Assembly: GCA_946415365.1 (NCBI GenBank)
Contig: CAMKSE010000004.1
Location: forward strand, 124,001-188,000
Direction: 5' to 3'
Length of the DNA stretch: 64,000 nucleotides
Source: an uncultured Prevotellaceae bacterium
GTDB taxonomy: Bacteria; Bacteroidota; Bacteroidia; Bacteroidales; Bacteroidaceae
The position numbers and the translations under genes were made by a program. Positions 1 through 64,000 of this stretch are shown here, piece after piece. Positions within the stretch are counted from its first letter, which is position 1. Every line of letters begins with the position of its first letter. A model generated the notes under the pieces. That model was not told where the DNA came from. It ran no database searches and saw nothing but the letters and a program-made list of their open reading frames with translations.

Positions 1-54
1 TCCCATTATTAGGAACAGTATCATTACCATCAATATGTATTTCAAATCCTTCAT
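1..54 (-). CDS. Partial gene, N-terminal signal segment only
   Basis: An open frame starts at an ATG on the minus strand (54 down to 52), three bases after the glyS stop codon, and runs off the window. The 18 visible residues begin MKDLKYILMVMILF and are strongly hydrophobic, as in a signal peptide or membrane anchor. The tight spacing suggests co-transcription with glyS. In Bacteroidales glyS is often followed by an exported FKBP-type prolyl isomerase, but nothing diagnostic of that family is in view, so the identity is left open. Confidence 0.5.
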   Translation of the reverse strand, partial: MKDLKYILMVMILFLIMG

Positions 55-57
55 TTA

Positions 58-1596
58 CTACAGTTTCTTCAACAGACTTGCGATGCTCACCTTGTCCTCG
101 ATGATGCCGTTCAGTTCGTTGATAGCCACACGTTCTTGCTCCATCGTATCGCGGAATCGGAGGGTGACACAGCCGTCATTCAGCGTATCGTGGTCAACGG
201 TGACACAATAAGGCGTACCGATGGCGTCCTGACGACGGTAGCGCTTACCGATAGAATCCTTCTCATCATACTGGCAGTTGAAGTGGAACTTCAGGCTGTC
301 GATGATCTCACGGGCCTTTTCGGGCAGACCATCTTTCTTCACCAGCGGCATCACGGCACACTTCACAGGAGCCAAAGCTGCGGGCAACTTCAAGACTACA
401 CGGGTCTCGCCGTTCTCCAGTTTCTCCTCCTCATAGGCGTGACACATGATGCTCAAGAACATACGGTCGACACCAATAGATGTCTCGATAACATATGGGG
501 TATAACTCTCGTTGGTCTGCGGATCGAAGTATTTGATGCTCTTACCAGAGTATTTTTCATGCTGCGAGAGGTCAAAGTTGGTACGAGAGTGGATACCCTC
601 CACCTCCTTGAAACCAAACGGCATCTTGAACTCAATATCTGTAGCGGCATTGGCATAGTGAGCCAACTTGTCGTGGTCGTGAAAACGGTAGTTCTCAGCA
701 CCGAAGCCCAGAGCCTGATGCCATTTCATACGTGTCTCCTTCCACTTCGGGAACCAATCAAGCTCAGTTCCTGGCTGCACGAAGAACTGCATCTCCATCT
801 GCTCGAACTCCCTCATGCGGAAGATGAACTGTCGAGCTACGATCTCGTTACGGAAAGCCTTACCAATCTGTGCGATGCCAAAAGGAATCTTCATGCGTCC
901 AGTCTTCTGAACGTTCAGATAGTTCACGAAGATACCCTGAGCAGTCTCAGGACGGAGATATATCTTCATCGAAGCATCAGCGCTGGCACCCATCTCCGTA
1001 GAGAACATCAGGTTGAACTGACGAACATCCGTCCAGTTCCTTGTTCCGCTGATGGGGCAGACAATCTCCTCATCGAGGATGATCTGCTTCAACTCGTCGA
1101 GATCCGGACCCTGCATGGCAGCAGCATAACGGGCATGGAGAGCATCGCGCTTCTCCTTGGTCTCAGCCACACGAGGAGAAGTTTCCAGATACTTAGCCTC
1201 ATCAAAGCTGTCGCCAAAGCGCTTACGGGCCTTCTCAACCTCTTTCTGAATCTTCTCGTCGTACTTGGCAATCTGGTCCTCGATGAGCACGTCAGCACGA
1301 TAGCGCTTCTTCGAGTCGCGGTTATCGATCAGGGGATCATTGAAAGCATCCACGTGACCAGAGGCCTTCCATATCGTCGGGTGCATGAAGATGGCCGAGT
1401 CGATACCCACGATATTCTCATGCAGCATCGTCATAGCCTTCCACCAGTACTGCTTGATATTATTCTTCAACTCCACGCCGTTCTGACCATAGTCATAAAC
1501 AGCGCCTAAACCATCGTAAATCTCACTGGAGGGGAAAACAAAACCGTACTCCTTACAGTGGCTTACGATCTTCTTAAAAACATCTTCTTGTGCCAT
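58..1596 (-). CDS. glyS: Glycyl-tRNA synthetase, class II alpha2 type
   Basis: Charges tRNA-Gly with glycine in the cytoplasm. The 512-residue chain is the single-subunit (eukaryal/archaeal-like) form used by Bacteroidota rather than the two-subunit bacterial form. The N-terminus has the family signature around GFVFPSSEIYDGLGAVYDYG. Class II motif 2 is seen near residues 250-270 (FRNEIVARQFIFRMREFEQM), and the C-terminal ~100 residues match an anticodon-binding domain (the segment with YDEKDSIGKRYRRQDAIGTP). A TAnnTTTG promoter box lies 30 bp upstream and there is no Shine-Dalgarno sequence, which is normal here. A full-length frame also exists on the opposite strand, but it has no recognisable protein family and is a codon-bias shadow. 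Confidence 0.97.
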   Translation of the reverse strand: MAQEDVFKKIVSHCKEYGFVFPSSEIYDGLGAVYDYGQNGVELKNNIKQYWWKAMTMLHENIVGIDSAIFMHPTIWKASGHVDAFNDPLIDNRDSKKRYRADVLIEDQIAKYDEKIQKEVEKARKRFGDSFDEAKYLETSPRVAETKEKRDALHARYAAAMQGPDLDELKQIILDEEIVCPISGTRNWTDVRQFNLMFSTEMGASADASMKIYLRPETAQGIFVNYLNVQKTGRMKIPFGIAQIGKAFRNEIVARQFIFRMREFEQMEMQFFVQPGTELDWFPKWKETRMKWHQALGFGAENYRFHDHDKLAHYANAATDIEFKMPFGFKEVEGIHSRTNFDLSQHEKYSGKSIKYFDPQTNESYTPYVIETSIGVDRMFLSIMCHAYEEEKLENGETRVVLKLPAALAPVKCAVMPLVKKDGLPEKAREIIDSLKFHFNCQYDEKDSIGKRYRRQDAIGTPYCVTVDHDTLNDGCVTLRFRDTMEQERVAINELNGIIEDKVSIASLLKKL

Positions 1597-1625
1597 AATA
1601 AACGTTTATTTTGCAATTTTGGGTG

Positions 1626-1633
1626 CAAAGTTA
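1626..1633 (-). promoter_or_regulatory. glyS: -7 box for glyS
   Basis: TAACTTTG on the minus strand fits the Bacteroidota housekeeping -7 consensus TAnnTTTG and sits 30 bp before the glyS start. No clear -33 TTTG is seen at the usual spacing. Confidence 0.6.
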
Positions 1634-1644
1634 CACATTATTAT

Positions 1645-1672
1645 TGAGAATTGAAAATTGAGAATTGAAAAT
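1645..1672. repeat. Heptamer tandem array near glyS leader
   Basis: Two copies of the 14-mer TGAGAATTGAAAAT, that is four 7-bp units (TTGAGAA/TTGAAAA type) in a row, followed by a degenerate TTAACAA. Each unit carries TGA on the plus strand. It lies between the glyS and tRNA-Val promoters and is one of about ten short-period arrays in the window. Confidence 0.85.
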
Positions 1673-1693
1673 TAACAAAAAAACATAGAATTA

Positions 1694-1725
1694 TTTGGTG
1701 GTTTCAAAGATATTTACTACCTTTG
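1694..1725 (+). promoter_or_regulatory. Promoter of tRNA-Val
   Basis: TTTG at 1694-1697, a 20-nt spacer and TACCTTTG at 1718-1725 match the Bacteroidota sigma-ABfr promoter. Transcription should start about 10-15 nt before the mature tRNA 5' end. Confidence 0.75.
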
Positions 1726-1744
1726 CACCCGCAAAATGATATTT

Positions 1745-1819
1745 AGGGGCATAGCCCAGTTGGTTTAGAGCGCTGCAGTCACATTGCAGAGGTCCCCGGT
1801 TCGAGCCCGGGTGTCCCTA
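1745..1819 (+). tRNA. tRNA-Val (anticodon CAC)
   Basis: Cloverleaf folded by eye. A 7-bp acceptor stem pairs AGGGGCA with TGTCCCT, with discriminator A at 1819. The D arm reads GCCC...GAGC with one C-A mismatch, the anticodon stem is CTGCA/TGCAG, and the loop GTCACAT has anticodon CAC (reads GUG, Val). The T arm is CCCGG-TTCGAGC-CCGGG type. CCA is not encoded. A strong promoter precedes it and a hairpin terminator follows directly. Confidence 0.9.
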
Positions 1820-1826
1820 CTGACAT

Positions 1827-1864
1827 AAAAGGAACCCAGCCGCTTGGCGGGATTCCTTTTATTT
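1827..1864. terminator. Bidirectional terminator between tRNA-Val and CotH gene
   Basis: Hairpin with arms AAAAGGAA.CCC / GGG.TTCCTTTT plus an inner GCC/GGC pair, followed by an AT-rich T-tail on the plus strand and A-runs on the other side. It ends the tRNA transcript. It also contains the CotH stop codon (1861-1859), so the same hairpin can end the leftward operon. Confidence 0.85.
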
Positions 1865-3340
1865 ATTAATCAGCATCACCACATCTGCGACGTCAACCTT
1901 GGTATCTTCGTTGACATCGGCTAACTCCTCTTCAAAATCTGTAGGAGTATTGCCCATAATATGACTGGCGAGGGCCTTCACATCCTTATCGTCAATAATG
2001 CCATCATCATTAACATCACCTAATCTTACAGGTTTCGTCTCTTGAATGTTCAACTTCGATATATTTTCGTCAAGCCAGACTTTCCGAGTTACAAACCACT
2101 GCCGAATATTATCTATCTCCTGCCTAGGGTAGACTTGGTTCTCACCCCACCTTTTATAATCCAGCTCAAGCGACTTTTCCAATGCAATGAATTCTTCGGA
2201 ATTGGCATAATCAGCCATGTATGTATCGATTTGGTCAAATATCGTAGGCCTCAGTTTATACCATCTCTTTATAAATTCGCGGACGAATAATCTGTTAGCA
2301 CTCTGAAATAACTTACCGAAAAACCATACATTATGCACCCCATCCCATTCGTTATTCATCTGCATGGCAGAATCAAAATCCCACATATTGGCCATCTGGA
2401 GCTTTGTCTCGTCCTTATTATCATATTTCGTAAGAAACATGTTTGAGCCTGTGCCGTCTCTTAATCCATAAATTTCGCGACAGAACATCCAAGCTGCATA
2501 CGATTTGACATCTATATAGTTTTGATAGGTCCCCAACTGTAAAGAATCATCAAATTTAGCCACAAAATCTTTAATGTATGTATGCTGTTCTTCTGTCACT
2601 TTTTCACTATCAGGATACTTATAAGTATAATTCATTGCATAATAGAGCTTGGAGAAAATATACTTATCTTCATTCCACCAATAGGCGTCATATTCAATGA
2701 CATAGCCATTATCAGCCACGTTCAACCTGCACTTAGTGTTACGTTCCACGGTTTCCACAAGCATATAAACACCACGATAATCCCCATTGAATACAACGTT
2801 GACATACTCATAAACAGGAGTCCATTGCAGGCCTCCAAGTTCATTGATCTTCAGCCCAACCTTCGTCAACATATGCTCATCTCTGATGAGTGCCCAGTTT
2901 TTGTCCTTGAACTTATCATCCCCACGACATAACAAATCGGCCTTCTTCTGCAGTTTCAATTTATAAGGTTTTTTTGCAGACACAAGTGCACTAGTATTTC
3001 CACGCACTTTTACTGTAATACCACCTTTATCTTCCACATATTCACCACTATCGTACAATAGTGTTCCGTTTCTGGAAATTGTTAACCGTGCCGGCACTTT
3101 TGTCGCGTTTTTAATACTATATCCGTTACATCCATTAGGATGATCAACCCTTTCATAGGTAGGTTCCTCCCCGTTAACTGTCGTTACGGTTAATACAGGA
3201 AGCCCTGCATCTAAGACCTCTTGAAGACTAACATTATCGGGAAAAGCTACAATTGAAAATAATTGGAGCATCAATATTACTAAATAGAACTGCTTTTTCA
3301 AAATTTTACTGTATTTACTGTTAATACTCTCTACCTTCAT
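1859..3340 (-). CDS. Secreted CotH-kinase family protein with C-terminal dockerin
   Basis: 493 residues. A charged N-terminus and hydrophobic stretch (~17-34) form an export signal. Residues ~60-420 resemble the CotH kinase fold: the NWALIRDEHM region, GVYMLVETVERN, and the conserved MWDFDSAMQ with the DFD-type metal-binding triad. CotH proteins phosphorylate secreted proteins in Bacillus spores; in Bacteroidota the substrates are unknown. The C-terminus (~437-493) has two EF-hand-like repeats (GDVNDDGIIDDKDV and ADVNEDTKVDVADV), a type I dockerin-like module common on Prevotella exported proteins. It is the last gene after the receptor, lipoprotein and nuclease genes, 24 bp behind the nuclease, so the same operon is plausible. 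Catalytic activity is inferred. Confidence 0.85.
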   Translation of the reverse strand: MKVESINSKYSKILKKQFYLVILMLQLFSIVAFPDNVSLQEVLDAGLPVLTVTTVNGEEPTYERVDHPNGCNGYSIKNATKVPARLTISRNGTLLYDSGEYVEDKGGITVKVRGNTSALVSAKKPYKLKLQKKADLLCRGDDKFKDKNWALIRDEHMLTKVGLKINELGGLQWTPVYEYVNVVFNGDYRGVYMLVETVERNTKCRLNVADNGYVIEYDAYWWNEDKYIFSKLYYAMNYTYKYPDSEKVTEEQHTYIKDFVAKFDDSLQLGTYQNYIDVKSYAAWMFCREIYGLRDGTGSNMFLTKYDNKDETKLQMANMWDFDSAMQMNNEWDGVHNVWFFGKLFQSANRLFVREFIKRWYKLRPTIFDQIDTYMADYANSEEFIALEKSLELDYKRWGENQVYPRQEIDNIRQWFVTRKVWLDENISKLNIQETKPVRLGDVNDDGIIDDKDVKALASHIMGNTPTDFEEELADVNEDTKVDVADVVMLINK

Positions 3341-3364
3341 GTAAAGGTTCTTTTCAGGACAGCA

Positions 3365-4417
3365 CTACCTTACAACTACCTTTCTGCCTCGACGGATGTA
3401 TACACCCTTCTTCAGGCGGCGACCGTCATGACGCTGGCCACGGAGGTCGTAGACAGTTTTATCAGCGGCAGGGGCAACGGCCTTGTGGATCTCGGAGATG
3501 CCCGTCGTCTCGGGCTTCACGTAGTTGTTATAGCTGAAGGACACATCGGAGTAGGAACCCCAGATATACTGCTCAAGTCCGGGATAGTCGACAAAGGGGT
3601 TACGGTTCTTCTGAATACCGTAGATGGCCTCGTTGCGTTTGATTTCCTTCTCGCTGATGGGATCCTGCAGCGCCCAACGGAGGAGCATCTTCAGAGCCCA
3701 CTCCTTGAAGAAGGGGAATATCGTGCCGTCGAGCATCGTCTTGTCGCCTTTGTCCCAGTCTTTCGGGCTGCGGTCCTTTCCCCCACCACTCTTATACGCC
3801 TCATAGCAGGTGGCCATGTAGAAATAGACACGGGCTAAATCTCCCTTATACTCATCGTTAGGCTCGAACACACGGGCCTGACCATTGACGACGGTATAGC
3901 CGATGGCAGGGTCGCAGATGCCGAACTTCGAGAAACCGTCTGCCGACTGTTTAGTAGGGTTACGGCTCTTGTCCAACTCACCATAGGGATAGTTGGAGCG
4001 GAAGGTATTGACGGCACGATCGGTAGGGAAGATATGGTGAAGATCGGTGTACATCGGGTAATCGGTAGCACTGGAGCCTTCATTGAACCAGCTCTTGGGC
4101 ATAGCATGTTCACGGTTGTAGACCTTGCCTTCCTCGTCAATGTCATCACCCTTGTCCTGATCTTCCTTGGGTGTGAAGTTGGAGATGCCGGAATAGATGT
4201 CCCATATCTTTCCGTCCTCACGAATATCATAGCTGTTGATGGCTTCCCATACGCCGGGCGTATAACTCTGCACCGCGTGGGGAGCAATAATCTGGAAGAG
4301 GGCGGTCTTCAGTTCCGCACTTTTCTTGCCGTCGGCAGCCTGATAATATATGTCAGCGGGCTGTGCCAGTGAAGTGAGACTTAAAAGGGAGAAAGCGAAT
4401 ATTAATAGTATCTTCAT
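3365..4417 (-). CDS. Secreted endonuclease I family nuclease with T9SS-type sorting tail
   Basis: About 350 residues from the chosen ATG at 4417, which places a clean signal peptide (MKILLIFAFSLLSLTSLAQ) at the N-terminus; an in-frame ATG at 4432 and a longer frame to 4474 lie in or near the upstream terminator. The body has the endonuclease I (EndA/Bsn) signature: NREHAMPKSW at ~101-110, DLHHIFPTD at ~125-133 (the beta-beta-alpha metal catalytic motif), and SNYPYG just after. Such enzymes cut extracellular DNA and RNA non-specifically. The last ~45 residues (VYDLRGQR...LKKGVYIRRGRKVVV) look like a type A sorting domain of the type IX secretion system, predicting surface attachment or release. 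It follows a lipoprotein with OB-fold-like modules and a TonB-dependent receptor. Confidence 0.88.
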   Translation of the reverse strand: MKILLIFAFSLLSLTSLAQPADIYYQAADGKKSAELKTALFQIIAPHAVQSYTPGVWEAINSYDIREDGKIWDIYSGISNFTPKEDQDKGDDIDEEGKVYNREHAMPKSWFNEGSSATDYPMYTDLHHIFPTDRAVNTFRSNYPYGELDKSRNPTKQSADGFSKFGICDPAIGYTVVNGQARVFEPNDEYKGDLARVYFYMATCYEAYKSGGGKDRSPKDWDKGDKTMLDGTIFPFFKEWALKMLLRWALQDPISEKEIKRNEAIYGIQKNRNPFVDYPGLEQYIWGSYSDVSFSYNNYVKPETTGISEIHKAVAPAADKTVYDLRGQRHDGRRLKKGVYIRRGRKVVVR

Positions 4418-4432
4418 GTTGTTGATAATCAT

Positions 4433-4471
4433 TAAAAAAGGCTCCCGACACCGAAGTCGGTATCGGGAACC
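4433..4471 (-). terminator. Intrinsic terminator between lipoprotein and nuclease genes
   Basis: On the minus strand an imperfect hairpin (GG.TCCCGA.ACCGA paired with TCGGT.TCGGGA.CC, two mismatches) is followed by six T residues. It lies 3' of the lipoprotein gene and directly before the nuclease start. It would lower nuclease and CotH expression relative to the receptor and lipoprotein unless a separate promoter exists. No good -7 box is visible between it and the nuclease ATG. Confidence 0.8.
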
Positions 4472-4487
4472 CAATTAGATTTTACGA

Positions 4488-6014
4488 TTAATTAGCTTTC
4501 TTAAAGGAGAAGCATACGCCCTGACAGAGCTCAACAAGCTCCTTGTAGGTGTCCTTGTAGCCGATGATAGTAATCTCATCGCCTACCTCAATGCCGTTGT
4601 CGGCAATGAAGAACTTACGGGCATCACCTTGGGCATTCCATCCGGGATAGGTACCATAAACATAGAGTTCGTTGGTTCCATCGGTGATATAGAGGTTACC
4701 ATAGTCGTTCTCCTTTCCGTTACTGCCCAGCAGTGAGCTGATCGTACCAGTCACCATGTAGTAGGTGTTCTTGTCGTCGGGCATGGTGAGGAACTCGGCA
4801 ATCGTTACAGGCGTCACGGCATAGAGCAACTCGCAAGTGCCATTTACCATCTGTGGGCTGTCCTTATAGGCGCCACGCTTACCAGTCAGCTGCACAACGT
4901 CACCCACCTTGATACCTGTGTCGAGGAAGCCCTCGGTACGATAGACGAGTGTCTCGCCAGAGAAGTCCTTGAGGTAGAAGCTCTTGCCCTGCTTGTCGCT
5001 ATCGTAGAGGGCTGTGATAACGCCTTGCAAACGGAACTGCGTATCACCGACTTCGGCAGCGAGGAACTCAGCCACGGAGGCATCAATGATAGCACCAGCT
5101 TGGGCAATGGGGAACTGACAGGTATACTCCTTTCCTCCATTATAGGTCTTCAGGGTCACCGTCGTGCTGCGGTCGCCACCGGCATTAGGCAGGGCACGGA
5201 AGGTGACGCTCTTGGAGCCAACAGCCGAGATAACCAGCCACTCAGGAAGATCGCCTACATTGATGCCGTCGCCCTTGCAGCTGACATGGGCAGTTACCTC
5301 ACCCCCCTCAAGCGGCAGCGTAGCAGCGTCAACCTTCTCACCGCCAATGCTCAGGGAATCGACCTTGATGAGCGACTTGTTGATCTTGACAACTGTGACG
5401 TTCACCAACTCAACAGTACCATTATAAGTCGTCTTCGGACCCTCGACGGTCAGCTCGTCACCAACCTCGATACCCCATGCAGCGATGGAGTTGTTCTGTC
5501 CGTCCTTACCACTCTTGTCGAGTGTACCATAGATATAGAGCTCGCCCGTGCCGTCATTCATATACCAGTTACCATAGGTGGTATTAGCAATACCCGTCAC
5601 TGTACCCGTCACACGATAAGTCTTGGCATCAGGACCGGCGATGACCTCAGCACAAGTGGCGTTGGATACCTCAGAGAGGCCCTGAATGACGTTGATCTCC
5701 TGAGTCATGTAACCAGAGGTGATCTTCAGCGAAGCCGTACGTCCGGCATAAGCATCTGCAGTGAACGATACGGTTGTCTCACCAGCCCCACCACTCGTAG
5801 GACTGACGGTCAGCCATGCAGGAACATTACCAGCGATAGACCAGGATTCGGCAGCAGTCACTTTGATCTGTGCTGAACCGCCATTCTTGTCAAGAGCCAC
5901 ATATGAGCTCGACACGCGCAGGCCGTCCAAATAGATTGCCTCTTCCTCTGAATTACAGCTTGTGAACATAGCCACAACGGCTGCAAAGATTGGAATAAAA
6001 TATTTCAGTTTCAT
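4488..6014 (-). CDS. Surface lipoprotein with BACON and three OB-fold-like domains
   Basis: 508 residues with signal peptide and lipobox (MFTSC, acylated Cys at about 20), so an outer-membrane lipoprotein. Residues ~30-110 are a BACON-type Ig-like domain (SWLTVSPTSG pattern), and a second BACON-like segment lies at ~215-305. Three repeated modules at ~115-210, ~310-395 and ~405-505 share the pattern Y.VTG.(V/I)..........G..Y..D.TGEL..YG....GIEVGDE(L/I)T..G....Y.G..EL, as in OB-fold nucleic-acid-binding domains (YhcR/DUF5689-like). The gene lies 34 bp behind the receptor gene and just ahead of a secreted nuclease, so a role in holding nucleic acid at the surface is a reasonable inference. No ligand can be read from sequence alone. 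Confidence 0.82.
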   Translation of the reverse strand: MKLKYFIPIFAAVVAMFTSCNSEEEAIYLDGLRVSSSYVALDKNGGSAQIKVTAAESWSIAGNVPAWLTVSPTSGGAGETTVSFTADAYAGRTASLKITSGYMTQEINVIQGLSEVSNATCAEVIAGPDAKTYRVTGTVTGIANTTYGNWYMNDGTGELYIYGTLDKSGKDGQNNSIAAWGIEVGDELTVEGPKTTYNGTVELVNVTVVKINKSLIKVDSLSIGGEKVDAATLPLEGGEVTAHVSCKGDGINVGDLPEWLVISAVGSKSVTFRALPNAGGDRSTTVTLKTYNGGKEYTCQFPIAQAGAIIDASVAEFLAAEVGDTQFRLQGVITALYDSDKQGKSFYLKDFSGETLVYRTEGFLDTGIKVGDVVQLTGKRGAYKDSPQMVNGTCELLYAVTPVTIAEFLTMPDDKNTYYMVTGTISSLLGSNGKENDYGNLYITDGTNELYVYGTYPGWNAQGDARKFFIADNGIEVGDEITIIGYKDTYKELVELCQGVCFSFKKAN

Positions 6015-6048
6015 ATTCTTTACCTTATTACTGTTTTACCTTTATACC

Positions 6049-9000
6049 TTAGTTAAAGAAGTACTTGATACCGACAGAAGCATACCAGCACTGACCAAGC
6101 GAGTTGTAAGGCTTCCACTTTTCAGTGTTGCCATCGATAGCCTTCGGGGTAGAGAAGGTGGCATAACCATCGGCATCTACACCCTCATACTTCAGGATAC
6201 GGGAGTATTGCACGCTGCTACTGGGTGCGGTGCTGTAGTCAAGATTTGCAATCTTGGCCACGCCCCATTCACTGTTGAAGAAGTTCAGCACGTTCTTCAT
6301 ATCGAAGCTGAGCTGTAGGGTGTGCTTTGTCTTACCGAACTCCAGTTTGAAGTCATGTTTGTAGCTGAAGTCGATACGGTGTACCCAAGGAGAGTAGACA
6401 GCGTAAGCCTCGGCATATTCGCCCTGGCGGCTGCTCAGGTAATCATCGCTGTGGACAAAGTCCATGAAGCGGTTCTTATCATCTTCAGAAACGAATCGGA
6501 ACTCACGGTTAGCCACCTGCTCATCTGTCGGTACATAGACCACATCATACTGGTAGCCATCACCGTTCATATCATTGCTCACGAGGTAAGAAGTATTGTA
6601 ACCGCCGCGCCAGGTCTCATAGATCAAGCTATAGTGGTTGCCGCTCTTGTCGTGGATAGTGGCATTGGCCACGATGCGATCAGGTGTAACGTACTGAGAA
6701 TTGTGCAGACCAACGTTGTTCGGACCCTGTGCACAGGGAATGTAGGTGAATGCAGAAGAAGCATCACTACCAGGCATACCAGTTTTCTCCCTGCTGACAG
6801 TGTGGGTATAGGCAGCCATCAGACTAACCCACTCTGCTGGCTGTGCATTGAGGGTGGCATTAAAGGTCCAGCCGTAACCTTTCGACGTATTGTCGAGCAC
6901 GAAGGCGTTAGGCATTTGTACCGTCTTGCCTGCAGCATTCGTGTACATATATTTGAAATCCTGATAGAGGGCACGGTTGTCGGCACCGTTCAGACGGGCG
7001 AAACCACCTACATCCTTGATGCTCCAGTCGGAGATACAGACTGCGTTGATGGTTTTATTGAAAATAGCCTCAAGCGTAGCGGTAAACGGGAACGATGTTG
7101 GAATCTGATAGTCGACTGCAATAGAGGTCTTCCAAACCTGTGGCATCTTGAAGTTGGGGTTCACGGCATTGATGGCAGAACCGGCTTCACCATCCTCTGG
7201 CTTGATGGTCTGGGGACCGAGTCCGTGAGCAATCACATAATCGCGAAGAGTGTTACCAGTCATGATGTTGCCCGCAAACTGCGACATATCAGTCTGCTTA
7301 CCGCTATTCTTACCCGTGGCATTCCAGATACCCTTATACTGCACCATATTAGAGTTTGTGGGCATGTTGGTGAAGAACACAAGAGGCAGACGTCCGGAGA
7401 AGAGACCGGAACCGCCACGTACCTTCAGAGACTTGTCACCAAATACATCCCAGGTGAAACCGAAACGCGGTGAGAAGGTTAAACTGGAATCAGGCCACTT
7501 GCCTGTGTCAATGTGCTGACCATTGTAATCGAGGTCATAGATGGCCTTATTAGTCATCAGGTCATCGTTATTGAAGAACAATCCGTCAATACGCAGACCG
7601 AGTGTCAGCTTCAGATTGTCGAGGATGTTCCAATCATCCTGCAGATAAATACCAAGCTTGTTGAACTGTACACGGGCAGCAGGATCCTCCTTACCGTCGT
7701 ATCCATAAGTCAGGGCCACAATTTCAGGATCGCTGTTGAAGAGAAGCGCGGGATTCAACACGCCGTTCTCCCACATAGCATCAGTGGCGTTGAAACGATA
7801 ATATCCCGTACCGTTACGCATATACATATTGTCAGCCATCTGGTGCTCAAAGCTGATACCAGCAGTGAACTTATGGGTGTCCATATAGTAAGTCACGTCG
7901 TCCTTGATATTCCAGATCGTGTTGTGTACAGCGTTGTTCCATGTGAACAGTTCATAACCCAGAGCCATATAGTTATTACCATCCTTCGTGATATCGATAT
8001 GAGGGAAGGCTGCCGACTCGGAATCACGGATATCGTCGAGCTTCGAGTAAGTAAACAGCAACTGGTTCGACAGTTTATCGGTGAAGCGGCTGTTCAAGTC
8101 GAAGGTAAACGAGTGTACGACGTTGTCCATAGCATACATGGAGTTGGCGAACGACATGGAAGACTTAGACATACGGGCATCAGCCATACGGGCGCCACCG
8201 TCCATCGAAGAAGCGTTAGGAGAACTCCAGTTGCGGTTCTTGGTGTAGTTATAGCGCAGAGCCAGATGATGTCTGTCTGTGATATTCCAGTCGATACGGG
8301 CCAAGATCTTGTAGTTGCTCTTGTCAGCGGGGAAACTTGTGTAGCTTCCAGTGTTATAGCCAAACTTGCTGGCTACGTAGTCAGAAACTGCCTGAAGGTC
8401 GGCCTTCGTCGTGCGTGAAATATAGTTCTCGGGATCAGCGGGGTTGTCCTCATCGGCACCCTGCCAGCGGTTTACCACACTCGGGATCTGCACCATTTCA
8501 CCATTGACGAAGAAGAACAGTTTGTCCTTGATAATCGGGCCTCCAAGGGTAAATCCGTAGGTGGTCGTGCGATCCTTCTCACGGGCTCCATTAATCTGGT
8601 TGTGATAGACAGCGTCACCCTGCATATTCTCGTTCTGGTGATAGATATAAGCCGTGCCCTTGAAAGTGTTCGTACCAGACTTTGTAATGGCATTCACACC
8701 ACCACCGATGAAATTGGTCTGACGCACGTCATAAGGCGATACAACCACCTGCAGTTCTTCAATAGCATCGATAGAAATCGGGTTACCACCACCAGGAAGG
8801 CCTGCTGACAAACCGAAATTGTTGTTAAAGTTAGCACCGTCGACCGTGAAGTTGGCTGTACGTCCATCAGCACCAGCAAAACTCATGCCGTTACCTCCAT
8901 AAGGAGACAGACGGGTAAAGTCCGTAATGCTACGCGAAACGGTCGGCATGTTGGTGATCTGGGCACTCGTGATATTAGTAGAAGCACCCGTCTTCTCAGC

Positions 9001-9390
9001 AGCGAACTTCGAAGCCCTGCCGCTCACCACAACCTCTGCAAGTTGAGTAGCGTCCTCAGAAATAGATACCGCCAAGTTGTAAGTCTCAGCGAGTTGGAGA
9101 ACAACTCCTTTGACCACCCTCGGCTGATAGCCGATGTAAGACACTGTCACCTCATAAGGACCTCCGGTACGCATACCCTGAATCGTAAAGAGACCTGATG
9201 CGTTTGTCACTGCTGTGTAACGAGTTCCGGAAGGCTCGTGCAGAGCCACAACAGTAGCACCAATGACTTCCTCGCCATTAGCATCATCGAAAGTCACCTT
9301 ACCAGCCATGCTGGAAGTAGTGATTTGTGCTACAGCCGACAACGTAAGCGTCAGCAGCGCAACAACTAGCAAAAACAATCTTTTCTGCAT
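6049..9390 (-). CDS. Oar-like TonB-dependent outer-membrane receptor
   Basis: 1113 residues. Signal peptide (MQKRLFLLVVALLTLTLSAVA), a carboxypeptidase-regulatory-like domain (~25-110, with GATVVALHEPSGTRY and SYIGYQPR), a plug (~115-260, with TVDGANFNNNFGL and GGGVNAITKSGTN), then a long beta-barrel ending in ..VGIKYFFN, the typical terminal aromatic strand. The architecture matches Oar-type receptors rather than SusC, and no SusD partner follows. Instead it heads an operon with an OB-fold lipoprotein and a nuclease. It most likely takes up a large or phosphorus-rich ligand using TonB energy; the substrate is inferred from the neighbours only. A -7 box and a short palindrome lie in the leader. 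Confidence 0.92.
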   Translation of the reverse strand: MQKRLFLLVVALLTLTLSAVAQITTSSMAGKVTFDDANGEEVIGATVVALHEPSGTRYTAVTNASGLFTIQGMRTGGPYEVTVSYIGYQPRVVKGVVLQLAETYNLAVSISEDATQLAEVVVSGRASKFAAEKTGASTNITSAQITNMPTVSRSITDFTRLSPYGGNGMSFAGADGRTANFTVDGANFNNNFGLSAGLPGGGNPISIDAIEELQVVVSPYDVRQTNFIGGGVNAITKSGTNTFKGTAYIYHQNENMQGDAVYHNQINGAREKDRTTTYGFTLGGPIIKDKLFFFVNGEMVQIPSVVNRWQGADEDNPADPENYISRTTKADLQAVSDYVASKFGYNTGSYTSFPADKSNYKILARIDWNITDRHHLALRYNYTKNRNWSSPNASSMDGGARMADARMSKSSMSFANSMYAMDNVVHSFTFDLNSRFTDKLSNQLLFTYSKLDDIRDSESAAFPHIDITKDGNNYMALGYELFTWNNAVHNTIWNIKDDVTYYMDTHKFTAGISFEHQMADNMYMRNGTGYYRFNATDAMWENGVLNPALLFNSDPEIVALTYGYDGKEDPAARVQFNKLGIYLQDDWNILDNLKLTLGLRIDGLFFNNDDLMTNKAIYDLDYNGQHIDTGKWPDSSLTFSPRFGFTWDVFGDKSLKVRGGSGLFSGRLPLVFFTNMPTNSNMVQYKGIWNATGKNSGKQTDMSQFAGNIMTGNTLRDYVIAHGLGPQTIKPEDGEAGSAINAVNPNFKMPQVWKTSIAVDYQIPTSFPFTATLEAIFNKTINAVCISDWSIKDVGGFARLNGADNRALYQDFKYMYTNAAGKTVQMPNAFVLDNTSKGYGWTFNATLNAQPAEWVSLMAAYTHTVSREKTGMPGSDASSAFTYIPCAQGPNNVGLHNSQYVTPDRIVANATIHDKSGNHYSLIYETWRGGYNTSYLVSNDMNGDGYQYDVVYVPTDEQVANREFRFVSEDDKNRFMDFVHSDDYLSSRQGEYAEAYAVYSPWVHRIDFSYKHDFKLEFGKTKHTLQLSFDMKNVLNFFNSEWGVAKIANLDYSTAPSSSVQYSRILKYEGVDADGYATFSTPKAIDGNTEKWKPYNSLGQCWYASVGIKYFFN

Positions 9391-9421
9391 AGAATTTGGT
9401 AATGTTTAATTAATTAATGTA

Positions 9422-9434
9422 TCGGCTAAGCCGA
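9422..9434. promoter_or_regulatory. Palindrome in receptor-operon leader, possible operator
   Basis: TCGGCT-A-AGCCGA, a perfect 6-bp-arm inverted repeat, lies in the 5' leader of the receptor operon about 20-30 nt after the predicted -7 box and 32 bp before the ATG. It could be a repressor site or a small RNA hairpin. No regulator gene is adjacent. Confidence 0.45.
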
Positions 9435-9452
9435 ATTATCTGTTTCTTGCCG

Positions 9453-9460
9453 CAAAATTA
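9453..9460 (-). promoter_or_regulatory. -7 box for receptor-lipoprotein-nuclease operon
   Basis: TAATTTTG on the minus strand fits TAnnTTTG. The upstream 20 nt are T/A-rich without a clear TTTG, so the promoter may be weak or activator-dependent. Confidence 0.55.
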
Positions 9461-9525
9461 ATAAAAAGAATCGATATAAAGTTATAAAATTGAAATATTT
9501 TTTTAATTTGGTAAAAATACTTGCG

Positions 9526-10698
9526 TTATGTCTGTTCCTCGTCTTCTTTCTCGTATTCGAAGTCCTCAAGGTCTTCTATCTCATCCTCATCGATATATTC
9601 GATGTCTTCATACTCACCTTCATCGGCCAACTCCTCAGCAAATCGGCTCATATCCTTATCACGGTGCACAAGCGTGTCCTCAGACAGTACCGACGCCAAC
9701 TTATTGCTCTCGGCATTCAATTCCCGCCAAAGCACATCTTTCAGTTCCTCAAGTCCGAAACCCGTGACTGCAGAGATAAACACTATAGGAATGTCTTCAG
9801 GCAATGTATCGCGAAGCATCTCTATTAGTTCATCATCAAGCAAGTCACATTTTGTAACCGCTAACACACGATGTTTGTCAAGCATTTCGGGATTGAACTG
9901 TCGCAGTTCGTTGAGCAGAATCTCGTATTCGCGTTTGATATCATCAGTATCACCCGGCACCATGAACAGCAGCAGGGAGTTGCGCTCGATATGCCTCAAG
10001 AAGCGCAATCCGAGGCCCTTACCCTCAGACGCTCCTTCAATGATACCTGGGATATCAGCCATGACGAACGACTTGTTATCGCGATAGCCCACAATACCTA
10101 ATGAAGGCTCCATCGTAGTAAAGGGATAGTTGGCAATCTTAGGACGGGCATTCGATAGGGTAGAAACCAATGTGGACTTGCCAGCATTGGGGAAACCCAC
10201 CAAGCCGACATCTGCCAAAAGCTTCAACTCAAGGATGACGGTCATCTCCTGCATCGGTTCACCTGGCTGTGCATAGCGAGGTGCCTGATTCGTGGCACTG
10301 CGGAACTGGAAATTACCCAGCCCGCCACGTCCTCCTTTCAACAACAGCACTTCCTGTCCGTCACTGGTAACATCACAGATATATTTGCCTGTCTCGGCAT
10401 TATAGACCACCGTACCACAGGGAACGTCAATATACACATCCTTGCCGTCAGTACCGTGACACTTGTCCTTGCCTCCGTTACCGCCGTGTTCCGCAAAGAT
10501 ATGACGCTCGTACCTCAAGTGAAGCAGCGTCCAATAATTATGGTTGCCACGCAGAATAATGCTCCCACCCTTGCCACCATCACCACCGTCAGGACCTCCA
10601 TTGGGATTGTACTTGACATGTTTGAGGTGCATAGAGCCTTTGCCACCCTTTCCGGAGCGGCATAAAATCTTTACGTAGTCAACGAAATTAGAATCCAT
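9526..10698 (-). CDS. obg: Obg family GTPase (CgtA)
   Basis: 390 residues. The N-terminal glycine-rich Obg fold ([20 protein letters not shown] and GGDGGKGGS) is followed by a GTPase domain from ~160: G1 [12 protein letters not shown]3 [16 protein letters not shown], and G4 TKCDLLD. The acidic tail after ~330 (repeated D/E to EEDEEQT) is common in Bacteroidota Obg. It associates with the 50S subunit and acts in ribosome maturation and stringent signalling. Last gene of hpt-adk-obg. Its leader is a 9-bp tandem array that also contains the adk stop codon. Confidence 0.97.
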
Positions 10699-10734
10699 AC
10701 TAGTATTACTAGTCTAACTAGTCTGACTAGATAT
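10699..10734. repeat. Nonamer tandem array filling the adk-obg spacer
   Basis: Four 9-bp units on the plus strand: ACTAGTATT, ACTAGTCTA, ACTAGTCTG, ACTAGATAT. The array starts one base from the obg ATG and its last unit contains the adk stop codon (CTA at 10727-10729, TAG on the minus strand). TAG recurs in each unit. Confidence 0.85.
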
Positions 10735-11299
10735 TGTCAATTACTGCACAGATGTCATCGAAAATGCGATCGAGTTCACCCAAGCCATTGATATGATAGC
10801 GGATACCCTCCTGTTTATACCACTCTATGAGCGGCTGAGTCTGGGAGTGGTAAACGACAAGGCGCTTCTTAATGGTTTCCTCGTTGTCATCAGCACGTCC
10901 GCTCTGCTGACCACGAAGAATGAGACGTTTCATCAGTTCATCCTCCGGTACGTCGAGTTCAATCATTGCTGCCACTTTGTCGCCACGTTCATCGAGCATC
11001 TTCTTCAGAGCCTCTGCCTGTGGGATGGTGCGTGGGAAACCGTCGAAGATTACGCCCTTATGCTCACGACCAAAAGAATCGTATACAGAAGCAAGGATGC
11101 TTACCATCAGGTCATCTGGAATCAACTGACCATTGTCAATGAAGCTTTTGGCCGTCTTACCCAGTTCCGTTCCATTCTTGATCTCTGCTCTGAGTACGTC
11201 ACCCGTAGAGATATGGTTCAGCCCATATTTCTCAATCAATTTGTCGCTCTGTGTGCCCTTGCCTGAGCCCGGGGCACCGAAAATCACAATATTTTTCAT
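10727..11299 (-). CDS. adk: Adenylate kinase
   Basis: Converts AMP + ATP to 2 ADP. About 190 residues from the ATG at 11299, which starts the canonical MKNIVIFGAPGSGKGTQ P-loop; the longer frame to 11341 overlaps hpt and adds a non-conserved extension. STGDVLRAEI (NMP-binding), FDGFPRTIPQAEAL, and a short LID without zinc cysteines are present, which makes it the short-form enzyme. It lies 19 bp behind hpt. Confidence 0.96.
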   Translation of the reverse strand: MKNIVIFGAPGSGKGTQSDKLIEKYGLNHISTGDVLRAEIKNGTELGKTAKSFIDNGQLIPDDLMVSILASVYDSFGREHKGVIFDGFPRTIPQAEALKKMLDERGDKVAAMIELDVPEDELMKRLILRGQQSGRADDNEETIKKRLVVYHSQTQPLIEWYKQEGIRYHINGLGELDRIFDDICAVIDNI

Positions 11300-11318
11300 A
11301 CCATTTAGAATTATTATT

Positions 11319-11855
11319 TCAATCAATAATCGAATAGACATCCTTCAGACCTCGTCCTGCCTGATCGTAGTCCAGACCATAGCCTACGATAAAATCATCG
11401 GGTATACGGAAAGCCACATAATCGAGCGTCAACTCTTCTTTCAATTTGTCAGGTTTAAAGAACAAAGTGCATATTTGAACCGAAGCAGGATTCCGGGTGC
11501 CAAGCGACTCTATCATATTCTTCATCGTCTGACCACTCTCCACAATATCCTCCACAATGATGACCGCTCGTCCTGTCAGATCCTCATTAATGCCGAACAC
11601 CTCCTGGATTTTTCCTGTCGAGGTAGTGCCCTGATAAGAGGCGAGTTTCACAAACGATATCTCACAAGGAATAGTCATCTCGCGCATAAGGTCTGCAGCG
11701 AAGATAAACGCACCGTTTAGCACTGCCAAGAAGAGTGGATTTTTACCTTCCATATCCGCACTGATATCAGCTGCCAGCGACTTGATACGGTTTTTGATTT
11801 CTGTCTCTGTTATAGACACACGGAAACTTCTGTCGTTGATTTTAATACTGTTCAT
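11319..11855 (-). CDS. hpt: Hypoxanthine phosphoribosyltransferase
   Basis: Purine salvage: joins hypoxanthine or guanine to PRPP. 178 residues. The PRPP-binding motif VIIVEDIVESGQTM lies near 100, preceded by the flexible-loop region (SYQGTTSTG), with a C-terminal base-binding part (VAFRIPDDFIVGYGLDY). First gene of hpt-adk-obg, transcribed from a promoter that overlaps the divergent nnr promoter. Confidence 0.96.
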   Translation of the reverse strand: MNSIKINDRSFRVSITETEIKNRIKSLAADISADMEGKNPLFLAVLNGAFIFAADLMREMTIPCEISFVKLASYQGTTSTGKIQEVFGINEDLTGRAVIIVEDIVESGQTMKNMIESLGTRNPASVQICTLFFKPDKLKEELTLDYVAFRIPDDFIVGYGLDYDQAGRGLKDVYSIID

Positions 11856-11878
11856 AGGAAGAATGCACTAATTTTTTG

Positions 11879-11910
11879 CAAAAGTACAGTTTTTTTTTGG
11901 AATCACCAAA
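11879..11910 (-). promoter_or_regulatory. hpt: hpt promoter, overlapping divergent nnr promoter
   Basis: On the minus strand TTTG (11910-11907), a 20-nt spacer and TACTTTTG (11886-11879). Its -33 element lies inside the spacer of the opposite promoter. Confidence 0.75.
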
Positions 11911-11927
11911 TCTTTTTCCTACCTTTG
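11896..11927 (+). promoter_or_regulatory. nnr: nnr promoter giving a near-leaderless transcript
   Basis: TTTG at 11896-11899, 20-nt spacer, TACCTTTG at 11920-11927. The nnr ATG is at 11935, only 7 nt after the -7 box, so the predicted start of transcription falls on or next to the start codon. Confidence 0.75.
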
Positions 11928-11934
11928 CACCATT

Positions 11935-13446
11935 ATGAAGATTTTTACGAGTGTCCAGATCCACGAACTGGACAAATATACAATTGAAAACGAGCCGATC
12001 AAGTCTATTGAACTGATGGAACGTGCCGCGAAGACGCTTACCCAGGCTATTACCGAAGACTGGAGCAGTACAGCCCACTTTATCGTCTTTGCAGGCCCCG
12101 GCAACAACGGAGGCGATGCCCTAGCGGTGGCACGTATGCTTCTTGACCGCAACTATGACGTAACGGCTTATCTGTTCAACATCTCCGGACACCTCTCCGA
12201 AGACTGTGCCACCAACAAAAAGCGTCTCATAGAGAAACGCTCAAAGGCACTTATCGAGGTGACACAGGAGTTTGAACCTCCACAACTCGAGGCCGACACA
12301 CTTGTCATTGACGGACTCTTCGGTTCTGGGCTGAACAAACCGCTGGCAGGTGGATTCGCTTCGTTGGTGAAATACATCAACGCATCACCATCGAAAGTCG
12401 TCAGCATTGACATGCCGTCAGGGCTCATGACAGAAGACAATACATATAATGTCCGAGCCAATATCATTCGTGCAGACCAAACACTCACACTCCAACATCA
12501 GAAACTGTCTTTCCTATTCCCAGAAAACCAAGTATTCATAGGACAGCTCAAAGTTCTCGACATAAGATTGAGCAAGGAAGGTACCGACAAGATCGATGCC
12601 AACTACACCCTTCTTGAGGAAAGTGATATCCGCCAAAGACTGTTGCCACGAGATCCCTTTGCTCATAAGGGAAAGATGGGCAACGCCCTTATCATCGCGG
12701 GCAGTTATGGTATGGGGGGAGCATCGGTACTCGCCACAAAGGCATGTCTGCGTGTAGGAGCAGGACGGGTGACCACTCACACTCCAAAGCGCAACTACCT
12801 GATTATGCAAATTGGAGTTCCAGAAGCAGTGCTTCAGTTTGACCGTGAAGAAACAACCTTCTCCGAAGCCGTCGACACGGAAGATTTCAATGCTGTTGGT
12901 ATCGGTCCAGGACTGGGCACCAGCGAACAGACAGCCATTGCCATCATTGCGCAACTGCGACGTACCCAGTGCCCGCTTGTGGCAGATGCAGATGCCATTA
13001 ATATCCTAGCCAACCATCGTGCATGGCTACAACAATTACCCAAGGGTATCATCCTGACGCCTCATCCCAAAGAGTTCGACAGACTCGAGGGAGCAAGTTC
13101 AGACAGTTTTGAACGACTGATGAAGGCACGAGATCTGGCAGAACGGTTACAGGCCTACGTACTATTGAAAGGCCATCACACCTCACTCTGCCTTCCCGAC
13201 GGACATATCGTATTTAACACCACTGGTAATGCAGGTATGGCCACTGCAGGTAGCGGAGACGTGCTTACTGGCATCATCACGGGACTGCTTGCCCGTGGCT
13301 ACAAGCAAGAAGATGCTTGTATAGTCGGCATGTATCTCCATGGTCTCGCCGGTGACATCGCTGCCCGTGACCTTGGTCAAGAGAGCGTGATTGCCAGCGA
13401 CCTCATTCAATACCTGCCCTATGCCTTTAAACGAGTTAATGAATAG
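11935..13446 (+). CDS. nnr: Bifunctional NAD(P)H-hydrate epimerase/dehydratase
   Basis: Repairs damaged NAD(P)HX. 503 residues: the N-terminal YjeF_N epimerase (~1-215, with FAGPGNNGGDALAVARML) is fused to a C-terminal ADP-dependent dehydratase of the ribokinase-like fold (~225-500). The latter has GNALIIAGSYGMGGASVLA and the nucleotide-binding GNAGMATAGSGDVLTGII. Length and order are those of E. coli YjeF/Nnr. A DUF4831 gene follows 24 bp later on the same strand. Confidence 0.95.
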   Translation: MKIFTSVQIHELDKYTIENEPIKSIELMERAAKTLTQAITEDWSSTAHFIVFAGPGNNGGDALAVARMLLDRNYDVTAYLFNISGHLSEDCATNKKRLIEKRSKALIEVTQEFEPPQLEADTLVIDGLFGSGLNKPLAGGFASLVKYINASPSKVVSIDMPSGLMTEDNTYNVRANIIRADQTLTLQHQKLSFLFPENQVFIGQLKVLDIRLSKEGTDKIDANYTLLEESDIRQRLLPRDPFAHKGKMGNALIIAGSYGMGGASVLATKACLRVGAGRVTTHTPKRNYLIMQIGVPEAVLQFDREETTFSEAVDTEDFNAVGIGPGLGTSEQTAIAIIAQLRRTQCPLVADADAINILANHRAWLQQLPKGIILTPHPKEFDRLEGASSDSFERLMKARDLAERLQAYVLLKGHHTSLCLPDGHIVFNTTGNAGMATAGSGDVLTGIITGLLARGYKQEDACIVGMYLHGLAGDIAARDLGQESVIASDLIQYLPYAFKRVNE

Positions 13447-13470
13447 TATTTTAAAGTTTATTGTTTATAG

Positions 13471-14577
13471 ATGATTACCAAGATATGCAAAAGAGTGTTG
13501 CTAACACTATTCACTCTTCAGTTCTCATTTCTTTCTTTAGAGGCGCAGACCGTCAGCAGCATCTACCAGCCAGGTGTTACTGCCGAGGGTGCCGTGTATT
13601 TCCTGCCTAAAACAGCAGTCAACATCACCATACAGGTTGAGAAGACGACCTATACACCAGGTGACTTTTGTCTATATGCTGAACGCTATCTGCGTATCAA
13701 AGACGTATCCCCCAGCCCAGATGTCAGTTACCGCATCACCGCAATTCGTCAGGAAGCCATCGCTGTGGCTGATACCGCCAAGCGCTATGCGGTAAAGTTC
13801 GATCCCAAGACCTCTGCAGCCAATGTCCGACTCTCCGACAATGGAATCCTGCTTGGAATCAATACCAACGACGAAGCAAAAGACCACGCTCTAATACAAA
13901 ACAATTCTCACACCTCTCACCTCTCTGCACCTACTTCTATGCTAAATCCACGTCAGTACATGAATGAGGAAACCTTGTCCGCAGGAAGTACTGCCAAGAT
14001 GGCTGAACTGACGGCGCAGGATATCTACGAAATACGCGAGAGCCGTAGTATGCTCGTACGAGGACAGGCAGACAACATGCCCAAGGACGGTGAGCAACTG
14101 CGCTTGATGCTCAACCAACTCGACGTGCAGGACCGTGCTCTTACCAGTCTCTTCACAGGATCATTAATCAAGGATACTGTTGAACAGGTCTTTACTATCA
14201 TACCCGAGAATAACATTAATCATGAGATTCTATTCCGCTTCTCAAAAAAACTTGGTCTCGTAGATAAAGATGACTTCGCGGGCGTACCTTATTATATAAA
14301 TATAGAGAACCTCAGGACTGTACCTCTACCAGAGTCTGTTGATCCAAAGAAGAAGCTGAAACCGATGTATGGTATCTTTGTAAACGTTCCTGGCCGTCTG
14401 CGTTCAAGTGTGTCAGACAGCCAGGCTGTACTTATCTCAAATGATTTTCCTGCAGGACAGTTCGGCAACGTGGAACTACTCAGTGGTGCACTCTTCAACA
14501 AACATTACACCACCCATCTATGGCTTAATCCCATATCAGGCGCTATAGAGCGTCTGGATGCCGAGCAACCAAGATAA
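13471..14577 (+). CDS. DUF4831 family exported protein
   Basis: 368 residues with a signal peptide (hydrophobic 10-25, cleavage near LEAQ). The mature start (GVTAEGAVYFLPKTAVNI, YTPGDFCLYAERYL) and the later KFDPKTSAANVRLSDNGILLGINT fit DUF4831, a Bacteroidota-specific family without known function. No lipobox and no catalytic motif are seen; probably periplasmic. It shares a transcript with nnr and ends at a strong hairpin. Confidence 0.8.
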   Translation: MITKICKRVLLTLFTLQFSFLSLEAQTVSSIYQPGVTAEGAVYFLPKTAVNITIQVEKTTYTPGDFCLYAERYLRIKDVSPSPDVSYRITAIRQEAIAVADTAKRYAVKFDPKTSAANVRLSDNGILLGINTNDEAKDHALIQNNSHTSHLSAPTSMLNPRQYMNEETLSAGSTAKMAELTAQDIYEIRESRSMLVRGQADNMPKDGEQLRLMLNQLDVQDRALTSLFTGSLIKDTVEQVFTIIPENNINHEILFRFSKKLGLVDKDDFAGVPYYINIENLRTVPLPESVDPKKKLKPMYGIFVNVPGRLRSSVSDSQAVLISNDFPAGQFGNVELLSGALFNKHYTTHLWLNPISGAIERLDAEQPR

Positions 14578-14583
14578 CATTAT

Positions 14584-14617
14584 AATAAATGGGTTCCAAG
14601 TTTGGAACCCATTTATT
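14584..14617. terminator. Bidirectional terminator, near-perfect palindrome
   Basis: A 16-bp perfect inverted repeat (AATAAATGGGTTCCAA / its complement) has only 2 nt at the centre and is flanked by T-runs in both directions. It separates the converging DUF4831 and fba transcripts. Confidence 0.9.
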
Positions 14618-14634
14618 TTTACTAAAACAATCGC

Positions 14635-15633
14635 TTACTCAGCAAGTTTGCCATCAGAACCGAGCACATTCACAATCTTGTGGATGTACATCTTCTTCAT
14701 GTTCTCGCGAGCGGGCTTCAGATACTGACGAGGATCGAAGTCTCCAGGATGCTCAGCCAAGTGCTTGCGGATAGCAGCAGTCATGGCCAAACGAGAATCG
14801 GAGTCGATGTTGATCTTGCAGACAGCGCTCTTCGAAGCCTCACGCAGCTGCTCCTCGGGGATACCGATAGCGGCCTCGAGGTGACCACCGTACTGGTTGA
14901 TGGTGTTGACCTCTTCCATAGGAACTGAAGAAGAACCGTGGAGCACGATGGGGAAGCCGGGGAGCTTCTTCTCAATCTCGTGCAGGATGTCGAATGCCAA
15001 TGGGGGCGGAACAAGCACGCCATTCACCAGTGTGCACTGCTCGGGAGTGAACTTGTGAGCACCATGAGAAGTACCTATAGAGATAGCCAGAGAATCGCAA
15101 CCTGTACGGGTAGAGAAGTCAATAACCTCCTCGGGCTTGGTGTAGTGAGACTCTGCAGCAGCAACCTCGTCCTCAACACCAGCGAGCACACCGAGCTCAG
15201 CCTCAACAGTCACGTCGAACTGGTGAGCATAGTCAACAACCTTCTTAGCCAAAGCGATATTCTCCTCATAAGGCAGAGAAGAACCGTCGATCATCACTGA
15301 TGAGAAACCATTGTCGATACACTCCTTACAGAGCTCGAAACTGTCACCATGATCGAGGTGCAGCACGATCTCAGGATGCTCACAACCCAGTTCCTTAGCA
15401 TAAGCAACAGCACCCTCAGCCATATAGCGGAGAATCGTGCCGTTAGCATAGTTACGGGCACCCTTCGACACCTGCATGATAACGGGAGACTTTGTCTCAA
15501 CGGCAGCCATAACGATGGCCTGCATCTGCTCCATGGTGTTGAAGTTGAAAGCGGGGATAGCATAGCCACCTGCTACTGCTCTCTTGAACATCTCGCGGGT
15601 ATTCACGAGACCTAAATCCTTGTAGTTTACCAT
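14635..15633 (-). CDS. fba: Class II fructose-1,6-bisphosphate aldolase
   Basis: Zinc-dependent glycolytic and gluconeogenic aldolase, 332 residues. Metal and substrate motifs are in order: HLDHGDS near 112, the YTKPEEVIDF region, GTSHGAHKF near 208, and VLHGSSS near 250. Its own TACCTTTG promoter is at 15677-15684. Monocistronic, bounded by the terminator at 14584-14617. Confidence 0.97.
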   Translation of the reverse strand: MVNYKDLGLVNTREMFKRAVAGGYAIPAFNFNTMEQMQAIVMAAVETKSPVIMQVSKGARNYANGTILRYMAEGAVAYAKELGCEHPEIVLHLDHGDSFELCKECIDNGFSSVMIDGSSLPYEENIALAKKVVDYAHQFDVTVEAELGVLAGVEDEVAAAESHYTKPEEVIDFSTRTGCDSLAISIGTSHGAHKFTPEQCTLVNGVLVPPPLAFDILHEIEKKLPGFPIVLHGSSSVPMEEVNTINQYGGHLEAAIGIPEEQLREASKSAVCKINIDSDSRLAMTAAIRKHLAEHPGDFDPRQYLKPARENMKKMYIHKIVNVLGSDGKLAE

Positions 15634-15676
15634 AATTTATAAGTTTAAAATGAATAATAACCTATTAAATCGACTG

Positions 15677-15684
15677 CAAAGGTA
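15677..15684 (-). promoter_or_regulatory. fba: -7 box for fba
   Basis: TACCTTTG on the minus strand, 44 bp before the ATG. No good -33 TTTG is seen. Confidence 0.6.
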
Positions 15685-15696
15685 ACTATTTTTAGC

Positions 15697-15724
15697 GAAT
15701 AGTGAATAGTAAATAGTGAATAGT
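15697..15724. repeat. Heptamer tandem array upstream of fba
   Basis: Four 7-bp units on the plus strand: GAATAGT, GAATAGT, AAATAGT, GAATAGT. TAG occurs in every unit on the plus strand. The rest of the fba-lytR spacer (15725-15801) shows no gene. Confidence 0.85.
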
Positions 15725-15801
15725 TTTTAGGAGACAGAATGTTTTTTAATAATAATTTGCAAATAATCTTCCTTTGGGATGTTCTTTTGCAAAACCCACT
15801 T

Positions 15802-15843
15802 TTCACTCTTCACTATTCATTACTCACTATTCACTACCCACTA
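15802..15843. repeat. Heptamer array containing the LytTR stop codon
   Basis: Six 7-bp units on the plus strand (TTCACTC, TTCACTA, TTCATTA, CTCACTA, TTCACTA, CCCACTA). Read on the minus strand, most units start with TAG or TAA. The unit at 15837-15843 contains the stop codon of the response regulator. The 15697-15724 array is close to its reverse complement. Confidence 0.85.
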
Positions 15844-16551
15844 TACCAATGTGTGCTGATCGAAGTAGTTCTGCACTTCCTCCTTATAGTTATCCGAAAT
15901 AGGGATGAGATTCTCGCCAAACACGATGCGGAAGCGGTCCACAAGCGGCGTTTCCGTCATGTGAACGATGAAGGAACGATGGGTACGGAGAAACTCCGGC
16001 TTAGGCAGGTACTCTTCAAGTTTCTTCATCGACATCAATGACATCACCTTCTCACCATTTTTCAGGTAGAAACGTACATAATCCTTAAGGCCTTCTATAT
16101 ACAATATATCGTCCAAACTGATTCGCTGTAACTTATAATCTGTCTTCACAAACATGAAACGATCGCGGCGATAAATATCCTGTTTTGTCAGAACAGAGAA
16201 CCACTCAAGAGCTTTGTCTGTTGACTTCAGGAAATCATCATACGAGATAGGTTTCAGCAGATAGTCCAGCGCGTTCACTTTATAACCTTCGATGGCATAC
16301 TGTGGGAAGGCTGTGGTGAAGATTATCCTGGTATCCTTAGGAAGGATTTTTGCGAACTCGATGCCGCTAAGTTCTGGCATCTGGATGTCTAGGAAGAGCA
16401 ACTGTACAGGGCTCTCGCGGAGATCCTTCATTGCCATGATGGCACTATTGTATGTTCCTACAAGTTCCAGATAAGGAGTTTTCCTAGCGTAACTCTCCAA
16501 CAGACCTGCTGCCAGAGGCTCGTCATCAATAATAGCACATGTAATTGTCAT
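15841..16551 (-). CDS. LytTR-family response regulator
   Basis: 236 residues. The receiver domain (1-~115) has acidic IDDEPL, phosphoacceptor Asp in LFLDIQMPELSG and Lys in YLLKPI. A LytTR DNA-binding domain follows (~135-236, with FVKTDYKLQRISLDDILYIE and FLRTHRSFIVH). The start overlaps the kinase stop by four bases (ATGA), so translation is coupled. As the last gene of the export operon it probably controls that operon or a cell-envelope response. Confidence 0.94.
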   Translation of the reverse strand: MTITCAIIDDEPLAAGLLESYARKTPYLELVGTYNSAIMAMKDLRESPVQLLFLDIQMPELSGIEFAKILPKDTRIIFTTAFPQYAIEGYKVNALDYLLKPISYDDFLKSTDKALEWFSVLTKQDIYRRDRFMFVKTDYKLQRISLDDILYIEGLKDYVRFYLKNGEKVMSLMSMKKLEEYLPKPEFLRTHRSFIVHMTETPLVDRFRIVFGENLIPISDNYKEEVQNYFDQHTLV

Positions 16552-17606
16552 AACTTAATCTTTATATTGGAATAATACGTTTTTCTATCTTTGGAGACGC
16601 CCTTTGTCCATTCGTACTTTTCGCTATAGGCAAGGTCGAGTCGTCGTTGCACCTGCTGCAGACCCACGCCGTGGCCACTACGGTCGCTCTCCGTCTTCGG
16701 ATAATTGGAATTCTCAATAGTCACTAAAAGTGTATCCTCCTCGGGCTGCTTCATCGTAATATGTACAAAGCTGTCATTAGTAGGTGATATGCCATGCTTG
16801 AAGGCATTCTCCACAAGCGAGATGAACAGTAGTGGAGCCACACGCTTGTCCGGATCGCGGAGGTCAGCGTTGAACTGCACATCAACCGTCTGTGGTAAGC
16901 GTATCTTCATCAGGTTGACGTAGTTCTCCAGGAACGTCTTCTCCTCACTCAGCTTAACGCTCTCCTGCTGATTGTCATAGAGCATGTGTCGCAGCATTTT
17001 CGAGAGTTGCATCACAGCATCCTGTGCCCGCTGTTGGTCAAAGGCCGTCAGTGCATAGATGTTATTAAGCGTGTTCAGCAGAAAATGCGGATTAATCTGT
17101 GAGCGCAGACTAGTCAACTCTGCCTTCACCTGTGCCGTCTCTGCTTTTACGCGTGCATTTTCAGCCAACTTGCGGGCATTGTCGGCCCAGAACCACCGCG
17201 ACGCCAAGGCAATACTAGTTCCCGCAGTGGCAAAGATTGACAGATTCACGAAGTCACGGACATAGTAAAATATCTCGTCAATGGCATCGGGATGTCTGAC
17301 AATCGAGGCACTACGCACGAATATCGTATGCGTCAGATCACTCCAGTAGTGCAGGAATATCACAAAGCAGACGACGAGCAGGGTGTTAATCATCAGGAAG
17401 TAGCGATGCTTACCCTCCACGAAATAGCGCGGCGTCAGCCATAGATAGTTGAGGTAGAACATCACCATCATCAACAACTGTCCCATACAGTTCATCCAAT
17501 ACTGGGTCATAGGCATGCCCGTACCTCTCATAAACTGCATGGGAGACAAGAACATATATGCCCAGAACGCGATGTGCAAGAACTGCTTTAACCTTTTGTT
17601 AATCAT
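16548..17606 (-). CDS. LytS/YehU-type sensor histidine kinase
   Basis: About 352 residues from the ATG at 17606; a GTG at 17612 is the alternative. Four transmembrane segments lie in the first ~145 residues, then a short coiled coil (ARVKAETAQVKAEL). The His_kinase domain has the phospho-His in SQINPHFLLNTLNNIYAL, and an HATPase follows (SLVENAFKHG, GHGVGLQQVQRRL). It has no separate sensor domain, so the signal is probably read in the membrane, as in bacitracin-type detectors next to ABC exporters. It lies 33 bp after the permease gene with a heptamer array between them. Confidence 0.93.
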   Translation of the reverse strand: MINKRLKQFLHIAFWAYMFLSPMQFMRGTGMPMTQYWMNCMGQLLMMVMFYLNYLWLTPRYFVEGKHRYFLMINTLLVVCFVIFLHYWSDLTHTIFVRSASIVRHPDAIDEIFYYVRDFVNLSIFATAGTSIALASRWFWADNARKLAENARVKAETAQVKAELTSLRSQINPHFLLNTLNNIYALTAFDQQRAQDAVMQLSKMLRHMLYDNQQESVKLSEEKTFLENYVNLMKIRLPQTVDVQFNADLRDPDKRVAPLLFISLVENAFKHGISPTNDSFVHITMKQPEEDTLLVTIENSNYPKTESDRSGHGVGLQQVQRRLDLAYSEKYEWTKGVSKDRKTYYSNIKIKL

Positions 17607-17609
17607 TGG

Positions 17610-17630
17610 CACTCAACACTAAACACTATT
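17610..17630. repeat. Three heptamers in permease-kinase spacer
   Basis: CACTCAA, CACTAAA, CACTATT on the plus strand, directly before the kinase start. On the minus strand they give TAGTG, TAGTG and GAGTG. Confidence 0.6.
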
Positions 17631-17639
17631 TTCAAAACA

Positions 17640-18857
17640 TCACTCATGCCTTATGGCCTCAATCGGATCCATGTTGGCAGCCTTCTGAGCTGGGATATAG
17701 CCGAAGAGCACACCGATGAACACGCATACGAGGAACGACACATAGATACTCCATGCCGGCACGCTCGACGGCATGCCGAACGAAGAGACAAACGCACTGA
17801 CGCCTATCCCGACAAGGACACCTATCAGTCCTCCCGTCACCGATATAAGTACTGACTCAATGAGGAACTGCAGAGAGATGACAGGTCCTGTGGCACCAAC
17901 GGCCATACGAAGACCTATCTCCTTCGTACGCTCCGTCACCGAAACGAGCATGATATTCATAATACCTATACCCGCCACCAGTAATGAGAATGCGGCAGCC
18001 ACCACGAGGATGATGGTCACTGTGTCCATCGTGCTCGACATCGTCTCCATCATCTCTGCCTGGGAACGGATGGTAAAGTCATCATCGGCATCCTCCTTCA
18101 ACTTGTGGTTGTCGCGCAGTATCTGGGTGAGTTCCTCGATAGCAGCATCCGACAGTTCTTCTGTCACTGCCGAGCAGACAATACTTGAAAAATAGGTCTG
18201 TGCTGCAATACGCTTCATCACCGTCGTAAAGGGAGCAATGATCACATTGTCCTGATCCATTCCCCACGAGTTGTAGCCTTTCGATTTCAACACACCTATG
18301 ATGCGCATGGGAATACTCTTGAAACGGATAGTCTTGCCGATGGGGTCGGTATGTTCGCCGAAGAGTTCCTTAACGATGGTGGTTCCTACCACCACCACTT
18401 TTGCAGCTTTCTTGATGTCCTCTTCCGTAAAGCACTCACCTTCCTCAACGGGCCACTGCTTGATGTCGAGATAGTCCACGCTTTCACCATACATCGAGGC
18501 ATTGGTATTGTTATTACCATAGATGGCCTGACCGCTGGCAGTCACCTCTGCCGACACCTTCGTGACAAACTTCTTCTCGCGCACGATGCGTTCGTAGTCC
18601 GCCATCTTCAGCGTCTGCATCGACGATGGGTCCTGACGCACACCACCACGCATATCTGCACCCGGACGGATGGTCAGCAAGTTGGTACCCATCGTGGAGA
18701 GTTCGGCACGGATACTCTCCTTCGAACCCTGTCCGATACTCATCATAATGATGACAGCTGCCACACCAATAATGATACCCAGCATGGAAAGGAAGGAACG
18801 CATCTTGTTGTTCGCTACCGCCTTCAGGCTTACCTTAAAAAGATTTAAAATATTCAT
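17640..18857 (-). CDS. MacB-like ABC transporter permease
   Basis: 405 residues: TM1 at ~18-42, a large MacB periplasmic core (~45-250), then three TM segments (~283-400) with the FtsX-type ending (GYIPAQKAANMDPIEAIRHE). Unlike E. coli MacB the ATPase is a separate gene upstream. Such permeases act mechanically, driving MacA/TolC to export peptides, macrolides or lipoproteins. It lies 17 bp after the ATPase gene. Confidence 0.94.
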   Translation of the reverse strand: MNILNLFKVSLKAVANNKMRSFLSMLGIIIGVAAVIIMMSIGQGSKESIRAELSTMGTNLLTIRPGADMRGGVRQDPSSMQTLKMADYERIVREKKFVTKVSAEVTASGQAIYGNNNTNASMYGESVDYLDIKQWPVEEGECFTEEDIKKAAKVVVVGTTIVKELFGEHTDPIGKTIRFKSIPMRIIGVLKSKGYNSWGMDQDNVIIAPFTTVMKRIAAQTYFSSIVCSAVTEELSDAAIEELTQILRDNHKLKEDADDDFTIRSQAEMMETMSSTMDTVTIILVVAAAFSLLVAGIGIMNIMLVSVTERTKEIGLRMAVGATGPVISLQFLIESVLISVTGGLIGVLVGIGVSAFVSSFGMPSSVPAWSIYVSFLVCVFIGVLFGYIPAQKAANMDPIEAIRHE

Positions 18858-18874
18858 TCTATCTTATTTACTGA

Positions 18875-19639
18875 TTAATCGTCTTGAGGAGCCGGCAGTT
18901 TAGCGAGGGCCTCAGCAGCCGACTTGATGTTCGTATTGACTGTATCCTCGCGAATCTTTCCGTCGCGAAGGTTGATGTTACGGCTGGCATACTCAGCAAT
19001 CTCCGGGTTATGGGTTACGAAGATGATGGTGTTACCTTGCTTATAGAGTTGCTGGAACAGCACGAGCATCTCGAAGGAAGTACGGGTGTCCAGATTACCT
19101 GTAGCCTCGTCGGCCAACAGCACGGCTGGATCGTTCACCAATGCCCGGGCGATGGCGACGCGTTGCATCTGACCACCCGACATCTGGTTCGACTTATGGT
19201 ACATACGGTCACCTAATCCCACGGCCTGCAGGGCCTTGATGGCCTTCTCCCTGCGTTCTGAGGCGGATATCTCGGAATTGTACATCAATGGCAACTCCAC
19301 ATTCTCCAGGGCTGTCGTCTTCGGTAACAGGTTATAACTCTGGAATACAAAGCCGATCTTCCTGTTACGCAGACGGGCCCGCTTAGTCTTAGACATCGTA
19401 CGCACGCTGATGCCGTCGAGGTAATACTCACCCGAGGTGGGTGTGTCGAGGCAGCCCAACTGGTTCAGCAGCGTAGACTTGCCAGAGCCCGACGTTCCCT
19501 GTATAGTGACGAACTCGCCCTCGTAGATCTTGAACGAGACACCCCTCAGGGCCTTCACAGTCTCTGAGCCCACCTGGAAGTATCGCTTCACGTTCTGCAG
19601 CTCGATGACTACTTTTCTATTGTCGTCTGCCATAGTCAT
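18875..19639 (-). CDS. MacB-type ABC transporter ATPase
   Basis: 254 residues with Walker A GTSGSGKSTLL, Q-loop FVFQSYNLL, signature MSGGQMQRVAIARALV, Walker B VLLADEAT and H-loop FVTHNPE. The start overlaps the macA stop by one base (TAATG), favouring 19639 over the internal ATG at 19633. It pairs with the permease downstream. Confidence 0.95.
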   Translation of the reverse strand: MTMADDNRKVVIELQNVKRYFQVGSETVKALRGVSFKIYEGEFVTIQGTSGSGKSTLLNQLGCLDTPTSGEYYLDGISVRTMSKTKRARLRNRKIGFVFQSYNLLPKTTALENVELPLMYNSEISASERREKAIKALQAVGLGDRMYHKSNQMSGGQMQRVAIARALVNDPAVLLADEATGNLDTRTSFEMLVLFQQLYKQGNTIIFVTHNPEIAEYASRNINLRDGKIREDTVNTNIKSAAEALAKLPAPQDD

Positions 19640-20862
19640 TACTGTCTTGGGGGAGCGGAGTTTCCGCTCTGTCCGCTCTTGTTGTTATTATTGTTTCTGT
19701 TACCAGGACGTGGCATGAAGGGGTTACCACCCTGCTGCTGTTCCATCTGGGGCATGCCACTGCTGATCTCGAAGTCAGCCAAAACTTCCGTACCAGCATC
19801 GATACCACCCGTGATCTCCGTCATAATACCGTTCGTCGTACCGACTTCCACCTTGTGAGCCTTGAACACCGTTCCCTCTTTCGTCCAGAGTTTATGGGCG
19901 CCCTCACAGTCTTCAATGGTCTCGCCCTTCTTCAGCAGTGCCTCGTTGGGTATGAAGCGCAGTGCCTTGGCGGGCACGGCGAGCACGTCGTTCTTCTCCA
20001 TCGTGTAGATTGTCACGTTAGCCGTCAGACCGGGCTTCAGCTTCAGGTCGTTGTTGGGAGCTGAGATCACCACCTCGTAAGTCACCACATTACTCTCCGT
20101 CGTCGCCTCCTGGCGCACCTGTGTCACCTGTCCCTCGAAGGTATCCTCTGGGAAGGCATCCACCGTGAAGCTTACACGCTGGCCCTCTTTCACACCACCG
20201 ATGTCAGCCTCGTCGATGTCGGCAATCACACGCATGTCCGTCAAGTCCTGTGCAATCACGAAGAGCTCAGGTGTGTTGAACGAAGCAGCCACCGTCTGAC
20301 CCTCCTCTACACTCTTCGAGAGGATCACACCGTCAATGGGTGAGGTAATCGTTGCATAACCCAGATTCGTCTGTGCCTTCTGTACACTCTCGCGTGAGGT
20401 GTTCACCTGCTCCTTCGCCTTCAGATACGACAGCTGGGCACTCTCGAACTCATCAGCACTCACCAATCCCTTTTCATAGAGCGTCTTATACCTATTAAAA
20501 TTCGAGAGTTCATAGGCAGCCGTGCTCTGGGCACTCGAGAGGTTGGCCCTCGCCGTGTTCAACTCACTGATCAGGTTCGTACGATCCAGTTCGGCAATGA
20601 CCTGACCCTTCTTCACGATCGAATTGTAGTCTACATAGAGCTTCGACACGATACCTGACACCTGCGTACCCACGGTCACCGAGGTTACAGGCTCGATGGT
20701 TCCCGTAGCCGTAATGCTTGTGTGGATGCTCGTATTCTCCACCTTAGCGGTTTCAAACGACACCTTATCTTCTTTCTTCCCACCCCTTAGGAGGAACCAT
20801 GCAATAATAATCACGGCGACTACGCCAATGGCTATCCATCCTTTCTTTCCAATTTTCTTCAT
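19639..20862 (-). CDS. MacA-like periplasmic adaptor
   Basis: 407 residues: N-terminal membrane anchor (~8-25), biotinyl-lipoyl-like halves (TVTVGTQVSGIV... and TITSPIDGVILSKSVEEG), a coiled-coil hairpin between them (~95-160), beta-barrel and membrane-proximal domains. The C-terminus is a low-complexity Asn/Gly/Gln-rich tail (GNRNNNNNKSG). It links the inner-membrane permease to the TolC channel; 24 bp after the TolC gene. Confidence 0.94.
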   Translation of the reverse strand: MKKIGKKGWIAIGVVAVIIIAWFLLRGGKKEDKVSFETAKVENTSIHTSITATGTIEPVTSVTVGTQVSGIVSKLYVDYNSIVKKGQVIAELDRTNLISELNTARANLSSAQSTAAYELSNFNRYKTLYEKGLVSADEFESAQLSYLKAKEQVNTSRESVQKAQTNLGYATITSPIDGVILSKSVEEGQTVAASFNTPELFVIAQDLTDMRVIADIDEADIGGVKEGQRVSFTVDAFPEDTFEGQVTQVRQEATTESNVVTYEVVISAPNNDLKLKPGLTANVTIYTMEKNDVLAVPAKALRFIPNEALLKKGETIEDCEGAHKLWTKEGTVFKAHKVEVGTTNGIMTEITGGIDAGTEVLADFEISSGMPQMEQQQGGNPFMPRPGNRNNNNNKSGQSGNSAPPRQ

Positions 20863-20886
20863 ATCTTTTAAAATTTTTATATTGTC

Positions 20887-22242
20887 CTATTGATTCATTT
20901 CACCTTTGGCGTAGAACTGCAACATCTGCTGATTGTAGAGTGTCTGATACTTCGACTGCAGCTGATTCTGCTGTGACGAGAGCAGCTTATCCTTGCCCGA
21001 CATCAGTTCCACGATGTTCTTAAGTCCCAGACGAAACTGCTCCGACAACAGGTCGTAGCTCTGTTGGGCACTCTCCACACTGCTCTTGGCAGCCTGATAC
21101 TTCTGCTGATTCGTCCAAGCATTCAGCCAGAACTGCTGAATGTCCGAGTAAAGTGTCTTCTGCTGATCCTGCAGGTCGAGTTGTGCCTGTAGCTGTTGGA
21201 TCTTCGCCTTGTTCACCGATGTTTTCGTCGAACGTCCGTCATAGATGGGCATGCTCACACCAAGACCCAGCGATGAGTTCACATTGCTCTTGAACTGCGA
21301 TCCCCATCCCATATTGCTCAGGGAGTTCGTCGATGTACTGAGACCACCATTCACACTGACATTAGGCATCCATCCTGCCTTGGCGAGACTCAGACTCACG
21401 TCACTGCTCTTGATGGCAAGTTGCGACCGCTCGATCTCAGGACGAGTCAACAGAGCCTGCTCATATACCGTCTGCAGGCCGGGGATCTCAGCAAGTATCT
21501 GTTCATCGCTGATCTCTGGCACTGCCACATCAAACGGTGTCTCGTCGGTAATCTCCAGAAGCTGCTTCAACTGTAACTTGTAGTTCTCCAACTGGCTCCT
21601 TACCTCCACAATTGAATACTCGTCATTGGCACGCTGCGCAGAGAGTTGGGCCAGATCAGCTTTCGACATCTTACCCACGTTCACCATCTCGCGTCCGCGC
21701 TCCTCATTCTTCAGACTTGTCTCCAGCGTCTGCTCATTCACTTTCACGTTCTCATCCAGATATAAGATTTGTGTGAAGATCTGCGCGATACGCTCCTGGA
21801 TGCTGTTGGCCGTTTCCTGGGCGGAGAGTTCAGCCTGCTGCTCGGCTATCTGGTCCAATTTGATGGTGTTCGTATTACGTCCGCCATTCCAAACCGTCCA
21901 TTGTCCGCTCAACGAATAACTGCCGTTGTAAGAGGTCTTATCAACCTTGGTGTTAACCGTTCCATTGGTCACAGTGGCGATACCGCTGTCCTTCCAAGGC
22001 TGATAACCTACGCTTTGGTTCGTCGAGGCACTCACGGTGGGCAGCAATGCCGCCTTAGCACCCTTCAAATCCTCCGTCGCACTCTGTTTCTGCAATTTCG
22101 ACTTCTTCAGGGTGATGTTGTTCTCCATTGCATAGTCAATGCAGTCCTGCAGTGACCACTTCTTCTGGGCACTCAAACTTGCAGGCCCCCAAACCATGAG
22201 ACCCGCCAATAACAATGTCTTTATTCTCATTTCCTTAAACAT
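20887..22242 (-). CDS. TolC-family outer-membrane channel
   Basis: 451 residues with signal peptide (LLLAGLMVWGPASLSAQ) and two outer-membrane-efflux repeats starting at WSLQDCIDYAMENN and ~260 (QTVYEQALLTRPEI), each with long heptad-rich helices. First gene of the six-gene export and signalling operon. TACCTTTG promoter at 22263-22270. Confidence 0.94.
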   Translation of the reverse strand: MFKEMRIKTLLLAGLMVWGPASLSAQKKWSLQDCIDYAMENNITLKKSKLQKQSATEDLKGAKAALLPTVSASTNQSVGYQPWKDSGIATVTNGTVNTKVDKTSYNGSYSLSGQWTVWNGGRNTNTIKLDQIAEQQAELSAQETANSIQERIAQIFTQILYLDENVKVNEQTLETSLKNEERGREMVNVGKMSKADLAQLSAQRANDEYSIVEVRSQLENYKLQLKQLLEITDETPFDVAVPEISDEQILAEIPGLQTVYEQALLTRPEIERSQLAIKSSDVSLSLAKAGWMPNVSVNGGLSTSTNSLSNMGWGSQFKSNVNSSLGLGVSMPIYDGRSTKTSVNKAKIQQLQAQLDLQDQQKTLYSDIQQFWLNAWTNQQKYQAAKSSVESAQQSYDLLSEQFRLGLKNIVELMSGKDKLLSSQQNQLQSKYQTLYNQQMLQFYAKGEMNQ

Positions 22243-22262
22243 TTGTCTTGTCTTTTCAGTTG

Positions 22263-22270
22263 CAAAGGTA
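22263..22270 (-). promoter_or_regulatory. -7 box of the TolC-MacAB-LytS/R operon
   Basis: TACCTTTG on the minus strand, 21 bp before the TolC ATG. No promoter of similar quality is seen inside the six-gene run. Confidence 0.65.
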
Positions 22271-22401
22271 CGGACTTTTTCTGAAACAGAAAAACGTTAT
22301 AGACATTTTTTTTGTGTTAATAGAGCAAAATATCCAATTCTTCGAGATAATTAAACAAATTAATCCTTTTTTAACCCTTCACTTTAACAAACGAAAGGGG
22401 A

Positions 22402-22438
22402 CAAAAACAACCCACCCTTTCAAAGATCAAGGATGGGT
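22402..22438 (-). terminator. Terminator after aquaporin gene
   Basis: On the minus strand ACCCATCCTT pairs with AAGGGTGGGT (one G-T type mismatch) around a loop of about nine bases, followed by TTGTTTTTG. It ends the aquaporin transcript. Confidence 0.75.
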
Positions 22439-22461
22439 ATATTATGAGTATGTTTTATGGG

Positions 22462-23139
22462 TTACTTCTCTGATGGTTCAATCAGCTTCCAGATACCTGC
22501 AGCACAGGCTCCACCTACAAACGGGCCGATGATGAAGATCCAAAGGTTAGCCAGCGCTGTTCCTCCCTGGAAAATGGCGGGAGCGATACTGCGGGCGGGG
22601 TTCACGCTGGTGCCGGTATAGCGGATACATACCAGATGGACAAGAATCAGCGAGAGACCGATGGCCAGACCTGCAAAATTGTTGGTGGCACCGTTGGTCT
22701 TGGATGTAGCACCCAGCACCACGAGCACAAACACACAAGTGAAGATAATCTCAGCCAGCAAACCGCCAAGCACGGAGACATTGGCCTGCAAGTCGTTGGC
22801 ACCTGTTCCCTCCAGTCCTGGAACATTCTCCGTGAGGATGAACAGCAACAAACTACCGATGAAAGCACCTATCACCTGGAAGAGCATATACATGCCACAG
22901 TCCTTGGCACTCATCTTTCCACTAAGGAATACGCCGAGGGTAATGGCCGGATTGATGTGACAGCCACTGATACCACCAATAGTATAAGCCATTGCCACCA
23001 CGGCAAGTCCGAAGGCGAAGGCCGTTCCTACCACAGCGGGGATGTTGTTTACGGGGTCACAACCTAAACTGACTGCGACACCGCAGCCCATCAACACGAG
23101 CACCATTGTGCCTACCATTTCTGCAAGATACTTCTTCAT
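22462..23139 (-). CDS. aqpZ: MIP-family channel (aquaporin Z-like)
   Basis: 225 residues, six TM segments. Both NPA boxes are present: HINPAITLG near 61 and SVNPARSIAPAIF near 180, the latter followed by the Arg of the selectivity filter. Small residues and a His in the first NPA region favour a water channel over a glycerol facilitator, but substrate choice is not certain. Monocistronic with its own promoter and terminator. Confidence 0.92.
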   Translation of the reverse strand: MKKYLAEMVGTMVLVLMGCGVAVSLGCDPVNNIPAVVGTAFAFGLAVVAMAYTIGGISGCHINPAITLGVFLSGKMSAKDCGMYMLFQVIGAFIGSLLLFILTENVPGLEGTGANDLQANVSVLGGLLAEIIFTCVFVLVVLGATSKTNGATNNFAGLAIGLSLILVHLVCIRYTGTSVNPARSIAPAIFQGGTALANLWIFIIGPFVGGACAAGIWKLIEPSEK

Positions 23140-23189
23140 AAGTCAAAAATGTTTTAATGATTAATAATATTTATTGTCGTTTTCGGGTA

Positions 23190-23220
23190 CAAAAGTACAA
23201 ATAAGGTTGCAAAACACCAA
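23190..23220 (-). promoter_or_regulatory. aqpZ: aqpZ promoter
   Basis: On the minus strand TTGG, a ~20-nt spacer and TACTTTTG (23197-23190), 51 bp before the ATG. The divergent flavoprotein promoter lies 43 bp away. Confidence 0.65.
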
Positions 23221-23239
23221 AAGATTTGGGGATTTTTTG

Positions 23240-23247
23240 TACCTTTG
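23240..23247 (+). promoter_or_regulatory. -7 box for the BaiN-like flavoprotein
   Basis: TACCTTTG on the plus strand, 25 bp before the chosen ATG at 23273. The open frame reaches 23174, but that region is upstream of the promoter and so cannot be coding in this transcript. Confidence 0.65.
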
Positions 23248-23272
23248 CCGACAAGAAAGCCCTTTCACAACT

Positions 23273-24511
23273 ATGCAACAGTCAGAAAAAGGCACCATTC
23301 AACCATCATTACCCCTGCGCACAGCCATCATCGGTGGCGGGGCGGCAGGATTCTTCCTGGCCATCAACCTGAAGGAACTTTATCCAAAAATGGAAGTGAC
23401 CATCTTTGAACGCGGCAAACGGGTGCTGGCAAAGGTAGAGGTGTCTGGTGGTGGACGTTGCAACTGTACCAACTCGTTTGCAGAAGTCAAGGACCTCTCG
23501 ACTGTCTATCCACGTGGTCACCGACTGATGAAACGACTGATGAAAGGTTTTTCTCAACACGATGCCTATGAGTGGTTTGAGCGTCACGGCGTGAGACTTG
23601 TGACTCAGGACGACCAATGTGTCTTTCCCTTGTCACAGGACTCGCACACCATCATCAATTCCTTCCTCTATGAAGTCCGCAGGCACGGCATTGAGATAAA
23701 GACTGACTCAAAGGTCGAGTCCCTCGATACCCTCAGCGATTACGACTTCATAGCCGTCACCACAGGCGGCTCCCCCAAGGCAGAAGGACTACGATGGCTC
23801 ACCGACAAAGGACATGAGATAGAGCAGCCCGTACCGTCGCTGTTCACGTTCCAGATAAAGGACGAAGCCTTACTGGCTCTGATGGGTACTGTGGTGGAAG
23901 GTGCTACGGCCATGATTCCTGGCACTAAACTACGTGCCGAGGGCCCACTGCTTATCACTCATTGGGGAATGAGCGGCCCAGCCATCCTCAAATTGTCGAG
24001 TTATGCCGCCCGCCATCTGGCAGAATGCCTGTATCAGGCACCATTGACCGTCAACTGGACAGGCTCGCGTGACATAGAGGTGATGGAAGAACTCAACGAT
24101 ATCATCGTCCATTATCCTCAGAAGCAACTCCAGACGATTGCTCCCGGCAGACTTCCCTCACGTCTGTGGACATACCTCCTGCAGAAATGTCTTGGACAAC
24201 GCAGCAACACACGATGGGGGACGCTCAACCAAAAAGAACGCCAGCGCCTGGCCAATATGCTCAGCGGAGGAGATCTATATCAGATCGCCGGACGTGCACC
24301 TTTCAAGGATGAGTTCGTCACCTGTGGCGGCATATCACTCTCATCCATCAACCCCTCCACCTTAGAGAGTCGCTACGTGCCCCATCTCTACTTCGCTGGC
24401 GAGGTGCTCGACATCGACGGCATCACGGGAGGCTTCAACTTCCAGGCTGCCTGGACCACCGCCTACACCGTAGCACAGGCCATTGCAAAGGAAGCAGCAA
24501 ACAGCCTATAG
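23273..24511 (+). CDS. BaiN/HI0933-family FAD-dependent oxidoreductase
   Basis: 412 residues. N-terminal Rossmann motif AIIGGGAAGFFLAINL, the family-specific VSGGGRCNCTN at ~57-67, and C-terminal FAD-closing motif FAGEVLDIDGITGGFNFQAAW. The family (HI0933, YhiN, BaiN) contains flavoproteins reducing unsaturated substrates; the BaiN label comes from bile-acid metabolism and should not be taken as proof of that role here. It converges tail to tail with the YqiA-like gene, one base between the stops. Confidence 0.92.
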   Translation: MQQSEKGTIQPSLPLRTAIIGGGAAGFFLAINLKELYPKMEVTIFERGKRVLAKVEVSGGGRCNCTNSFAEVKDLSTVYPRGHRLMKRLMKGFSQHDAYEWFERHGVRLVTQDDQCVFPLSQDSHTIINSFLYEVRRHGIEIKTDSKVESLDTLSDYDFIAVTTGGSPKAEGLRWLTDKGHEIEQPVPSLFTFQIKDEALLALMGTVVEGATAMIPGTKLRAEGPLLITHWGMSGPAILKLSSYAARHLAECLYQAPLTVNWTGSRDIEVMEELNDIIVHYPQKQLQTIAPGRLPSRLWTYLLQKCLGQRSNTRWGTLNQKERQRLANMLSGGDLYQIAGRAPFKDEFVTCGGISLSSINPSTLESRYVPHLYFAGEVLDIDGITGGFNFQAAWTTAYTVAQAIAKEAANSL

Positions 24512-24512
24512 A

Positions 24513-25499
24513 TCACTGCCCACCGAGTCTTTCGAAGTAGGCTGCTATATCATCCCACGTCTTGAAGGTATCGCTGCCAAACTGTATCAGTGTCGCCATG
24601 CCCTCTGTCTTCTCCATCTCAATAAGGTAATCGCCATAAAGCAACGGCTTCTGATTGGTAAAGACAGTATGCCCCCAAGCTGGTACGTTGACATACTCAT
24701 ACAGCCAGGCATTGACATCAGCATAGGACCTCGCCTCGGCAGGAGCAGGAGCCACAAAATACAGCTGATAGGTCTCCAGTAGCGTACGGATAGTCTTCTG
24801 CGAGGAACTGTTAGGCTTGCCCCACTTGTCTTTAAGGGTATTTATATCGATATAGATGATCGGACGCACCCTACCCTCTTGTCTGTCGTCGACCCATCTG
24901 ATGACAGGTACTATGGAGTGCATAAACGACTGGTCGTTCATACGATGCTCCCCGTGGAAACGAATAGCTGTGGGATAATGCTCATGGAACAGGTCAAAGG
25001 TGTTGACCGTGGTGTCCTCATCGCCAAAGAGTCCCCACACACGTTTCTGCTCCTCGTCTGTGATACCAGAGAAACATTGCTCAGTCATTTCCTTATACTC
25101 CTTCACCATCGCCTTGGTCACTATGAAGTCCTGCACGCCGTCTTGACGGGGATTAGAGAAATGCTGTGCCCCTATCATACCGTGATCCTTCATGGTGTCA
25201 CCCATCTGCAGGGCAGGGTTCACGAGGATACGGTCGTAGCCGTAGAGCATCTCAGTATACATGCCCCCCATCGACGTGCCGATAATCAGGTCAGGATGTT
25301 CGCTCACACACGTCCGACGCAACAGGTCAATGGCTTCCTCAGGATGTATTGGCAGGTCTGGGGCAATGACAACGGCATTGGGCAGCACCTCACGGATACG
25401 TGTCACCGTCCCCGACTGTCCTGACGAACCGAAGCCGTGGACATAGAGGACTTTCTTCCCCTTGAACAACTCAGGGAATTGCTTAATATACGGATTCAT
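24513..25499 (-). CDS. YqiA-like esterase fused to a HAD/NT5C-like C-terminal domain
   Basis: 328 residues from the ATG at 25499, which overlaps the hexosaminidase stop by one base (TGATG), a coupling arrangement; the frame extends four codons further. Residues ~1-205 are a UPF0227/YqiA alpha/beta hydrolase: VLYVHGFGSSGQSGT oxyanion region, nucleophile elbow GTSMGG, and HRMNDQSF near the end with a candidate catalytic His. Residues ~210-328 resemble a 5'(3')-nucleotidase-type HAD domain (PIIYIDINTLKDKW, then FTNQKPLLYGDYLIEM and LIQFGSDTF..WDDIAAYF), but the DxDxT motif reads DINT, with the second Asp changed to Asn. Phosphatase activity is therefore doubtful. Confidence 0.82.
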   Translation of the reverse strand: MNPYIKQFPELFKGKKVLYVHGFGSSGQSGTVTRIREVLPNAVVIAPDLPIHPEEAIDLLRRTCVSEHPDLIIGTSMGGMYTEMLYGYDRILVNPALQMGDTMKDHGMIGAQHFSNPRQDGVQDFIVTKAMVKEYKEMTEQCFSGITDEEQKRVWGLFGDEDTTVNTFDLFHEHYPTAIRFHGEHRMNDQSFMHSIVPVIRWVDDRQEGRVRPIIYIDINTLKDKWGKPNSSSQKTIRTLLETYQLYFVAPAPAEARSYADVNAWLYEYVNVPAWGHTVFTNQKPLLYGDYLIEMEKTEGMATLIQFGSDTFKTWDDIAAYFERLGGQ

Positions 25500-27097
25500 C
25501 AGAACTGCCAACGGTTAGGGATTTGACGCTCAGGCCACAGATGCTTGGCATAGACATAGCCATAACGCTCGAAGAGATCTGTCAGAAGGGTGAGACGCTG
25601 TTTGAAGGCCTCATAATCCTTTCGTTCGGGCTGCGACCACTGCACTTCGGCGAGTGCCGACATACGAGGCAGAGCCTGATACTCCAGCATGTCCTCATTG
25701 GTGATATATTCCGTCCAGAGGTTTGCCTGGGCACCAAGGATATGCGTCTTGGCCTCCACCGACAGGCTGTCGGGAGCAGGATCGAGGGCATAGACCTTCT
25801 CCACAGGGATAAACCCGCCGCAACGACTCGGTTCGAATTGCACATCCTCTGCCTGCTGATAGTCGAAATAGCAGAAGGTGGTAGGTGTCATGACCACATC
25901 GTGACCCGTCTCGGCTGCCTTCGCACCAGGCTCGGTTCCACGCCACGACATGATCATAGCGTCCTGCGGAGAACCATCGAGGATCTCGTCCCAGCCTAAG
26001 GCACGTCGGCCCTTGGATGTCAGGAAATCGAAGACGCGCTTCGTAAAATGAGCCTGAAGGGGCGACCCCACAGCCTGACACTTCGGACACTGCAGCCACT
26101 TATCGGTGGGTGTCTCGTCGCCTCCGATATGTATCACCTCTGAGGGGAAGATATCCATGATCTCCGCCAGCACATCCTCCACGAACTGATACACCTTCTC
26201 GTTACCTACGCAGAGCACATCCTTATACACGCCCCAATAGTGACCCACCTGATAAGGGCCACCCGTACACCCCAGCTCCGGATAGGAGGCGAGGGCGGCG
26301 AGCATATGGCCTGGCATATCGATCTCCGGCACGACTGTGATATGTCGTGCAGCAGCATATTCAACAATCTCACGAGCCTGAGCCTGAGTATAGTAGCCGC
26401 CATAGGGAATTTTGTCGTCGAGATCGGAGTTGGTGCCGATGATGGTACCACTGCGCTGTGATCCTACTGTGACGAGCTTTGGCCACTTCTTGATCTCAAT
26501 TCGCCAGCCCTGGTCGTCGGTGAGATGCCAGTGGAACACGTTCATATTGTGCATGGCCAGGAGGTCGAGGAACTTCTTGATAAACGCGATGGAGAAGAAA
26601 TGCCGCGAACAGTCGAGGTGCATGCCTCGCCAACTGAACCGCGGAGCGTCGGTGACGGTGGCCGATGTCAGGGTCCGGGCGTCAGGCGACAGACTCTTGC
26701 GTAATGTCTGGATACCATAGAAGACTCCTGCAGCCGAACCACCGACGATGGTTACACCTTTCTTATTTATAGTGAGGACATAACCCTCCTTCTCCGTGAC
26801 CTTCGGCGACACCGCGAGTTCTATGTAGCTCACCTTCTTCGCCCGTTTTAGGGCAATGGGAAGCGTCAGGTCTGTCATATCCTTCAGATACGTCTGCAGG
26901 AACTCGGCCTCCTGCTGCAGTCCCTCACCGGCAAGGATCTGTACATCGCCATTCAACACGAATGGTTCGCCCTGCTGCAACGATATGCTCTGCGGCATCG
27001 GCAGCACCTCATACTGTGCCCATACTGGGCTGACTGACAAGGAACAACAAATAAACAATAAACTTATCAGCCTATATTTGCTATTATTGGTCATCAT
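25499..27097 (-). CDS. GH20 beta-N-acetylhexosaminidase, exported
   Basis: 532 residues with signal peptide (LISLLFICCSLSVSPVWAQ), GH20b N-terminal domain (~30-150), and a GH20 barrel from ~155. Catalytic pair in HIGGDETPTDKW (~320), substrate-assisted mechanism. HWHLTDDQGWRIEIKKWPKL and VPEIDMPGHMLAALASYPEL are the other family blocks. It releases terminal GlcNAc/GalNAc from glycans, probably in the periplasm. Its leader is a 56-bp array of heptamers reaching to the stop codon of the preceding gene. Confidence 0.95.
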   Translation of the reverse strand: MMTNNSKYRLISLLFICCSLSVSPVWAQYEVLPMPQSISLQQGEPFVLNGDVQILAGEGLQQEAEFLQTYLKDMTDLTLPIALKRAKKVSYIELAVSPKVTEKEGYVLTINKKGVTIVGGSAAGVFYGIQTLRKSLSPDARTLTSATVTDAPRFSWRGMHLDCSRHFFSIAFIKKFLDLLAMHNMNVFHWHLTDDQGWRIEIKKWPKLVTVGSQRSGTIIGTNSDLDDKIPYGGYYTQAQAREIVEYAAARHITVVPEIDMPGHMLAALASYPELGCTGGPYQVGHYWGVYKDVLCVGNEKVYQFVEDVLAEIMDIFPSEVIHIGGDETPTDKWLQCPKCQAVGSPLQAHFTKRVFDFLTSKGRRALGWDEILDGSPQDAMIMSWRGTEPGAKAAETGHDVVMTPTTFCYFDYQQAEDVQFEPSRCGGFIPVEKVYALDPAPDSLSVEAKTHILGAQANLWTEYITNEDMLEYQALPRMSALAEVQWSQPERKDYEAFKQRLTLLTDLFERYGYVYAKHLWPERQIPNRWQF

Positions 27098-27098
27098 C

Positions 27099-27156
27099 TA
27101 TAAACTATAAACCCTAAACTATAAACTTTAAACTATAAACACTAAACTATAAACTA
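27099..27156. repeat. Eight-heptamer array forming the PIG-L/GH20 spacer
   Basis: Eight 7-bp units on the plus strand from 27101 (TAAACTA, TAAACCC, TAAACTA, TAAACTT, TAAACTA, TAAACAC, TAAACTA, TAAACTA), equally four exact copies of TAAACTATAAAC in 14-bp periods. The last unit contains the stop codon of the PIG-L gene and the array ends next to the GH20 ATG. On the minus strand most units begin with TAG. Confidence 0.95.
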
Positions 27157-28290
27157 AAAATGATACTCCACGAACGCCTCCATAGCCTCATAACAGGCAA
27201 GTCCCAACTCATCGTAGTGGCGGGCAGTCTCACGGTTGCGGTCCTCGGCACGCTGCCAGAACAGTCGTTCGTCATTGCCCAGGAACGGTGCACTCTCCAT
27301 CTGACTCTGATGGCGCAGGATGGAGTTACGCTTCTCACGGAGTTCCTCAGGCGACATGGGCACGCACATCTCAATATCTGCCACCTCCCATTCTGCCCAG
27401 GCACCGCGATACATCCACACACGACAGTCCTTGAGCCACTCTGCTCCAGCCTTTTTCTCCTCGTCGATGGCAGCAAGCACCACATCGGTACACTTGCGAT
27501 GGGTACCGTGGGGATCGGCAAGGTCGGCAGCTACGTATATCTGGTGAGGCTGTATCTCCGCAATCAGTTCCTGCACGATGCGTGCGTCACGCTCCGAAAC
27601 AGGCAGTTTCTCTATCTTCCCACTCTCGTAGAATGGCAGGTCGAGGAAATGGATATGATCCTTATGGATGCTGTTATAGCCACAGGCATTACGCGCCTCA
27701 CCCCGACGGATGAGTCCCTTCACGGTCAGGATGGCCTTGTTGTCAAGGTCACCCGCCTCCTTCTGTTTCAGGTAGTTCATGATCTCCTTGTAGCGTATCT
27801 TGATCACTTCGTCAGAGCCGTTGGCAAAGAGTTGGTTGAAGCCGTTGATAAAGTGCATGTACAGTCTCACCTCCTCGTCGGCTACGGCGATATTGCCGCT
27901 GGTCTCATAGGCAATATGCACGTCGTGTCCCTGTTGCATGAGCCGTCTGACGGTACCTCCCATGGAGATGACGTCGTCGTCGGGATGTGGCGAGAACACG
28001 ATCACACGCTTGGGATAGGGCGTGGCCCGTTCAGGACGGGTGCTGTCGTCAGCATTAGGTTTGCCTCCAGGCCAACCTGTGATGGTGTGCTGCAGCTCGT
28101 TGAATACCTCGATATTGACGAGGCCTGCCTGTCCGTCAAACTGCTCCACGAGATGACCGAGTCCATTGTCCTCATAGTCCTTTGTGGATAGTTTCAACAG
28201 GGGTTTCCCTACCTTACGGCAGAGGTCGATGACCTGACGGCGCAATGTGTGCTCAGGCATCTTGATGCTGGATGTTAGGTTCAGATTCAT
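27154..28290 (-). CDS. PIG-L/LmbE-family protein, equivalent to the C-terminal half of long NagB fusions
   Basis: 378 residues. Zinc-site motif SPHPDDDVISMGG at ~99-111 and the later ADPHGTHRKC define a PIG-L (LmbE-like) de-N-acetylase fold. Together with the leader (LRRQVIDLCRKVGKPLLKLSTKDY) and TITGWPGGKPNADD this closely resembles the C-terminal half of the ~660-residue glucosamine-6-phosphate deaminase proteins annotated in Bacteroides, where a NagB domain comes first. Here no NagB domain is present; the upstream gene begins 26 bp away. It may be a free-standing deacetylase or deaminase partner, or a truncated fusion. The hexosaminidase downstream supports a role in amino-sugar use. Confidence 0.8.
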   Translation of the reverse strand: MNLNLTSSIKMPEHTLRRQVIDLCRKVGKPLLKLSTKDYEDNGLGHLVEQFDGQAGLVNIEVFNELQHTITGWPGGKPNADDSTRPERATPYPKRVIVFSPHPDDDVISMGGTVRRLMQQGHDVHIAYETSGNIAVADEEVRLYMHFINGFNQLFANGSDEVIKIRYKEIMNYLKQKEAGDLDNKAILTVKGLIRRGEARNACGYNSIHKDHIHFLDLPFYESGKIEKLPVSERDARIVQELIAEIQPHQIYVAADLADPHGTHRKCTDVVLAAIDEEKKAGAEWLKDCRVWMYRGAWAEWEVADIEMCVPMSPEELREKRNSILRHQSQMESAPFLGNDERLFWQRAEDRNRETARHYDELGLACYEAMEAFVEYHF

Positions 28291-28315
28291 AGTGTTATTG
28301 TTATATTTTACGATT

Positions 28316-31300
28316 TCATTCTTTCTCAGTCAGAAGGACGACTCCTTGCTGTCGCTTGCCGTCCATCATGATCTTCAACGGCTTTTCAAAGCGTACGTGG
28401 CGCACATACGTCGTCTCTGTGACAGCAGGCATGCTGTCCAGCAGATCCTGTTGGAACAGCCCGTCGCCAGTATGCGTGTTGATGGTGAAATAGCCGACGC
28501 CGAACGAGGTGAGGTTCTGGAAGAAGTGGGTACCCTGGGAGGGATCCACATGGTAGTTCTTCAGGGCCGTCTCGACGATGACGCGGGCCGCACTGATATG
28601 CGGCCACTTCACGGGGATACCCAGCCAGTAGTCACTCGAGCCCCAACGGCCCGGTCCCACGAGGATGTAATTCTTGTTCTCAGCCAGGAAGCGACGGTTG
28701 ATCTGTTCTATCTCGTCGGCGATCATCGGGTTATTCACGGCGGTGAAGTCATCACCGGCCTTTACATAGACCACATCAACGACATCCTCCGAGATACCGT
28801 GGCCGAGGGAGTTGTGCGAACGCAACAGACAGCGGTCATCGGGTATATCCTGGATATCCTCGTCGAGCACCTGCTTGGAGTCGACGATAGGACGTATCTG
28901 GAGCAGATAGAGCGTTCCTCCCGGCTTCCCCGACGGTGTCGTCTCCAGATTGCAGGCGAACTCTATCTCTATGGGGCGGCGCATCTCCTCAGAGCCGTAT
29001 CTCTGTACCATCTGCAACAGCTCTGGCAACGGGAACACGCCTTGTTGGAGCACACCGCAGAAGGAGATAATCTTCCGGCCGCCCTCGTAGATTCCGTCGC
29101 GGATAATCTGATCCACGGGGTCGTAGGTCGAGGCGATATAGTTCAGCGCCCCGTCGGCATCGGCCTGTTTTACACGCAATTTCTTGATGTTGAAGCCGTC
29201 GTCCACCTTGAAGTCGTCGCCGACATGAGACATGTCCAGCGCATAGAACCTTGTCTGCGTCTCACTGAGTGCCGTCTCCATCTCAGAGGTCTGTAGCACC
29301 TGCGTGGGGTGGTATGGCGACACTCTCAGCGTCTGCCCACCGTCCACGATATACTTACCCAGTCCAAGGGCGAGGCTGGCAATACCCTCCTCAGCCTTCT
29401 CGTCGCCGATGGGATAGTAGTTCAGCGAACGGAGCACACCTGAGAAGTTGGGATAATAGAGGTCGCCGTACTGCTTGCCGACCACTTCCTGCAGGATGAC
29501 AGCCATCTTCTCCTGGTCGATCACATTCTGCGTGGCCAGCATATAGGCCTTCGAGTCCTTGTAGTACACCGAGGCATATACGCCCTTGATGGCACAGGCC
29601 AGCATCCGCAGCATCTCATACTTGTCCTCCAGATAAGGTATCATATAGGTGGAGTAGATGCCGGCGAACGGCTGGTAGTGGCTGTCCTCAAGGAGCGATG
29701 ACGAGCGCACGGCAATCGGTGACTTCACGGCATCGAAGAACGTGAAGAAGTCGGCTATCAGCGAGTCGGGTAGCTGTGCCCTCATGAAGTGCTGCAGGAT
29801 CTCCTCGTTGGAGGCATCGCTGAGTGCAATGGGATAGAGATTGTTCTTCTCCATGAACTCGTCGAAGAAGTCGGTACACAGCACCACCGTCTTCGGTATC
29901 GACACCTCGGCACCCTCGTAGTCATTGAGTTCCGGATGACGCTTGATGATACGGTCGAGAAAGGCCAGGCCTCTGCCCTTGCCGCCGAGGGAGCCCTCAC
30001 CGATACGGGCAAAATGGGAATAATGGTCGAACTTCAGACGGTCGAACACGGCCACCACACCGATGTTCTTCATCCTTCGGTACTGCACGATGGCGTCGAA
30101 GATAATCTGTCGGTGGGCATCCACATCCTGCAACTTGTGCCAAGTGACGTGCTTCAGGAAAGCCGACACGGGGAAGATGGCACGGGCCGTGAGCCAGCGG
30201 CTCATATGGTTTCGCGACACGTGGTAGAGCATCGAGTCGTTGGGAATCTTGAAGATATTGTCCTGCAACTCCTTCAGCGACGACACACGGAAGATCTCTT
30301 CCTTGGTCTTGGGGTCGCGGAAGATAAAGTCGCCGAAGCCCATGTGCTCCTCCATCAGATGGTGCAGGTCGACGTTCATCTTCGTCGAGTTCTTGTCGAT
30401 GAAGTGGAAACCCTCCGCCTCTGCCTTGGCACGGTTCAATGTCTCCTTCGAGTCGAGGATCAGCGGCACGTACTCGTCACGCCGCCTGATCTCCCTGAGC
30501 AGTTTCAGACCTGCCTCAGGGTCTCCCTCCTCCACATGGCTCAGCCGTCCCGGCACGATATGCATTGGGAATCGCGTATCGCTGATGACGCCCAAGGTGT
30601 TGTCGTGATACTTCTCATAGATCTCCATCGCCTCCTCATAGTTCGTGGCGAGCACCACCTTTGGGCGCCCTCTCTTCCGCTGTGCCGCGGCATGGGGGTT
30701 CAGGGCCTCGGTAGAGAAACGCTTCGACTGCGCGAGGATATAGTTATAGAGGTTGGGAAGCATCGATGAGTAGAAGCGGATGTTGTCCTCCACCAGCAGT
30801 ATCATCTGCACGCCTGCCTCACGGATGTCGTGGTCTATGTTCATCTTGTCCTCCAGGAGCTTGATGATACTCATGATGAGGTTCGTGTTGCCCAGCCAGC
30901 AGAACACGTAGTCGAACACCGACATATCCTCGTTCTCGATACGCTTCGTGATACCGTGCGAGAAGGGTGTCAGCACCACACAGGGGATACTGGGATGGGC
31001 CGCCTTCACCTCACGAGCCACGGTAAACGCGTCGTTGTCGGCATTACCCGGCATACAGATCACCAGGTCGATGTCCGTCGTCTTCAGCACCTCGTTGGCC
31101 TCTTCAGTCGTCGACACCTGCGTGAACGTCGGCGGGTAGCGCATACCCAACTCCATATACTCGTCGAAAATCTTCTCGTCTATCCGGCCGTCGTCCTCCA
31201 GCATGAACGCGTCGTAGGGGTTGGCCACGATGAGCACGTTGAAGATACGCCGCGTCATCAGATTGACGAACGACACATCCTTCAGGTAAAACTTATTCCA

Positions 31301-31330
31301 CTCCTGTGGTATCTTACTGACTTCTTCCAT
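28316..31330 (-). CDS. PPDK/PEP-synthase ATP-grasp protein with receiver-like N-terminus
   Basis: 1004 residues. Residues ~25-370 hold two receiver-like segments (NVLIVANPYDAFMLEDDG... and MILLVEDNIRFYSSMLPNL...) with an acidic VEDN and a later GVISDTRFPM. From ~440 a PPDK_N ATP-grasp domain follows: GSLGGKGRGLAFL, PIAVRSSSLLEDS, FAGIYST, and YLLQIRPIVDSK. The C-terminal part carries VGPGRWGSSDYWLGIPVKW. The swivelling phospho-His domain and the PEP/pyruvate TIM barrel of PpsA/PpdK are missing, so it cannot be a normal PEP synthase. Such proteins recur in Bacteroidota, usually annotated as PEP synthase; function unknown. Probably co-transcribed with the PIG-L gene. Confidence 0.8.
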   Translation of the reverse strand: MEEVSKIPQEWNKFYLKDVSFVNLMTRRIFNVLIVANPYDAFMLEDDGRIDEKIFDEYMELGMRYPPTFTQVSTTEEANEVLKTTDIDLVICMPGNADNDAFTVAREVKAAHPSIPCVVLTPFSHGITKRIENEDMSVFDYVFCWLGNTNLIMSIIKLLEDKMNIDHDIREAGVQMILLVEDNIRFYSSMLPNLYNYILAQSKRFSTEALNPHAAAQRKRGRPKVVLATNYEEAMEIYEKYHDNTLGVISDTRFPMHIVPGRLSHVEEGDPEAGLKLLREIRRRDEYVPLILDSKETLNRAKAEAEGFHFIDKNSTKMNVDLHHLMEEHMGFGDFIFRDPKTKEEIFRVSSLKELQDNIFKIPNDSMLYHVSRNHMSRWLTARAIFPVSAFLKHVTWHKLQDVDAHRQIIFDAIVQYRRMKNIGVVAVFDRLKFDHYSHFARIGEGSLGGKGRGLAFLDRIIKRHPELNDYEGAEVSIPKTVVLCTDFFDEFMEKNNLYPIALSDASNEEILQHFMRAQLPDSLIADFFTFFDAVKSPIAVRSSSLLEDSHYQPFAGIYSTYMIPYLEDKYEMLRMLACAIKGVYASVYYKDSKAYMLATQNVIDQEKMAVILQEVVGKQYGDLYYPNFSGVLRSLNYYPIGDEKAEEGIASLALGLGKYIVDGGQTLRVSPYHPTQVLQTSEMETALSETQTRFYALDMSHVGDDFKVDDGFNIKKLRVKQADADGALNYIASTYDPVDQIIRDGIYEGGRKIISFCGVLQQGVFPLPELLQMVQRYGSEEMRRPIEIEFACNLETTPSGKPGGTLYLLQIRPIVDSKQVLDEDIQDIPDDRCLLRSHNSLGHGISEDVVDVVYVKAGDDFTAVNNPMIADEIEQINRRFLAENKNYILVGPGRWGSSDYWLGIPVKWPHISAARVIVETALKNYHVDPSQGTHFFQNLTSFGVGYFTINTHTGDGLFQQDLLDSMPAVTETTYVRHVRFEKPLKIMMDGKRQQGVVLLTEKE

Positions 31331-31502
31331 TGACTACTATTATATTTGCTTCATCGGACGACTCGGTCATTTCTGCCAGCACATAGCGTTTTTCGGTGGG
31401 CTGCGGACTCACGGGATTGTCGTTCTTATCGCCGCACGAGCTTAACGAAATGCAGCATAGTGCCAGTACAGCAGCATGTGTCAATAATTCGATCTTTCTC
31501 AT
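31314..31502 (-). CDS. Small lipoprotein, possibly a truncated remnant
   Basis: 62 residues from ATG 31502 (GTG at 31508 is possible). A clean lipoprotein signal ends in LSSCGDKNDNPV. The mature part is only ~38 residues (ending NIIVVNGRSQ), without a fold I recognise. It has a TACCTTTG promoter box 28 bp upstream and its 3' end overlaps the PPDK-like start by 17 bases, so it acts as the first cistron of that operon. It could be a functional tiny lipoprotein, a leader cistron, or the 5' stump of a larger lipoprotein; its start resembles that of the lipoprotein at 47417. Confidence 0.5.
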   Translation of the reverse strand: MRKIELLTHAAVLALCCISLSSCGDKNDNPVSPQPTEKRYVLAEMTESSDEANIIVVNGRSQ

Positions 31503-31529
31503 TTTCACTTGTTATATATTATTTGTTTG

Positions 31530-31537
31530 CAAAGGTA
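31530..31537 (-). promoter_or_regulatory. -7 box ahead of small lipoprotein and PPDK-like gene
   Basis: TACCTTTG on the minus strand. A hairpin occupies the positions where the -33 element would lie (TTG at 31558-31556 is in its loop). Confidence 0.6.
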
Positions 31538-31541
31538 CAAA

Positions 31542-31580
31542 AAATTCCAGAAACACAATATACTTTCTGGAATTTCTTTT
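31542..31580. terminator. Strong hairpin with T-tails, no obvious upstream gene
   Basis: A perfect 12-bp stem (AAATTCCAGAAA / TTTCTGGAATTT) with a 10-nt loop, followed by CTTTT on the plus strand and TTTTTTG on the minus strand. No coding region on either strand ends here. It may insulate the operon promoter or end an unannotated RNA from the repeat region to the right. Confidence 0.75.
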
Positions 31581-31650
31581 CATTTCTTACTCACGCCTGG
31601 ATAAACAACGTCTTTCGGCGGTTCCGTTCTATGCGTTAAAAGACAAACAA

Positions 31651-31693
31651 AGTATTCATCTATTCAAGTATTCAACTAAGACAAGAAGGTTTT
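31651..31693 (+). repeat. Repeat module A, left copy
   Basis: Three 8-bp units (TATTCATC, TATTCAAG, TATTCAAC, phased from 31653) run into AACTAAGACAAGAAGGTTTT. The inverted partner is at 32001-32043. Two degenerate copies of the second half follow at 31697-31720 and 31721-31743 (AACTTGATGAAGTATAGGTTT and AACTCGACAAAGTACAAGG, period 23-24 bp). Confidence 0.85.
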
Positions 31694-31740
31694 TATAACT
31701 TGATGAAGTATAGGTTTTACAACTCGACAAAGTACAAGGT

Positions 31741-31780
31741 TTCTCAGTTTCTCACTTTCTCACTTATGACAGGAAGGTTT
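31741..31780 (+). repeat. Repeat module B, left copy
   Basis: TTCTCAGT, TTCTCACT, TTCTCACT (8-bp units) run into TATGACAGGAAGGTTT. It matches the inverted copy at 32057-32096 in 39 of 40 positions by eye. Confidence 0.9.
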
Positions 31781-32000
31781 CTGGGTTGTGTCTATCTGAT
31801 TGTATTTAAAATAAATTTGTAAGCATTTATAAATAGTTTATAATATTCAATATATTTTACATATTATATTATATAATTATTATATATATTATAATATATA
31901 TAATAATATGATTATAATAATATTAAAATAGCAAATATAGAAATGTAAATAAAAAGGAATTTATATCTTTAGCATAAAAATCCTTGTCTGTCAAAAGTGG

Positions 32001-32043
32001 AAAACCTTCTTGTCCTAGTTGAATACATGAATACTTGAATATT
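32001..32043 (-). repeat. Repeat module A', inverted right copy
   Basis: The reverse complement reads three 8-mers (TATTCAAG, TATTCATG, TATTCAAC) and then AACTAGGACAAGAAGGTTTT, matching module A in 19 of 20 bases over the second part. Confidence 0.85.
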
Positions 32044-32056
32044 TTGCAGAAATACA

Positions 32057-32096
32057 AAACCTTCTTGTCATAAGTGAGAAAGTGAGAAACTGAGAA
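32057..32096 (-). repeat. Repeat module B', inverted right copy
   Basis: Reverse complement of module B with one mismatch over 40 bp. The order A-B...A'-B' is not that of a simple palindrome (which would be A-B...B'-A'). Confidence 0.9.
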
Positions 32097-32267
32097 AGTG
32101 AGAATGACGTGCGCACCAATTGTCTGCTTACTGATGAAAAGGAGAGAGATGGCAGCTGTATGGGGCAGAGGTCCGTTCTGAAGTGAACAGTGACTAATGA
32201 AAAGGAGGTCATATCAAAGTTGTCGGTCCTCCTACTATTGGTTAATGTATTTGTAGGCTCTCATCTT

Positions 32268-32425
32268 CAGCTGCATCTCGAAAATGAAAATATAAGGCGT
32301 TTTATTTGGTATTTTGCTCGCTTATTCGTAACCTTGACTTCGTCGAAGATAGGCTGCATCTCGGAAATACAAAGAAAAAATTCACTTTTCTTTGGTATTT
32401 CACTCAATTTGCACTATCTTTGCAG
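32268..32425 (+). promoter_or_regulatory. ald: Tandemly duplicated promoter element upstream of ald
   Basis: Two ~80-bp copies each begin with CTGCATCTCG (32271 and 32354) and each hold TTTGGTATTT, a 20-nt spacer and a -7 box. The distal copy has TTTG 32305-32308 and TAACCTTG 32329-32336 (one mismatch to TAnnTTTG). The proximal copy has TTTG 32391-32394 and a perfect TATCTTTG 32415-32422, 36 bp before the ald ATG. The proximal one should be the active promoter. Confidence 0.8.
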
Positions 32426-32457
32426 CAGCAATTGATAGTAACTAAATACCGAAGATT

Positions 32458-33564
32458 ATGAAAGTTGGAATTCCCAAGGAGATTAAGAACAATGAGAACC
32501 GCGTGGGCATGACCCCTGCGGGAGTGGCAGAACTGACGCGTCGCGGCCATGAGGTCAGCGTACAGCACACGGCTGGCGAGGGCAGTGGATTCAGCGACGA
32601 TGACTACATCACGGCAGGTGCCAGAATCCTGCCAACGATCGAGGCGGTGTATCGTGAGTGCGACATGATCGTAAAAGTGAAGGAGCCCATCGAGCCTGAG
32701 TACGAACTGGTACGCAAAGGACAGTTGCTGTTCACCTATTTCCACTTCGCTTGCGAGAAGGAACTGACGGACGCCATGCTGAAGAGCGGAGCCGTCTGTC
32801 TGGCCTATGAGACGGTACAGCTGCCGAATGGTTCGCTGCCACTGCTGCAGCCGATGAGTGAGGTGGCTGGGCGCATGGCTACGCTCAACGGTGCCTATTA
32901 CCTGCAGAAGACAAAGGGTGGCAAAGGCAAGCTGATCAGCGGTGTGCCTGGCGTGTCGCCAACGAGAGTGCTGGTGCTGGGTGGCGGCGTCGTGGGCGAG
33001 GCGGCTGCAAGGATGGCGGCCGGCATGGGGGCCGAGGTGACGATCACGGACGTCTCCCTACCCCGTCTGCGCCAACTCGACCTCGAGACACCTGCCAATG
33101 TACATACACTCTATTCCTCGGAGCACAATATCCGTCAGCAACTGCCAACAGTAGATATCGTCGTTGGCTCCGTGCTGGTGCCAGGTGACAAAACACCTCA
33201 CCTGATCACCCGCGACATGCTAAAGCTGATGGAACCGGGAACGGTGCTCGTCGATGTGGCCATCGATCAGGGCGGCTGTTTCGAGACCTCGCATCCAACG
33301 ACGCACAGCGAGCCTGTCTATACGGAGGAAGGCATCGTGCACTACTGTGTGGCGAATATCCCCGGTGCCGTGCCCAACACCTCGACACTAGCCCTGACCA
33401 ACGCCACACTGCGCTATGCCATCGTCCTTGCCGACAAGGGTTGGCAGAAGGCCTGCAAGGATGATCCCGCACTGGCCAAAGGTCTGAACATTGTCGAAGG
33501 CAAGGTGGTCTTCAAGGCCGTGGCCGATGTGTTCGGCCTACCCTATGAGCCGATAGCCTTATAG
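32458..33564 (+). CDS. ald: Alanine dehydrogenase
   Basis: NAD-dependent interconversion of alanine and pyruvate plus ammonia. 368 residues. N-terminal MKVGIPKEIKNNENRVGMTPAG (substrate side), KVKEPIEPEY, and the Rossmann motif VLVLGGGVVGEAAARMAAGMGA. Active-site region near DVAIDQGGCFETSHPTTHS and GAVPNTSTLAL. Its stop is directly next to the converging TPR gene stop. Confidence 0.96.
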   Translation: MKVGIPKEIKNNENRVGMTPAGVAELTRRGHEVSVQHTAGEGSGFSDDDYITAGARILPTIEAVYRECDMIVKVKEPIEPEYELVRKGQLLFTYFHFACEKELTDAMLKSGAVCLAYETVQLPNGSLPLLQPMSEVAGRMATLNGAYYLQKTKGGKGKLISGVPGVSPTRVLVLGGGVVGEAAARMAAGMGAEVTITDVSLPRLRQLDLETPANVHTLYSSEHNIRQQLPTVDIVVGSVLVPGDKTPHLITRDMLKLMEPGTVLVDVAIDQGGCFETSHPTTHSEPVYTEEGIVHYCVANIPGAVPNTSTLALTNATLRYAIVLADKGWQKACKDDPALAKGLNIVEGKVVFKAVADVFGLPYEPIAL

Positions 33565-34644
33565 TCACTTTCCGGCAAATTCCAACATCTCCACCGCCTT
33601 CTCCATCATCTCCGTGAGTTGGGCGGTGGGTTTTTCTTCCTGACGTGCCAAATCGAGGAACTGCTGGTAGTAGGCCACGGCCTGCTCCTTGTCTTTCAGT
33701 AGATAGGCGTAGGCATTGGCAATGTTATAATAGGTGGCGATGGACGTGGGGTTATAGGTCAGATGTTCCTTCCACGCCGTGACGGCCTCCTCGTAATGCT
33801 GTGTCAGATAGTTGCCTTCGCCCTGTGAAAGGGTGATGGCCTTCATGATGGTGGTATCGGGCAGCATCATCTGTTTGGCGAGATCGAGATAGCGCAGGCC
33901 CTCAGGATAGCGTTTCGTGTCGATGCAGATCACTCCGAGACGATAGGCACAGCCTTGGTGCTGCATGCCGCTGATGAGGAAGGCCAGCTGCAGATACTTG
34001 TAGGCAAGTTCCAGGTCTTCCAGCTGCGAGTAGCACATACCGGCGGAGTAGAGTGTGTTGAAGGTGGAGTCGCCCTGCTCCATCAGACGATCGTACAACC
34101 TGGCAGCCGCTGAGAAGTCGCGGTTCATGAACCACGCATCAGCCAGGGCCCTGTTCACGAGGATATTCGTAGAGTCGCGCTGAGTGTACTTCATGCCACA
34201 GATGATACCGTTTTGCGGCTGTTCGTTCTTGGCATAGGCGAGGGTGAGCCCTGCCACCATCTCCCCGTCCATCGGATAGTGGTTCACCAGCTGTTCCGTC
34301 CAATAGATATAGGAGTCGGTATCGCCCTGCTTCTGGTAACTGTTGGCCAGCTGTCGGAAGGCATCGTGCGAGAGGCTGTCCTCAGGCACCAGCTTCAGCA
34401 GGTCGGAGGTCTGACGATAGTTGCCACGCTTATAGTAGCAGTCGGCGAGCTTCATCCTCGTGAGGGAACTGTCGCAGAGGGCATAGGCCCGCTGGTAATG
34501 AGCCAGTGCCTCATAGGTATTGTACTGCTGCATACAGCTGTCGCCCAACTGCAACAGCACCTGCAAGGAGTCAGAGCCCTCGCCCCGAGCGGGGAATACC
34601 GCCAACAGAGCGAGGGCTATGATAGTCATCAGACTTTTCTTCAT
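33565..34644 (-). CDS. Exported tetratricopeptide-repeat protein
   Basis: 359 residues with signal peptide (MTIIALALLAVFPARG) and about eight TPR units across the chain (e.g. YEALAHYQRAYALCDSS, NTLYSAGMCYSQLEDLELAYKYLQLAF, ATYYNIANAYAYLLKDKEQAVAYYQQFLDLA). Probably a periplasmic scaffold. It lies 5 bp after the BlaR1-like gene, so it is the third cistron of the blaI-blaR operon. Confidence 0.9.
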   Translation of the reverse strand: MKKSLMTIIALALLAVFPARGEGSDSLQVLLQLGDSCMQQYNTYEALAHYQRAYALCDSSLTRMKLADCYYKRGNYRQTSDLLKLVPEDSLSHDAFRQLANSYQKQGDTDSYIYWTEQLVNHYPMDGEMVAGLTLAYAKNEQPQNGIICGMKYTQRDSTNILVNRALADAWFMNRDFSAAARLYDRLMEQGDSTFNTLYSAGMCYSQLEDLELAYKYLQLAFLISGMQHQGCAYRLGVICIDTKRYPEGLRYLDLAKQMMLPDTTIMKAITLSQGEGNYLTQHYEEAVTAWKEHLTYNPTSIATYYNIANAYAYLLKDKEQAVAYYQQFLDLARQEEKPTAQLTEMMEKAVEMLEFAGK

Positions 34645-34649
34645 ACGTC

Positions 34650-36296
34650 TTACTTCTTCGTGGTAATAATGATGACACCGCCCCTGGCTTCTTCACCGTA
34701 CTTCTCAACGGCAGACTTGTCATTCAGCACCCACATGCGGTCGATGGTCTTGGCATCCATCGCCTTGACCTTTTCGGCAGAGGTCTTCACGCCATCCACG
34801 ATGAAGAGCGGGTCTCTCGTAGTGCCGGCATATCTGATCTGGATATTGCCTGACGGATTAGTAGAACGGACACCATCAGAAGTCACGAGCCGAACCTCAG
34901 CGCTTTCCTCCTTGTCATCGCCTTGCAACTGGAAGTTGACGGGGATGGTGTACTTCACATTGACGACCTTACCGTTCTGACGACCAGGCTTCCACTTCGG
35001 CATGCTGTTGATGACACGCACAGCCTCTGCATCGAGGGCAGGATCGACAGACTTCACCACATGGGCACCCCTGATAGTTCCTTCCTTGTCAACGACAAAT
35101 TGGGCGATGACACGACCCTGGATATTGGCATCGAAGGCGGTCTTGGGATAGCACACATTCTTCATCAGATAGTCCATCATGGCTTGAGGCCCGCCAGGGA
35201 ACTCAGGCATCTCCTCCACCACGTCGAAAGCAGCCTCACCTTCACTAGGCGCGAAAGTGCCTACTGCTTCATTGGGTGTAAAAGTGCCTTCAGCCTGATT
35301 CGGCTTCACTTCACCTTCCATCGTAACGATGTCGCCCTGCTCCACCACCTTGATCTCCTGGCCACTCATCTTGATGGTGCCAGCTTTCTTACCTTTCTTC
35401 ACGGGCTGCTGCTTCTGCGGTTCGTCATAGACATAATGGGTGACGGTCTTGGCATTGAGGACCAGAGCCATGCCCACGATGGGAACGAGGGCAAAGAGCT
35501 TCAGCAGACTGGTTCGGTTTGATTTCTTATGTAACATCATAGTAATTCTGTTTTTGAGGGTACTGTGACTGATGCCGTTGGCAATGGAGTACCCGCCAAT
35601 GCCTGAGGCTTTCGAGATTAACAGATATTGATATTGACGCGCGTTAATCCCTTGAGAGAGTACTGCACCGTCGGCCTCGTACTCATGGATGGCACGCAGA
35701 TCCTGGCGCAACATCCACATAGCGGGGTTAAACCACTGGAGGGCGGTGAGAAGGTCCACGAGGAGCAAGTCCCAGGAGTGCCTGAGACGGATATGTCCTC
35801 GTTCATGGGCGAGAATGGCGGCATCCTGTGCCTCATAGTCGGCACGGTTCATGACGATATAGTGCATCCAACTGAAAGGCGACACCCCAGCGTTACCGGT
35901 CACGCAGATGGTGGTGCCATCAGGTTGAGGATGCTTCTCGCTCCGTCGTATAAGTAACATCACTTTCACGATCGACGCCAGCGTATGGCCCAGTGTCAGT
36001 AGCACACCTATTATAAATATAAGGGGCAGCACCACTTGCCAGGCCACAGGCCCAGCCTCCTCGGCTATCTCCATCTGGAGATCGCCTACAGAAACCGTCG
36101 GACTTACTGCGAGCGTCACTGTCTTGTGGAGCGTTATCACACACAGCGGCAGGACGAACGAGGCGATGGCCGTCAGCAGGAGCACCACGCGGTTCACCCT
36201 GTGAAAGGTCTCACGGCTGAGCATCAATCGATAGAACATGTAGAACACGATGATGAGCACAGCCACCTTGGCATCGTAGATCAGAAAGTTTGTCAT
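34650..36296 (-). CDS. BlaR1/MecR1-like M56 membrane peptidase with TonB-C and plug-like domains
   Basis: 548 residues. TM helices near 8-24, 34-55, 85-112 and 262-280 embed an M56 metalloprotease with zinc motif ILAHERGHIRLRH (~162-174) and downstream Glu in IHEYEADGAV. After the last TM comes a linker with repeated (T/V)(F/G)TPNEAVGTFAPSEG units, then a TonB C-terminal domain (~365-455: EMPEFPGGPQAMMDYLMKNV, GRVIAQFVVDKEGTIRGAHVVKS). The final ~60 residues look like a TonB-receptor plug fragment (PLFIVDGVK, IDRMWVLNDKSAVEKYGEEARGGVIIITTK). It presumably senses an envelope signal and inactivates BlaI by proteolysis. Confidence 0.92.
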   Translation of the reverse strand: MTNFLIYDAKVAVLIIVFYMFYRLMLSRETFHRVNRVVLLLTAIASFVLPLCVITLHKTVTLAVSPTVSVGDLQMEIAEEAGPVAWQVVLPLIFIIGVLLTLGHTLASIVKVMLLIRRSEKHPQPDGTTICVTGNAGVSPFSWMHYIVMNRADYEAQDAAILAHERGHIRLRHSWDLLLVDLLTALQWFNPAMWMLRQDLRAIHEYEADGAVLSQGINARQYQYLLISKASGIGGYSIANGISHSTLKNRITMMLHKKSNRTSLLKLFALVPIVGMALVLNAKTVTHYVYDEPQKQQPVKKGKKAGTIKMSGQEIKVVEQGDIVTMEGEVKPNQAEGTFTPNEAVGTFAPSEGEAAFDVVEEMPEFPGGPQAMMDYLMKNVCYPKTAFDANIQGRVIAQFVVDKEGTIRGAHVVKSVDPALDAEAVRVINSMPKWKPGRQNGKVVNVKYTIPVNFQLQGDDKEESAEVRLVTSDGVRSTNPSGNIQIRYAGTTRDPLFIVDGVKTSAEKVKAMDAKTIDRMWVLNDKSAVEKYGEEARGGVIIITTKK

Positions 36297-36300
36297 ACCT

Positions 36301-36663
36301 TTACGATTGTTGGTTTTCTATCTGGTTTATCAGTTCGCGCAGTTCCTCCACGCTGATCTTCTCTTCCTTGACAAACGAGGAGACGGCAGAGAGGTAGGAG
36401 TCGTCGAAGTAGTTCTTGATGATACCTGCGATGGACTTGCGCCCGTACTCGGCCTCGGAGATGAGGGGGTAGTACTGGTAAGTATTACCAAACTGTTTAT
36501 GATCGAGGAATCCCTCACGCTCCAGAATGCGGACAATCGTCGAGAGCGTGTTGAAATGAGGGCGAGGCTCAGCATAATGCTCCTGCAACTCACGGACGAA
36601 CATCGGACCGTACTGCCAGTACAGTTCCATGATTTCCTTTTCCTTGTTAGTCAGTTTCTTCAT
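36301..36663 (-). CDS. BlaI/MecI-family repressor
   Basis: 120 residues with winged helix (LTNKEKEIMELYWQYGPMFVRELQEHY, FNTLSTIVRILEREGFLDHK) and C-terminal dimerisation and cleavage region. It is the partner of the M56 sensor 4 bp downstream and probably represses this operon through ACTAA/TTAGT elements in the upstream region. Confidence 0.93.
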   Translation of the reverse strand: MKKLTNKEKEIMELYWQYGPMFVRELQEHYAEPRPHFNTLSTIVRILEREGFLDHKQFGNTYQYYPLISEAEYGRKSIAGIIKNYFDDSYLSAVSSFVKEEKISVEELRELINQIENQQS

Positions 36664-36716
36664 TACATTTGGGTTTTAAATTTACCTTTCACTTGCGTCA
36701 ATTATCAATATCTGAG

Positions 36717-36800
36717 TGCAAAGTAACTAAATTTTTTCGTTACATACAACTAAAAGGCTTAGTTTTTAAACTAATTTAAATAGTTTATTTAGTTGTTAAC
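36717..36800. promoter_or_regulatory. blaI upstream region with TTAGT/ACTAA dyads
   Basis: Contains a near-consensus -7 box (TTACTTTG, minus strand, 36717-36724) and a perfect inverted repeat TTAGTTT-TT-AAACTAA (36759-36774). Further single ACTAA/TTAGT half-sites lie near 36726, 36750 and 36790. BlaI-type repressors bind TACA/TAGT-like dyads, so these are candidate operators; binding is not shown. Confidence 0.5.
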
Positions 36801-36827
36801 GTTTTTGCCTATTGCAGAACACCTGAT

Positions 36828-39362
36828 TTACAGACGGTTCAACTCGCTGGTAGAGGCAGTTCCCTTGTATTTGCTCTTCGACTGGTTGAAGCGATAGGTA
36901 GCTGTCAGCAGGAAAGTACGACGGCCGTCGTCGTTCCATTTCTCATAGAGGATATCATTCGTGTCCAGTCGCCATTTCTCGCGACTGGTATTAAACAGGT
37001 TCGTCACACTCAACACCAACCGAAGACGGTCGTGTAAGAAGGTTTTGATGCAACCCACCTGTGCATAGAAATTGGCATAGTGGAAAGCCAGTTCGCTGTC
37101 CAGGTTACCTGCCGTCGTACAGTCGGCCTCACAGAAAATCTTCAGCGTAGGTGTCAGCTCCACATGATGGGACATCTCAAAATAGCATCTGGGTTGGTTG
37201 TAATCCTTCCCGCTGTACGAGATATACGGCTTCGTAAAGTGGACCTTCAACGCAGGCTTCCATATACCGAACAGCGTCGGAGAATAATAGGCAGAGAGCG
37301 TCAAACAGCGAGCATCGACATTACGGGTCTGAAAGAACATGATGGAGTCGCTGCCCTCGAAGATGTCATAGACATAGGATGTGCCGTCTTTCACGGTGGC
37401 ATAGGTCGTCATCAGTTGCAGGTCTTTCCACGAGAAGGTGAGCGTCAGCATGTTCGTCTTGCTGGGTTGCAACATCGGATTGCCGCCTTCGTAGGAGTAC
37501 GGGCTGTTGATGGCGATGGCGTTGCGAAGGGCGAAATAGGAAGGACGGCGCGTGGTATATCGGTAGGCCAGCGACAGACTGACGTCACCTGTCTTATAGT
37601 CCAGGGATGCAGAGGGAAACAGACCTGCATACGTCTTACTGACATCTGCCCACGTCACACCATCGACCATATAGATGAAGTCGGTGTATTCGTATCTCAT
37701 GCCGAGGTTGGTATTCCAGTTGTCAGTCCAAGCGTGGGCATATTCCACAAAGCCAGCAAACAGACGCTGGCGGGCCTCATTAGGGGTGGAGTGGATAGAA
37801 CTGGCAATAACGTCGTCATCGACCACGTCGTAATGGTTGTCGTTGGTGGTATAGGAGGCCTCAGCCCCCGTCTTGACGGTTCCTCCCCATAATGGTGTGG
37901 AGAACAGGAGCCGTCCGGCATAGAGTATGTTCTTAGCCTCATTCCGGCTATACAATGAGATCTCTCCGAGGTTGTAGTCTTGATTCGTAATGGTTCTGCC
38001 GTTCAAAAAGTCCACGTCAAGCTTCAGATAGGTCTCATCATTAAAGCCGTAATTACAATAGGCATTGAGATAATGGCGCTCAGGCTTCTCCTGACGGTAG
38101 TCCTTTGAAGTGATGTAGTGGGTTATAACGCCCCGACGGGTCGTCGTTTCATCATTGAAGCAGTTGTAATGCTGTCTGGGCGTATTGATGTACTGATAGC
38201 GGAAGCCGGCAGACGAACGCTCATTCCATTGGTAGTTAGAGCCCAGCGTTGTGGTCAGCGTATAATTACGGCCCTCAATGCTGACATCCTCGTTGTTGTG
38301 AAGATCACTGTAGCACTGCTCACCAGTCTGGTTAGCCTCCAGCTGCCGTATGGTGTATCTGATCGAGCCAAACACGTCGAAACCGTTCTTGCGGTAGTTC
38401 AGTGTGCCACTTGCCCCATGCGACACAACGCGTTCGGCCTGTGCATATCCGTCAACGATGCCACTGAATCCCTCACCCGTCTGTTTGATGGTCTTGATAA
38501 TGATAACGGCATTGACCGTTGCGTCGTACTCTGCTCCAGGGTTCAGACAAACCTTCACTTGCTTGATCTCAGAGGAATGGAGTTGTCCGAGTTCCGTATT
38601 GTCGCGCACCAGACGGTTGTTGATATAGATAAGTGGCGTACCCTTGCCGATGACATTGAAAGTATTATTTATCATACTGACAAAGGGCAGATGCCTGAGC
38701 ACGTCAGAGGCAAAGCCTATATCGGCCAGCTGACTGTTCTCGATATTCACGGTCAGACCATCGGCGGACGGTGTAATAAGATGTCCCTTCACCGTCACGC
38801 CATCCAGTCTGTAGTTATCGGGGTGCATCCGGATGGTGCCGATGTTCCCTACATCATAGAGGTAACATACCGTCTTATAACCCACAAAAGAGCATCGAAC
38901 GATCACTCGGCTGGCATCCGTGGGGATGACAATGTCGCCAGCCTCATTGCTCAGTCCGCTGCCGACGAGAGAGGAATCGGCAGGGCTGAGCAAGGAGACG
39001 TTCGCATAGGCCACAGGCTTACCCTGCTCGTCGACAATCCGTCCTATCAGACGACGCTCTGCCTTGTGGGTACACTCTACGAAGTACTTGTGATGGTCCC
39101 TGACGATACGGACGGGCCAGAAGCCTACGACCTTCATCAGTGCCTCTTCAAGACTCAGGCGCTTGAAGCTGCAGGTGACGGTAAAGTCCTCCAAGTCATT
39201 GTAAACGAAGGATATTTCGTGGCTGGTGATGACAGTATTGAGGTCTTCGAGTACACGGCTGAGCGACTCACCCCGGTAACTGCGAGTTATCTTCTGGCCA
39301 TAGGCCAAGCTGACCACAGCAAACAGCAACATCAGGACATATAGTCTTCTCAACTCTGTCAT
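36828..39362 (-). CDS. STN-domain TonB-dependent outer-membrane receptor
   Basis: 844 residues. Signal peptide, then a secretin/STN-type signalling domain (~22-95: YRGESLSRVLEDLNTVI, FVYNDLEDFTVTCSF), a carboxypeptidase-regulatory-like domain (~105-185: GRIVDEQGKPVAYANVSLL), a plug with PLIYINNRLVRD, and an outer-membrane beta-barrel (OMP_b-brl_3-like) to the end. The STN domain passes ligand status to the anti-sigma factor encoded 9 bp upstream. No SusD-like lipoprotein follows, so it is not a standard polysaccharide locus. Confidence 0.9.
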   Translation of the reverse strand: MTELRRLYVLMLLFAVVSLAYGQKITRSYRGESLSRVLEDLNTVITSHEISFVYNDLEDFTVTCSFKRLSLEEALMKVVGFWPVRIVRDHHKYFVECTHKAERRLIGRIVDEQGKPVAYANVSLLSPADSSLVGSGLSNEAGDIVIPTDASRVIVRCSFVGYKTVCYLYDVGNIGTIRMHPDNYRLDGVTVKGHLITPSADGLTVNIENSQLADIGFASDVLRHLPFVSMINNTFNVIGKGTPLIYINNRLVRDNTELGQLHSSEIKQVKVCLNPGAEYDATVNAVIIIKTIKQTGEGFSGIVDGYAQAERVVSHGASGTLNYRKNGFDVFGSIRYTIRQLEANQTGEQCYSDLHNNEDVSIEGRNYTLTTTLGSNYQWNERSSAGFRYQYINTPRQHYNCFNDETTTRRGVITHYITSKDYRQEKPERHYLNAYCNYGFNDETYLKLDVDFLNGRTITNQDYNLGEISLYSRNEAKNILYAGRLLFSTPLWGGTVKTGAEASYTTNDNHYDVVDDDVIASSIHSTPNEARQRLFAGFVEYAHAWTDNWNTNLGMRYEYTDFIYMVDGVTWADVSKTYAGLFPSASLDYKTGDVSLSLAYRYTTRRPSYFALRNAIAINSPYSYEGGNPMLQPSKTNMLTLTFSWKDLQLMTTYATVKDGTSYVYDIFEGSDSIMFFQTRNVDARCLTLSAYYSPTLFGIWKPALKVHFTKPYISYSGKDYNQPRCYFEMSHHVELTPTLKIFCEADCTTAGNLDSELAFHYANFYAQVGCIKTFLHDRLRLVLSVTNLFNTSREKWRLDTNDILYEKWNDDGRRTFLLTATYRFNQSKSKYKGTASTSELNRL

Positions 39363-39371
39363 CGTATCTTA

Positions 39372-40010
39372 TCAGGGCTTCACAATCAGTCTGTCACCTT
39401 CAACGGCGAGACTCACATGGTCGAAATGGTTCAGGTCTCCTACAACACTTCTGATGTCATCCTTACGATCCCACTTGTAATAGAGTCGCAACTCGTGGGC
39501 TTGTTCGTTTCGGATGTCCACGACCTTATTATAATAGGATGCCATCTCTGTGACGACCTCGTCAAGCGGCACATTCTCGAAGAGTCGGGGTTGAGGGATG
39601 GTGTCTTGGAGAATCACGGCGTCAGACTGTACGATGCTGTCTTTCTGTTGAATCATGGGATTATCCCCTTGGTTTCCCTCCCCTCCAGTACTGTGGCTGA
39701 GGATGTGGATGGCGGCAAAGGCAATACCCGAGAGCATCAGCACGCCGACAAACATCGCTGCAATCTTGTATAGCGAAGCGTGAAGCGTAAAGCGTGAATG
39801 GCGGGGCTGGACAAGGCGCTTCCATTCGGCATCAATCATCTCGTCGGTGACTTCCTCATCGGCACGGGCGGCATCAAGGGCACTCTGTGTCTTCGACATC
39901 AGCGTGTAGAGTTCACGACACTCATCGTCGGCAAGTATCTCCTGCCACTCTTCGGCCGTGTATAGCTGGGGCTGCTCCAGCATCTGGAGCAATCGATCGG
40001 TCTTGTTCAT
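39372..40010 (-). CDS. FecR-like anti-sigma factor
   Basis: 212 residues. The cytoplasmic N-terminal part (~1-78) is presumed to bind the sigma factor, one TM helix is at ~80-104, and the periplasmic tail (~140-212) looks like DUF4974 (LFENVPLDEVVTEMASYYNKVVDI..., RLYYKWDRKDDIRSVVGDLN). The central FecR domain is nearly absent, making it shorter than the usual ~330 residues. It overlaps the sigma gene by four bases. Confidence 0.85.
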   Translation of the reverse strand: MNKTDRLLQMLEQPQLYTAEEWQEILADDECRELYTLMSKTQSALDAARADEEVTDEMIDAEWKRLVQPRHSRFTLHASLYKIAAMFVGVLMLSGIAFAAIHILSHSTGGEGNQGDNPMIQQKDSIVQSDAVILQDTIPQPRLFENVPLDEVVTEMASYYNKVVDIRNEQAHELRLYYKWDRKDDIRSVVGDLNHFDHVSLAVEGDRLIVKP

Positions 40011-40507
40011 ACGCTCATTGTTTTTTTAAGATGTGTACGTAATTGACTCAGCGCACTGCGCAGATACTTATAGACGGTGGTCTCGCTGACACCCATACGA
40101 CTGGCAATCTCTTTGAAGGTGACGCCGTCGCGGAAGTGTTGTATGATGATGTCGCGGCAGACGGGCGGTTTCAACAGGTCTATACCTTTATACAGAGCTT
40201 TCAGTTCCTCTTCGAGCCGTTCAGTCGGGATGACGGTGGTGTCGAGGTCAAGAAGGTAGAGCCGTTCTATCCGCTCATGTCGCTGTCGGCTGTTGATCAC
40301 GTTCAGGCATCGGTTTCGTACGCTAGTAAGCAGATAGGAACCGGCAGTCTCTTCCTCAAGACTGACATGGTCGTTGAGCAGATGGGCAAAGATGTCGTGC
40401 ACCACATCCTTGCTCTCAGCATCATCGTGCAGAAGGATGGTGGCCAACCGATACATCTGACGGTAATACTGCTTGAACAACTTCTCAAGCCTCCTTTGGT
40501 CTGTCAT
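40007..40507 (-). CDS. ECF RNA polymerase sigma factor
   Basis: 166 residues. Sigma region 2 (~8-75: YYRQMYRLATILLHDDAESKDVVHDIFAHL) and region 4 helix-turn-helix (~110-160: GVTFKEIASRMGVSETTVYKYLRSALSQL). Bacteroidota group linked to FecR-type anti-sigma factors and STN receptors. Promoter box TATCTTTG at 40556-40563. Confidence 0.93.
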   Translation of the reverse strand: MTDQRRLEKLFKQYYRQMYRLATILLHDDAESKDVVHDIFAHLLNDHVSLEEETAGSYLLTSVRNRCLNVINSRQRHERIERLYLLDLDTTVIPTERLEEELKALYKGIDLLKPPVCRDIIIQHFRDGVTFKEIASRMGVSETTVYKYLRSALSQLRTHLKKTMSV

Positions 40508-40555
40508 ACACTCTTATTACAAACGAAAACCGATTTACTAAACCCTAAACGGCAA

Positions 40556-40563
40556 CAAAGATA
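40556..40563 (-). promoter_or_regulatory. -7 box of ECF sigma operon
   Basis: TATCTTTG on the minus strand, 48 bp before the sigma-factor start. It lies divergent to and 43 bp from the GH43 -7 box. Confidence 0.6.
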
Positions 40564-40582
40564 ACTAAAAATCTTCAAATGA

Positions 40583-40613
40583 TTGCTTAATCCGAAATAT
40601 TTGTGTAATTTTG
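40583..40613 (+). promoter_or_regulatory. GH43 gene promoter
   Basis: TTGC at 40583-40586, 19-nt spacer, TAATTTTG at 40606-40613, 33 bp before the chosen ATG. An open frame to 40611 begins inside the -7 box and is not the real start. Confidence 0.65.
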
Positions 40614-40646
40614 CAGCCAGTTATAAACCAAACAATAAGAACTGAG

Positions 40647-42353
40647 ATGAAAACAAAGAGCCTGAGCATGATCGCCGCTGCAGCCTGCTGCGCCATGATG
40701 ATCTCCTGCAGCCAGCAGGTGCAAAACACCAAGAATGAGAAGTTGACTGTCGGCAACCCCTACCTGCCCCTCTGGGAGCATATCCCCGACGGAGAGCCCT
40801 ACGTGTTCGACGATCCCGACAACCCAGGCAAACAACGAGTGTATATCTATGGTTCGCACGACGACCTCATCTCGGCTTACTGCGGACGCGACCAGGTGGT
40901 ATGGTCGGCTCCAGTGGAGGATCTGAGCCAATGGCGCTACGACGGGGAGATCCTCGTGGTCAACAAGAACGCCAAGGGTGAGCCCTTCGACTCCGCCGGC
41001 ACAGCCGATGTGCTCTATGCCCCTGACGTCACACTCGTGACCGACTCTACGGGCAAGAAGACCTACTACCTCTTCCCCAACGACCAGACGGGCTTCCGCA
41101 ACGGCCTCATCGCCAAGAGCGACAGGCCTGACGGACCATTCGAGGTGTGCAACTGGAATGCTGACGACCCCAACAAGGTAGACGGCATCTACGGTTTCGA
41201 CCCTGCCGTGTTCGTCGATGACGACGGCCGCGTCTACGGCTATTGGGGCTTCGAGCACTCCTATGCCGCTGAGATCGACCCCGCCACGATGTGTACCGTC
41301 AAGCCTGGCACTAAGGTGGTCGACGGTATGATCTCCGGCCGCAATGAGCCCGGTATTTTCAGCTTCTTCGAGGCATCGTCGATTAGAAAGATCAAAGATA
41401 AGTATGTGTTTATCTACAGCCGCTTCACGAAGGACGGCGAGTTCGGCCTGCCTACGTCGAACTACACCCTCGCCTACTGCTACAGCGACCAGCCCTTAGG
41501 TCCCTGGATCTACGGTGGCACCATCATCGACGGAAGAGCCCGTGAGAAGGATGAGCAGGGTAACGTGATTGCTTCGGCCGTGCCCGACGGCAACACCCAC
41601 GGCTCCATCTGCGAGATCAACGGACAGTGGTATGTGTTCTATCACCGTCAGACGGGCACTGACGAATACGCCCGTCAGGCCATGGTGGCTCCCATCGAGG
41701 TGAAGGTGGAAGAAGGCAAGGGCGGCAAGGTGGAGATATCCGAGGGCGAGTACAACAGCCAGGGTTTCTGCCTCGACGGTCTCGATCCCTTTGAGCCACA
41801 CTCAGCAGGTATCGCCTGCTGGCTGACAGGTCCGAAGCCTGCTACCCACGAGTGGCCCAACAACACGTTCTACGGCTCGTATGTGGAGGCCAGCTACGGC
41901 GGCACACCCGAGATGACCAAGGAGCAGGCCCTCGCCACAACCGAAAAGTTCAGTGCGCCCTACGACCTGCGCTATAACACCAACCGCGTGGTGAACAATA
42001 CCGATGGCTCCATCGTGGGCTACAAGTACTTCAATTTCGATGCCGAGCGTCTGAAGAATCCAGGGTGTCTGATGCTCGTCTTCCGCCTCATCCCCGAAGG
42101 CATCGAGGGCACTATCGACATCATGATGGACCGTCCCTGGGAGTCGCAGGGCGGCAAGAAAATCGGCGAGATGAAACTTACCACCAACATGGATAAGAAA
42201 GTGTGGGACGTGGCAGGAGGTCTCTCCGACGAGGCAAAGAACAACGACCTTGCAGGCAAGCACGCCATCTACCTCGTCTTCAAGTCGGACATCAAGGAGA
42301 AGTCGCTCTGCACCCTCTTGGACTTCTATTTCACATTTGCGCCAGTCAATTAG
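40647..42353 (+). CDS. GH43-family glycoside hydrolase lipoprotein
   Basis: 568 residues from the ATG at 40647. Lipoprotein signal ending MMISCSQQ. A five-bladed GH43 propeller (~30-330) has EPYVFDDPDNPGKQRVYIYGSHDD at the start, FDPAVFVDDDGRVYGYWG in the middle and EASSIRKIKDKYVFIYS with the likely acid Glu. HGSICEINGQWYVFYHR is also family-like. A C-terminal carbohydrate-binding-like beta-sandwich (~430-568) ends at the stop. It likely cleaves arabinose- or xylose-containing side chains. Monocistronic, with no SusCD pair nearby. Confidence 0.9.
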   Translation: MKTKSLSMIAAAACCAMMISCSQQVQNTKNEKLTVGNPYLPLWEHIPDGEPYVFDDPDNPGKQRVYIYGSHDDLISAYCGRDQVVWSAPVEDLSQWRYDGEILVVNKNAKGEPFDSAGTADVLYAPDVTLVTDSTGKKTYYLFPNDQTGFRNGLIAKSDRPDGPFEVCNWNADDPNKVDGIYGFDPAVFVDDDGRVYGYWGFEHSYAAEIDPATMCTVKPGTKVVDGMISGRNEPGIFSFFEASSIRKIKDKYVFIYSRFTKDGEFGLPTSNYTLAYCYSDQPLGPWIYGGTIIDGRAREKDEQGNVIASAVPDGNTHGSICEINGQWYVFYHRQTGTDEYARQAMVAPIEVKVEEGKGGKVEISEGEYNSQGFCLDGLDPFEPHSAGIACWLTGPKPATHEWPNNTFYGSYVEASYGGTPEMTKEQALATTEKFSAPYDLRYNTNRVVNNTDGSIVGYKYFNFDAERLKNPGCLMLVFRLIPEGIEGTIDIMMDRPWESQGGKKIGEMKLTTNMDKKVWDVAGGLSDEAKNNDLAGKHAIYLVFKSDIKEKSLCTLLDFYFTFAPVN

Positions 42354-42363
42354 TCAAGAACCG

Positions 42364-42921
42364 TTATTCCTGAGTTCTTGTGCCTAATCCAAGGGTATCC
42401 CACTTCTCTTGGAGTTCGGCCTCTTTCCTGCGAACCTCCCGCAGGGCTTTCTTCCGTTGGGATCGTCGCTCAACTTTCTTGGCCAGCGTCTTCTCATAGA
42501 GCCAAAGGCCAAAGGCAATGGGATTAAAGCCATCGGGAATGGCCTGTTGCAGTTGGGCATCAAGCTTCTGTTGTGGCGAAGGTCTGAACATGTCCGACAT
42601 CCGCTCGTCGAAACGCCTGTGCCCATAGATGACCACCTCGTCGAGGGTATGCATCGAGGGCAACAGACAGATGGTGTCGCCTTTCAACTCCGACTTCAGC
42701 ACATAACGATCCAGGTATTGGGGATGCGAGAAGTTGATCCTGCAAAATCCTTCTTTCAACGAGAACGTCCCGTCCCAATTGCTCTTCGTCTGCTGATTAT
42801 CATCCGTATAAACAAGCACATCACGGATGGGAACCCGTGACTCGAGGTTTGTCACCACGAACTGTTGTGCTCTGGCACTGAGTGAAACGGCAAGCAACGA
42901 TCCTATCAGAAATCTTTTCAT
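42364..42921 (-). CDS. Exported protein with carboxypeptidase-regulatory-like domain
   Basis: 185 residues from the ATG at 42921, which gives a proper signal peptide (MKRFLIGSLLAVSLSARAQ); the longer frame adds eight residues. Residues ~20-100 look like a CarboxypepD_reg-like domain (VPIRDVLVYTDDNQQTKSNWDGTFSL, LDEVVIYG at its end as in receptor leaders). The rest is a basic, helical tail (KVERRSQRKKALREVRRKEAELQEKW). Function unknown. The TATCTTTG box at 42943-42950 is 22 bp upstream. Confidence 0.7.
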   Translation of the reverse strand: MKRFLIGSLLAVSLSARAQQFVVTNLESRVPIRDVLVYTDDNQQTKSNWDGTFSLKEGFCRINFSHPQYLDRYVLKSELKGDTICLLPSMHTLDEVVIYGHRRFDERMSDMFRPSPQQKLDAQLQQAIPDGFNPIAFGLWLYEKTLAKKVERRSQRKKALREVRRKEAELQEKWDTLGLGTRTQE

Positions 42922-42942
42922 ACTTGAGCGAAGTATCGAGTG

Positions 42943-42950
42943 CAAAGATA
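42943..42950 (-). promoter_or_regulatory. -7 box for the 42364-42921 gene
   Basis: TATCTTTG on the minus strand. The 200-bp spacer to metY otherwise contains AT-rich sequence and the metY promoter only. Confidence 0.6.
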
Positions 42951-43109
42951 AGCATAAATATGTTACGTCTGGCGCAAGTTAACATTTCCATCGCTAATTC
43001 TAACATCTTTAACCTTCGACAATGTAATACAATTTTATCAAATGATAACCTAAATTATAAAAAGGCATTAAAAAAACTGTATTATCTGCGTAATCTGCGG
43101 TTAATTTCG

Positions 43110-43117
43110 TAATTTTG
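43110..43117 (+). promoter_or_regulatory. metY: -7 box for metY
   Basis: TAATTTTG, 30 bp before the ATG, preceded by a short direct repeat (ATCTGCG at 43084 and 43093). No S-box or other methionine riboswitch fold is apparent. Confidence 0.6.
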
Positions 43118-43146
43118 CACGCAAATTGACATAACCGACTATAAAA

Positions 43147-44430
43147 ATGGATAAGAAACTGAGAACGGCCTCGCTTTGCGTACACGCTGGCTATAAGGCC
43201 AAAAACGGAGAACCGATAGAACTGCCTATCATCCAGTCGACCACTTTCAAGTACGATGACTCCGACGAGATGGCAAAGTTATTTGACTTGGAAAAGGAAG
43301 GTTACTTCTATACCCGTCTGCAGAATCCCACCAACGATGCCGTGGCTGCGAAGATAGCTGCCCTCGAAGGCGGTGTGGGTGCCGTGCTGACTTCCTCAGG
43401 ACAGGCTGCCAACTTCTACGCCATCTTCAACATCTGTCAGGCTGGTGACCACTTCATCACCTCAAACGAGATATACGGTGGAACCTATAACCTCTTCGGA
43501 GTAACGTTGAAGAAACTGGGCATCGACTGCACGTTTATCTCGCAGGAAGCATCCGACGAAGAGATACAGGCCGCCTTCCGTCCGAATACGAAGGCTGTGT
43601 TCGGCGAGACCATCTCCAACCCCGGTTGCGCTGTGTTCGACATCGAGCGCTTCGCCAAGATTGCCCACAAGAACGGTGTGCCCCTCATCGTAGACAATAC
43701 TTTCGCCACACCTGTGAATTGTCGTCCGTTTGAGTGGGGAGCCGATATCGTCACCCACTCCACCACCAAGTATATGGACGGCCTGGCCACTCAGGTAGGC
43801 GGTGTTGTGGTGGACAGCGGCAACTTCGACTGGCTGGCTAATGCCGAGAAGTTCCCTGGCCTTTGCACACCTGATGAGTCATACCACGGTCTGACCTACG
43901 TAAAGGCCTTCGGCAAGATGGGCTTCACCACAAAACTTGTTGCCCAGCTGATGCGTGACCTCGGATCAATTCCTGGACCACAGAATTCCTTCCTGCTGAA
44001 CATGGGTCTGCAGACACTCCACCTGCGCATGGCACAGCACTGCAAGAACGCACAGCGGGTAGCCGAGTTCCTGCACCAGAACGAGAAGGTGGCCTGGGTG
44101 CACTACTGTGGATTGCCCTCTGATGCCCACTATGCTCTCGGACAGAAGTATCTGCCCAATGGTTCCTGCGGTGTCATCGCCTTCGGACTGAAGGGCGACC
44201 GTGAGACAGCCATCAAGTGGATGGACTCCCTAGATATGATCAACATCGTGACCCACGTGGCAGATGCCCGTACCTGTGTGCTCCATCCTGCCAGCCATAC
44301 CCATCGCCAGCTTTCTGATGAGCAGTTGCGCGAGGCAGGCGTTGCGCCAGACCTCATCCGTCTGAGCGTAGGCATTGAGGACGTTGAGGACATCCTCGAC
44401 GACATCAAGCAGGCATTGGACAAGATCTAA
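43147..44430 (+). CDS. metY: O-acetylhomoserine sulfhydrylase (Cys/Met metabolism PLP enzyme)
   Basis: 427 residues. Start motif TASLCVHAGYKAKNGEPIELPIIQSTTF, SSGQAANFYAIFNICQAGDH, PLP lysine in HSTTKYMDG near 210, and NPGCAVFDIE. Length and the long C-terminal block (CVLHPASHTHRQLSDEQLREAGV...IRLSVGIEDVEDILDD) fit MetY-type enzymes making homocysteine from O-acetylhomoserine and sulfide. A cystathionine synthase role is less likely at this length. Ends at a hairpin terminator. Confidence 0.93.
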   Translation: MDKKLRTASLCVHAGYKAKNGEPIELPIIQSTTFKYDDSDEMAKLFDLEKEGYFYTRLQNPTNDAVAAKIAALEGGVGAVLTSSGQAANFYAIFNICQAGDHFITSNEIYGGTYNLFGVTLKKLGIDCTFISQEASDEEIQAAFRPNTKAVFGETISNPGCAVFDIERFAKIAHKNGVPLIVDNTFATPVNCRPFEWGADIVTHSTTKYMDGLATQVGGVVVDSGNFDWLANAEKFPGLCTPDESYHGLTYVKAFGKMGFTTKLVAQLMRDLGSIPGPQNSFLLNMGLQTLHLRMAQHCKNAQRVAEFLHQNEKVAWVHYCGLPSDAHYALGQKYLPNGSCGVIAFGLKGDRETAIKWMDSLDMINIVTHVADARTCVLHPASHTHRQLSDEQLREAGVAPDLIRLSVGIEDVEDILDDIKQALDKI

Positions 44431-44463
44431 TTTAACAAAATGTAACTTTATAAGAAAAATATT

Positions 44464-44496
44464 CGGTACTTTCCTTGGAAGGTACCGATTTATTTT
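44464..44496 (+). terminator. metY terminator overlapping the gdhA promoter
   Basis: Stem CGGTACTTT / AAGGTACCG with a CCTTGG loop, then TTTATTTTTT. The loop TTG (44475-44477) is exactly 20 nt before the gdhA -7 box TATATTTG (44498-44505), so hairpin and -33 element share bases. Confidence 0.8.
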
Positions 44497-44497
44497 T

Positions 44498-44505
44498 TAT
44501 ATTTG
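44498..44505 (+). promoter_or_regulatory. gdhA: -7 box for gdhA
   Basis: TATATTTG with a possible -33 TTG inside the metY terminator loop, 48 bp before the ATG. Confidence 0.65.
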
Positions 44506-44552
44506 CACCATAATTTCTAACAAAATGATTACGACTAAAGATCTTTAAAGCT

Positions 44553-45893
44553 ATGGAAGTAGAGAAAATCATGCAAGGTCTGGAGCGCAAGCATCCGGGC
44601 GAACTGGAGTTTTTACAGGCAGTAAGAGAAGTGTTGGAGTCGATTAAGGATGTGTATAACCAGCATCCCGAATTCGAGAAAGCCAAAATCATCGAACGTA
44701 TCGTGGAGCCTGAGCGTATTATCACGTTCCGGGTACCCTGGCTCGACGACAAGGGTGAGGTACAAGTGAATCTGGGCTACCGGGTACAGTTCAATAGTGC
44801 TATTGGTCCATACAAGGGCGGTCTGCGTTTCCACTCGTCAGTGAACCTGTCTATCCTGAAGTTCCTCGGCTTCGAGCAGACATTCAAGAACGCGCTCACG
44901 ACGCTGCCGATGGGCGGTGGTAAGGGAGGTTCGGACTTCTCTATCCGCGGTAAGAGCGACAACGAGGTAATGAAGTTCTGCCAGTCGTTTATGACTGAGC
45001 TGTACAAAGTCATCGGACCCGACATGGACGTGCCTGCTGGTGATATCGGTGTGGGAGCCCGTGAGATCGGTTACCTCTTTGGACAGTATAAGCGCCTCAC
45101 TAGCCAGTTCCATGGTGCCACACTCACGGGCAAGGGCATGGAATGGGGCGGCAGTATCCTGCGCCCTGAGGCCACAGGATTCGGAGCCTTATACTTCGTA
45201 CACCATATGCTGGAGACCCACGGACTCGACATCAAGGGAAAGACCATCGCCCTCAGCGGCTTCGGCAATGTGGCCTGGGGTGCAGCCAAGAAGGCTACGG
45301 AACTTGGTGCGAAGGTTATCACCATTTCCGGACCCGACGGTTATATCTACGATCCTGCAGGTTTGGATGCAGAGAAGATTGAGTACATGCTGGAGCTGCG
45401 TGCCAGCGGCAATGACGTCTGCCAACCCTACGAGGAAGAGTTCGACGGTGCCACATTCTTTGAAGGCAAGAAGCCCTGGGAGCAGAAGGCCGACATCTAT
45501 CTGCCCTGTGCCACACAGAACGAGCTGAACGGCGAGGACGCCGACATGATTCTGGCTCAGAAGCCTCTGTGCGTGGCCGAGGTGTCGAACATGGGTTGCA
45601 CTGCTGACGCTGTCAATAAGTTTATTGCTGCCGGACAACTCTTTGCACCTGGTAAGGCCGTGAATGCAGGTGGTGTGGCAACCAGTGGCCTGGAGATGAC
45701 ACAGAACTCCATGCGTATGTCGTGGACAGCAGAAGAGGTGGACATGCGCCTGCACCAGATCATGTCTGGCATCCACGAACAATGCGTGAAGTATGGTAAG
45801 GAGCCCAGCGGCTACATCAACTACGTGAAGGGTGCCAACGTTGCCGGCTTCATGAAGGTCGCAAAAGCTATGCTGGCCCAAGGCGTGGTATGA
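44553..45893 (+). CDS. gdhA: NADP-type glutamate dehydrogenase
   Basis: Assimilates ammonia into glutamate. 446 residues, hexameric class I. Substrate motif LPMGGGKGGSDFS with the catalytic Lys region, PAGDIGVGAREIGYLFGQYKR, Rossmann ALSGFGNVAWGAA, and NAGGVATSGLEMTQNS. Length and sequence match the single-domain bacterial NADP-specific group. The downstream RlpA-like gene overlaps by four bases. Confidence 0.96.
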   Translation: MEVEKIMQGLERKHPGELEFLQAVREVLESIKDVYNQHPEFEKAKIIERIVEPERIITFRVPWLDDKGEVQVNLGYRVQFNSAIGPYKGGLRFHSSVNLSILKFLGFEQTFKNALTTLPMGGGKGGSDFSIRGKSDNEVMKFCQSFMTELYKVIGPDMDVPAGDIGVGAREIGYLFGQYKRLTSQFHGATLTGKGMEWGGSILRPEATGFGALYFVHHMLETHGLDIKGKTIALSGFGNVAWGAAKKATELGAKVITISGPDGYIYDPAGLDAEKIEYMLELRASGNDVCQPYEEEFDGATFFEGKKPWEQKADIYLPCATQNELNGEDADMILAQKPLCVAEVSNMGCTADAVNKFIAAGQLFAPGKAVNAGGVATSGLEMTQNSMRMSWTAEEVDMRLHQIMSGIHEQCVKYGKEPSGYINYVKGANVAGFMKVAKAMLAQGVV

Positions 45894-46396
45894 ACATTAA
45901 AAAATACACACTACTCATCGCTATTGTAGCAAGCCTTACCGCTCTGGCACAAGTCCAAAGCGGTAAGGCATCATATTACGCCAAGAAGTTATCTGGAAGG
46001 ATGACTGCAAGTGGGGAACGGCTTCATCACGACAGTCTGACCTGCGCCCATCGCACCTATCCCTTCGGTACGCTGCTCAAGGTGACCAATCCTGCCAACG
46101 GCAAGCAGGTCATTGTCAGGGTGACCGACCGTGGCCCATACGTGAGGGGAAGAATCATCGACCTGTCTGTACGTGCTGCCCAGGAAATAGGCATCATAGC
46201 CCAAGGCATCGCCCCAGTCATCGTGGAACGCTATTACGACACCGTTGTACCTTTCAAACCGGAAGATGCCTTTGACGACTTGCCAGAACTGGAGATGGGT
46301 ACCAACGAGGGGTCCGACACCACGCCTATATGGATCATCCTCAGGGATCAGTACCGAAAGGAAGCCCAAAAGGCGAACAGCCATAAGGCGAAATAA
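45890..46396 (+). CDS. RlpA-like double-psi beta-barrel protein
   Basis: 168 residues with signal peptide (LLIAIVASLTALAQ) and RlpA-like domain (~22-115: GKASYYAKKLSGRMTASGERLHHD, AHRTYPFGTLLKVTNPANGK, VTDRGPYVRGRIIDLSVRAAQEIGI). The metal/catalytic-like Asp of VTDRGP is present. RlpA proteins are lytic transglycosylases or septal-ring proteins; there is no SPOR domain and no lipobox here. Translationally coupled to gdhA (ATGA overlap), which is an odd partner. Confidence 0.88.
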   Translation: MNIKKYTLLIAIVASLTALAQVQSGKASYYAKKLSGRMTASGERLHHDSLTCAHRTYPFGTLLKVTNPANGKQVIVRVTDRGPYVRGRIIDLSVRAAQEIGIIAQGIAPVIVERYYDTVVPFKPEDAFDDLPELEMGTNEGSDTTPIWIILRDQYRKEAQKANSHKAK

Positions 46397-46398
46397 AA

Positions 46399-46431
46399 AA
46401 GTAAGCGATAGGACCACCCTATCGCTTACTT
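46399..46431. terminator. Bidirectional terminator between converging genes
   Basis: Perfect 14-bp stem (AAGTAAGCGATAGG / complement) with a 5-nt loop. Its A-run on the left gives a T-tail on the minus strand. The stop codon of the lipoprotein gene (46421-46419) lies within the stem. Confidence 0.88.
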
Positions 46432-47216
46432 GTCTGTATGGGGAACTCCTTCGATTGCGAAGGAACTTCCTTGTTTCTGTGCATGACCCCGATTCGTATC
46501 ACAGCGTCACCGTCCTTCAGACGATCATCGGCCTTGATGAGCGCCGTGTAACGGATGCCTTTTCCCGGCATGATACTCTCCACAAGCACATTCTCCGAAA
46601 TGCGGATATGCTTGTTGCCTGTCACTTCTGACACCGTGGGCTGAACATGGTATATGGGCTGGGTGGAGTTATTGAACACCTCGAACACCATTCTGGCTTC
46701 TTCACCACGGCTCAGCACACCATCACGGCTGGCATCAAGGATACGTGCATGGCGAATCTCCAAAGCAGCATAACGAATCTCAAGCGTAGAGGGGGCGTTT
46801 ACGTCCTCTGCATTTGAGAAGTCCTCACCGAATCCATACAGACGGTCGTCACCGCTATTCGTCTGGTCGAAGCCACTGTCATCATAGCCGCTGTTGTCAT
46901 AGCCGCTATTAGCCTTGTCTTCATACTGTCGCTGCGAATGGGTCCTGCGCTGAGCCCGGGCGTTCATATAATCTTTGTACTTCTGCTCCTGAGCCCTGTC
47001 AGCAGCAGCACCTACGGCAGCACCTATAGCAGCGCCTCCAGCCATGCCTATCAGCGATCCTACATCACTTCCGCGCCAGCCACCGGTAATGCCGCCAATG
47101 GCAGAACCGATCATAGAACCGAAACTTCCACCCACATAGGCACCCTGACCCGTGTAAGTTCCGCAACTGCTCATGAGCAGCAGTGAACAGGCTGAGATCA
47201 TCACTATTTTCTTCAT
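46419..47216 (-). CDS. Lipoprotein with glycine-zipper segment
   Basis: 265 residues from the ATG at 47216; the longer frame lies upstream of a proper signal peptide. Lipobox LLLMSSCGTY. Residues ~25-75 are a glycine-zipper helix pair (GGSFGSMIGSAIGGITGGWRG, GGAAIGAAVGAAAD) as in membrane-perturbing or pore-associated lipoproteins. A Tyr/Asp/Ser-rich linker (NSGYDNSGYDDSGFDQ) follows, then a C-terminal beta-sandwich (~150-260) with ILDASRDGVLSRGEEARMVFEVFNNS. Function unknown. Confidence 0.8.
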   Translation of the reverse strand: MKKIVMISACSLLLMSSCGTYTGQGAYVGGSFGSMIGSAIGGITGGWRGSDVGSLIGMAGGAAIGAAVGAAADRAQEQKYKDYMNARAQRRTHSQRQYEDKANSGYDNSGYDDSGFDQTNSGDDRLYGFGEDFSNAEDVNAPSTLEIRYAALEIRHARILDASRDGVLSRGEEARMVFEVFNNSTQPIYHVQPTVSEVTGNKHIRISENVLVESIMPGKGIRYTALIKADDRLKDGDAVIRIGVMHRNKEVPSQSKEFPIQTSKR

Positions 47217-47245
47217 AACCGTAACGTTTAAAATGTTCAACGGTG

Positions 47246-47253
47246 CAAAGTTA
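47246..47253 (-). promoter_or_regulatory. -7 box for the glycine-zipper lipoprotein
   Basis: TAACTTTG on the minus strand, 30 bp before the ATG. Confidence 0.6.
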
Positions 47254-47377
47254 AGTATTCTCTCCAAAAAACAAAAAGGAAATTCCCGAAATTGATGTAG
47301 GGGAAACCCTATTTACCATGATTAATACTTTTTTTGTGATATTTTAAAAGATTCGTGCATTTATTCGAAAAAATGTG

Positions 47378-47385
47378 TATCTTTG
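47378..47385 (+). promoter_or_regulatory. -7 box for the HAD lipoprotein gene
   Basis: TATCTTTG, 31 bp before the GTG start. It rules out the upstream in-frame ATG at 47375, which precedes the box. Confidence 0.65.
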
Positions 47386-47416
47386 TACCCAAATAATCAA
47401 AAAAAAGAATAAGACA

Positions 47417-48517
47417 GTGAAACAGACAAGACTCTGGATGCTCGCCGCCATCTTTACCATTCTATGCGGCGCAAGTGTGATATCATCGTGCGGCAACAAC
47501 GATGACAACCCTGTGGTAACCCCGGAAAAACCGCAGAAGAACTTTTTCCCATCCTGGAACAGCTGCGAGGCGCTGACCGTCTTACAGAAATATGTCGAGG
47601 ACGTGACCAACCCGCAGTCTCCCAACTTTATCAGTGCCGAAGACCGCATTGCCACCTTCGACATGGACGGCACCTTCGTCGGCGAGCTCTATCCCTCCTA
47701 TTTTGAATACAACATGCTGGAATACCGCGTGCTCGACGATCCCAACTACCGTGACAAGGCCCCTGAGGACGTGCGCGAGACGGCACAGGACATCCGTGAC
47801 TTCGTCCGCCACGGGAAAGCCCTACCCGACCATTTCGACATGAAGCATGCCTATGCCGCAGCAAAGGCCTACGCCGGAATGACCATCGCTGAGTTTGATG
47901 CCTACGTGAAGGCATACGCCGCCCTGCCGGCTAACGGATTCGAGGGGATGACCTACGGCCAGAGCTTCTACAAGCCCATGCTCGAGGTGTTCGACTATCT
48001 GAGGGCCAACGGCTTCACCTTCTATGTCGTCTCCGGCTCCGACCGTTTCATCTGCAGGGCTTTGGTCGAGTCCATCGGCATTGAACCCAACAGGGTGATC
48101 GGCATGGATGTGAAGCTCATGTCCAGCAGCCAAGGAGAGGTGGCAGGTGTGAACTACACCATGGGCCGTGAGGAAGACATCGTCCGTACCGACGAGCTGA
48201 TCATCAAGAACCTGAAGACCAACAAGGTCCTTCAGATCACCCAGGAGATTGGCAAGGTGCCCGTGCTGTCGTTCGGTAACAGCGGCGGCGACAGTGCCAT
48301 GCACAACTTCTGTCTTGGCAACACGAAGTACCGCACCGAAGCCTTCATGCTCATTGCCGACGATGACGCCCGCGATCACGCCAACCGTGACAAGGCCCTC
48401 AAGCTGGGCACACAATGGCGCGAGGCCGGCTACCATGTCATCTCCATGCGCGACGACTTCCGTACCATTTACGGCACCGGCGTGAAGAAGGTGGACTTCA
48501 CCTTCCCCGAAAATTAG
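47417..48517 (+). CDS. HAD-superfamily phosphatase, exported lipoprotein
   Basis: 366 residues from a GTG start at 47417, chosen because it keeps the basic KQTR n-region and lies after the promoter; the ATG at 47438 would start inside the hydrophobic core. Lipobox SVISSCGNN. HAD motif I is FDMDGTF (~90), motif II is VVSGSD, and motif III/IV is LSFGNSGGDSAM. The cap is helical. The layout resembles phosphoserine phosphatase/PNPP-like HADs; the substrate is unknown but must be outside the cytoplasm. Confidence 0.88.
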   Translation: MKQTRLWMLAAIFTILCGASVISSCGNNDDNPVVTPEKPQKNFFPSWNSCEALTVLQKYVEDVTNPQSPNFISAEDRIATFDMDGTFVGELYPSYFEYNMLEYRVLDDPNYRDKAPEDVRETAQDIRDFVRHGKALPDHFDMKHAYAAAKAYAGMTIAEFDAYVKAYAALPANGFEGMTYGQSFYKPMLEVFDYLRANGFTFYVVSGSDRFICRALVESIGIEPNRVIGMDVKLMSSSQGEVAGVNYTMGREEDIVRTDELIIKNLKTNKVLQITQEIGKVPVLSFGNSGGDSAMHNFCLGNTKYRTEAFMLIADDDARDHANRDKALKLGTQWREAGYHVISMRDDFRTIYGTGVKKVDFTFPEN

Positions 48518-48596
48518 CAGCGCCCCCGAAATGTTATGGTCGTAAAATTTATAGCCGTAAAATTATGTCAAATAAGTAGATAAGAGAGGGTTTATT

Positions 48597-49734
48597 ATGA
48601 TGACAAGAGCAGAGTTGATGAAACTGCCAGAGAAAACAGTGTTATATGGTGGGGGCTACCTCGCAACTGTCGTGCAAGACGAACCTGCCCAACGGCTTCT
48701 GTGATGACATCACACCAGCGAAGGGATGGGAACTCGTGGCCAACTACTGCGGCGAGCATAGTAATCCGGACGCCCACTACTTCGTGCTCTACAACAAGTA
48801 TATGGGTAAGCTCCGTTACTTCTACTACATCCCCAACTATGCGAAACTGAACAACGCAGCCGATCACAACTTCGAGATCCACATGCAGAAGGGTATGGCT
48901 GAGCACTCCGTATTCGGCTATGCAGTGCCCACAAAGCGGACGCTCTCGGATCCCGATAAGATCAATGCCCTGCAGGGTTCATATCTGACACAGTACGTAT
49001 CGCCCTAGACGGCTTCCGTCAGCAAACTCGGCCAGTTGGCTCCCACAGAGGGCTGGTATGCATTCGACGTCGATATCTCCGTGTATCGCGGCACAAAGGA
49101 AAGCACGACAAACACCATGAAGGAGGACGAACATGTTCAGACCACCATCCGAGGCTATAACTCAACGAACGTTGATCTGTACGGCAAGCTGAATGGCGAC
49201 GTCAATGGCGGTATCAAGATGAAGCAGTGCTGCGTCAACAATCAGAGCGGTGTGTTCGGCACGTTTGAGGACTTGCTCGGCAAGGCAAATGAGGTGAAGG
49301 GACTCTTCGACAGTGCCAAGGACATCTATTCCAACATCACCAGCGGCAACGTGCTGGGCGTCCTCCAGGGCGGCATCGGCATCGCCAAGCAGGGATGCGA
49401 CTTCCTGGGCATCGACTACGGCGGTGGACAGAGTGGCTTCAACGGCTACGAGGGCGACGTGAACCTGAAACTGACTGGTACGCTCGACTTCAAGGGCAAG
49501 TTGCAGAGCGAGAACGTCATCCAGGGTCTTTCCAGCATCACACAGCCTATGACGGACTACTACTTCAGTGAGATGTACATCTCAAGCAGAGGCCTGCGTA
49601 TAGTGCTCAACATCTTCAAGCATACACGCACCAATGGTCACAACACTATTCTGAAGGGTTTGACGGAGGATGTGAAGGAAGTGTTTTACCTGAGCGGATT
49701 CCTACAGCTGTTCATCACTGAAGACTATTATTGA
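48597..49734 (+). pseudogene. Disrupted gene, unknown family (frameshift plus nonsense)
   Basis: A plausible start MMTRAELMKLPEKTVLYGG at 48597 is in one frame. After the run GGTGGGGG (48648-48655) similar-quality coding continues in the +1 frame (ATSQLSCKTNLPNGFCDDITP...). That frame is then cut by TAG at 49006-49008 and continues without shift to 49734 (SKLGQLAPTEGWYAFDVDISVYRGT ... FLQLFITEDYY). Together they would give a ~375-residue protein. I do not recognise the family; the middle has a Gly-rich segment (VLGVLQGGIGIAKQG) and no signal peptide. The two lesions make a single intact product unlikely. Confidence 0.65.
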
Positions 49735-49742
49735 CAACGCTT

Positions 49743-50303
49743 ATGACTAACGAGGAAATCAAGAAACTACAAGACGAGAACGCCTTCCTGAAAGAGGAAG
49801 TGAACCGGCTGAAGGATGAGATCATACGTCTGGTGGGTCGTAACCTTGACCTATCGGAACAACTGGAGGAAGATGTCGAACTGCGCCGTCGTACGGAGGT
49901 AGCCCGCGAAATAATGGAGGGAAACATAGAACGGCAGCGTAATGCCGACCTGAAGGACGACGGGCAACTCATGGCACTCATCGAGATGCGCATCGAGAAA
50001 GAACGTCCGCATCTGCGTCCAGACTTCAATGCCGTGGCCCTGGCTCAGATGCTGGGCATCAGTCAGACAAGACTAAACCAGCTCTTCCACCATCAGACCA
50101 TACACCGCACGCCAGATGCCTATATCGACAACCTGCGCACTTTGGCAGCCCTGCGCCTGCTGAGAGACAAGCCCAACTACACCATCGCCGTCGTAGCTGA
50201 GGAGGCTGGATTCTCCAATGTACGAACCCTGCAGCGCCGCATACAGGATGCCATCGGGATGACGCCAGTAGAATACCGTCTGATGCTTACCCGCGACATG
50301 TAA
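49743..50303 (+). CDS. AraC-type HTH regulator with N-terminal coiled coil
   Basis: 186 residues from the ATG at 49743; a TTG four codons earlier is less likely. Residues 1-60 form a charged coiled coil (EEIKKLQDENAFLKEEVNRLKDEI). Residues ~85-186 are two AraC HTH motifs (FNAVALAQMLGISQTRLNQLFHHQT; NYTIAVVAEEAGFSNVRTLQRRIQDAIGMTPVEYR). No ligand-binding domain. It sits 8 bp after the disrupted gene and may have been its co-transcribed regulator. Confidence 0.88.
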   Translation: MTNEEIKKLQDENAFLKEEVNRLKDEIIRLVGRNLDLSEQLEEDVELRRRTEVAREIMEGNIERQRNADLKDDGQLMALIEMRIEKERPHLRPDFNAVALAQMLGISQTRLNQLFHHQTIHRTPDAYIDNLRTLAALRLLRDKPNYTIAVVAEEAGFSNVRTLQRRIQDAIGMTPVEYRLMLTRDM

Positions 50304-50304
50304 A

Positions 50305-50332
50305 AAGCCCGCATCGTTTCGGATGCGGGCTT
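50305..50332. terminator. Terminator of the ribosomal superoperon
   Basis: Perfect 11-bp GC-rich stem (AAGCCCGCATC / complement) with a 6-nt loop and TTTTTA on the minus-strand side, 24 bp after the rplQ stop. It lies directly after the AraC-gene stop and also separates that converging transcript. Confidence 0.9.
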
Positions 50333-50355
50333 CGCTATAGAGTATTAATAAATGC

Positions 50356-50892
50356 TTACTCAGCCTTTGCCTCTTCTGCAGCGGGAGCTTCCTCAGCAGC
50401 CTCAGCAGCAGGAGCCTCCTCAACAGGTGCCTCAGCCTTAGCCTCCTCTGCGGCGGGAGCAGCAGCCTCAGCCTTAGGAGCAGACTTGCGAGAACGACGG
50501 GTTGACTTCTTCTTGGTATCTTTTGCCATATCGGGATCAAAGTCTACAAGCTCGATGAAGCAAACCTGTGCGGCATCACCCTGACGGGTACCGAGTTTGA
50601 TGATACGGGTGTAGCCACCGGGACGGTCGCCTACCTTCTCACTTACTGCAGAGAAGAGCTCCTTGATGGCTTCCTTGTTCTGCAGGTAACTGAATACTAC
50701 ACGACGAGAGTTGGTAGAGTCTTCCTTTGCCTTAGTGATCAGCGGCTCTACATACTTCTTCAGGGCCTTGGCCTTAGCGACGGTCGTAGTGATTCTTTTG
50801 TGCATGATCAGCGAGATAGCCATGTTAGCGAGCATAGCCTGGCGATGCGATGCAGTACGACCGAGATGATTGAATTTCTTATTATGTCTCAT
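50356..50892 (-). CDS. rplQ: 50S ribosomal protein L17
   Basis: 178 residues. The first ~120 are standard L17 ([39 protein letters not shown]). The rest is a low-complexity basic then Ala/Glu-rich tail ([17 protein letters not shown]) typical of Bacteroidota L17. Last gene of the ribosomal superoperon, right before its terminator. Confidence 0.97.
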
Positions 50893-50937
50893 TTTTCTTT
50901 CTTGATTTTATTGGGCATTCGGCATGTCCTCACAGAC

Positions 50938-51930
50938 TTACTCCCTGTCCAGTTTATACTTGGAAATATCGGTTCCAAACGACAGATTCAGACTCTCGAG
51001 CAAATCATCAAGCTCAGTGAGCGATTTCTTACCGAAGTTGCGGAACTTCAGGAGGTCGGTCTTGTTGTACTGTACCAAGTCGCCAAGGGTCTCAACATCA
51101 GCGGCCTTGAGGCAGTTGAGGGCACGAACGGAGAGGTTCATGTCAACGAGACGGGTCTTGAGCAGCTGGCGCATGTGCAATATCTCCTCATCAAACTCCT
51201 GATTGCCCTCAGTCTCAGTATTCTCGAGGGTGATCTTCTCATCAGAGAAGAGCATGAAGTGATAGATGAGGATCTTTGCAGCCTCCTTCAGGGCATCCTT
51301 CGGGTGGATGGAGCCGTCCGTCGTAACTTCAAGCACGAGTTTGTCGTAGTCGGTCTTCTGCTCGACACGATACGGCTCAACTGCGTACTTCACATTACGA
51401 ATCGGAGTGTAAATAGAATCGATGGCGATGACGTTCACATCGGTGCAGAACTCGCGGTTCTCGTCAGCAGGGACATAGCCGCGGCCCTTGTTGATGGTGA
51501 GGTCGATCTGCATCGAAGCTTTAGAATCTAAATGACAAATCACCAAATCGGGATTCAGCACCTCAAATCCGGTCAGATACTTGCCAATGTCTGCGGCTTT
51601 GAATTCTGTAGAATTCTCGACCGTGATACTGACTTTCTCGTTCTCGAATTCTTCTACAACTTGCTTGAACCTCACTTGTTTGAGATTCAAGATAATGTTG
51701 GTCACGTCTTCCTTTACACCAGGTACTGAGGAGAACTCATGCTCAACACCGGCAATGCGGACGGTATTGATGGCATAGCCCTCGAGCGATGAAAGAAGAA
51801 TGCGGCGCAGCGCGTTGCCAATGGTCACACCGAAACCGGGCTCCAAGGGACGAAATTCGAACTTTCCGAATTTGTCGCTGGCTTCCAACATTACAACTTT
51901 ATCGGGCTTTTGAAATGCTAATATCGCCAT
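50938..51930 (-). CDS. rpoA: RNA polymerase alpha subunit
   Basis: 330 residues: N-terminal dimerisation domain ([23 protein letters not shown]) and C-terminal UP-element and activator-binding domain ([43 protein letters not shown]). Between rpsD and rplQ as in most bacteria. Confidence 0.98.
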
Positions 51931-51944
51931 TAATTTAAATGATT

Positions 51945-52553
51945 TTAGTTCTTAGAGTACAACTCAACGATTGACTGTTCCTTAATGTTCTCGGGGATGT
52001 CAGCACGCTCCGGCATGTGCAGGAACTTACCGCCTTTGGCATTCTCATCCCACTCGATCCAGGGGTACTTGCTGTGGTTGAAACCAGCAAGGGCTGCCTC
52101 GATAACCTCGAGAGACTTTGACTTCTCGCGAACAGCTACAATCATACCGGGCTTCACCTGGAATGAAGGAATGTTCACCACCTTACCGTCGACAGTGATG
52201 TGCTTGTGACCCACGAGCTGACGTGCAGCAGCACGGGTAGGAGCAATACCAAGACGGAACACGACATTGTCGAGTCGGCTCTCCAGCAACTGAAGGAGCA
52301 CCTCACCAGTGATACCGTCGGCCTTTGCAGCCTTCTCAAACAAATTACGGAACTGACGCTCAAGCACTCCATAGGTATACTTGGCCTTCTGCTTCTCTGC
52401 CAGCATGACAGCATACTCCGACTGCTTGCGGCGACGGTTATTGCCATGCTGTCCCGGGGGGAAGTTCCTGCGGGACAAAACTTTGTCTGCGCCGAAAATG
52501 GGTTCTCCAAAACGACGCGCAATCTTTGATTTCGGTCCTAAATATCTTGCCAT
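51945..52553 (-). CDS. rpsD: 30S ribosomal protein S4
   Basis: 202 residues, the non-zinc form without the N-terminal Cys cluster. S4 core with S4-type RNA-binding domain ([28 protein letters not shown]). Its leader is an 8-bp tandem array (52574-52605). Confidence 0.97.
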
Positions 52554-52573
52554 AAACTTTAAAAAAATAATTT

Positions 52574-52605
52574 CGTTATTACGTTATAACGTGATATCGT
52601 TATTA
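52574..52605. repeat. Octamer tandem array in rpsD leader
   Basis: Four 8-bp units on the plus strand: CGTTATTA, CGTTATAA, CGTGATAT, CGTTATTA, then a decayed CGCCATTC. They fill most of the rpsK-rpsD spacer. On the minus strand the first, second and fourth contain TAA. Confidence 0.85.
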
Positions 52606-52617
52606 CGCCATTCCTTA

Positions 52618-53007
52618 TTATACGCGACGACGCTTCGGAGGACGACAACCGTTGTGCGGCAGCGGCGTAACGTCGATAATCTCCATAACCTCAATACCTG
52701 CACCGTGGATAGCACGGATAGCTGACTCACGTCCGTTACCGGGTCCCTTGACATAAGCCTTCACCTTGCGCAGACCAAGATCGTAAGCAACCTTTGCACA
52801 ATCCTCAGCAGCCATCTGGGCAGCATACGGGGTGTTCTTCTTTGAACCACGGAAACCCATCTTACCAGCAGAAGACCAGGAAATAACCTGACCCTCATCG
52901 TTAGCCAGTGATACAATAATATTATTGAAAGAACTGTGTACGTGGAGCTGGCCGATGGCGTTCACACGCACGTTTCTCTTCTTGGAAGTGACTGTTTTCT
53001 TTGCCAT
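52618..53007 (-). CDS. rpsK: 30S ribosomal protein S11
   Basis: 129 residues with [19 protein letters not shown] and the C-terminal [18 protein letters not shown], diagnostic of S11. Preceded by a heptamer array. Confidence 0.98.
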
Positions 53008-53013
53008 AACTAA

Positions 53014-53044
53014 TTTTCAATTTTCAATTATCAATTTTCAATTA
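53014..53044. repeat. Heptamer array forming the rpsM-rpsK spacer
   Basis: TTTTCAA, TTTTCAA, TTATCAA, TTTTCAA, then TTA on the plus strand. On the minus strand each unit carries TGA (TTGAAAA), and the rpsM stop codon (53044-53042) is part of the array's right end. Confidence 0.9.
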
Positions 53045-53422
53045 CTTAGTAGCCTTCTTCTTGTTAGCAACAGTCTTCTTCTTTCCCTTACGGGTACGAG
53101 CATTATTTTTGGTACTCTGACCGCGAACAGGAAGACCATTACGATGACGGACTCCACGATAGCAACCAATATCCATCAGTCGCTTGATATTCAACTGGAT
53201 CTCGCTACGGAGATCACCTTCTACTTTGAATTCAGCGCCGATGATTTCACGGATTTTGGCTGCCTGGTCGTCACTCCACTCACTGACCTTCAGGTCACGG
53301 CTGACACCTGCCTTGTCCAATATCTTTGCTGAACTACTTCGACCTATACCATAGATATAAGTCAATGCGATTTCGCCACGCTTATTCTGGGGCAAATCTA
53401 CTCCAACAATTCTTATTGCCAT
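53042..53422 (-). CDS. rpsM: 30S ribosomal protein S13
   Basis: 126 residues: [27 protein letters not shown] at the start and [21 protein letters not shown] at the end. A TACCTTTG box 60 bp upstream may drive an internal transcript for rpsM-rplQ. Confidence 0.98.
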
Positions 53423-53481
53423 TTGTTAAATAAAAGTGATAAAAATAAAAATAAAATTTCGAAATTCCGCTAAAAAGCATG

Positions 53482-53489
53482 CAAAGGTA
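53482..53489 (-). promoter_or_regulatory. Internal -7 box before rpsM
   Basis: TACCTTTG on the minus strand in the 111-bp rpmJ-rpsM spacer, the longest spacer of the superoperon. It suggests a secondary promoter for the alpha part (rpsM-rpsK-rpsD-rpoA-rplQ). Confidence 0.55.
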
Positions 53490-53533
53490 CGAAGATTTTC
53501 TCAAACCTCCGCACAATTTATGCTTATTTAACA

Positions 53534-53650
53534 TTAACCCTGACGCATTTTGTACTTAGGGTTCTTCTTGTTGATAACGAACAGGCGTCCCTTGCGACGT
53601 ACGATCTTGCAATCTGGGGTACGCTTCTTCAATGATGCTCTTGTCTTCAT
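53534..53650 (-). CDS. rpmJ: 50S ribosomal protein L36
   Basis: 38 residues, [19 protein letters not shown]...NPKYKMRQG. Only one Cys remains, so it is the zinc-free form of L36. Located between infA and rpsM as expected. Confidence 0.95.
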
Positions 53651-53664
53651 ATTTGTTCTTTTGT

Positions 53665-53883
53665 TTATTTGTATCTAAATACAATTCTTCCTTTTGTCAG
53701 ATCATAGGGACTCATCTCAACCTTCACCTTATCACCAGGCAGAATCTTGATGTAGTGCATCCTCATCTTACCTGAGATATGTGCTATAATCTGAACCCCA
53801 TTCTCCAGTTCTACGCGGAACATCGCATTCGACAGCGATTCTACGATTGTCCCGTCCTGCTCAATCGCGGATTGTTTTGCCAT
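53665..53883 (-). CDS. infA: Translation initiation factor IF-1
   Basis: 72 residues, single S1-type OB-fold: [58 protein letters not shown]. Between map and rpmJ. Confidence 0.98.
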
Positions 53884-53891
53884 TCTTATTC

Positions 53892-54692
53892 TTAATATAA
53901 TTTACCTTCTATTTGTTCTACCTCTTCGAAAGAAGACAATATCTCAGCTTTACCTCGCCTGACGGCAATCGTATGCTCGAAATGTGCAGCCGGTTTCCCG
54001 TCACGCGTCCTAACGGACCAACGGTCCTGATCCAGCCAGATGGAGCGATCACCCATCGTGATCATCGGTTCGATGGCGAGACACATGCTTGCCTTAAGCA
54101 TGACACCATTTCCCCGTCTGCCGTAGTTAGGCACCTGCGGATCCTCGTGCATCTCGCGACCGATGCCATGACCGGTCAGTTCGCGCACCACGCCGTATTT
54201 CTGTGCCTCGCAGTGATCTTGTACGGCACTGCTGATATCACCCAGATGTTTTCCTGCAACAGCCTGCTCAATACCAAGGTACAGTGCCTCTTTGGTAGTC
54301 TTGAGCAACTGCTTTACGTCTTCGGAGACCTCGCCCACACAGAACGTGTAGCATGAGTCACCATTGAAGCCGTTCAAGAGCGTTCCACAATCGACGGAGA
54401 TGATGTCTCCCTCTTTCAATACAGTCCGCTCGTTCGGTACACCATGTACGACAACATCATTCACCGACGTACAGATACTGGCAGGAAACGGCCCTCCATA
54501 TGGATTAGGGAACCCCTTGAACGTCGGGACGGCACCATGGTCTCTGATGAACTCATCCGCGATTTTGTCCAACTGGAGGGTCGTTACTCCAGGTTTGATA
54601 TGTCTTGCCAATTCGCCAAGCGTTTTACCAACAAGTTGGTTGGCCTGGCGCATCAGCTCAATCTCGTCTTCAGTCTTCAGAAATATCTTCAT
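53892..54692 (-). CDS. map: Methionine aminopeptidase type I
   Basis: 266 residues. The metal ligands of type Ia MetAP are in order: [53 protein letters not shown], and HFEHTIAV. It removes the initiator Met. Within the spc part, between secY and infA. Confidence 0.97.
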
Positions 54693-54698
54693 AGAAGA

Positions 54699-56039
54699 TT
54701 AATAAGCCGCCATGCCACGACCGTGGATACGGCCGGAACTGAGCAGACCATCGTAGTGGCGCATCAGCAGGTGGCTCTCAATCTGTGCAAGTGTGTCGAG
54801 CACCACACCGACGAGAATCAACAGTGACGTACCACCGAAGAACTGAGAGAATGCATCCTGCACATTCAGCAGGCTTGCCAAAGCAGGCATCACAGCGATG
54901 AAGGCGATGAACAGCGAACCAGGCAGCGTGATACGTGACATCACAGTGTCGATGTACTCAGCCGTCTCCTTACCCGGCTTCACACCGGGGATGAATCCGT
55001 TGTTACGCTTCATATCCTCAGCCATCTGTGTCGGGTTGAGCGTGATGGCCGTATAGAAATATGTGAATGCGATGATCAGCAGGGCGAAGATTACGTTGTA
55101 GGTCCAGCTGTGATGATCAAGCATCGTACGCACGAACCAACTTGCATTCTCCGGAGCAGAATACTGTACGAGCGTCAGCGGGATGAACATCAGAGCCTGA
55201 GCAAAGATGATAGGCATCACGTTGGCTGCGAACAGCTTCAGAGGGATATACTGGCGTGCACCGCCAACCTGCTGATTGCCCACAATGCGCTTTGCATACT
55301 GTACGGGCACCTTACGGACACCCTGTACCAGAACGATAGATGCACATACAACTGCGTAGAGAATGATGATCTCGACAAGGAACATCACCAGACCACCACC
55401 AGAGATGGCGGTGAATCGTGACGTCAGCTCCTGGATAAATGCCTGGGGCAGACGGGCGATGATACCGATCATAATGATCAGCGAAATACCGTTTCCTATA
55501 CCCTTATCGGTAATGCGCTCACCCAGCCACAGGATAAACATACTTCCTGCAGACAGGATAATGACGGCCGGAACCATGAATACAGACCAGGAGATGCCCT
55601 GTGCGAGGGCAGCACCAGCCTGCATCTTCAGGTTCATCAGGTAACCCGGAGCCTGGAACAGCAGGATAGCCACTGTGAGCCAACGGGTATACATGGCAAT
55701 CTTCTTGCGGCCGCTCTCACCCTCACGCTGCATCTTCTGTACATAAGGCACAGCGACGGCGAGAAGCTGCATAACGATAGAAGCAGAGATGTAAGGCATG
55801 ATTCCAAGCGCAAAGATAGATGCGTTGGAGAATGCACCACCAGAGAACATATCGAGCAGCGACATCAGACCGCCGGCAGTCTGCGACTGCAGCTGGCTCA
55901 ACATGGCAGGGTTGATACCGGGAAGAACCACGAACGAGCCGAAACGATAAATCGCCACAAACAGGAGTGTGATGAGGAGGCGCTGACGCAGGTCCTCAAT
56001 CTTCCAAATGTTCTTCAGTGTCTCTATTAACTTCTTCAT
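54699..56039 (-). CDS. secY: Protein translocase subunit SecY
   Basis: 446 residues, ten TM helices. SecY signatures include FRFGSFVVLPGINP-like start (YRFGSFVVLPGINPAML), ALGIMPYISASIVMQLL, and YIPLKLFAANVMPIIFAQALM. Core channel of the Sec translocon. Seven bp after rplO. Confidence 0.98.
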   Translation of the reverse strand: MKKLIETLKNIWKIEDLRQRLLITLLFVAIYRFGSFVVLPGINPAMLSQLQSQTAGGLMSLLDMFSGGAFSNASIFALGIMPYISASIVMQLLAVAVPYVQKMQREGESGRKKIAMYTRWLTVAILLFQAPGYLMNLKMQAGAALAQGISWSVFMVPAVIILSAGSMFILWLGERITDKGIGNGISLIIMIGIIARLPQAFIQELTSRFTAISGGGLVMFLVEIIILYAVVCASIVLVQGVRKVPVQYAKRIVGNQQVGGARQYIPLKLFAANVMPIIFAQALMFIPLTLVQYSAPENASWFVRTMLDHHSWTYNVIFALLIIAFTYFYTAITLNPTQMAEDMKRNNGFIPGVKPGKETAEYIDTVMSRITLPGSLFIAFIAVMPALASLLNVQDAFSQFFGGTSLLILVGVVLDTLAQIESHLLMRHYDGLLSSGRIHGRGMAAY

Positions 56040-56045
56040 TACTCT

Positions 56046-56492
56046 TTAGATTTTTGTTGCGTTACCACCTACTGCCTTGATTGCTTCCTCGGCAGTCTTT
56101 GAGAATGCGTTGGCCTCTACGTCAACCTTTGCCTTGAGCTCACCATTGCCGAGCACCTTCACAAGCTCCTTGCCATTGGTCAGGCCAGCAGCCACGAGCT
56201 CTGCAATACCGATCTTAGTGAGGTTCTTCTCCTCTGCAAGCCTCTGCAGTGTTGAGAGGTTCACAGCGAAGTACTCCTTATGGTTGATGTTCTTGAAACC
56301 TCCCTTCGGCAAACGGCGCTGGAGAGGCATCTGACCACCTTCGAAACCAATCTTCCTCTTATAACCAGAACGGGCCTTGGCACCCTTGTGACCACGGGTA
56401 GAGGTACCGCCCAGGCCAGAGCCTGTGCCGCGACCGATACGACGACGTGAGTGGGTTGAGCCTTCAGCCGGCTTTAAATTATTCAGTTTCAT
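56046..56492 (-). CDS. rplO: 50S ribosomal protein L15
   Basis: 148 residues: LKPAEGSTHSRRRIGRGTGSG, GHKGAKARSGYKRKIGFEGG, with the C-terminal L18e/L15 fold. Confidence 0.97.
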   Translation of the reverse strand: MKLNNLKPAEGSTHSRRRIGRGTGSGLGGTSTRGHKGAKARSGYKRKIGFEGGQMPLQRRLPKGGFKNINHKEYFAVNLSTLQRLAEEKNLTKIGIAELVAAGLTNGKELVKVLGNGELKAKVDVEANAFSKTAEEAIKAVGGNATKI

Positions 56493-56520
56493 AATTGAAT
56501 CTACTTTTTAATTGTTGCTA

Positions 56521-56697
56521 TTAGTCAATAACGGTCACGAGATGGCGAACCTTGCGGATCATACCACGGATTGAAGGATTATCCTCTACTTCAACAACCT
56601 GAGAGATCTTACGCAGGCCGAGAGCCTCGAGCGTGCGCTTCTGGTCTATAGGATAACCGATTTTACTCTTAATCTGCTTTACCTTAATTGTTGCCAT
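56521..56697 (-). CDS. rpmD: 50S ribosomal protein L30
   Basis: 58 residues starting [20 protein letters not shown] and ending VRHLVTVID; ferredoxin-like L30 with SIRGMIRKV. Located between rpsE and rplO, the standard place. Confidence 0.95.
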
Positions 56698-56711
56698 AGT
56701 TTTTGTCTCCT

Positions 56712-57224
56712 TTATCCTTTGAATACTTTATCCATACTGATACCACGGGTACCTGCCACCGTATAGGGATCACGCATCTGGCTCAGAGCCACGATGGTTG
56801 CCTTCACCAGGTTGTGAGGGTTAGAAGAACCCTTCGACTTGGCGAGCACATCCTTGACACCTACGCTCTCCAGTACGGCACGCATGGCACCACCGGCCAC
56901 CAGACCAGTACCGGCAGCGGCCGGCTTCAGGAACACCTGAGCACCACCGAAGCGGGCTTCCATCTCATGAGGGATAGTACCCTTAAGCACTGGAACTTTC
57001 ACGAGATTCTTCTTGGCTGCCTCTACACCCTTGGCGATGGCGGCGGTCACTTCGCCTGCCTTACCCAGACCCCAGCCAATGATGCCGTTGCCGTCGCCGA
57101 CAACAACAATGGCTGCGAAAGTAAAGGTGCGACCTCCCTTGGTAACCTTCGTTACACGGTTGATGGCAACCAGTCTGTCTTTCAACTCTACGTCACTATT
57201 TACTTTAACATTTTTCATTGCCAT
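56712..57224 (-). CDS. rpsE: 30S ribosomal protein S5
   Basis: 170 residues: [23 protein letters not shown]-binding domain, [10 protein letters not shown] and [22 protein letters not shown] second ATG two codons in is possible. Confidence 0.97.
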
Positions 57225-57230
57225 AATCGT

Positions 57231-57575
57231 TTAGAATTTAAGTCCACCTTTACGAGCTGCGTCTGCAAGCGACTTCACACGGCCGTGATACAGATAACCG
57301 TTACGGTCGAAGACGACGGCGCTGATGCCGGCCTCCAGAGCCTTCTTAGCCAGAAGCTCACCGACCTTCTCTGCCTGCTGGATCTTCGGCATAGCTTCCA
57401 GACCCAGTGAAGATGCAGATGCGAGTGTTTTACCTTCCAAGTCATTGATTACCTGAGCATAAATCTGCTTGTTGCTGCGGAAGACGCTCAGACGGGGACG
57501 CTCGGCTGTGCCGAACACGTTCTTGCGAATTCTATATTTGATCTTAATTCGTCTTTCTATTTTCTTCGTTGTCAT
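57231..57575 (-). CDS. rplR: 50S ribosomal protein L18
   Basis: 114 residues: [55 protein letters not shown]. Preceded by a heptamer array that includes the rplF stop. Confidence 0.97.
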
Positions 57576-57582
57576 AATCTTG

Positions 57583-57612
57583 AATTCTTAATTAATTCTT
57601 AATTCTTAATTA
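57583..57612. repeat. Heptamer array in rplF-rplR spacer
   Basis: AATTCTT units at 57583, 57594 and 57601, with a 4-bp AATT interruption after the first. On the minus strand this is TTAAGAA-type sequence with TAA in each unit, and the rplF stop (57612-57610) is the array end. Confidence 0.85.
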
Positions 57613-58179
57613 CTTTGCTGATGCAGACTTACCCGACTTACGACGGATAACCTCACCCTTGAACAAGATACCCTTTCCTTTGTAAGGCTCAGGCATACGG
57701 AAAGAACGAATTTTAGCACAGATCAGACCGAGCAGTGCCTTGTCGCATGACTCGAGGATAATCTGGGGGTTCTGGTTACGCTCCATCTTGGTTTCAACCT
57801 TCACCTCCTGGGGAAGCTGGATGAAGATGGGGTGAGTGTAACCCAGTGCGAACTCGATGATGTTACCCTGGTTTGACACACGGTAACCAACACCTACGAG
57901 CTCCAACTCCTTCTTGTAGCCCTCACTCACACCGACAACCATATTGTTGACAAGTGCGCGATAGAGGCCATGAAAAGCCTGCTTCTGCTTGTAGTTCACA
58001 GGACTATTCTCGTCAATCTCAAATGTGATATGACCATCCTCGATCTTCATCTTGATAGAAGCGTCAACCTTCTGTGAGAGTTCTCCCTTGGGACCCTTTA
58101 CGGTAACAATGCCGTCCTTGTCCTGAGCGACAGTAACGCCTGCGGGGATACTAATTGGCAATTTTCCTATTCTTGACAT
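57610..58179 (-). CDS. rplF: 50S ribosomal protein L6
   Basis: 189 residues: MSRIGKLPISIPAGV, duplicated L6 fold, MVVGVSEGYKKELELVGVGYR, and the C-terminal signature PEPYKGKGILFKGEVIRRKSGK. Confidence 0.97.
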   Translation of the reverse strand: MSRIGKLPISIPAGVTVAQDKDGIVTVKGPKGELSQKVDASIKMKIEDGHITFEIDENSPVNYKQKQAFHGLYRALVNNMVVGVSEGYKKELELVGVGYRVSNQGNIIEFALGYTHPIFIQLPQEVKVETKMERNQNPQIILESCDKALLGLICAKIRSFRMPEPYKGKGILFKGEVIRRKSGKSASAK

Positions 58180-58193
58180 ATTCTATCCTCCTA

Positions 58194-58589
58194 TTAATAG
58201 ACGTAGCAAAGGACCTCACCGCCAATCTTCAGTTCAGCGGCCTCCTTGTCAGTCATAACACCTTTAGACGTGGAAAGGATTGCGATTCCAAGTCCGTTAA
58301 TTACTCTCGGCATGTCTTTGTAACCCGTGTAACGACGAAGGCCCGGGGTAGAAACCCTCTTGAGGCACTTGATAGCGTTCTCACGAGTGGCGGGGTCATA
58401 CTTCAGGGCTACCTTGATAGTACCCTGAGGACCATCCTCAACGAACTTGTAGTTCAGGATGTAACCCTTCTCGAAGAGGATCTTGGTGATCTCCTTCTTC
58501 AAGTTTGACGCAGGCACTTCCACGACACGGTGATGAGCCATGATCGCGTTTCTGAGTCTGGTCAGATAATCTGCTATTGGATCTGTCAT
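58194..58589 (-). CDS. rpsH: 30S ribosomal protein S8
   Basis: 131 residues: MTDPIADYLTRLRNAIMAHH at the start and the S8 signature around GIAILSTSKGVMTDKEA. Regulatory r-protein in E. coli; no S8-binding hairpin was sought here. Confidence 0.97.
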   Translation of the reverse strand: MTDPIADYLTRLRNAIMAHHRVVEVPASNLKKEITKILFEKGYILNYKFVEDGPQGTIKVALKYDPATRENAIKCLKRVSTPGLRRYTGYKDMPRVINGLGIAILSTSKGVMTDKEAAELKIGGEVLCYVY

Positions 58590-58610
58590 AAAAATAATGT
58601 TTTAAATTAA

Positions 58611-58625
58611 TCGGGACTGCCCCGA
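58611..58625. other. Small hairpin in rpsN-rpsH spacer
   Basis: TCGGG-ACTGC-CCCGA, a 5-bp GC-rich stem with a 5-nt loop in the 67-bp spacer. On the minus strand it is followed by TTAATTT. Too weak for a confident terminator; perhaps an attenuator or mRNA-processing site. Confidence 0.35.
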
Positions 58626-58656
58626 CAATATTAATAAAATCTCTATTCTTCTCTTA

Positions 58657-58974
58657 TTACCAGCTGGCCTTCTTCACACCGGGTATCAGACCGCTTGATG
58701 CCATCTCACGGAACTGGATACGGGAGAGACCGAACTGACGCATGTAACCCTTGGGACGACCCGTGATCTTGCAACGGTTGTGCAGACGGATGGGGTTGGC
58801 GTTGCGGGGGATCTCCTGCAACTTGCGGGCTGCCTCATAAGCGGCCATGGCGCCCTCCTCAGTGGTTACGTCGGCAGTAGCGATAATCTTCTTCAGAGCC
58901 GCACGTTTCTCAGCGTAACGGGCAACAAGCTTGGCGCGCTTCACCTCGCGAGCCTTCATTGATTCTTTTGCCAT
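58657..58974 (-). CDS. rpsN: 30S ribosomal protein S14
   Basis: 105 residues, long zinc-free form (no CxxC pairs). [28 protein letters not shown] start and [21 protein letters not shown]. The middle ([21 protein letters not shown]) is a few residues longer than I expect for this group. Confidence 0.96.
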
Positions 58975-58979
58975 ATCTC

Positions 58980-59537
58980 TTAATCGTTTTTAGCGTTCTT
59001 GAATGGAAGACCGAATGCCTTGAGCAGTGCAAATCCCTCCTCATCGGTCTGAGCCGATGTCACGAAGGTGATGTTCATACCCTGGATGCGATCCACTGAA
59101 TCGATATTGATCTCCGGGAAGATAATCTGCTCCTGGATACCCAGTGTGTAGTTTCCACGGCCATCGAACTTGCTCTCGATACCCTTGAAGTCACGGATAC
59201 GGGGCAGTGCAATACGGACGAGCTTCTCGAGGAACTCGTACATACGCTCACGACGGAGGGTCACCATCACGCCAATAGGCATCTTCTTACGAAGTTTGAA
59301 GTTGGCGATATCCTTCTTGGAATAAGTGGCCACTGCCTTCTGACCGCAGATAGCCGAGATCTCGTTGATAGCCACGTCGATGATCTTCTTGTCCTGTGTG
59401 GCGTCACCCAGACCCTGGTTGACGACGATCTTCTTCAGGACGGGAATCTGCATTGCCGACGTGTAGTTGAACTGCTTCTTCAGAGCCGGAGCAATCTTCT
59501 CCTTATACTCTGCCTTTAACTGTGCTGTATTTGCCAT
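58980..59537 (-). CDS. rplE: 50S ribosomal protein L5
   Basis: 185 residues with [40 protein letters not shown], and [18 protein letters not shown]. The start overlaps the rplX stop by one base (TAATG). Confidence 0.97.
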
Positions 59538-59854
59538 TACTTAATCTCCTCCCCTGACTTTTTAGCGATACGGGTGACCTTCTTGCCCTCGCGCTTGATG
59601 GCGACACGGGTAGCCTTGCCACTCTTCGGATCAATCAAACTAATATTAGAGATGTGAATAGGAGCCTCCATCTTCACAAAACCTCCCTGAGGGTTCTTGG
59701 CACTCGGCTTGGCGCTCTTGTTGACCATGTTCACACCTTCAACAAGTGCACGCTCCTTGTCGGTCAGGACCTTCAGCACCTTACCCGTCTTACCCTTGTC
59801 TTCACCGGCCAGGACGATGACGGTATCATTTTTCTTAATCTTGAACTTTGCCAT
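59537..59854 (-). CDS. rplX: 50S ribosomal protein L24
   Basis: 105 residues with a KOW motif ([22 protein letters not shown]) and MVNKSAKP...[17 protein letters not shown]. Confidence 0.97.
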
Positions 59855-59873
59855 TTCTTAAACAGTTTAAAAG

Positions 59874-60239
59874 TTAAAGTACCTCAGGTGCCAAAGAAAC
59901 GACCTTCATATTCACTGCGCGGAGCTCACGGGCCACAGGGCCGAAGATACGGCTACCGCGAAGCTCGCCAGCATTGTTAAGCAGCACACAGGCATTGTCG
60001 TCGAAGCGGATGTACGAGCCATCAGCACGGCGGATTTCCTTCTTTGTGCGAACAACCAAAGCCTTTGATACTGCACCCTTCTTCACGTCACTTGTAGGGA
60101 TCGCGTTCTTGATAGAGACGACGATGATGTCACCTACGCTGGCATAACGGCGGCGGGTACCACCCAGCACACGGATACAAAGAGCCTCGCGTGCACCGCT
60201 GTTGTCAGCAACAGTCAATCTTGTTTCTGTCTGTATCAT
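59874..60239 (-). CDS. rplN: 50S ribosomal protein L14
   Basis: 121 residues: [22 protein letters not shown] start, [29 protein letters not shown], all diagnostic of L14. Confidence 0.98.
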
Positions 60240-60241
60240 AA

Positions 60242-60499
60242 TTACTTAGCTTTTTCTACGATTTGAACTAATCTCCATCTCTTTGTCTTAGACAGAGGAC
60301 GGGTTTCCATAATGAGCACGGTATCACCTACGTTGCACTCGTTCTTCTCGTCGTGTGCGTGATACTTCTTTGTCTTCTGGACAAACTTACCATAAATAGG
60401 GTGCTTCTCCTTGAACTTAGCGGCAATAACAATGGTTTTATCCATCTTGTTGCTGATAACGACACCCTGTCTTGTCTTTCTTAAATTTCTTGTTTCCAT
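60242..60499 (-). CDS. rpsQ: 30S ribosomal protein S17
   Basis: 85 residues from ATG 60499 ([14 protein letters not shown]), the start that fits the family; an ATG-containing extension to 60508 is possible. [21 protein letters not shown] and [13 protein letters not shown] are S17 signatures. Confidence 0.96.
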
Positions 60500-60510
60500 A
60501 TGGACCATTG

Positions 60511-60705
60511 TTATTTATTAAGTTCTCTCTGATGAAGTTCCGATTTCATGCGGGCGATATCACGACGGGTAGCCTTAATCTGAGAAGGATTCTCAAGAGG
60601 GGTGATGGCATGATTCAACTTCATCTGGTTGTACTTGGCAACCTCTGCCTCAATGCGCTCTACCAAGTCCTTGGTCTCGAGCTCTCTTACTTCTTTAATC
60701 TTCAT
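60511..60705 (-). CDS. rpmC: 50S ribosomal protein L29
   Basis: 64 residues from ATG 60705 ([19 protein letters not shown]); a TTG two codons upstream is in frame but less likely. C-terminal [25 protein letters not shown] helix pair is typical of L29. Confidence 0.95.
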
Positions 60706-60711
60706 ACTCAA

Positions 60712-61140
60712 TTAAGCGTTTTTATCGTAATCACGTCTCACAACAAACTTAGTCTTGACAGGCAGTTTCTGGGCACCGAGGCGGAGAGCCTCCTTGGCCA
60801 CCTCGAAAGGAACGCCTTCAACTTCGAAAAGGATACGGCCCGGTGTAACGGGAGCTACCCATCCTGCGGGATCACCCTTACCTTTACCCATTCGCACGTC
60901 AGCAGGCTTGCGGGTGATGGGTTTGTCGGGGAAGATGCGGATCCACACCTGACCTTCACGGTTCATATAACGGTTGATAGCAACACGAGCTGCCTCAATC
61001 TGACGGCTGTCGATCCACTTGGCATCCATGGTCTTGATGCCGAACGAGCCGAAAGCCAGTGTCGTACCTCTGTGGGCGTTGCCTTTGTTGCCACGTCCGT
61101 CCTGAGGTCTTCTATATCTTACTCTCTTAGGCTGTAACAT
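60712..61140 (-). CDS. rplP: 50S ribosomal protein L16
   Basis: 142 residues: [58 protein letters not shown], matching L16. Confidence 0.98.
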
Positions 61141-61164
61141 AATAATTCTTCTTTAAAACGATTA

Positions 61165-61887
61165 CTACTTCTTCTTGTTACGGAACTTTCTGTCACGGCC
61201 ACCACCTGCGCTGGGACGACCACCAGCCTTCTCCTGAGCAAAGTTAGGAGCCAAGTCTACGTCACCGTAGATCTCACCGCGGCAAATCCAAACCTTGATA
61301 CCCAGAATACCGACCTTTGTCAGTGCCTCTGCATGGCAGTAGTCAATGTCAGCACGATAGGTGTGCAGTGGGGTACGACCCTCCTTCAGCATCTCGCTTC
61401 GTGCGATTTCAGCACCGTTCAGACGACCGGAGATCTGTACCTTGATACCCTCGGCACCAGCACGCATGGTGTTCTGGATGGCCATCTTGATGGCACGGCG
61501 ATAAGCGATCTTGCCCTCTACCTGGCGAGCGATGTTGTTGGCAACAATCGTGGCATCGAGCTCGGGGCGCTTCACCTCGAAGATATTAATCTGGATCTCC
61601 TTATCATAGAGTTTCTTCAACTCCTCCTTCAGTTTGTCGACATCCTGTCCGCCCTTACCGATGACGATGCCCGGACGAGCCGTGCAGATCGTAATGGTGA
61701 CAAGCTTCAGTGTGCGCTCGATGACAATCTTCGACACGCTGGCCTTGGCCAGGCGCTCGTTCAGGTACTTGCGGATTTTCTGATCCTCTACCAGGTTCTC
61801 TCCGAAGTCCTTGCCTCCGAACCAATTTGAATCCCAACCTCTAACGATTCCAAGACGGTTGCTTATTGGATTAACTTTCTGTCCCAT
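61165..61887 (-). CDS. rpsC: 30S ribosomal protein S3
   Basis: 240 residues: [22 protein letters not shown] domain ([21 protein letters not shown]), and C-terminal S3 domain ([22 protein letters not shown]). The basic tail ends [10 protein letters not shown]. Confidence 0.98.
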
Positions 61888-61889
61888 AC

Positions 61890-62297
61890 TTATTCTTTTA
61901 CGTCATTAGTTTTAGCGTCAACGAACAGAGTCACGTGGTTACTGCGCTTGCGGATGCGGTAGCCGCGGCCCTGAGGTGCCGGTCTCATTCTCTTCATAGT
62001 AACACCCTCGTCGACAAAGATGCGGGTGACGAACAATTCACCATCCTCTGCCTTGCGGTCATTCTTGGCTTCCCAGTTGGCAATGGCCGAGCGGAGGAGT
62101 TTCTCTACATCAGCTGCAGCTGCCTTCTTCGAGAAACGAAGCACACCCAGTGCACGATTCACTTCCATACCGCGGATCATATCCACGACATAGCGCATCT
62201 TGCGGGGTGATGAGGGGCAGCCTTTCAGCTTGGCAAAATACTGTGTCTTAAGTGCTGCTTTTCTTTCTTCAGCCTTAATATGTTTTCTTGCTCCCAT
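61890..62297 (-). CDS. rplV: 50S ribosomal protein L22
   Basis: 135 residues: [22 protein letters not shown], and the tunnel-hairpin region [21 protein letters not shown]. Leader is a five-unit heptamer array. Confidence 0.97.
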
Positions 62298-62299
62298 TG

Positions 62300-62334
62300 T
62301 TAATTCTTAATTCTTAATTCTTAATTCTTAATTT
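62300..62334. repeat. Heptamer array in rpsS-rplV spacer
   Basis: TTAATTC four times and TTAATTT once, in perfect 7-bp register, 3 bp from the rplV ATG. On the minus strand the units read GAATTAA, with TAA in each. Confidence 0.95.
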
Positions 62335-62342
62335 CCCTGGGA

Positions 62343-62609
62343 TTACTTCTTGTTACCGGCGTGTCCACCGAAGCGACGAGTGGGTGCAAACTCACCGAGC
62401 TTGTGGCCTACCATGTTCTCAGTAACGTAGACAGGGATAAATTTATTACCGTTATGAACTGCAACAGTGTGTCCCACGAAGTCCGGGGAAATCATTGATG
62501 CTCTGGCCCACGTCTTGACGACATTCTTCTTACCACTCTCATTCATGGCGAGAATCTTCTTCTCGAGTGATACGTTGATGTACGGACCTTTCTTTAATGA
62601 ACGACTCAT
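62343..62609 (-). CDS. rpsS: 30S ribosomal protein S19
   Basis: 88 residues: [59 protein letters not shown], all S19. Confidence 0.98.
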
Positions 62610-62636
62610 AATTTACTCTTCTAATTAACTTCGTGA

Positions 62637-63464
62637 TTACTTCTTGTTAGCTCTTTCGATGATATACTTGTTCGAAAGCTTCTTTGGTGCGCGAGTCTTG
62701 AGACCCTTAGCGTACAGACCCTTACGTGAACGCGGATGTCCACCACTCTGACGGCCTTCACCACCACCCATCGGGTGATCATGCGGGTTCATAACAACGC
62801 CACGGTTGTGCGGGCGCTGACCCAGCCAACGGCTGCGGCCTGCCTTACCAGACTGCTCGAGAGCATGGTCTGAGTTACCTACACTACCTACAGTAGCCTT
62901 ACAAGCTGAGAGAATCTGACGAGTCTCGCCTGAAGGGAGCTTGATCACACAATAGCTACCCTCACGAGAAGTCAACTGAGCAAAGTTACCAGCCGAACGA
63001 ACGAGCTTGGCACCCTGACCGGGACGCATCTCAATGTTGTGGATGACGGTACCGACGGGGATGTTGGCCAGCGGCAGAGCATTACCCACCTCGGGCACTG
63101 CCTCCGCACCAGACATCAGGGTTGCACCAACCTGCAGTCCATTAGGAGCAATAATGTAACGTTTTTCACCATCAGCGTAGAAGAGCAGAGCGATACGAGC
63201 CGAACGGTTCGGGTCGTACTCGATTGTCTTTACTACAGCTGGAACACCATCTTTCTCTCGTTTGAAGTCGATCAGACGATACTTCCTCTTGTGGCCGCCG
63301 CCCATGTAGCGGACAGTCATCTTACCGGTGTTGTTTCGACCACCGGTAGAGCGCTTACCGTAAACGAGAGACTTCTCTGGCACGGATGCAGTAATATCCT
63401 CGAACGTGCCAATAATCTTGTGTCTTTGACCCGGAGTTACGGGCTTTAATTTACGTACTGCCAT
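62637..63464 (-). CDS. rplB: 50S ribosomal protein L2
   Basis: 275 residues: [17 protein letters not shown] start, [21 protein letters not shown] and the peptidyl-transferase-associated [13 protein letters not shown] with its conserved His. Confidence 0.98.
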
Positions 63465-63467
63465 TTC

Positions 63468-63815
63468 TTATTGAATATTGCTATAAAAATCAATTGTGTC
63501 GCCCTCCTTAAGAGTAACGATTGCCTTCTTGAACGCGTTCTTCTGACCACGGATCAGACCTGCCTTAGTATAGCGCGAAGAGCGCTTGCCAGCATAACGG
63601 CACGTGTTCACATCGATAACTGTCACATTGTACAGACTCTCGATTTCCTTCTTAATCTCCAACTTATTAGCCTCGGGCTTTACGATGAAGCCGTACTTGA
63701 CCTCAGCCTTCTTGGTACGCTCCTGACCCTTCACCTTATAAGTTTTCTCTACAGAAGACTTATCTGTAATCTTGGTCATCTTCTCAGTGACCAGGGGTTT
63801 GATGATAAATGCCAT
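63468..63815 (-). CDS. rplW: 50S ribosomal protein L23
   Basis: 115 residues: IIKPLVTEKMTKI start and VKYGFIVKPEANKLEIKKEIES, VTVIDVNTCRY. It has ~15 extra charged residues (SSVEKTYKVKGQERTKK) in the first third compared with the ~95-residue standard. Confidence 0.95.
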   Translation of the reverse strand: MAFIIKPLVTEKMTKITDKSSVEKTYKVKGQERTKKAEVKYGFIVKPEANKLEIKKEIESLYNVTVIDVNTCRYAGKRSSRYTKAGLIRGQKNAFKKAIVTLKEGDTIDFYSNIQ

Positions 63816-63831
63816 ATCTCTTGTCTCCTTA

Positions 63832-64000
63832 TTACTTGTTTAAGATACCATCGATCACACCCAGAGATTTCTCAGAGATCACCAGCACGTCGGCGTTAAG
63901 CACTTTGTAAGTGTTCACGGTCGATGCCTCCATAACCTCTGTACCCTGCAGGTTGCGAGCCGACAGACATACATTATTATCATTCTTTGCCATCACAAAG
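63832..64000 (-). CDS. rplD: 50S ribosomal protein L4, C-terminal part (cut by window edge)
   Basis: The last 56 codons are visible, from ..FVMAKNDNNVCLSARNL through TVNTYKVLNADVLVISEKS to GVIDGILNK. Typical L4 C-terminus, in the expected place upstream of rplW. Confidence 0.93.
   Translation of the reverse strand, partial: FVMAKNDNNVCLSARNLQGTEVMEASTVNTYKVLNADVLVISEKSLGVIDGILNK

Follow-up and report, generated by a model that had tools for sequence, protein, structure and literature searches.

The 64,000-bp stretch of DNA that was analyzed as a whole, hereafter called the window, carries ten short tandem arrays and one composite palindromic element that is possibly related to them (Table 1). 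All ten intervals listed in a preliminary description of this DNA were recovered as arrays by Tandem Repeats Finder, with a period of 7 bp in eight of them, 8 bp at 52574 and 9 bp at 10699; the array at 17610 is weak, that at 52574 is imperfect (76% matches), and within 57583-57612 the program reported 57592-57611 and, at period 11, 57583-57604. The ten intervals are spread over nine spacers, as the arrays at 15697 and 15802 share one spacer, where they form an inverted pair of units that are approximately reverse complements of each other. This pair is absent from the preliminary description, and so are the octad arrays with an AT palindrome at 31650-32104. The label 'intercistronic' used there does not strictly apply to the first interval (1645-1672), because a tRNA gene lies on one side of it and the start of a gene on the other; the reported overlap of five arrays with the stop codon of the upstream gene was confirmed (10698, 15810, 27101, 53012 and 57592). 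A search of the whole window against Rfam at gathering scores returned tRNA and nothing else.

Table 1. Positions of the tandem arrays and of the composite element in the window.
Feature	Position	Strand	Context
Heptad ATTGAGA/ATTGAAA	1643..1673	.	Between start of gene 58-1596 (-) and tRNA-Val (1745-1820 +); no minus-strand stop
Nonad, CTAG core and variable linker	10698..10735	-	Between adenylate kinase gene (10727-11341) and Obg-type GTPase gene (9526-10698); overlaps stop
Heptad, downstream arm of inverted pair	15693..15724	-	
Heptad, upstream arm of inverted pair	15797..15844	-	Overlaps stop of response-regulator-like gene 15841-16551
Short heptad, 2.7 copies	17610..17628	-	Flanked by 17640-18857 and 16548-17612
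Heptad, nine copies GTTTATA/GTTTAGT	27098..27160	-	Higher-order periods of 14 and 28 bp; overlaps stop of 27154-28290
Octad CGnnATAA	52570..52607	-	rpsK/rpsD spacer
Heptad GAAAATT	53012..53043	-	Fills rpsM-rpsK spacer
Heptad GAATTAA	57583..57612	-	rplF-rplR spacer
Heptad GAATTAA	62296..62333	-	rpsS-rplV spacer
Composite element, possibly related to the arrays	31640..32120	.	Inverted octad arrays flanking a 32-bp AT-only palindrome (31876-31907)

Arrays of this kind are far more frequent in the genome than expected by chance. In a sample consisting of the window and sixty 20-kb stretches, together 1.264 Mb of the 4.334-Mb genome, 147 arrays were found in 711 spacers, whereas 30 dinucleotide shuffles of these spacers gave 3.6 on average and never more than 7. 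Genes were called by a custom codon-usage script in place of a published caller, and some called genes and starts are wrong; the detection thresholds favor clean arrays and differ between analyses. Periods 7, 8 and 9 account for 118 of the 147 spacer arrays (56, 44 and 18, respectively), the 56 period-7 arrays standing against 0.33 in shuffles, while periods 4, 5 and 6 occur at chance level (1, 0 and 1). Period 7 was also the commonest in the sampled stretches of four congeners (5/6, 8/22, 3/5 and 6/9 arrays), and it was found in 99 of 150 further arrays at 80 loci from other bacteria that had been preselected for one heptad array. The units consist mostly of A and T, with G or C at one or two positions (AT content averaging 0.75 in co-directional arrays), and the same units recur at unlinked loci in this genome; the AAAATTG family, for example, gave 129 exact two-copy heptad matches where 0.65 were expected.

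The arrays are concentrated next to stop codons, as had been proposed in the preliminary description: they cover 7.6% of spacer bases within 15 nt of a stop and 7.3% at 15-30 nt, but only about 1% beyond 50 nt, and spacers are more densely occupied near the stop than near the start. Among 54 short spacers, the array lies within 5 nt of the stop or overlaps it in 36 and lies within 5 nt of the next start in 18. Spacers shorter than 130 nt contain arrays more often when co-directional (55/333) than when convergent (2/51; P = 0.018), a difference that fits function as well as tolerance. The purine fraction of the sense strand is 0.72 in arrays overlapping the stop and 0.61 in those starting less than 60 nt from it. 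The AAAATTG family has GAAAATT as the sense strand in 14 of 17 co-directional spacer arrays, whereas seven of its 11 arrays in genes have AATTTTC as sense (Fisher P = 0.02).

Orthologous ribosomal-protein spacers were compared among congeners, which we take, partly by inference, to belong to a Prevotella-like genus. Arrays were present in 17 of 33 rpsS-rplV, 16 of 32 rpsM-rpsK, 6 of 21 rplF-rplR and 4 of 21 rpoA-rplQ spacers, several of the array/no-array and shared-flank calls having been made by eye, with two gene sites recounted by script. Congeners have either no array or different units at these sites, where GAATTAA, GTAAAAAA, GAAAATT, GATTAAA and others replace one another, so that the unit of a whole array changes between species. 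Units at the same locus were nevertheless more alike than permuted ones (0.744 vs 0.705, 0/500, uncorrected for species relatedness), as predicted by descent with drift, and an excess of like units across loci of the same species was borderline in a permutation likewise uncorrected for relatedness (P = 0.052). The favored units differ between congeners yet overlap, AAACTAT being present in both this genome (G000) and G119. In the rpsK-rpsD spacer, which carries arrays in 12 of 21 species, a core is kept while the linkers vary (P = 0.012), a pattern that homogenizing slippage does not predict; a genome-wide search for core-and-linker structure showed no evident trend (in 19 usable arrays, variable columns formed 30 runs vs 34.2 expected).

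Arrays also lie in frame within genes. The sampled genome contains 36 in-gene arrays of period 7 or 8, and the 1.09 Mb of called genes hold 33 arrays of period 7 (5.4 per spacer-length equivalent); the array preceding a RadA-like gene in L047 is probably located upstream of the true start. These gene arrays combine 7-bp units with a super-period of 21 nt, or seven residues. Among 12 orthologs of a LytS-type kinase, six have a heptad tract, with units that differ, and six lack it, and in 11 of the 12 this stretch has a length of 18 residues. Similarly, one strand of a TonB receptor contains a heptad tract in six of ten orthologs, the TCA of the units keeping a single phase, and measures 14 residues in 9 of 10. 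Such constancy of protein length despite presence, absence or change of the unit is hard to obtain by simple slippage, the first step of which would add 7 nt. In one gene the array measures 54 bp in G000, 33 bp in G047 and 202 bp in G119, differences between species of 21 bp (three units) and 148 bp (about 21 units).

We favor, with a probability of roughly 0.58, the interpretation that the arrays are satellite-like repeats of a heptad class that arise from slipped-strand copying and are kept where constraint is weak. Slipped-strand copying during DNA synthesis likely gives rise to the 7- to 9-bp arrays and homogenizes them, and their persistence mainly just past stops within operons likely reflects the scarcity of other constraints at these positions. 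Once a tandem duplication reaches about 7 bp, it might anneal well enough to slip again, while its loop would be too large for mismatch repair, and the sharp lower edge of the periods at 7 would follow from these two properties. Slippage within an array could then spread unit variants, so that the unit would drift while the place and mostly the period persist, and some copying between loci, suggested by the shared units, might give each species its own favored units. Selection would presumably act as a filter: within genes only stop-free arrays that keep the frame would survive, the stretch preceding the start in divergent and long spacers would stay nearly free of arrays, and operon spacers would accommodate them, more readily with the purine-rich strand in the sense orientation. 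An alternation of A and G in GTAAAAA octads, which would be a higher-order mark of copying, was weak (33 of 59 adjacent pairs vs 28.4 expected; 89/2000). Loss of mismatch repair was rejected as an explanation as far as MutS is concerned, two MutS-family matches being present in the genome.

The preliminary description named frame-independent termination between cistrons as a possible effect of the arrays, which would then be cassettes of 7- or 8-bp stop-bearing units selected for closing all reading frames. In favor of this attractive proposal, the arrays hug the upstream stop and those in the window carry stops on the sense (minus) strand in eight of ten cases, all except 1645 and 15697; closure of all three frames, which the preliminary description derived from periods 7 and 8, holds for five (15802, 27099, 53014, 57583 and 62300) and fails for the other five. 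However, a sense-strand stop was found in 71 of 103 co-directional arrays compared to 73.0 after shuffling of the unit letters, all frames were closed in 26 of 47 period-7 arrays (31.2 in shuffles) and 24 of 40 period-8 arrays (23.5), and none of the 16 period-9 arrays closes all frames. Frame-independent termination therefore fails the test of stop richness, because the stop content is what the letters of the units give, although it passes the companion test of enrichment next to stops; stop codons are not the selected feature of the arrays, and we consider the cassette reading highly improbable. The related idea of duplication starting at a stop codon was likewise abandoned, because the same units recur at unlinked loci; it accounts neither for one unit family at many such loci nor for the arrays within genes. 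In place of a wrong reading there are now measurable regularities: the periods set in sharply at 7, species differ in the units they favor, one unit gives way to another at orthologous sites, and arrays have invaded genes without breaking the frame.

Two other readings compete with slippage. The arrays might act as functional leaders, offering either a series of binding sites or an A-rich, unstructured region for landing, by which a ribosome or an RNA-binding protein assists initiation at the next cistron independently of Shine-Dalgarno pairing, as suggested by their concentration in co-directional spacers, their reappearance in the same ribosomal-protein spacers of many congeners, the purine-rich sense strand and the rpsK-rpsD core; moreover, the available portion of MacGregor (2015; PMC4679880) places heptads just upstream of starts, including that of S4, and proposes such a role. 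However, an array is missing from about half of the rpsS-rplV and rpsM-rpsK spacers compared and the rest use differing units, density is greater on the stop than on the start side, arrays occur in genes as well, and in RNA folding the arrays, though little structured, resembled their own dinucleotide shuffles (mean -0.99 vs -0.78 kcal/mol; minimum free energy of 0 in 69 of 103). This reading seems rather unlikely to us. Less probable still is a mobile or templated process, such as reverse transcription, a MITE-like element or template switching to a donor array, instead of local slippage. It would explain why the same units stand at unlinked loci with no shared flanks visible by eye, why congeners favor different units, why 11 of 12 pairs of like arrays separated by 10-400 bp are inverted and how coding stretches are replaced at constant length, and it could draw on the palindromic element of Table 1, which has two further near-full-length copies in the genome (three in total) with inverted octad arms. 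The octad arms, however, are built of units other than those of the operon arrays, none of the arrays is linked to a candidate enzyme (the single RVT_1 match in the genome is no evidence of a role), and both the likeness of units at the same locus and the shared unit phase in the TonB receptor point to descent in place. A broader proposal, which we put forward tentatively and think rather unlikely, is that each species of this genus has its own small vocabulary of 7- to 9-bp words that spread by copying between unlinked loci and change in concert, replacing one another in operon spacers and even overwriting coding stretches (beta strands, loops and signal-peptide cores) at constant frame and length, in a bacterial form of concerted evolution.

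Heptad repeats are already known elsewhere, and the newer part of our results is the turnover of units and the invasion of genes. The parts of Rehm et al. (2015; PMC4692102) available to us describe heptameric repeats, GGGAATC in Xanthomonas and GGGGA(T/C)T in Nostoc, attribute the finding that heptamers are over-represented to a survey of 2007, probably that of Mrazek et al., and name polymerase slippage among the suggested causes. The arrays found here share with those repeats the period of 7, over-representation against a composition-matched null, a mainly intergenic location, variation in length and sequence among close relatives and some inverted pairs. They differ in being A-rich rather than G-rich and quadruplex-prone, in the coexistence of many families with periods 7, 8 and 9, in the change of unit per site among congeners and in their in-frame entry into genes. 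In the portion of MacGregor (2015; PMC4679880) considered here, TAACTGA direct repeats from Beggiatoaceae, cyanobacteria and Bacteroidetes are stop-bearing heptads that also occur in operons for ribosomal proteins, for instance upstream of S4, with a few located in ORFs in reverse orientation, and an effect on translational regulation is proposed; that system has one fixed unit, with related heptamers seldom repeated according to the same portion, whereas here many units switch between species at a given spacer, and the sampled 1.264 Mb contained no unit class of the TAACTGA type. Borg tandem repeats, according to the available text of Schoelmerich et al. (2023; PMC9879509), are likewise A-rich, intergenic and in ORFs, fast-evolving and genome-specific, but they are perfect, 18-21 nt long in the examples and divisible by three in ORFs, unlike the 7-bp units of our gene arrays. 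Finally, the BrickBuilt MITE of Porphyromonas gingivalis (PMC4596501, available in part) is a dispersed intergenic Bacteroidales element with a minisatellite, whose 23-bp unit contrasts with the approximately 8-bp units in the inverted arms around the AT palindrome of our elements. With regularities of this kind, the long-noted excess of heptads in bacteria would become testable as a mutational process, and they caution against inferring function from repeats in the leaders of ribosomal-protein genes.

The units of the arrays showed no enrichment in self-complementarity. A stem joining stop and start was rejected as a general rule, the longest end-to-end stem being 3.05 compared to 3.08 in permuted pairs across 322 spacers. 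Complementary ends of the form TAATCTT..AAGATTATG are present in ribosomal spacers of several congeners.

Short tandem arrays were far more frequent in intergenic spacers of the genome under study (4.33 Mb in 81 contigs; window C4:124001-188000, whose Pfam content of TonB receptor, BACON, DUF4831 and dockerin fits Bacteroidales, presumably a Prevotella-like genus) than expected by chance. All ten intervals named in the preliminary description were recovered by Tandem Repeats Finder, and an excess over random expectation was borne out: in a sample comprising the window and 60 stretches of 20 kb (1.264 Mb; genes called with a codon-usage script), 711 spacers (178 kb including 15-nt margins) contained 147 arrays of period 4-24, compared with a mean of 3.6 and a maximum of 7 in 30 dinucleotide shuffles. 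Periods 7 (56 arrays), 8 (44) and 9 (18) predominated, followed by 10 (4), 11 (8), 12 (3) and 14 (5), while periods 4, 5 and 6 stayed at chance level (1, 0 and 1); the lower edge at period 7 is sharp. Within called genes (1.09 Mb) there were 33 period-7 and 5 period-8 arrays, at most about a tenth of the spacer density. No array occurred in 5.1 kb of E. coli K-12 spacers, and three genomes from other families of the same order had a single array in their 14 kb of spacers. Four congeners carried 2.3, 5.8, 2.7 and 8.8 arrays per 10 kb of spacer compared with about 8.3 here, making this genome array-rich even for its genus. According to one study, longer-unit repeats in prokaryotes are overall normal or weakly over-represented (PMC4060949), and the present genome is therefore an extreme rather than the rule. 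GAAAATT arrays were also seen in the first 75 bases at ends of contigs C15, C43 and C47, which suggests that assembly fails across longer arrays, leaving them undercounted.

The arrays had been described as stop-rich and as closing all reading frames, and neither property exceeded what their letter content predicts. Among 103 co-directional arrays (period 7, 8, 9, 14 or 16), the unit contained a stop on the sense strand in 71 (73.0 after shuffling unit letters) and on the opposite strand in 50 (46.5 expected), the sense surplus resulting from purine-rich sense strands (0.72 in arrays overlapping the stop, 0.61 in those beginning within 60 nt of it). Closure of all three frames was found in 26/47 arrays of period 7 (31.2 expected), 24/40 of period 8 (23.5) and 0/16 of period 9. 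Since stop counts match the shuffled-letter expectation, the stop content is explicable without selection. The proposed enrichment next to stop codons did hold: arrays occupied 7.6% of spacer bases in the first 15 nt past the stop and 7.3% in the next 15 nt, falling to 3.2% between 30 and 50 nt and to about 1% beyond. How often arrays overlap the real stop is in part a matter of definition, because an array beginning in a gene end on its stop-free strand would lengthen the gene and count as coding. Cover on the start side was 2.5-2.9% out to 75 nt, and the 40 nt upstream of starts in divergent or long co-directional spacers were nearly array-free (0.6% each). Arrays were present in 84/527 co-directional, 13/113 divergent and 4/71 convergent spacers (co-directional versus convergent, P 0.02). 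The richest length class was 30-60 nt (27/103), a bin that is partly self-made because an inserted array itself adds length; among spacers below 130 nt co-directional ones still exceeded convergent ones (55/333 versus 2/51, P 0.018).

The suggestion that arrays arose by duplication of the local stop was not upheld by the recurrence of units. Period-7 arrays outside genes (n=57, some with partial gene overlap) included 17 of class AAAATTG and 9 of AAACTAT, and AAAAAGGT and AAAAAAGT together made up 16 of 49 period-8 arrays. Exact two-copy heptads numbered 445 compared with 23.6 in shuffles, AAAATTG alone 129 compared with 0.65, counts that long arrays enter repeatedly. Flanks of like-unit arrays look unrelated by eye. 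Duplication of the stop at each site cannot produce such recurrence. Three copies of AATTGAA were present in 5/40 genomes, this one included (31 overlapping matches), and the reversed control gave no match in the 40. Favoured units varied among congeners (AACATTC, 5, and AAAGGAGTT, 4, in G061; AAGAATG, 2, in G133; AAACTAT, 4, in G119) yet overlapped, AAACTAT being common here as well. Five exact copies of GAATTAA occurred at at least 80 loci, with Bacteroidota, Cyanobacteria, Treponema, Clostridia, Cloacimonadota and others among the matches listed; 99/150 other arrays in these listed loci had period 7.

Units at a single orthologous spacer switched between species. Across the ribosomal-protein operons of this genome and 20 congeners (25 adjacent gene pairs, 19-21 spacers per pair), 17 pairs lacked arrays, three had one each, and repeated sites were rpsM-rpsK (10/21), rpsK-rpsD (8/21), rpsS-rplV (7/21), rplF-rplR (5/21) and rpoA-rplQ (3/21); looser thresholds gave, in the same order, 16/32, 12/21, 17/33, 6/21 and 4/21, with extra species added for rpsM-rpsK and rpsS-rplV. 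The rpsS-rplV unit was GAATTAA here, GTAAAAAA in congener G115, with RpsS and RplV of 100 and 99% identity to ours, and GAAAATT in others; no array was called in 14/30 loci, mostly of more distant species. At rpsM-rpsK the period was mostly 7 (GTTTAAA, CATTAAA, GATTAAA, GAATTAA, GAAAATT), and at rpsK-rpsD units had 8 and 9 bp (CGnnATAA, TCTAGAnnn, ACTAGTnnn, CTATAGnnn, GTCCTATAA). Same-locus units were more similar than permuted ones (0/500 permutations), with a borderline excess for same-species units across loci (P 0.052). Conserved columns at rpsK-rpsD form a core cluster (P 0.012), which among these results hints most at selection acting on the sequence. In 20/20 rpsN-rpsH spacers, ours included, rpsH is preceded by a conserved segment bearing a short hairpin, AATATTGTCGGGGnAGnCCCGATTAATT; that of the window had no Rfam match. 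Several congeners have rplF-rplR and rpsM-rpsK spacers in which the stop end is complementary to the start end (TAATCTT..AAGATTATG, TAATTCT..AGAATTATG); as a genome-wide rule such complementarity was rejected.

Period-7 or period-8 arrays numbered 36 in called genes, where the calling procedure itself restricts them to a frame free of stops; for four of the genes, orthologs from congeners were examined. Among the 12 orthologs shown of a TonB plug-domain protein (L064), nine lacked an array and three had one of AGGAGTC type, with a length of 54 bp in this genome, 33 bp in G047 and 202 bp in G119. By eye, a TonB receptor of G083 (L301) carries an ACGAGGT-like repeat in the loop that bears AGGAGTC heptads here, which would be a further unit replacement within a gene. 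A LytS-type histidine kinase (L068, PF06580) had a heptad tract in 6/12 orthologs (TCAATTC, AACTGTC, GTCAATT, TGTCAAT, CAATTGT, TCAACTC), and the stretch between fixed neighbours measured 18 residues in 6/6 with the tract and 5/6 without, the remaining one having 17. One strand of a TonB receptor (L055) bore a tract in 6/10 orthologs, with CAATTTT here, CAATGTT in G013, CACTATT in G106, ATTATCA in G119, TCACTCT in G083 and a different, longer tract in G047; its length was 14 residues in 9/10 and 21 in G047. TCA lies in a single phase shared among these units, suggesting old tracts with a drifted unit rather than independent insertions. The two remaining L055 arrays lie in variable stretches, and that of a BipA/TypA-like GTPase (L054) in a loop of variable length. 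Four further arrays, judged by eye, code for the hydrophobic part of a signal-like N-terminus, for example in a GH2 glycosidase.

Slipped-strand copying is a probable source of these arrays, and the period threshold, weak repair of longer loops and in-place unit drift agree with it. A DNA Res 2014 paper (PMC4060949) states that mismatch repair handles loops above 1-3 bp poorly; two MutS-family matches were found here. Rehm et al., 2015 (PMC4692102) cite an older suggestion by which the heptad corresponds to the stretch of DNA that the polymerase holds. Putative copying between loci would account for shared units. Simple slippage does not explain the constant length of two gene tracts, unless selection removes all other outcomes. 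A translational role, put forward for TAACTGA repeats by MacGregor, 2015 (PMC4679880), is possible for these arrays. Bacterial heptad arrays were already known (PMC4692102, PMC4679880), as were the fast A-rich repeats of Borgs (PMC9879509), which resemble the present arrays in occupying both spacers and genes. Our literature search, a weak one with most subscription papers out of reach, returned no account of one unit replacing another at an orthologous operon spacer, nor of heptad tracts that keep their length inside genes.

Coordinates of arrays and elements in the window and in sampled loci (L-numbers)
Feature	Location	Strand	Period
Signal-like array	L014 10604	stop-free	heptad or octad
Signal-like array	L018 7388	stop-free	heptad or octad
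Signal-like array	L048 11823	stop-free	heptad or octad
Signal-like array	L048 17563	stop-free	heptad or octad
Hairpin stretch, rpsN-rpsH	window, about 58590-58656		
Composite non-coding element	window 31640-32120		
Composite non-coding element	L028 19030-19530		
Composite non-coding element	L029 290-510, 640-810		
Composite non-coding element	L036 5150-5420		
Composite non-coding element	L047 470-690		
Composite non-coding element	L057 14100-14290		
Composite non-coding element	L067 13570-13790		

Like arrays 10-400 bp apart were inverted in 11/12 pairs (about eight independent cases, as two pairs share one element and some elements are mutual copies), compared with about one inverted and one direct pair (maximum 5) under shuffled assignment. 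Perfect palindromes with arms of 11 bp or longer numbered 12 in the sampled 1.264 Mb (a raw count), ten purely A/T and one more 95% AT; ten had inverted arms within 200 bp scoring at least 16, and in six of these the arms matched themselves to 80% or more at period 7-9. No such palindrome occurred in 200 kb of G133 or 100 kb of G016, and both of those in 200 kb of G061 lacked inverted arms. The composite elements have an AT-rich palindrome of 14-52 bp between inverted arms, each arm holding about three 8-bp repeats. Their units differ from those of the operon arrays, and the palindromic elements are treated here as a separate class, possibly related to them. Their octads are mostly element-specific and at least two elements are multi-copy, that of the window recurring twice more at nearly full length (93% and 82%), besides several partial copies.
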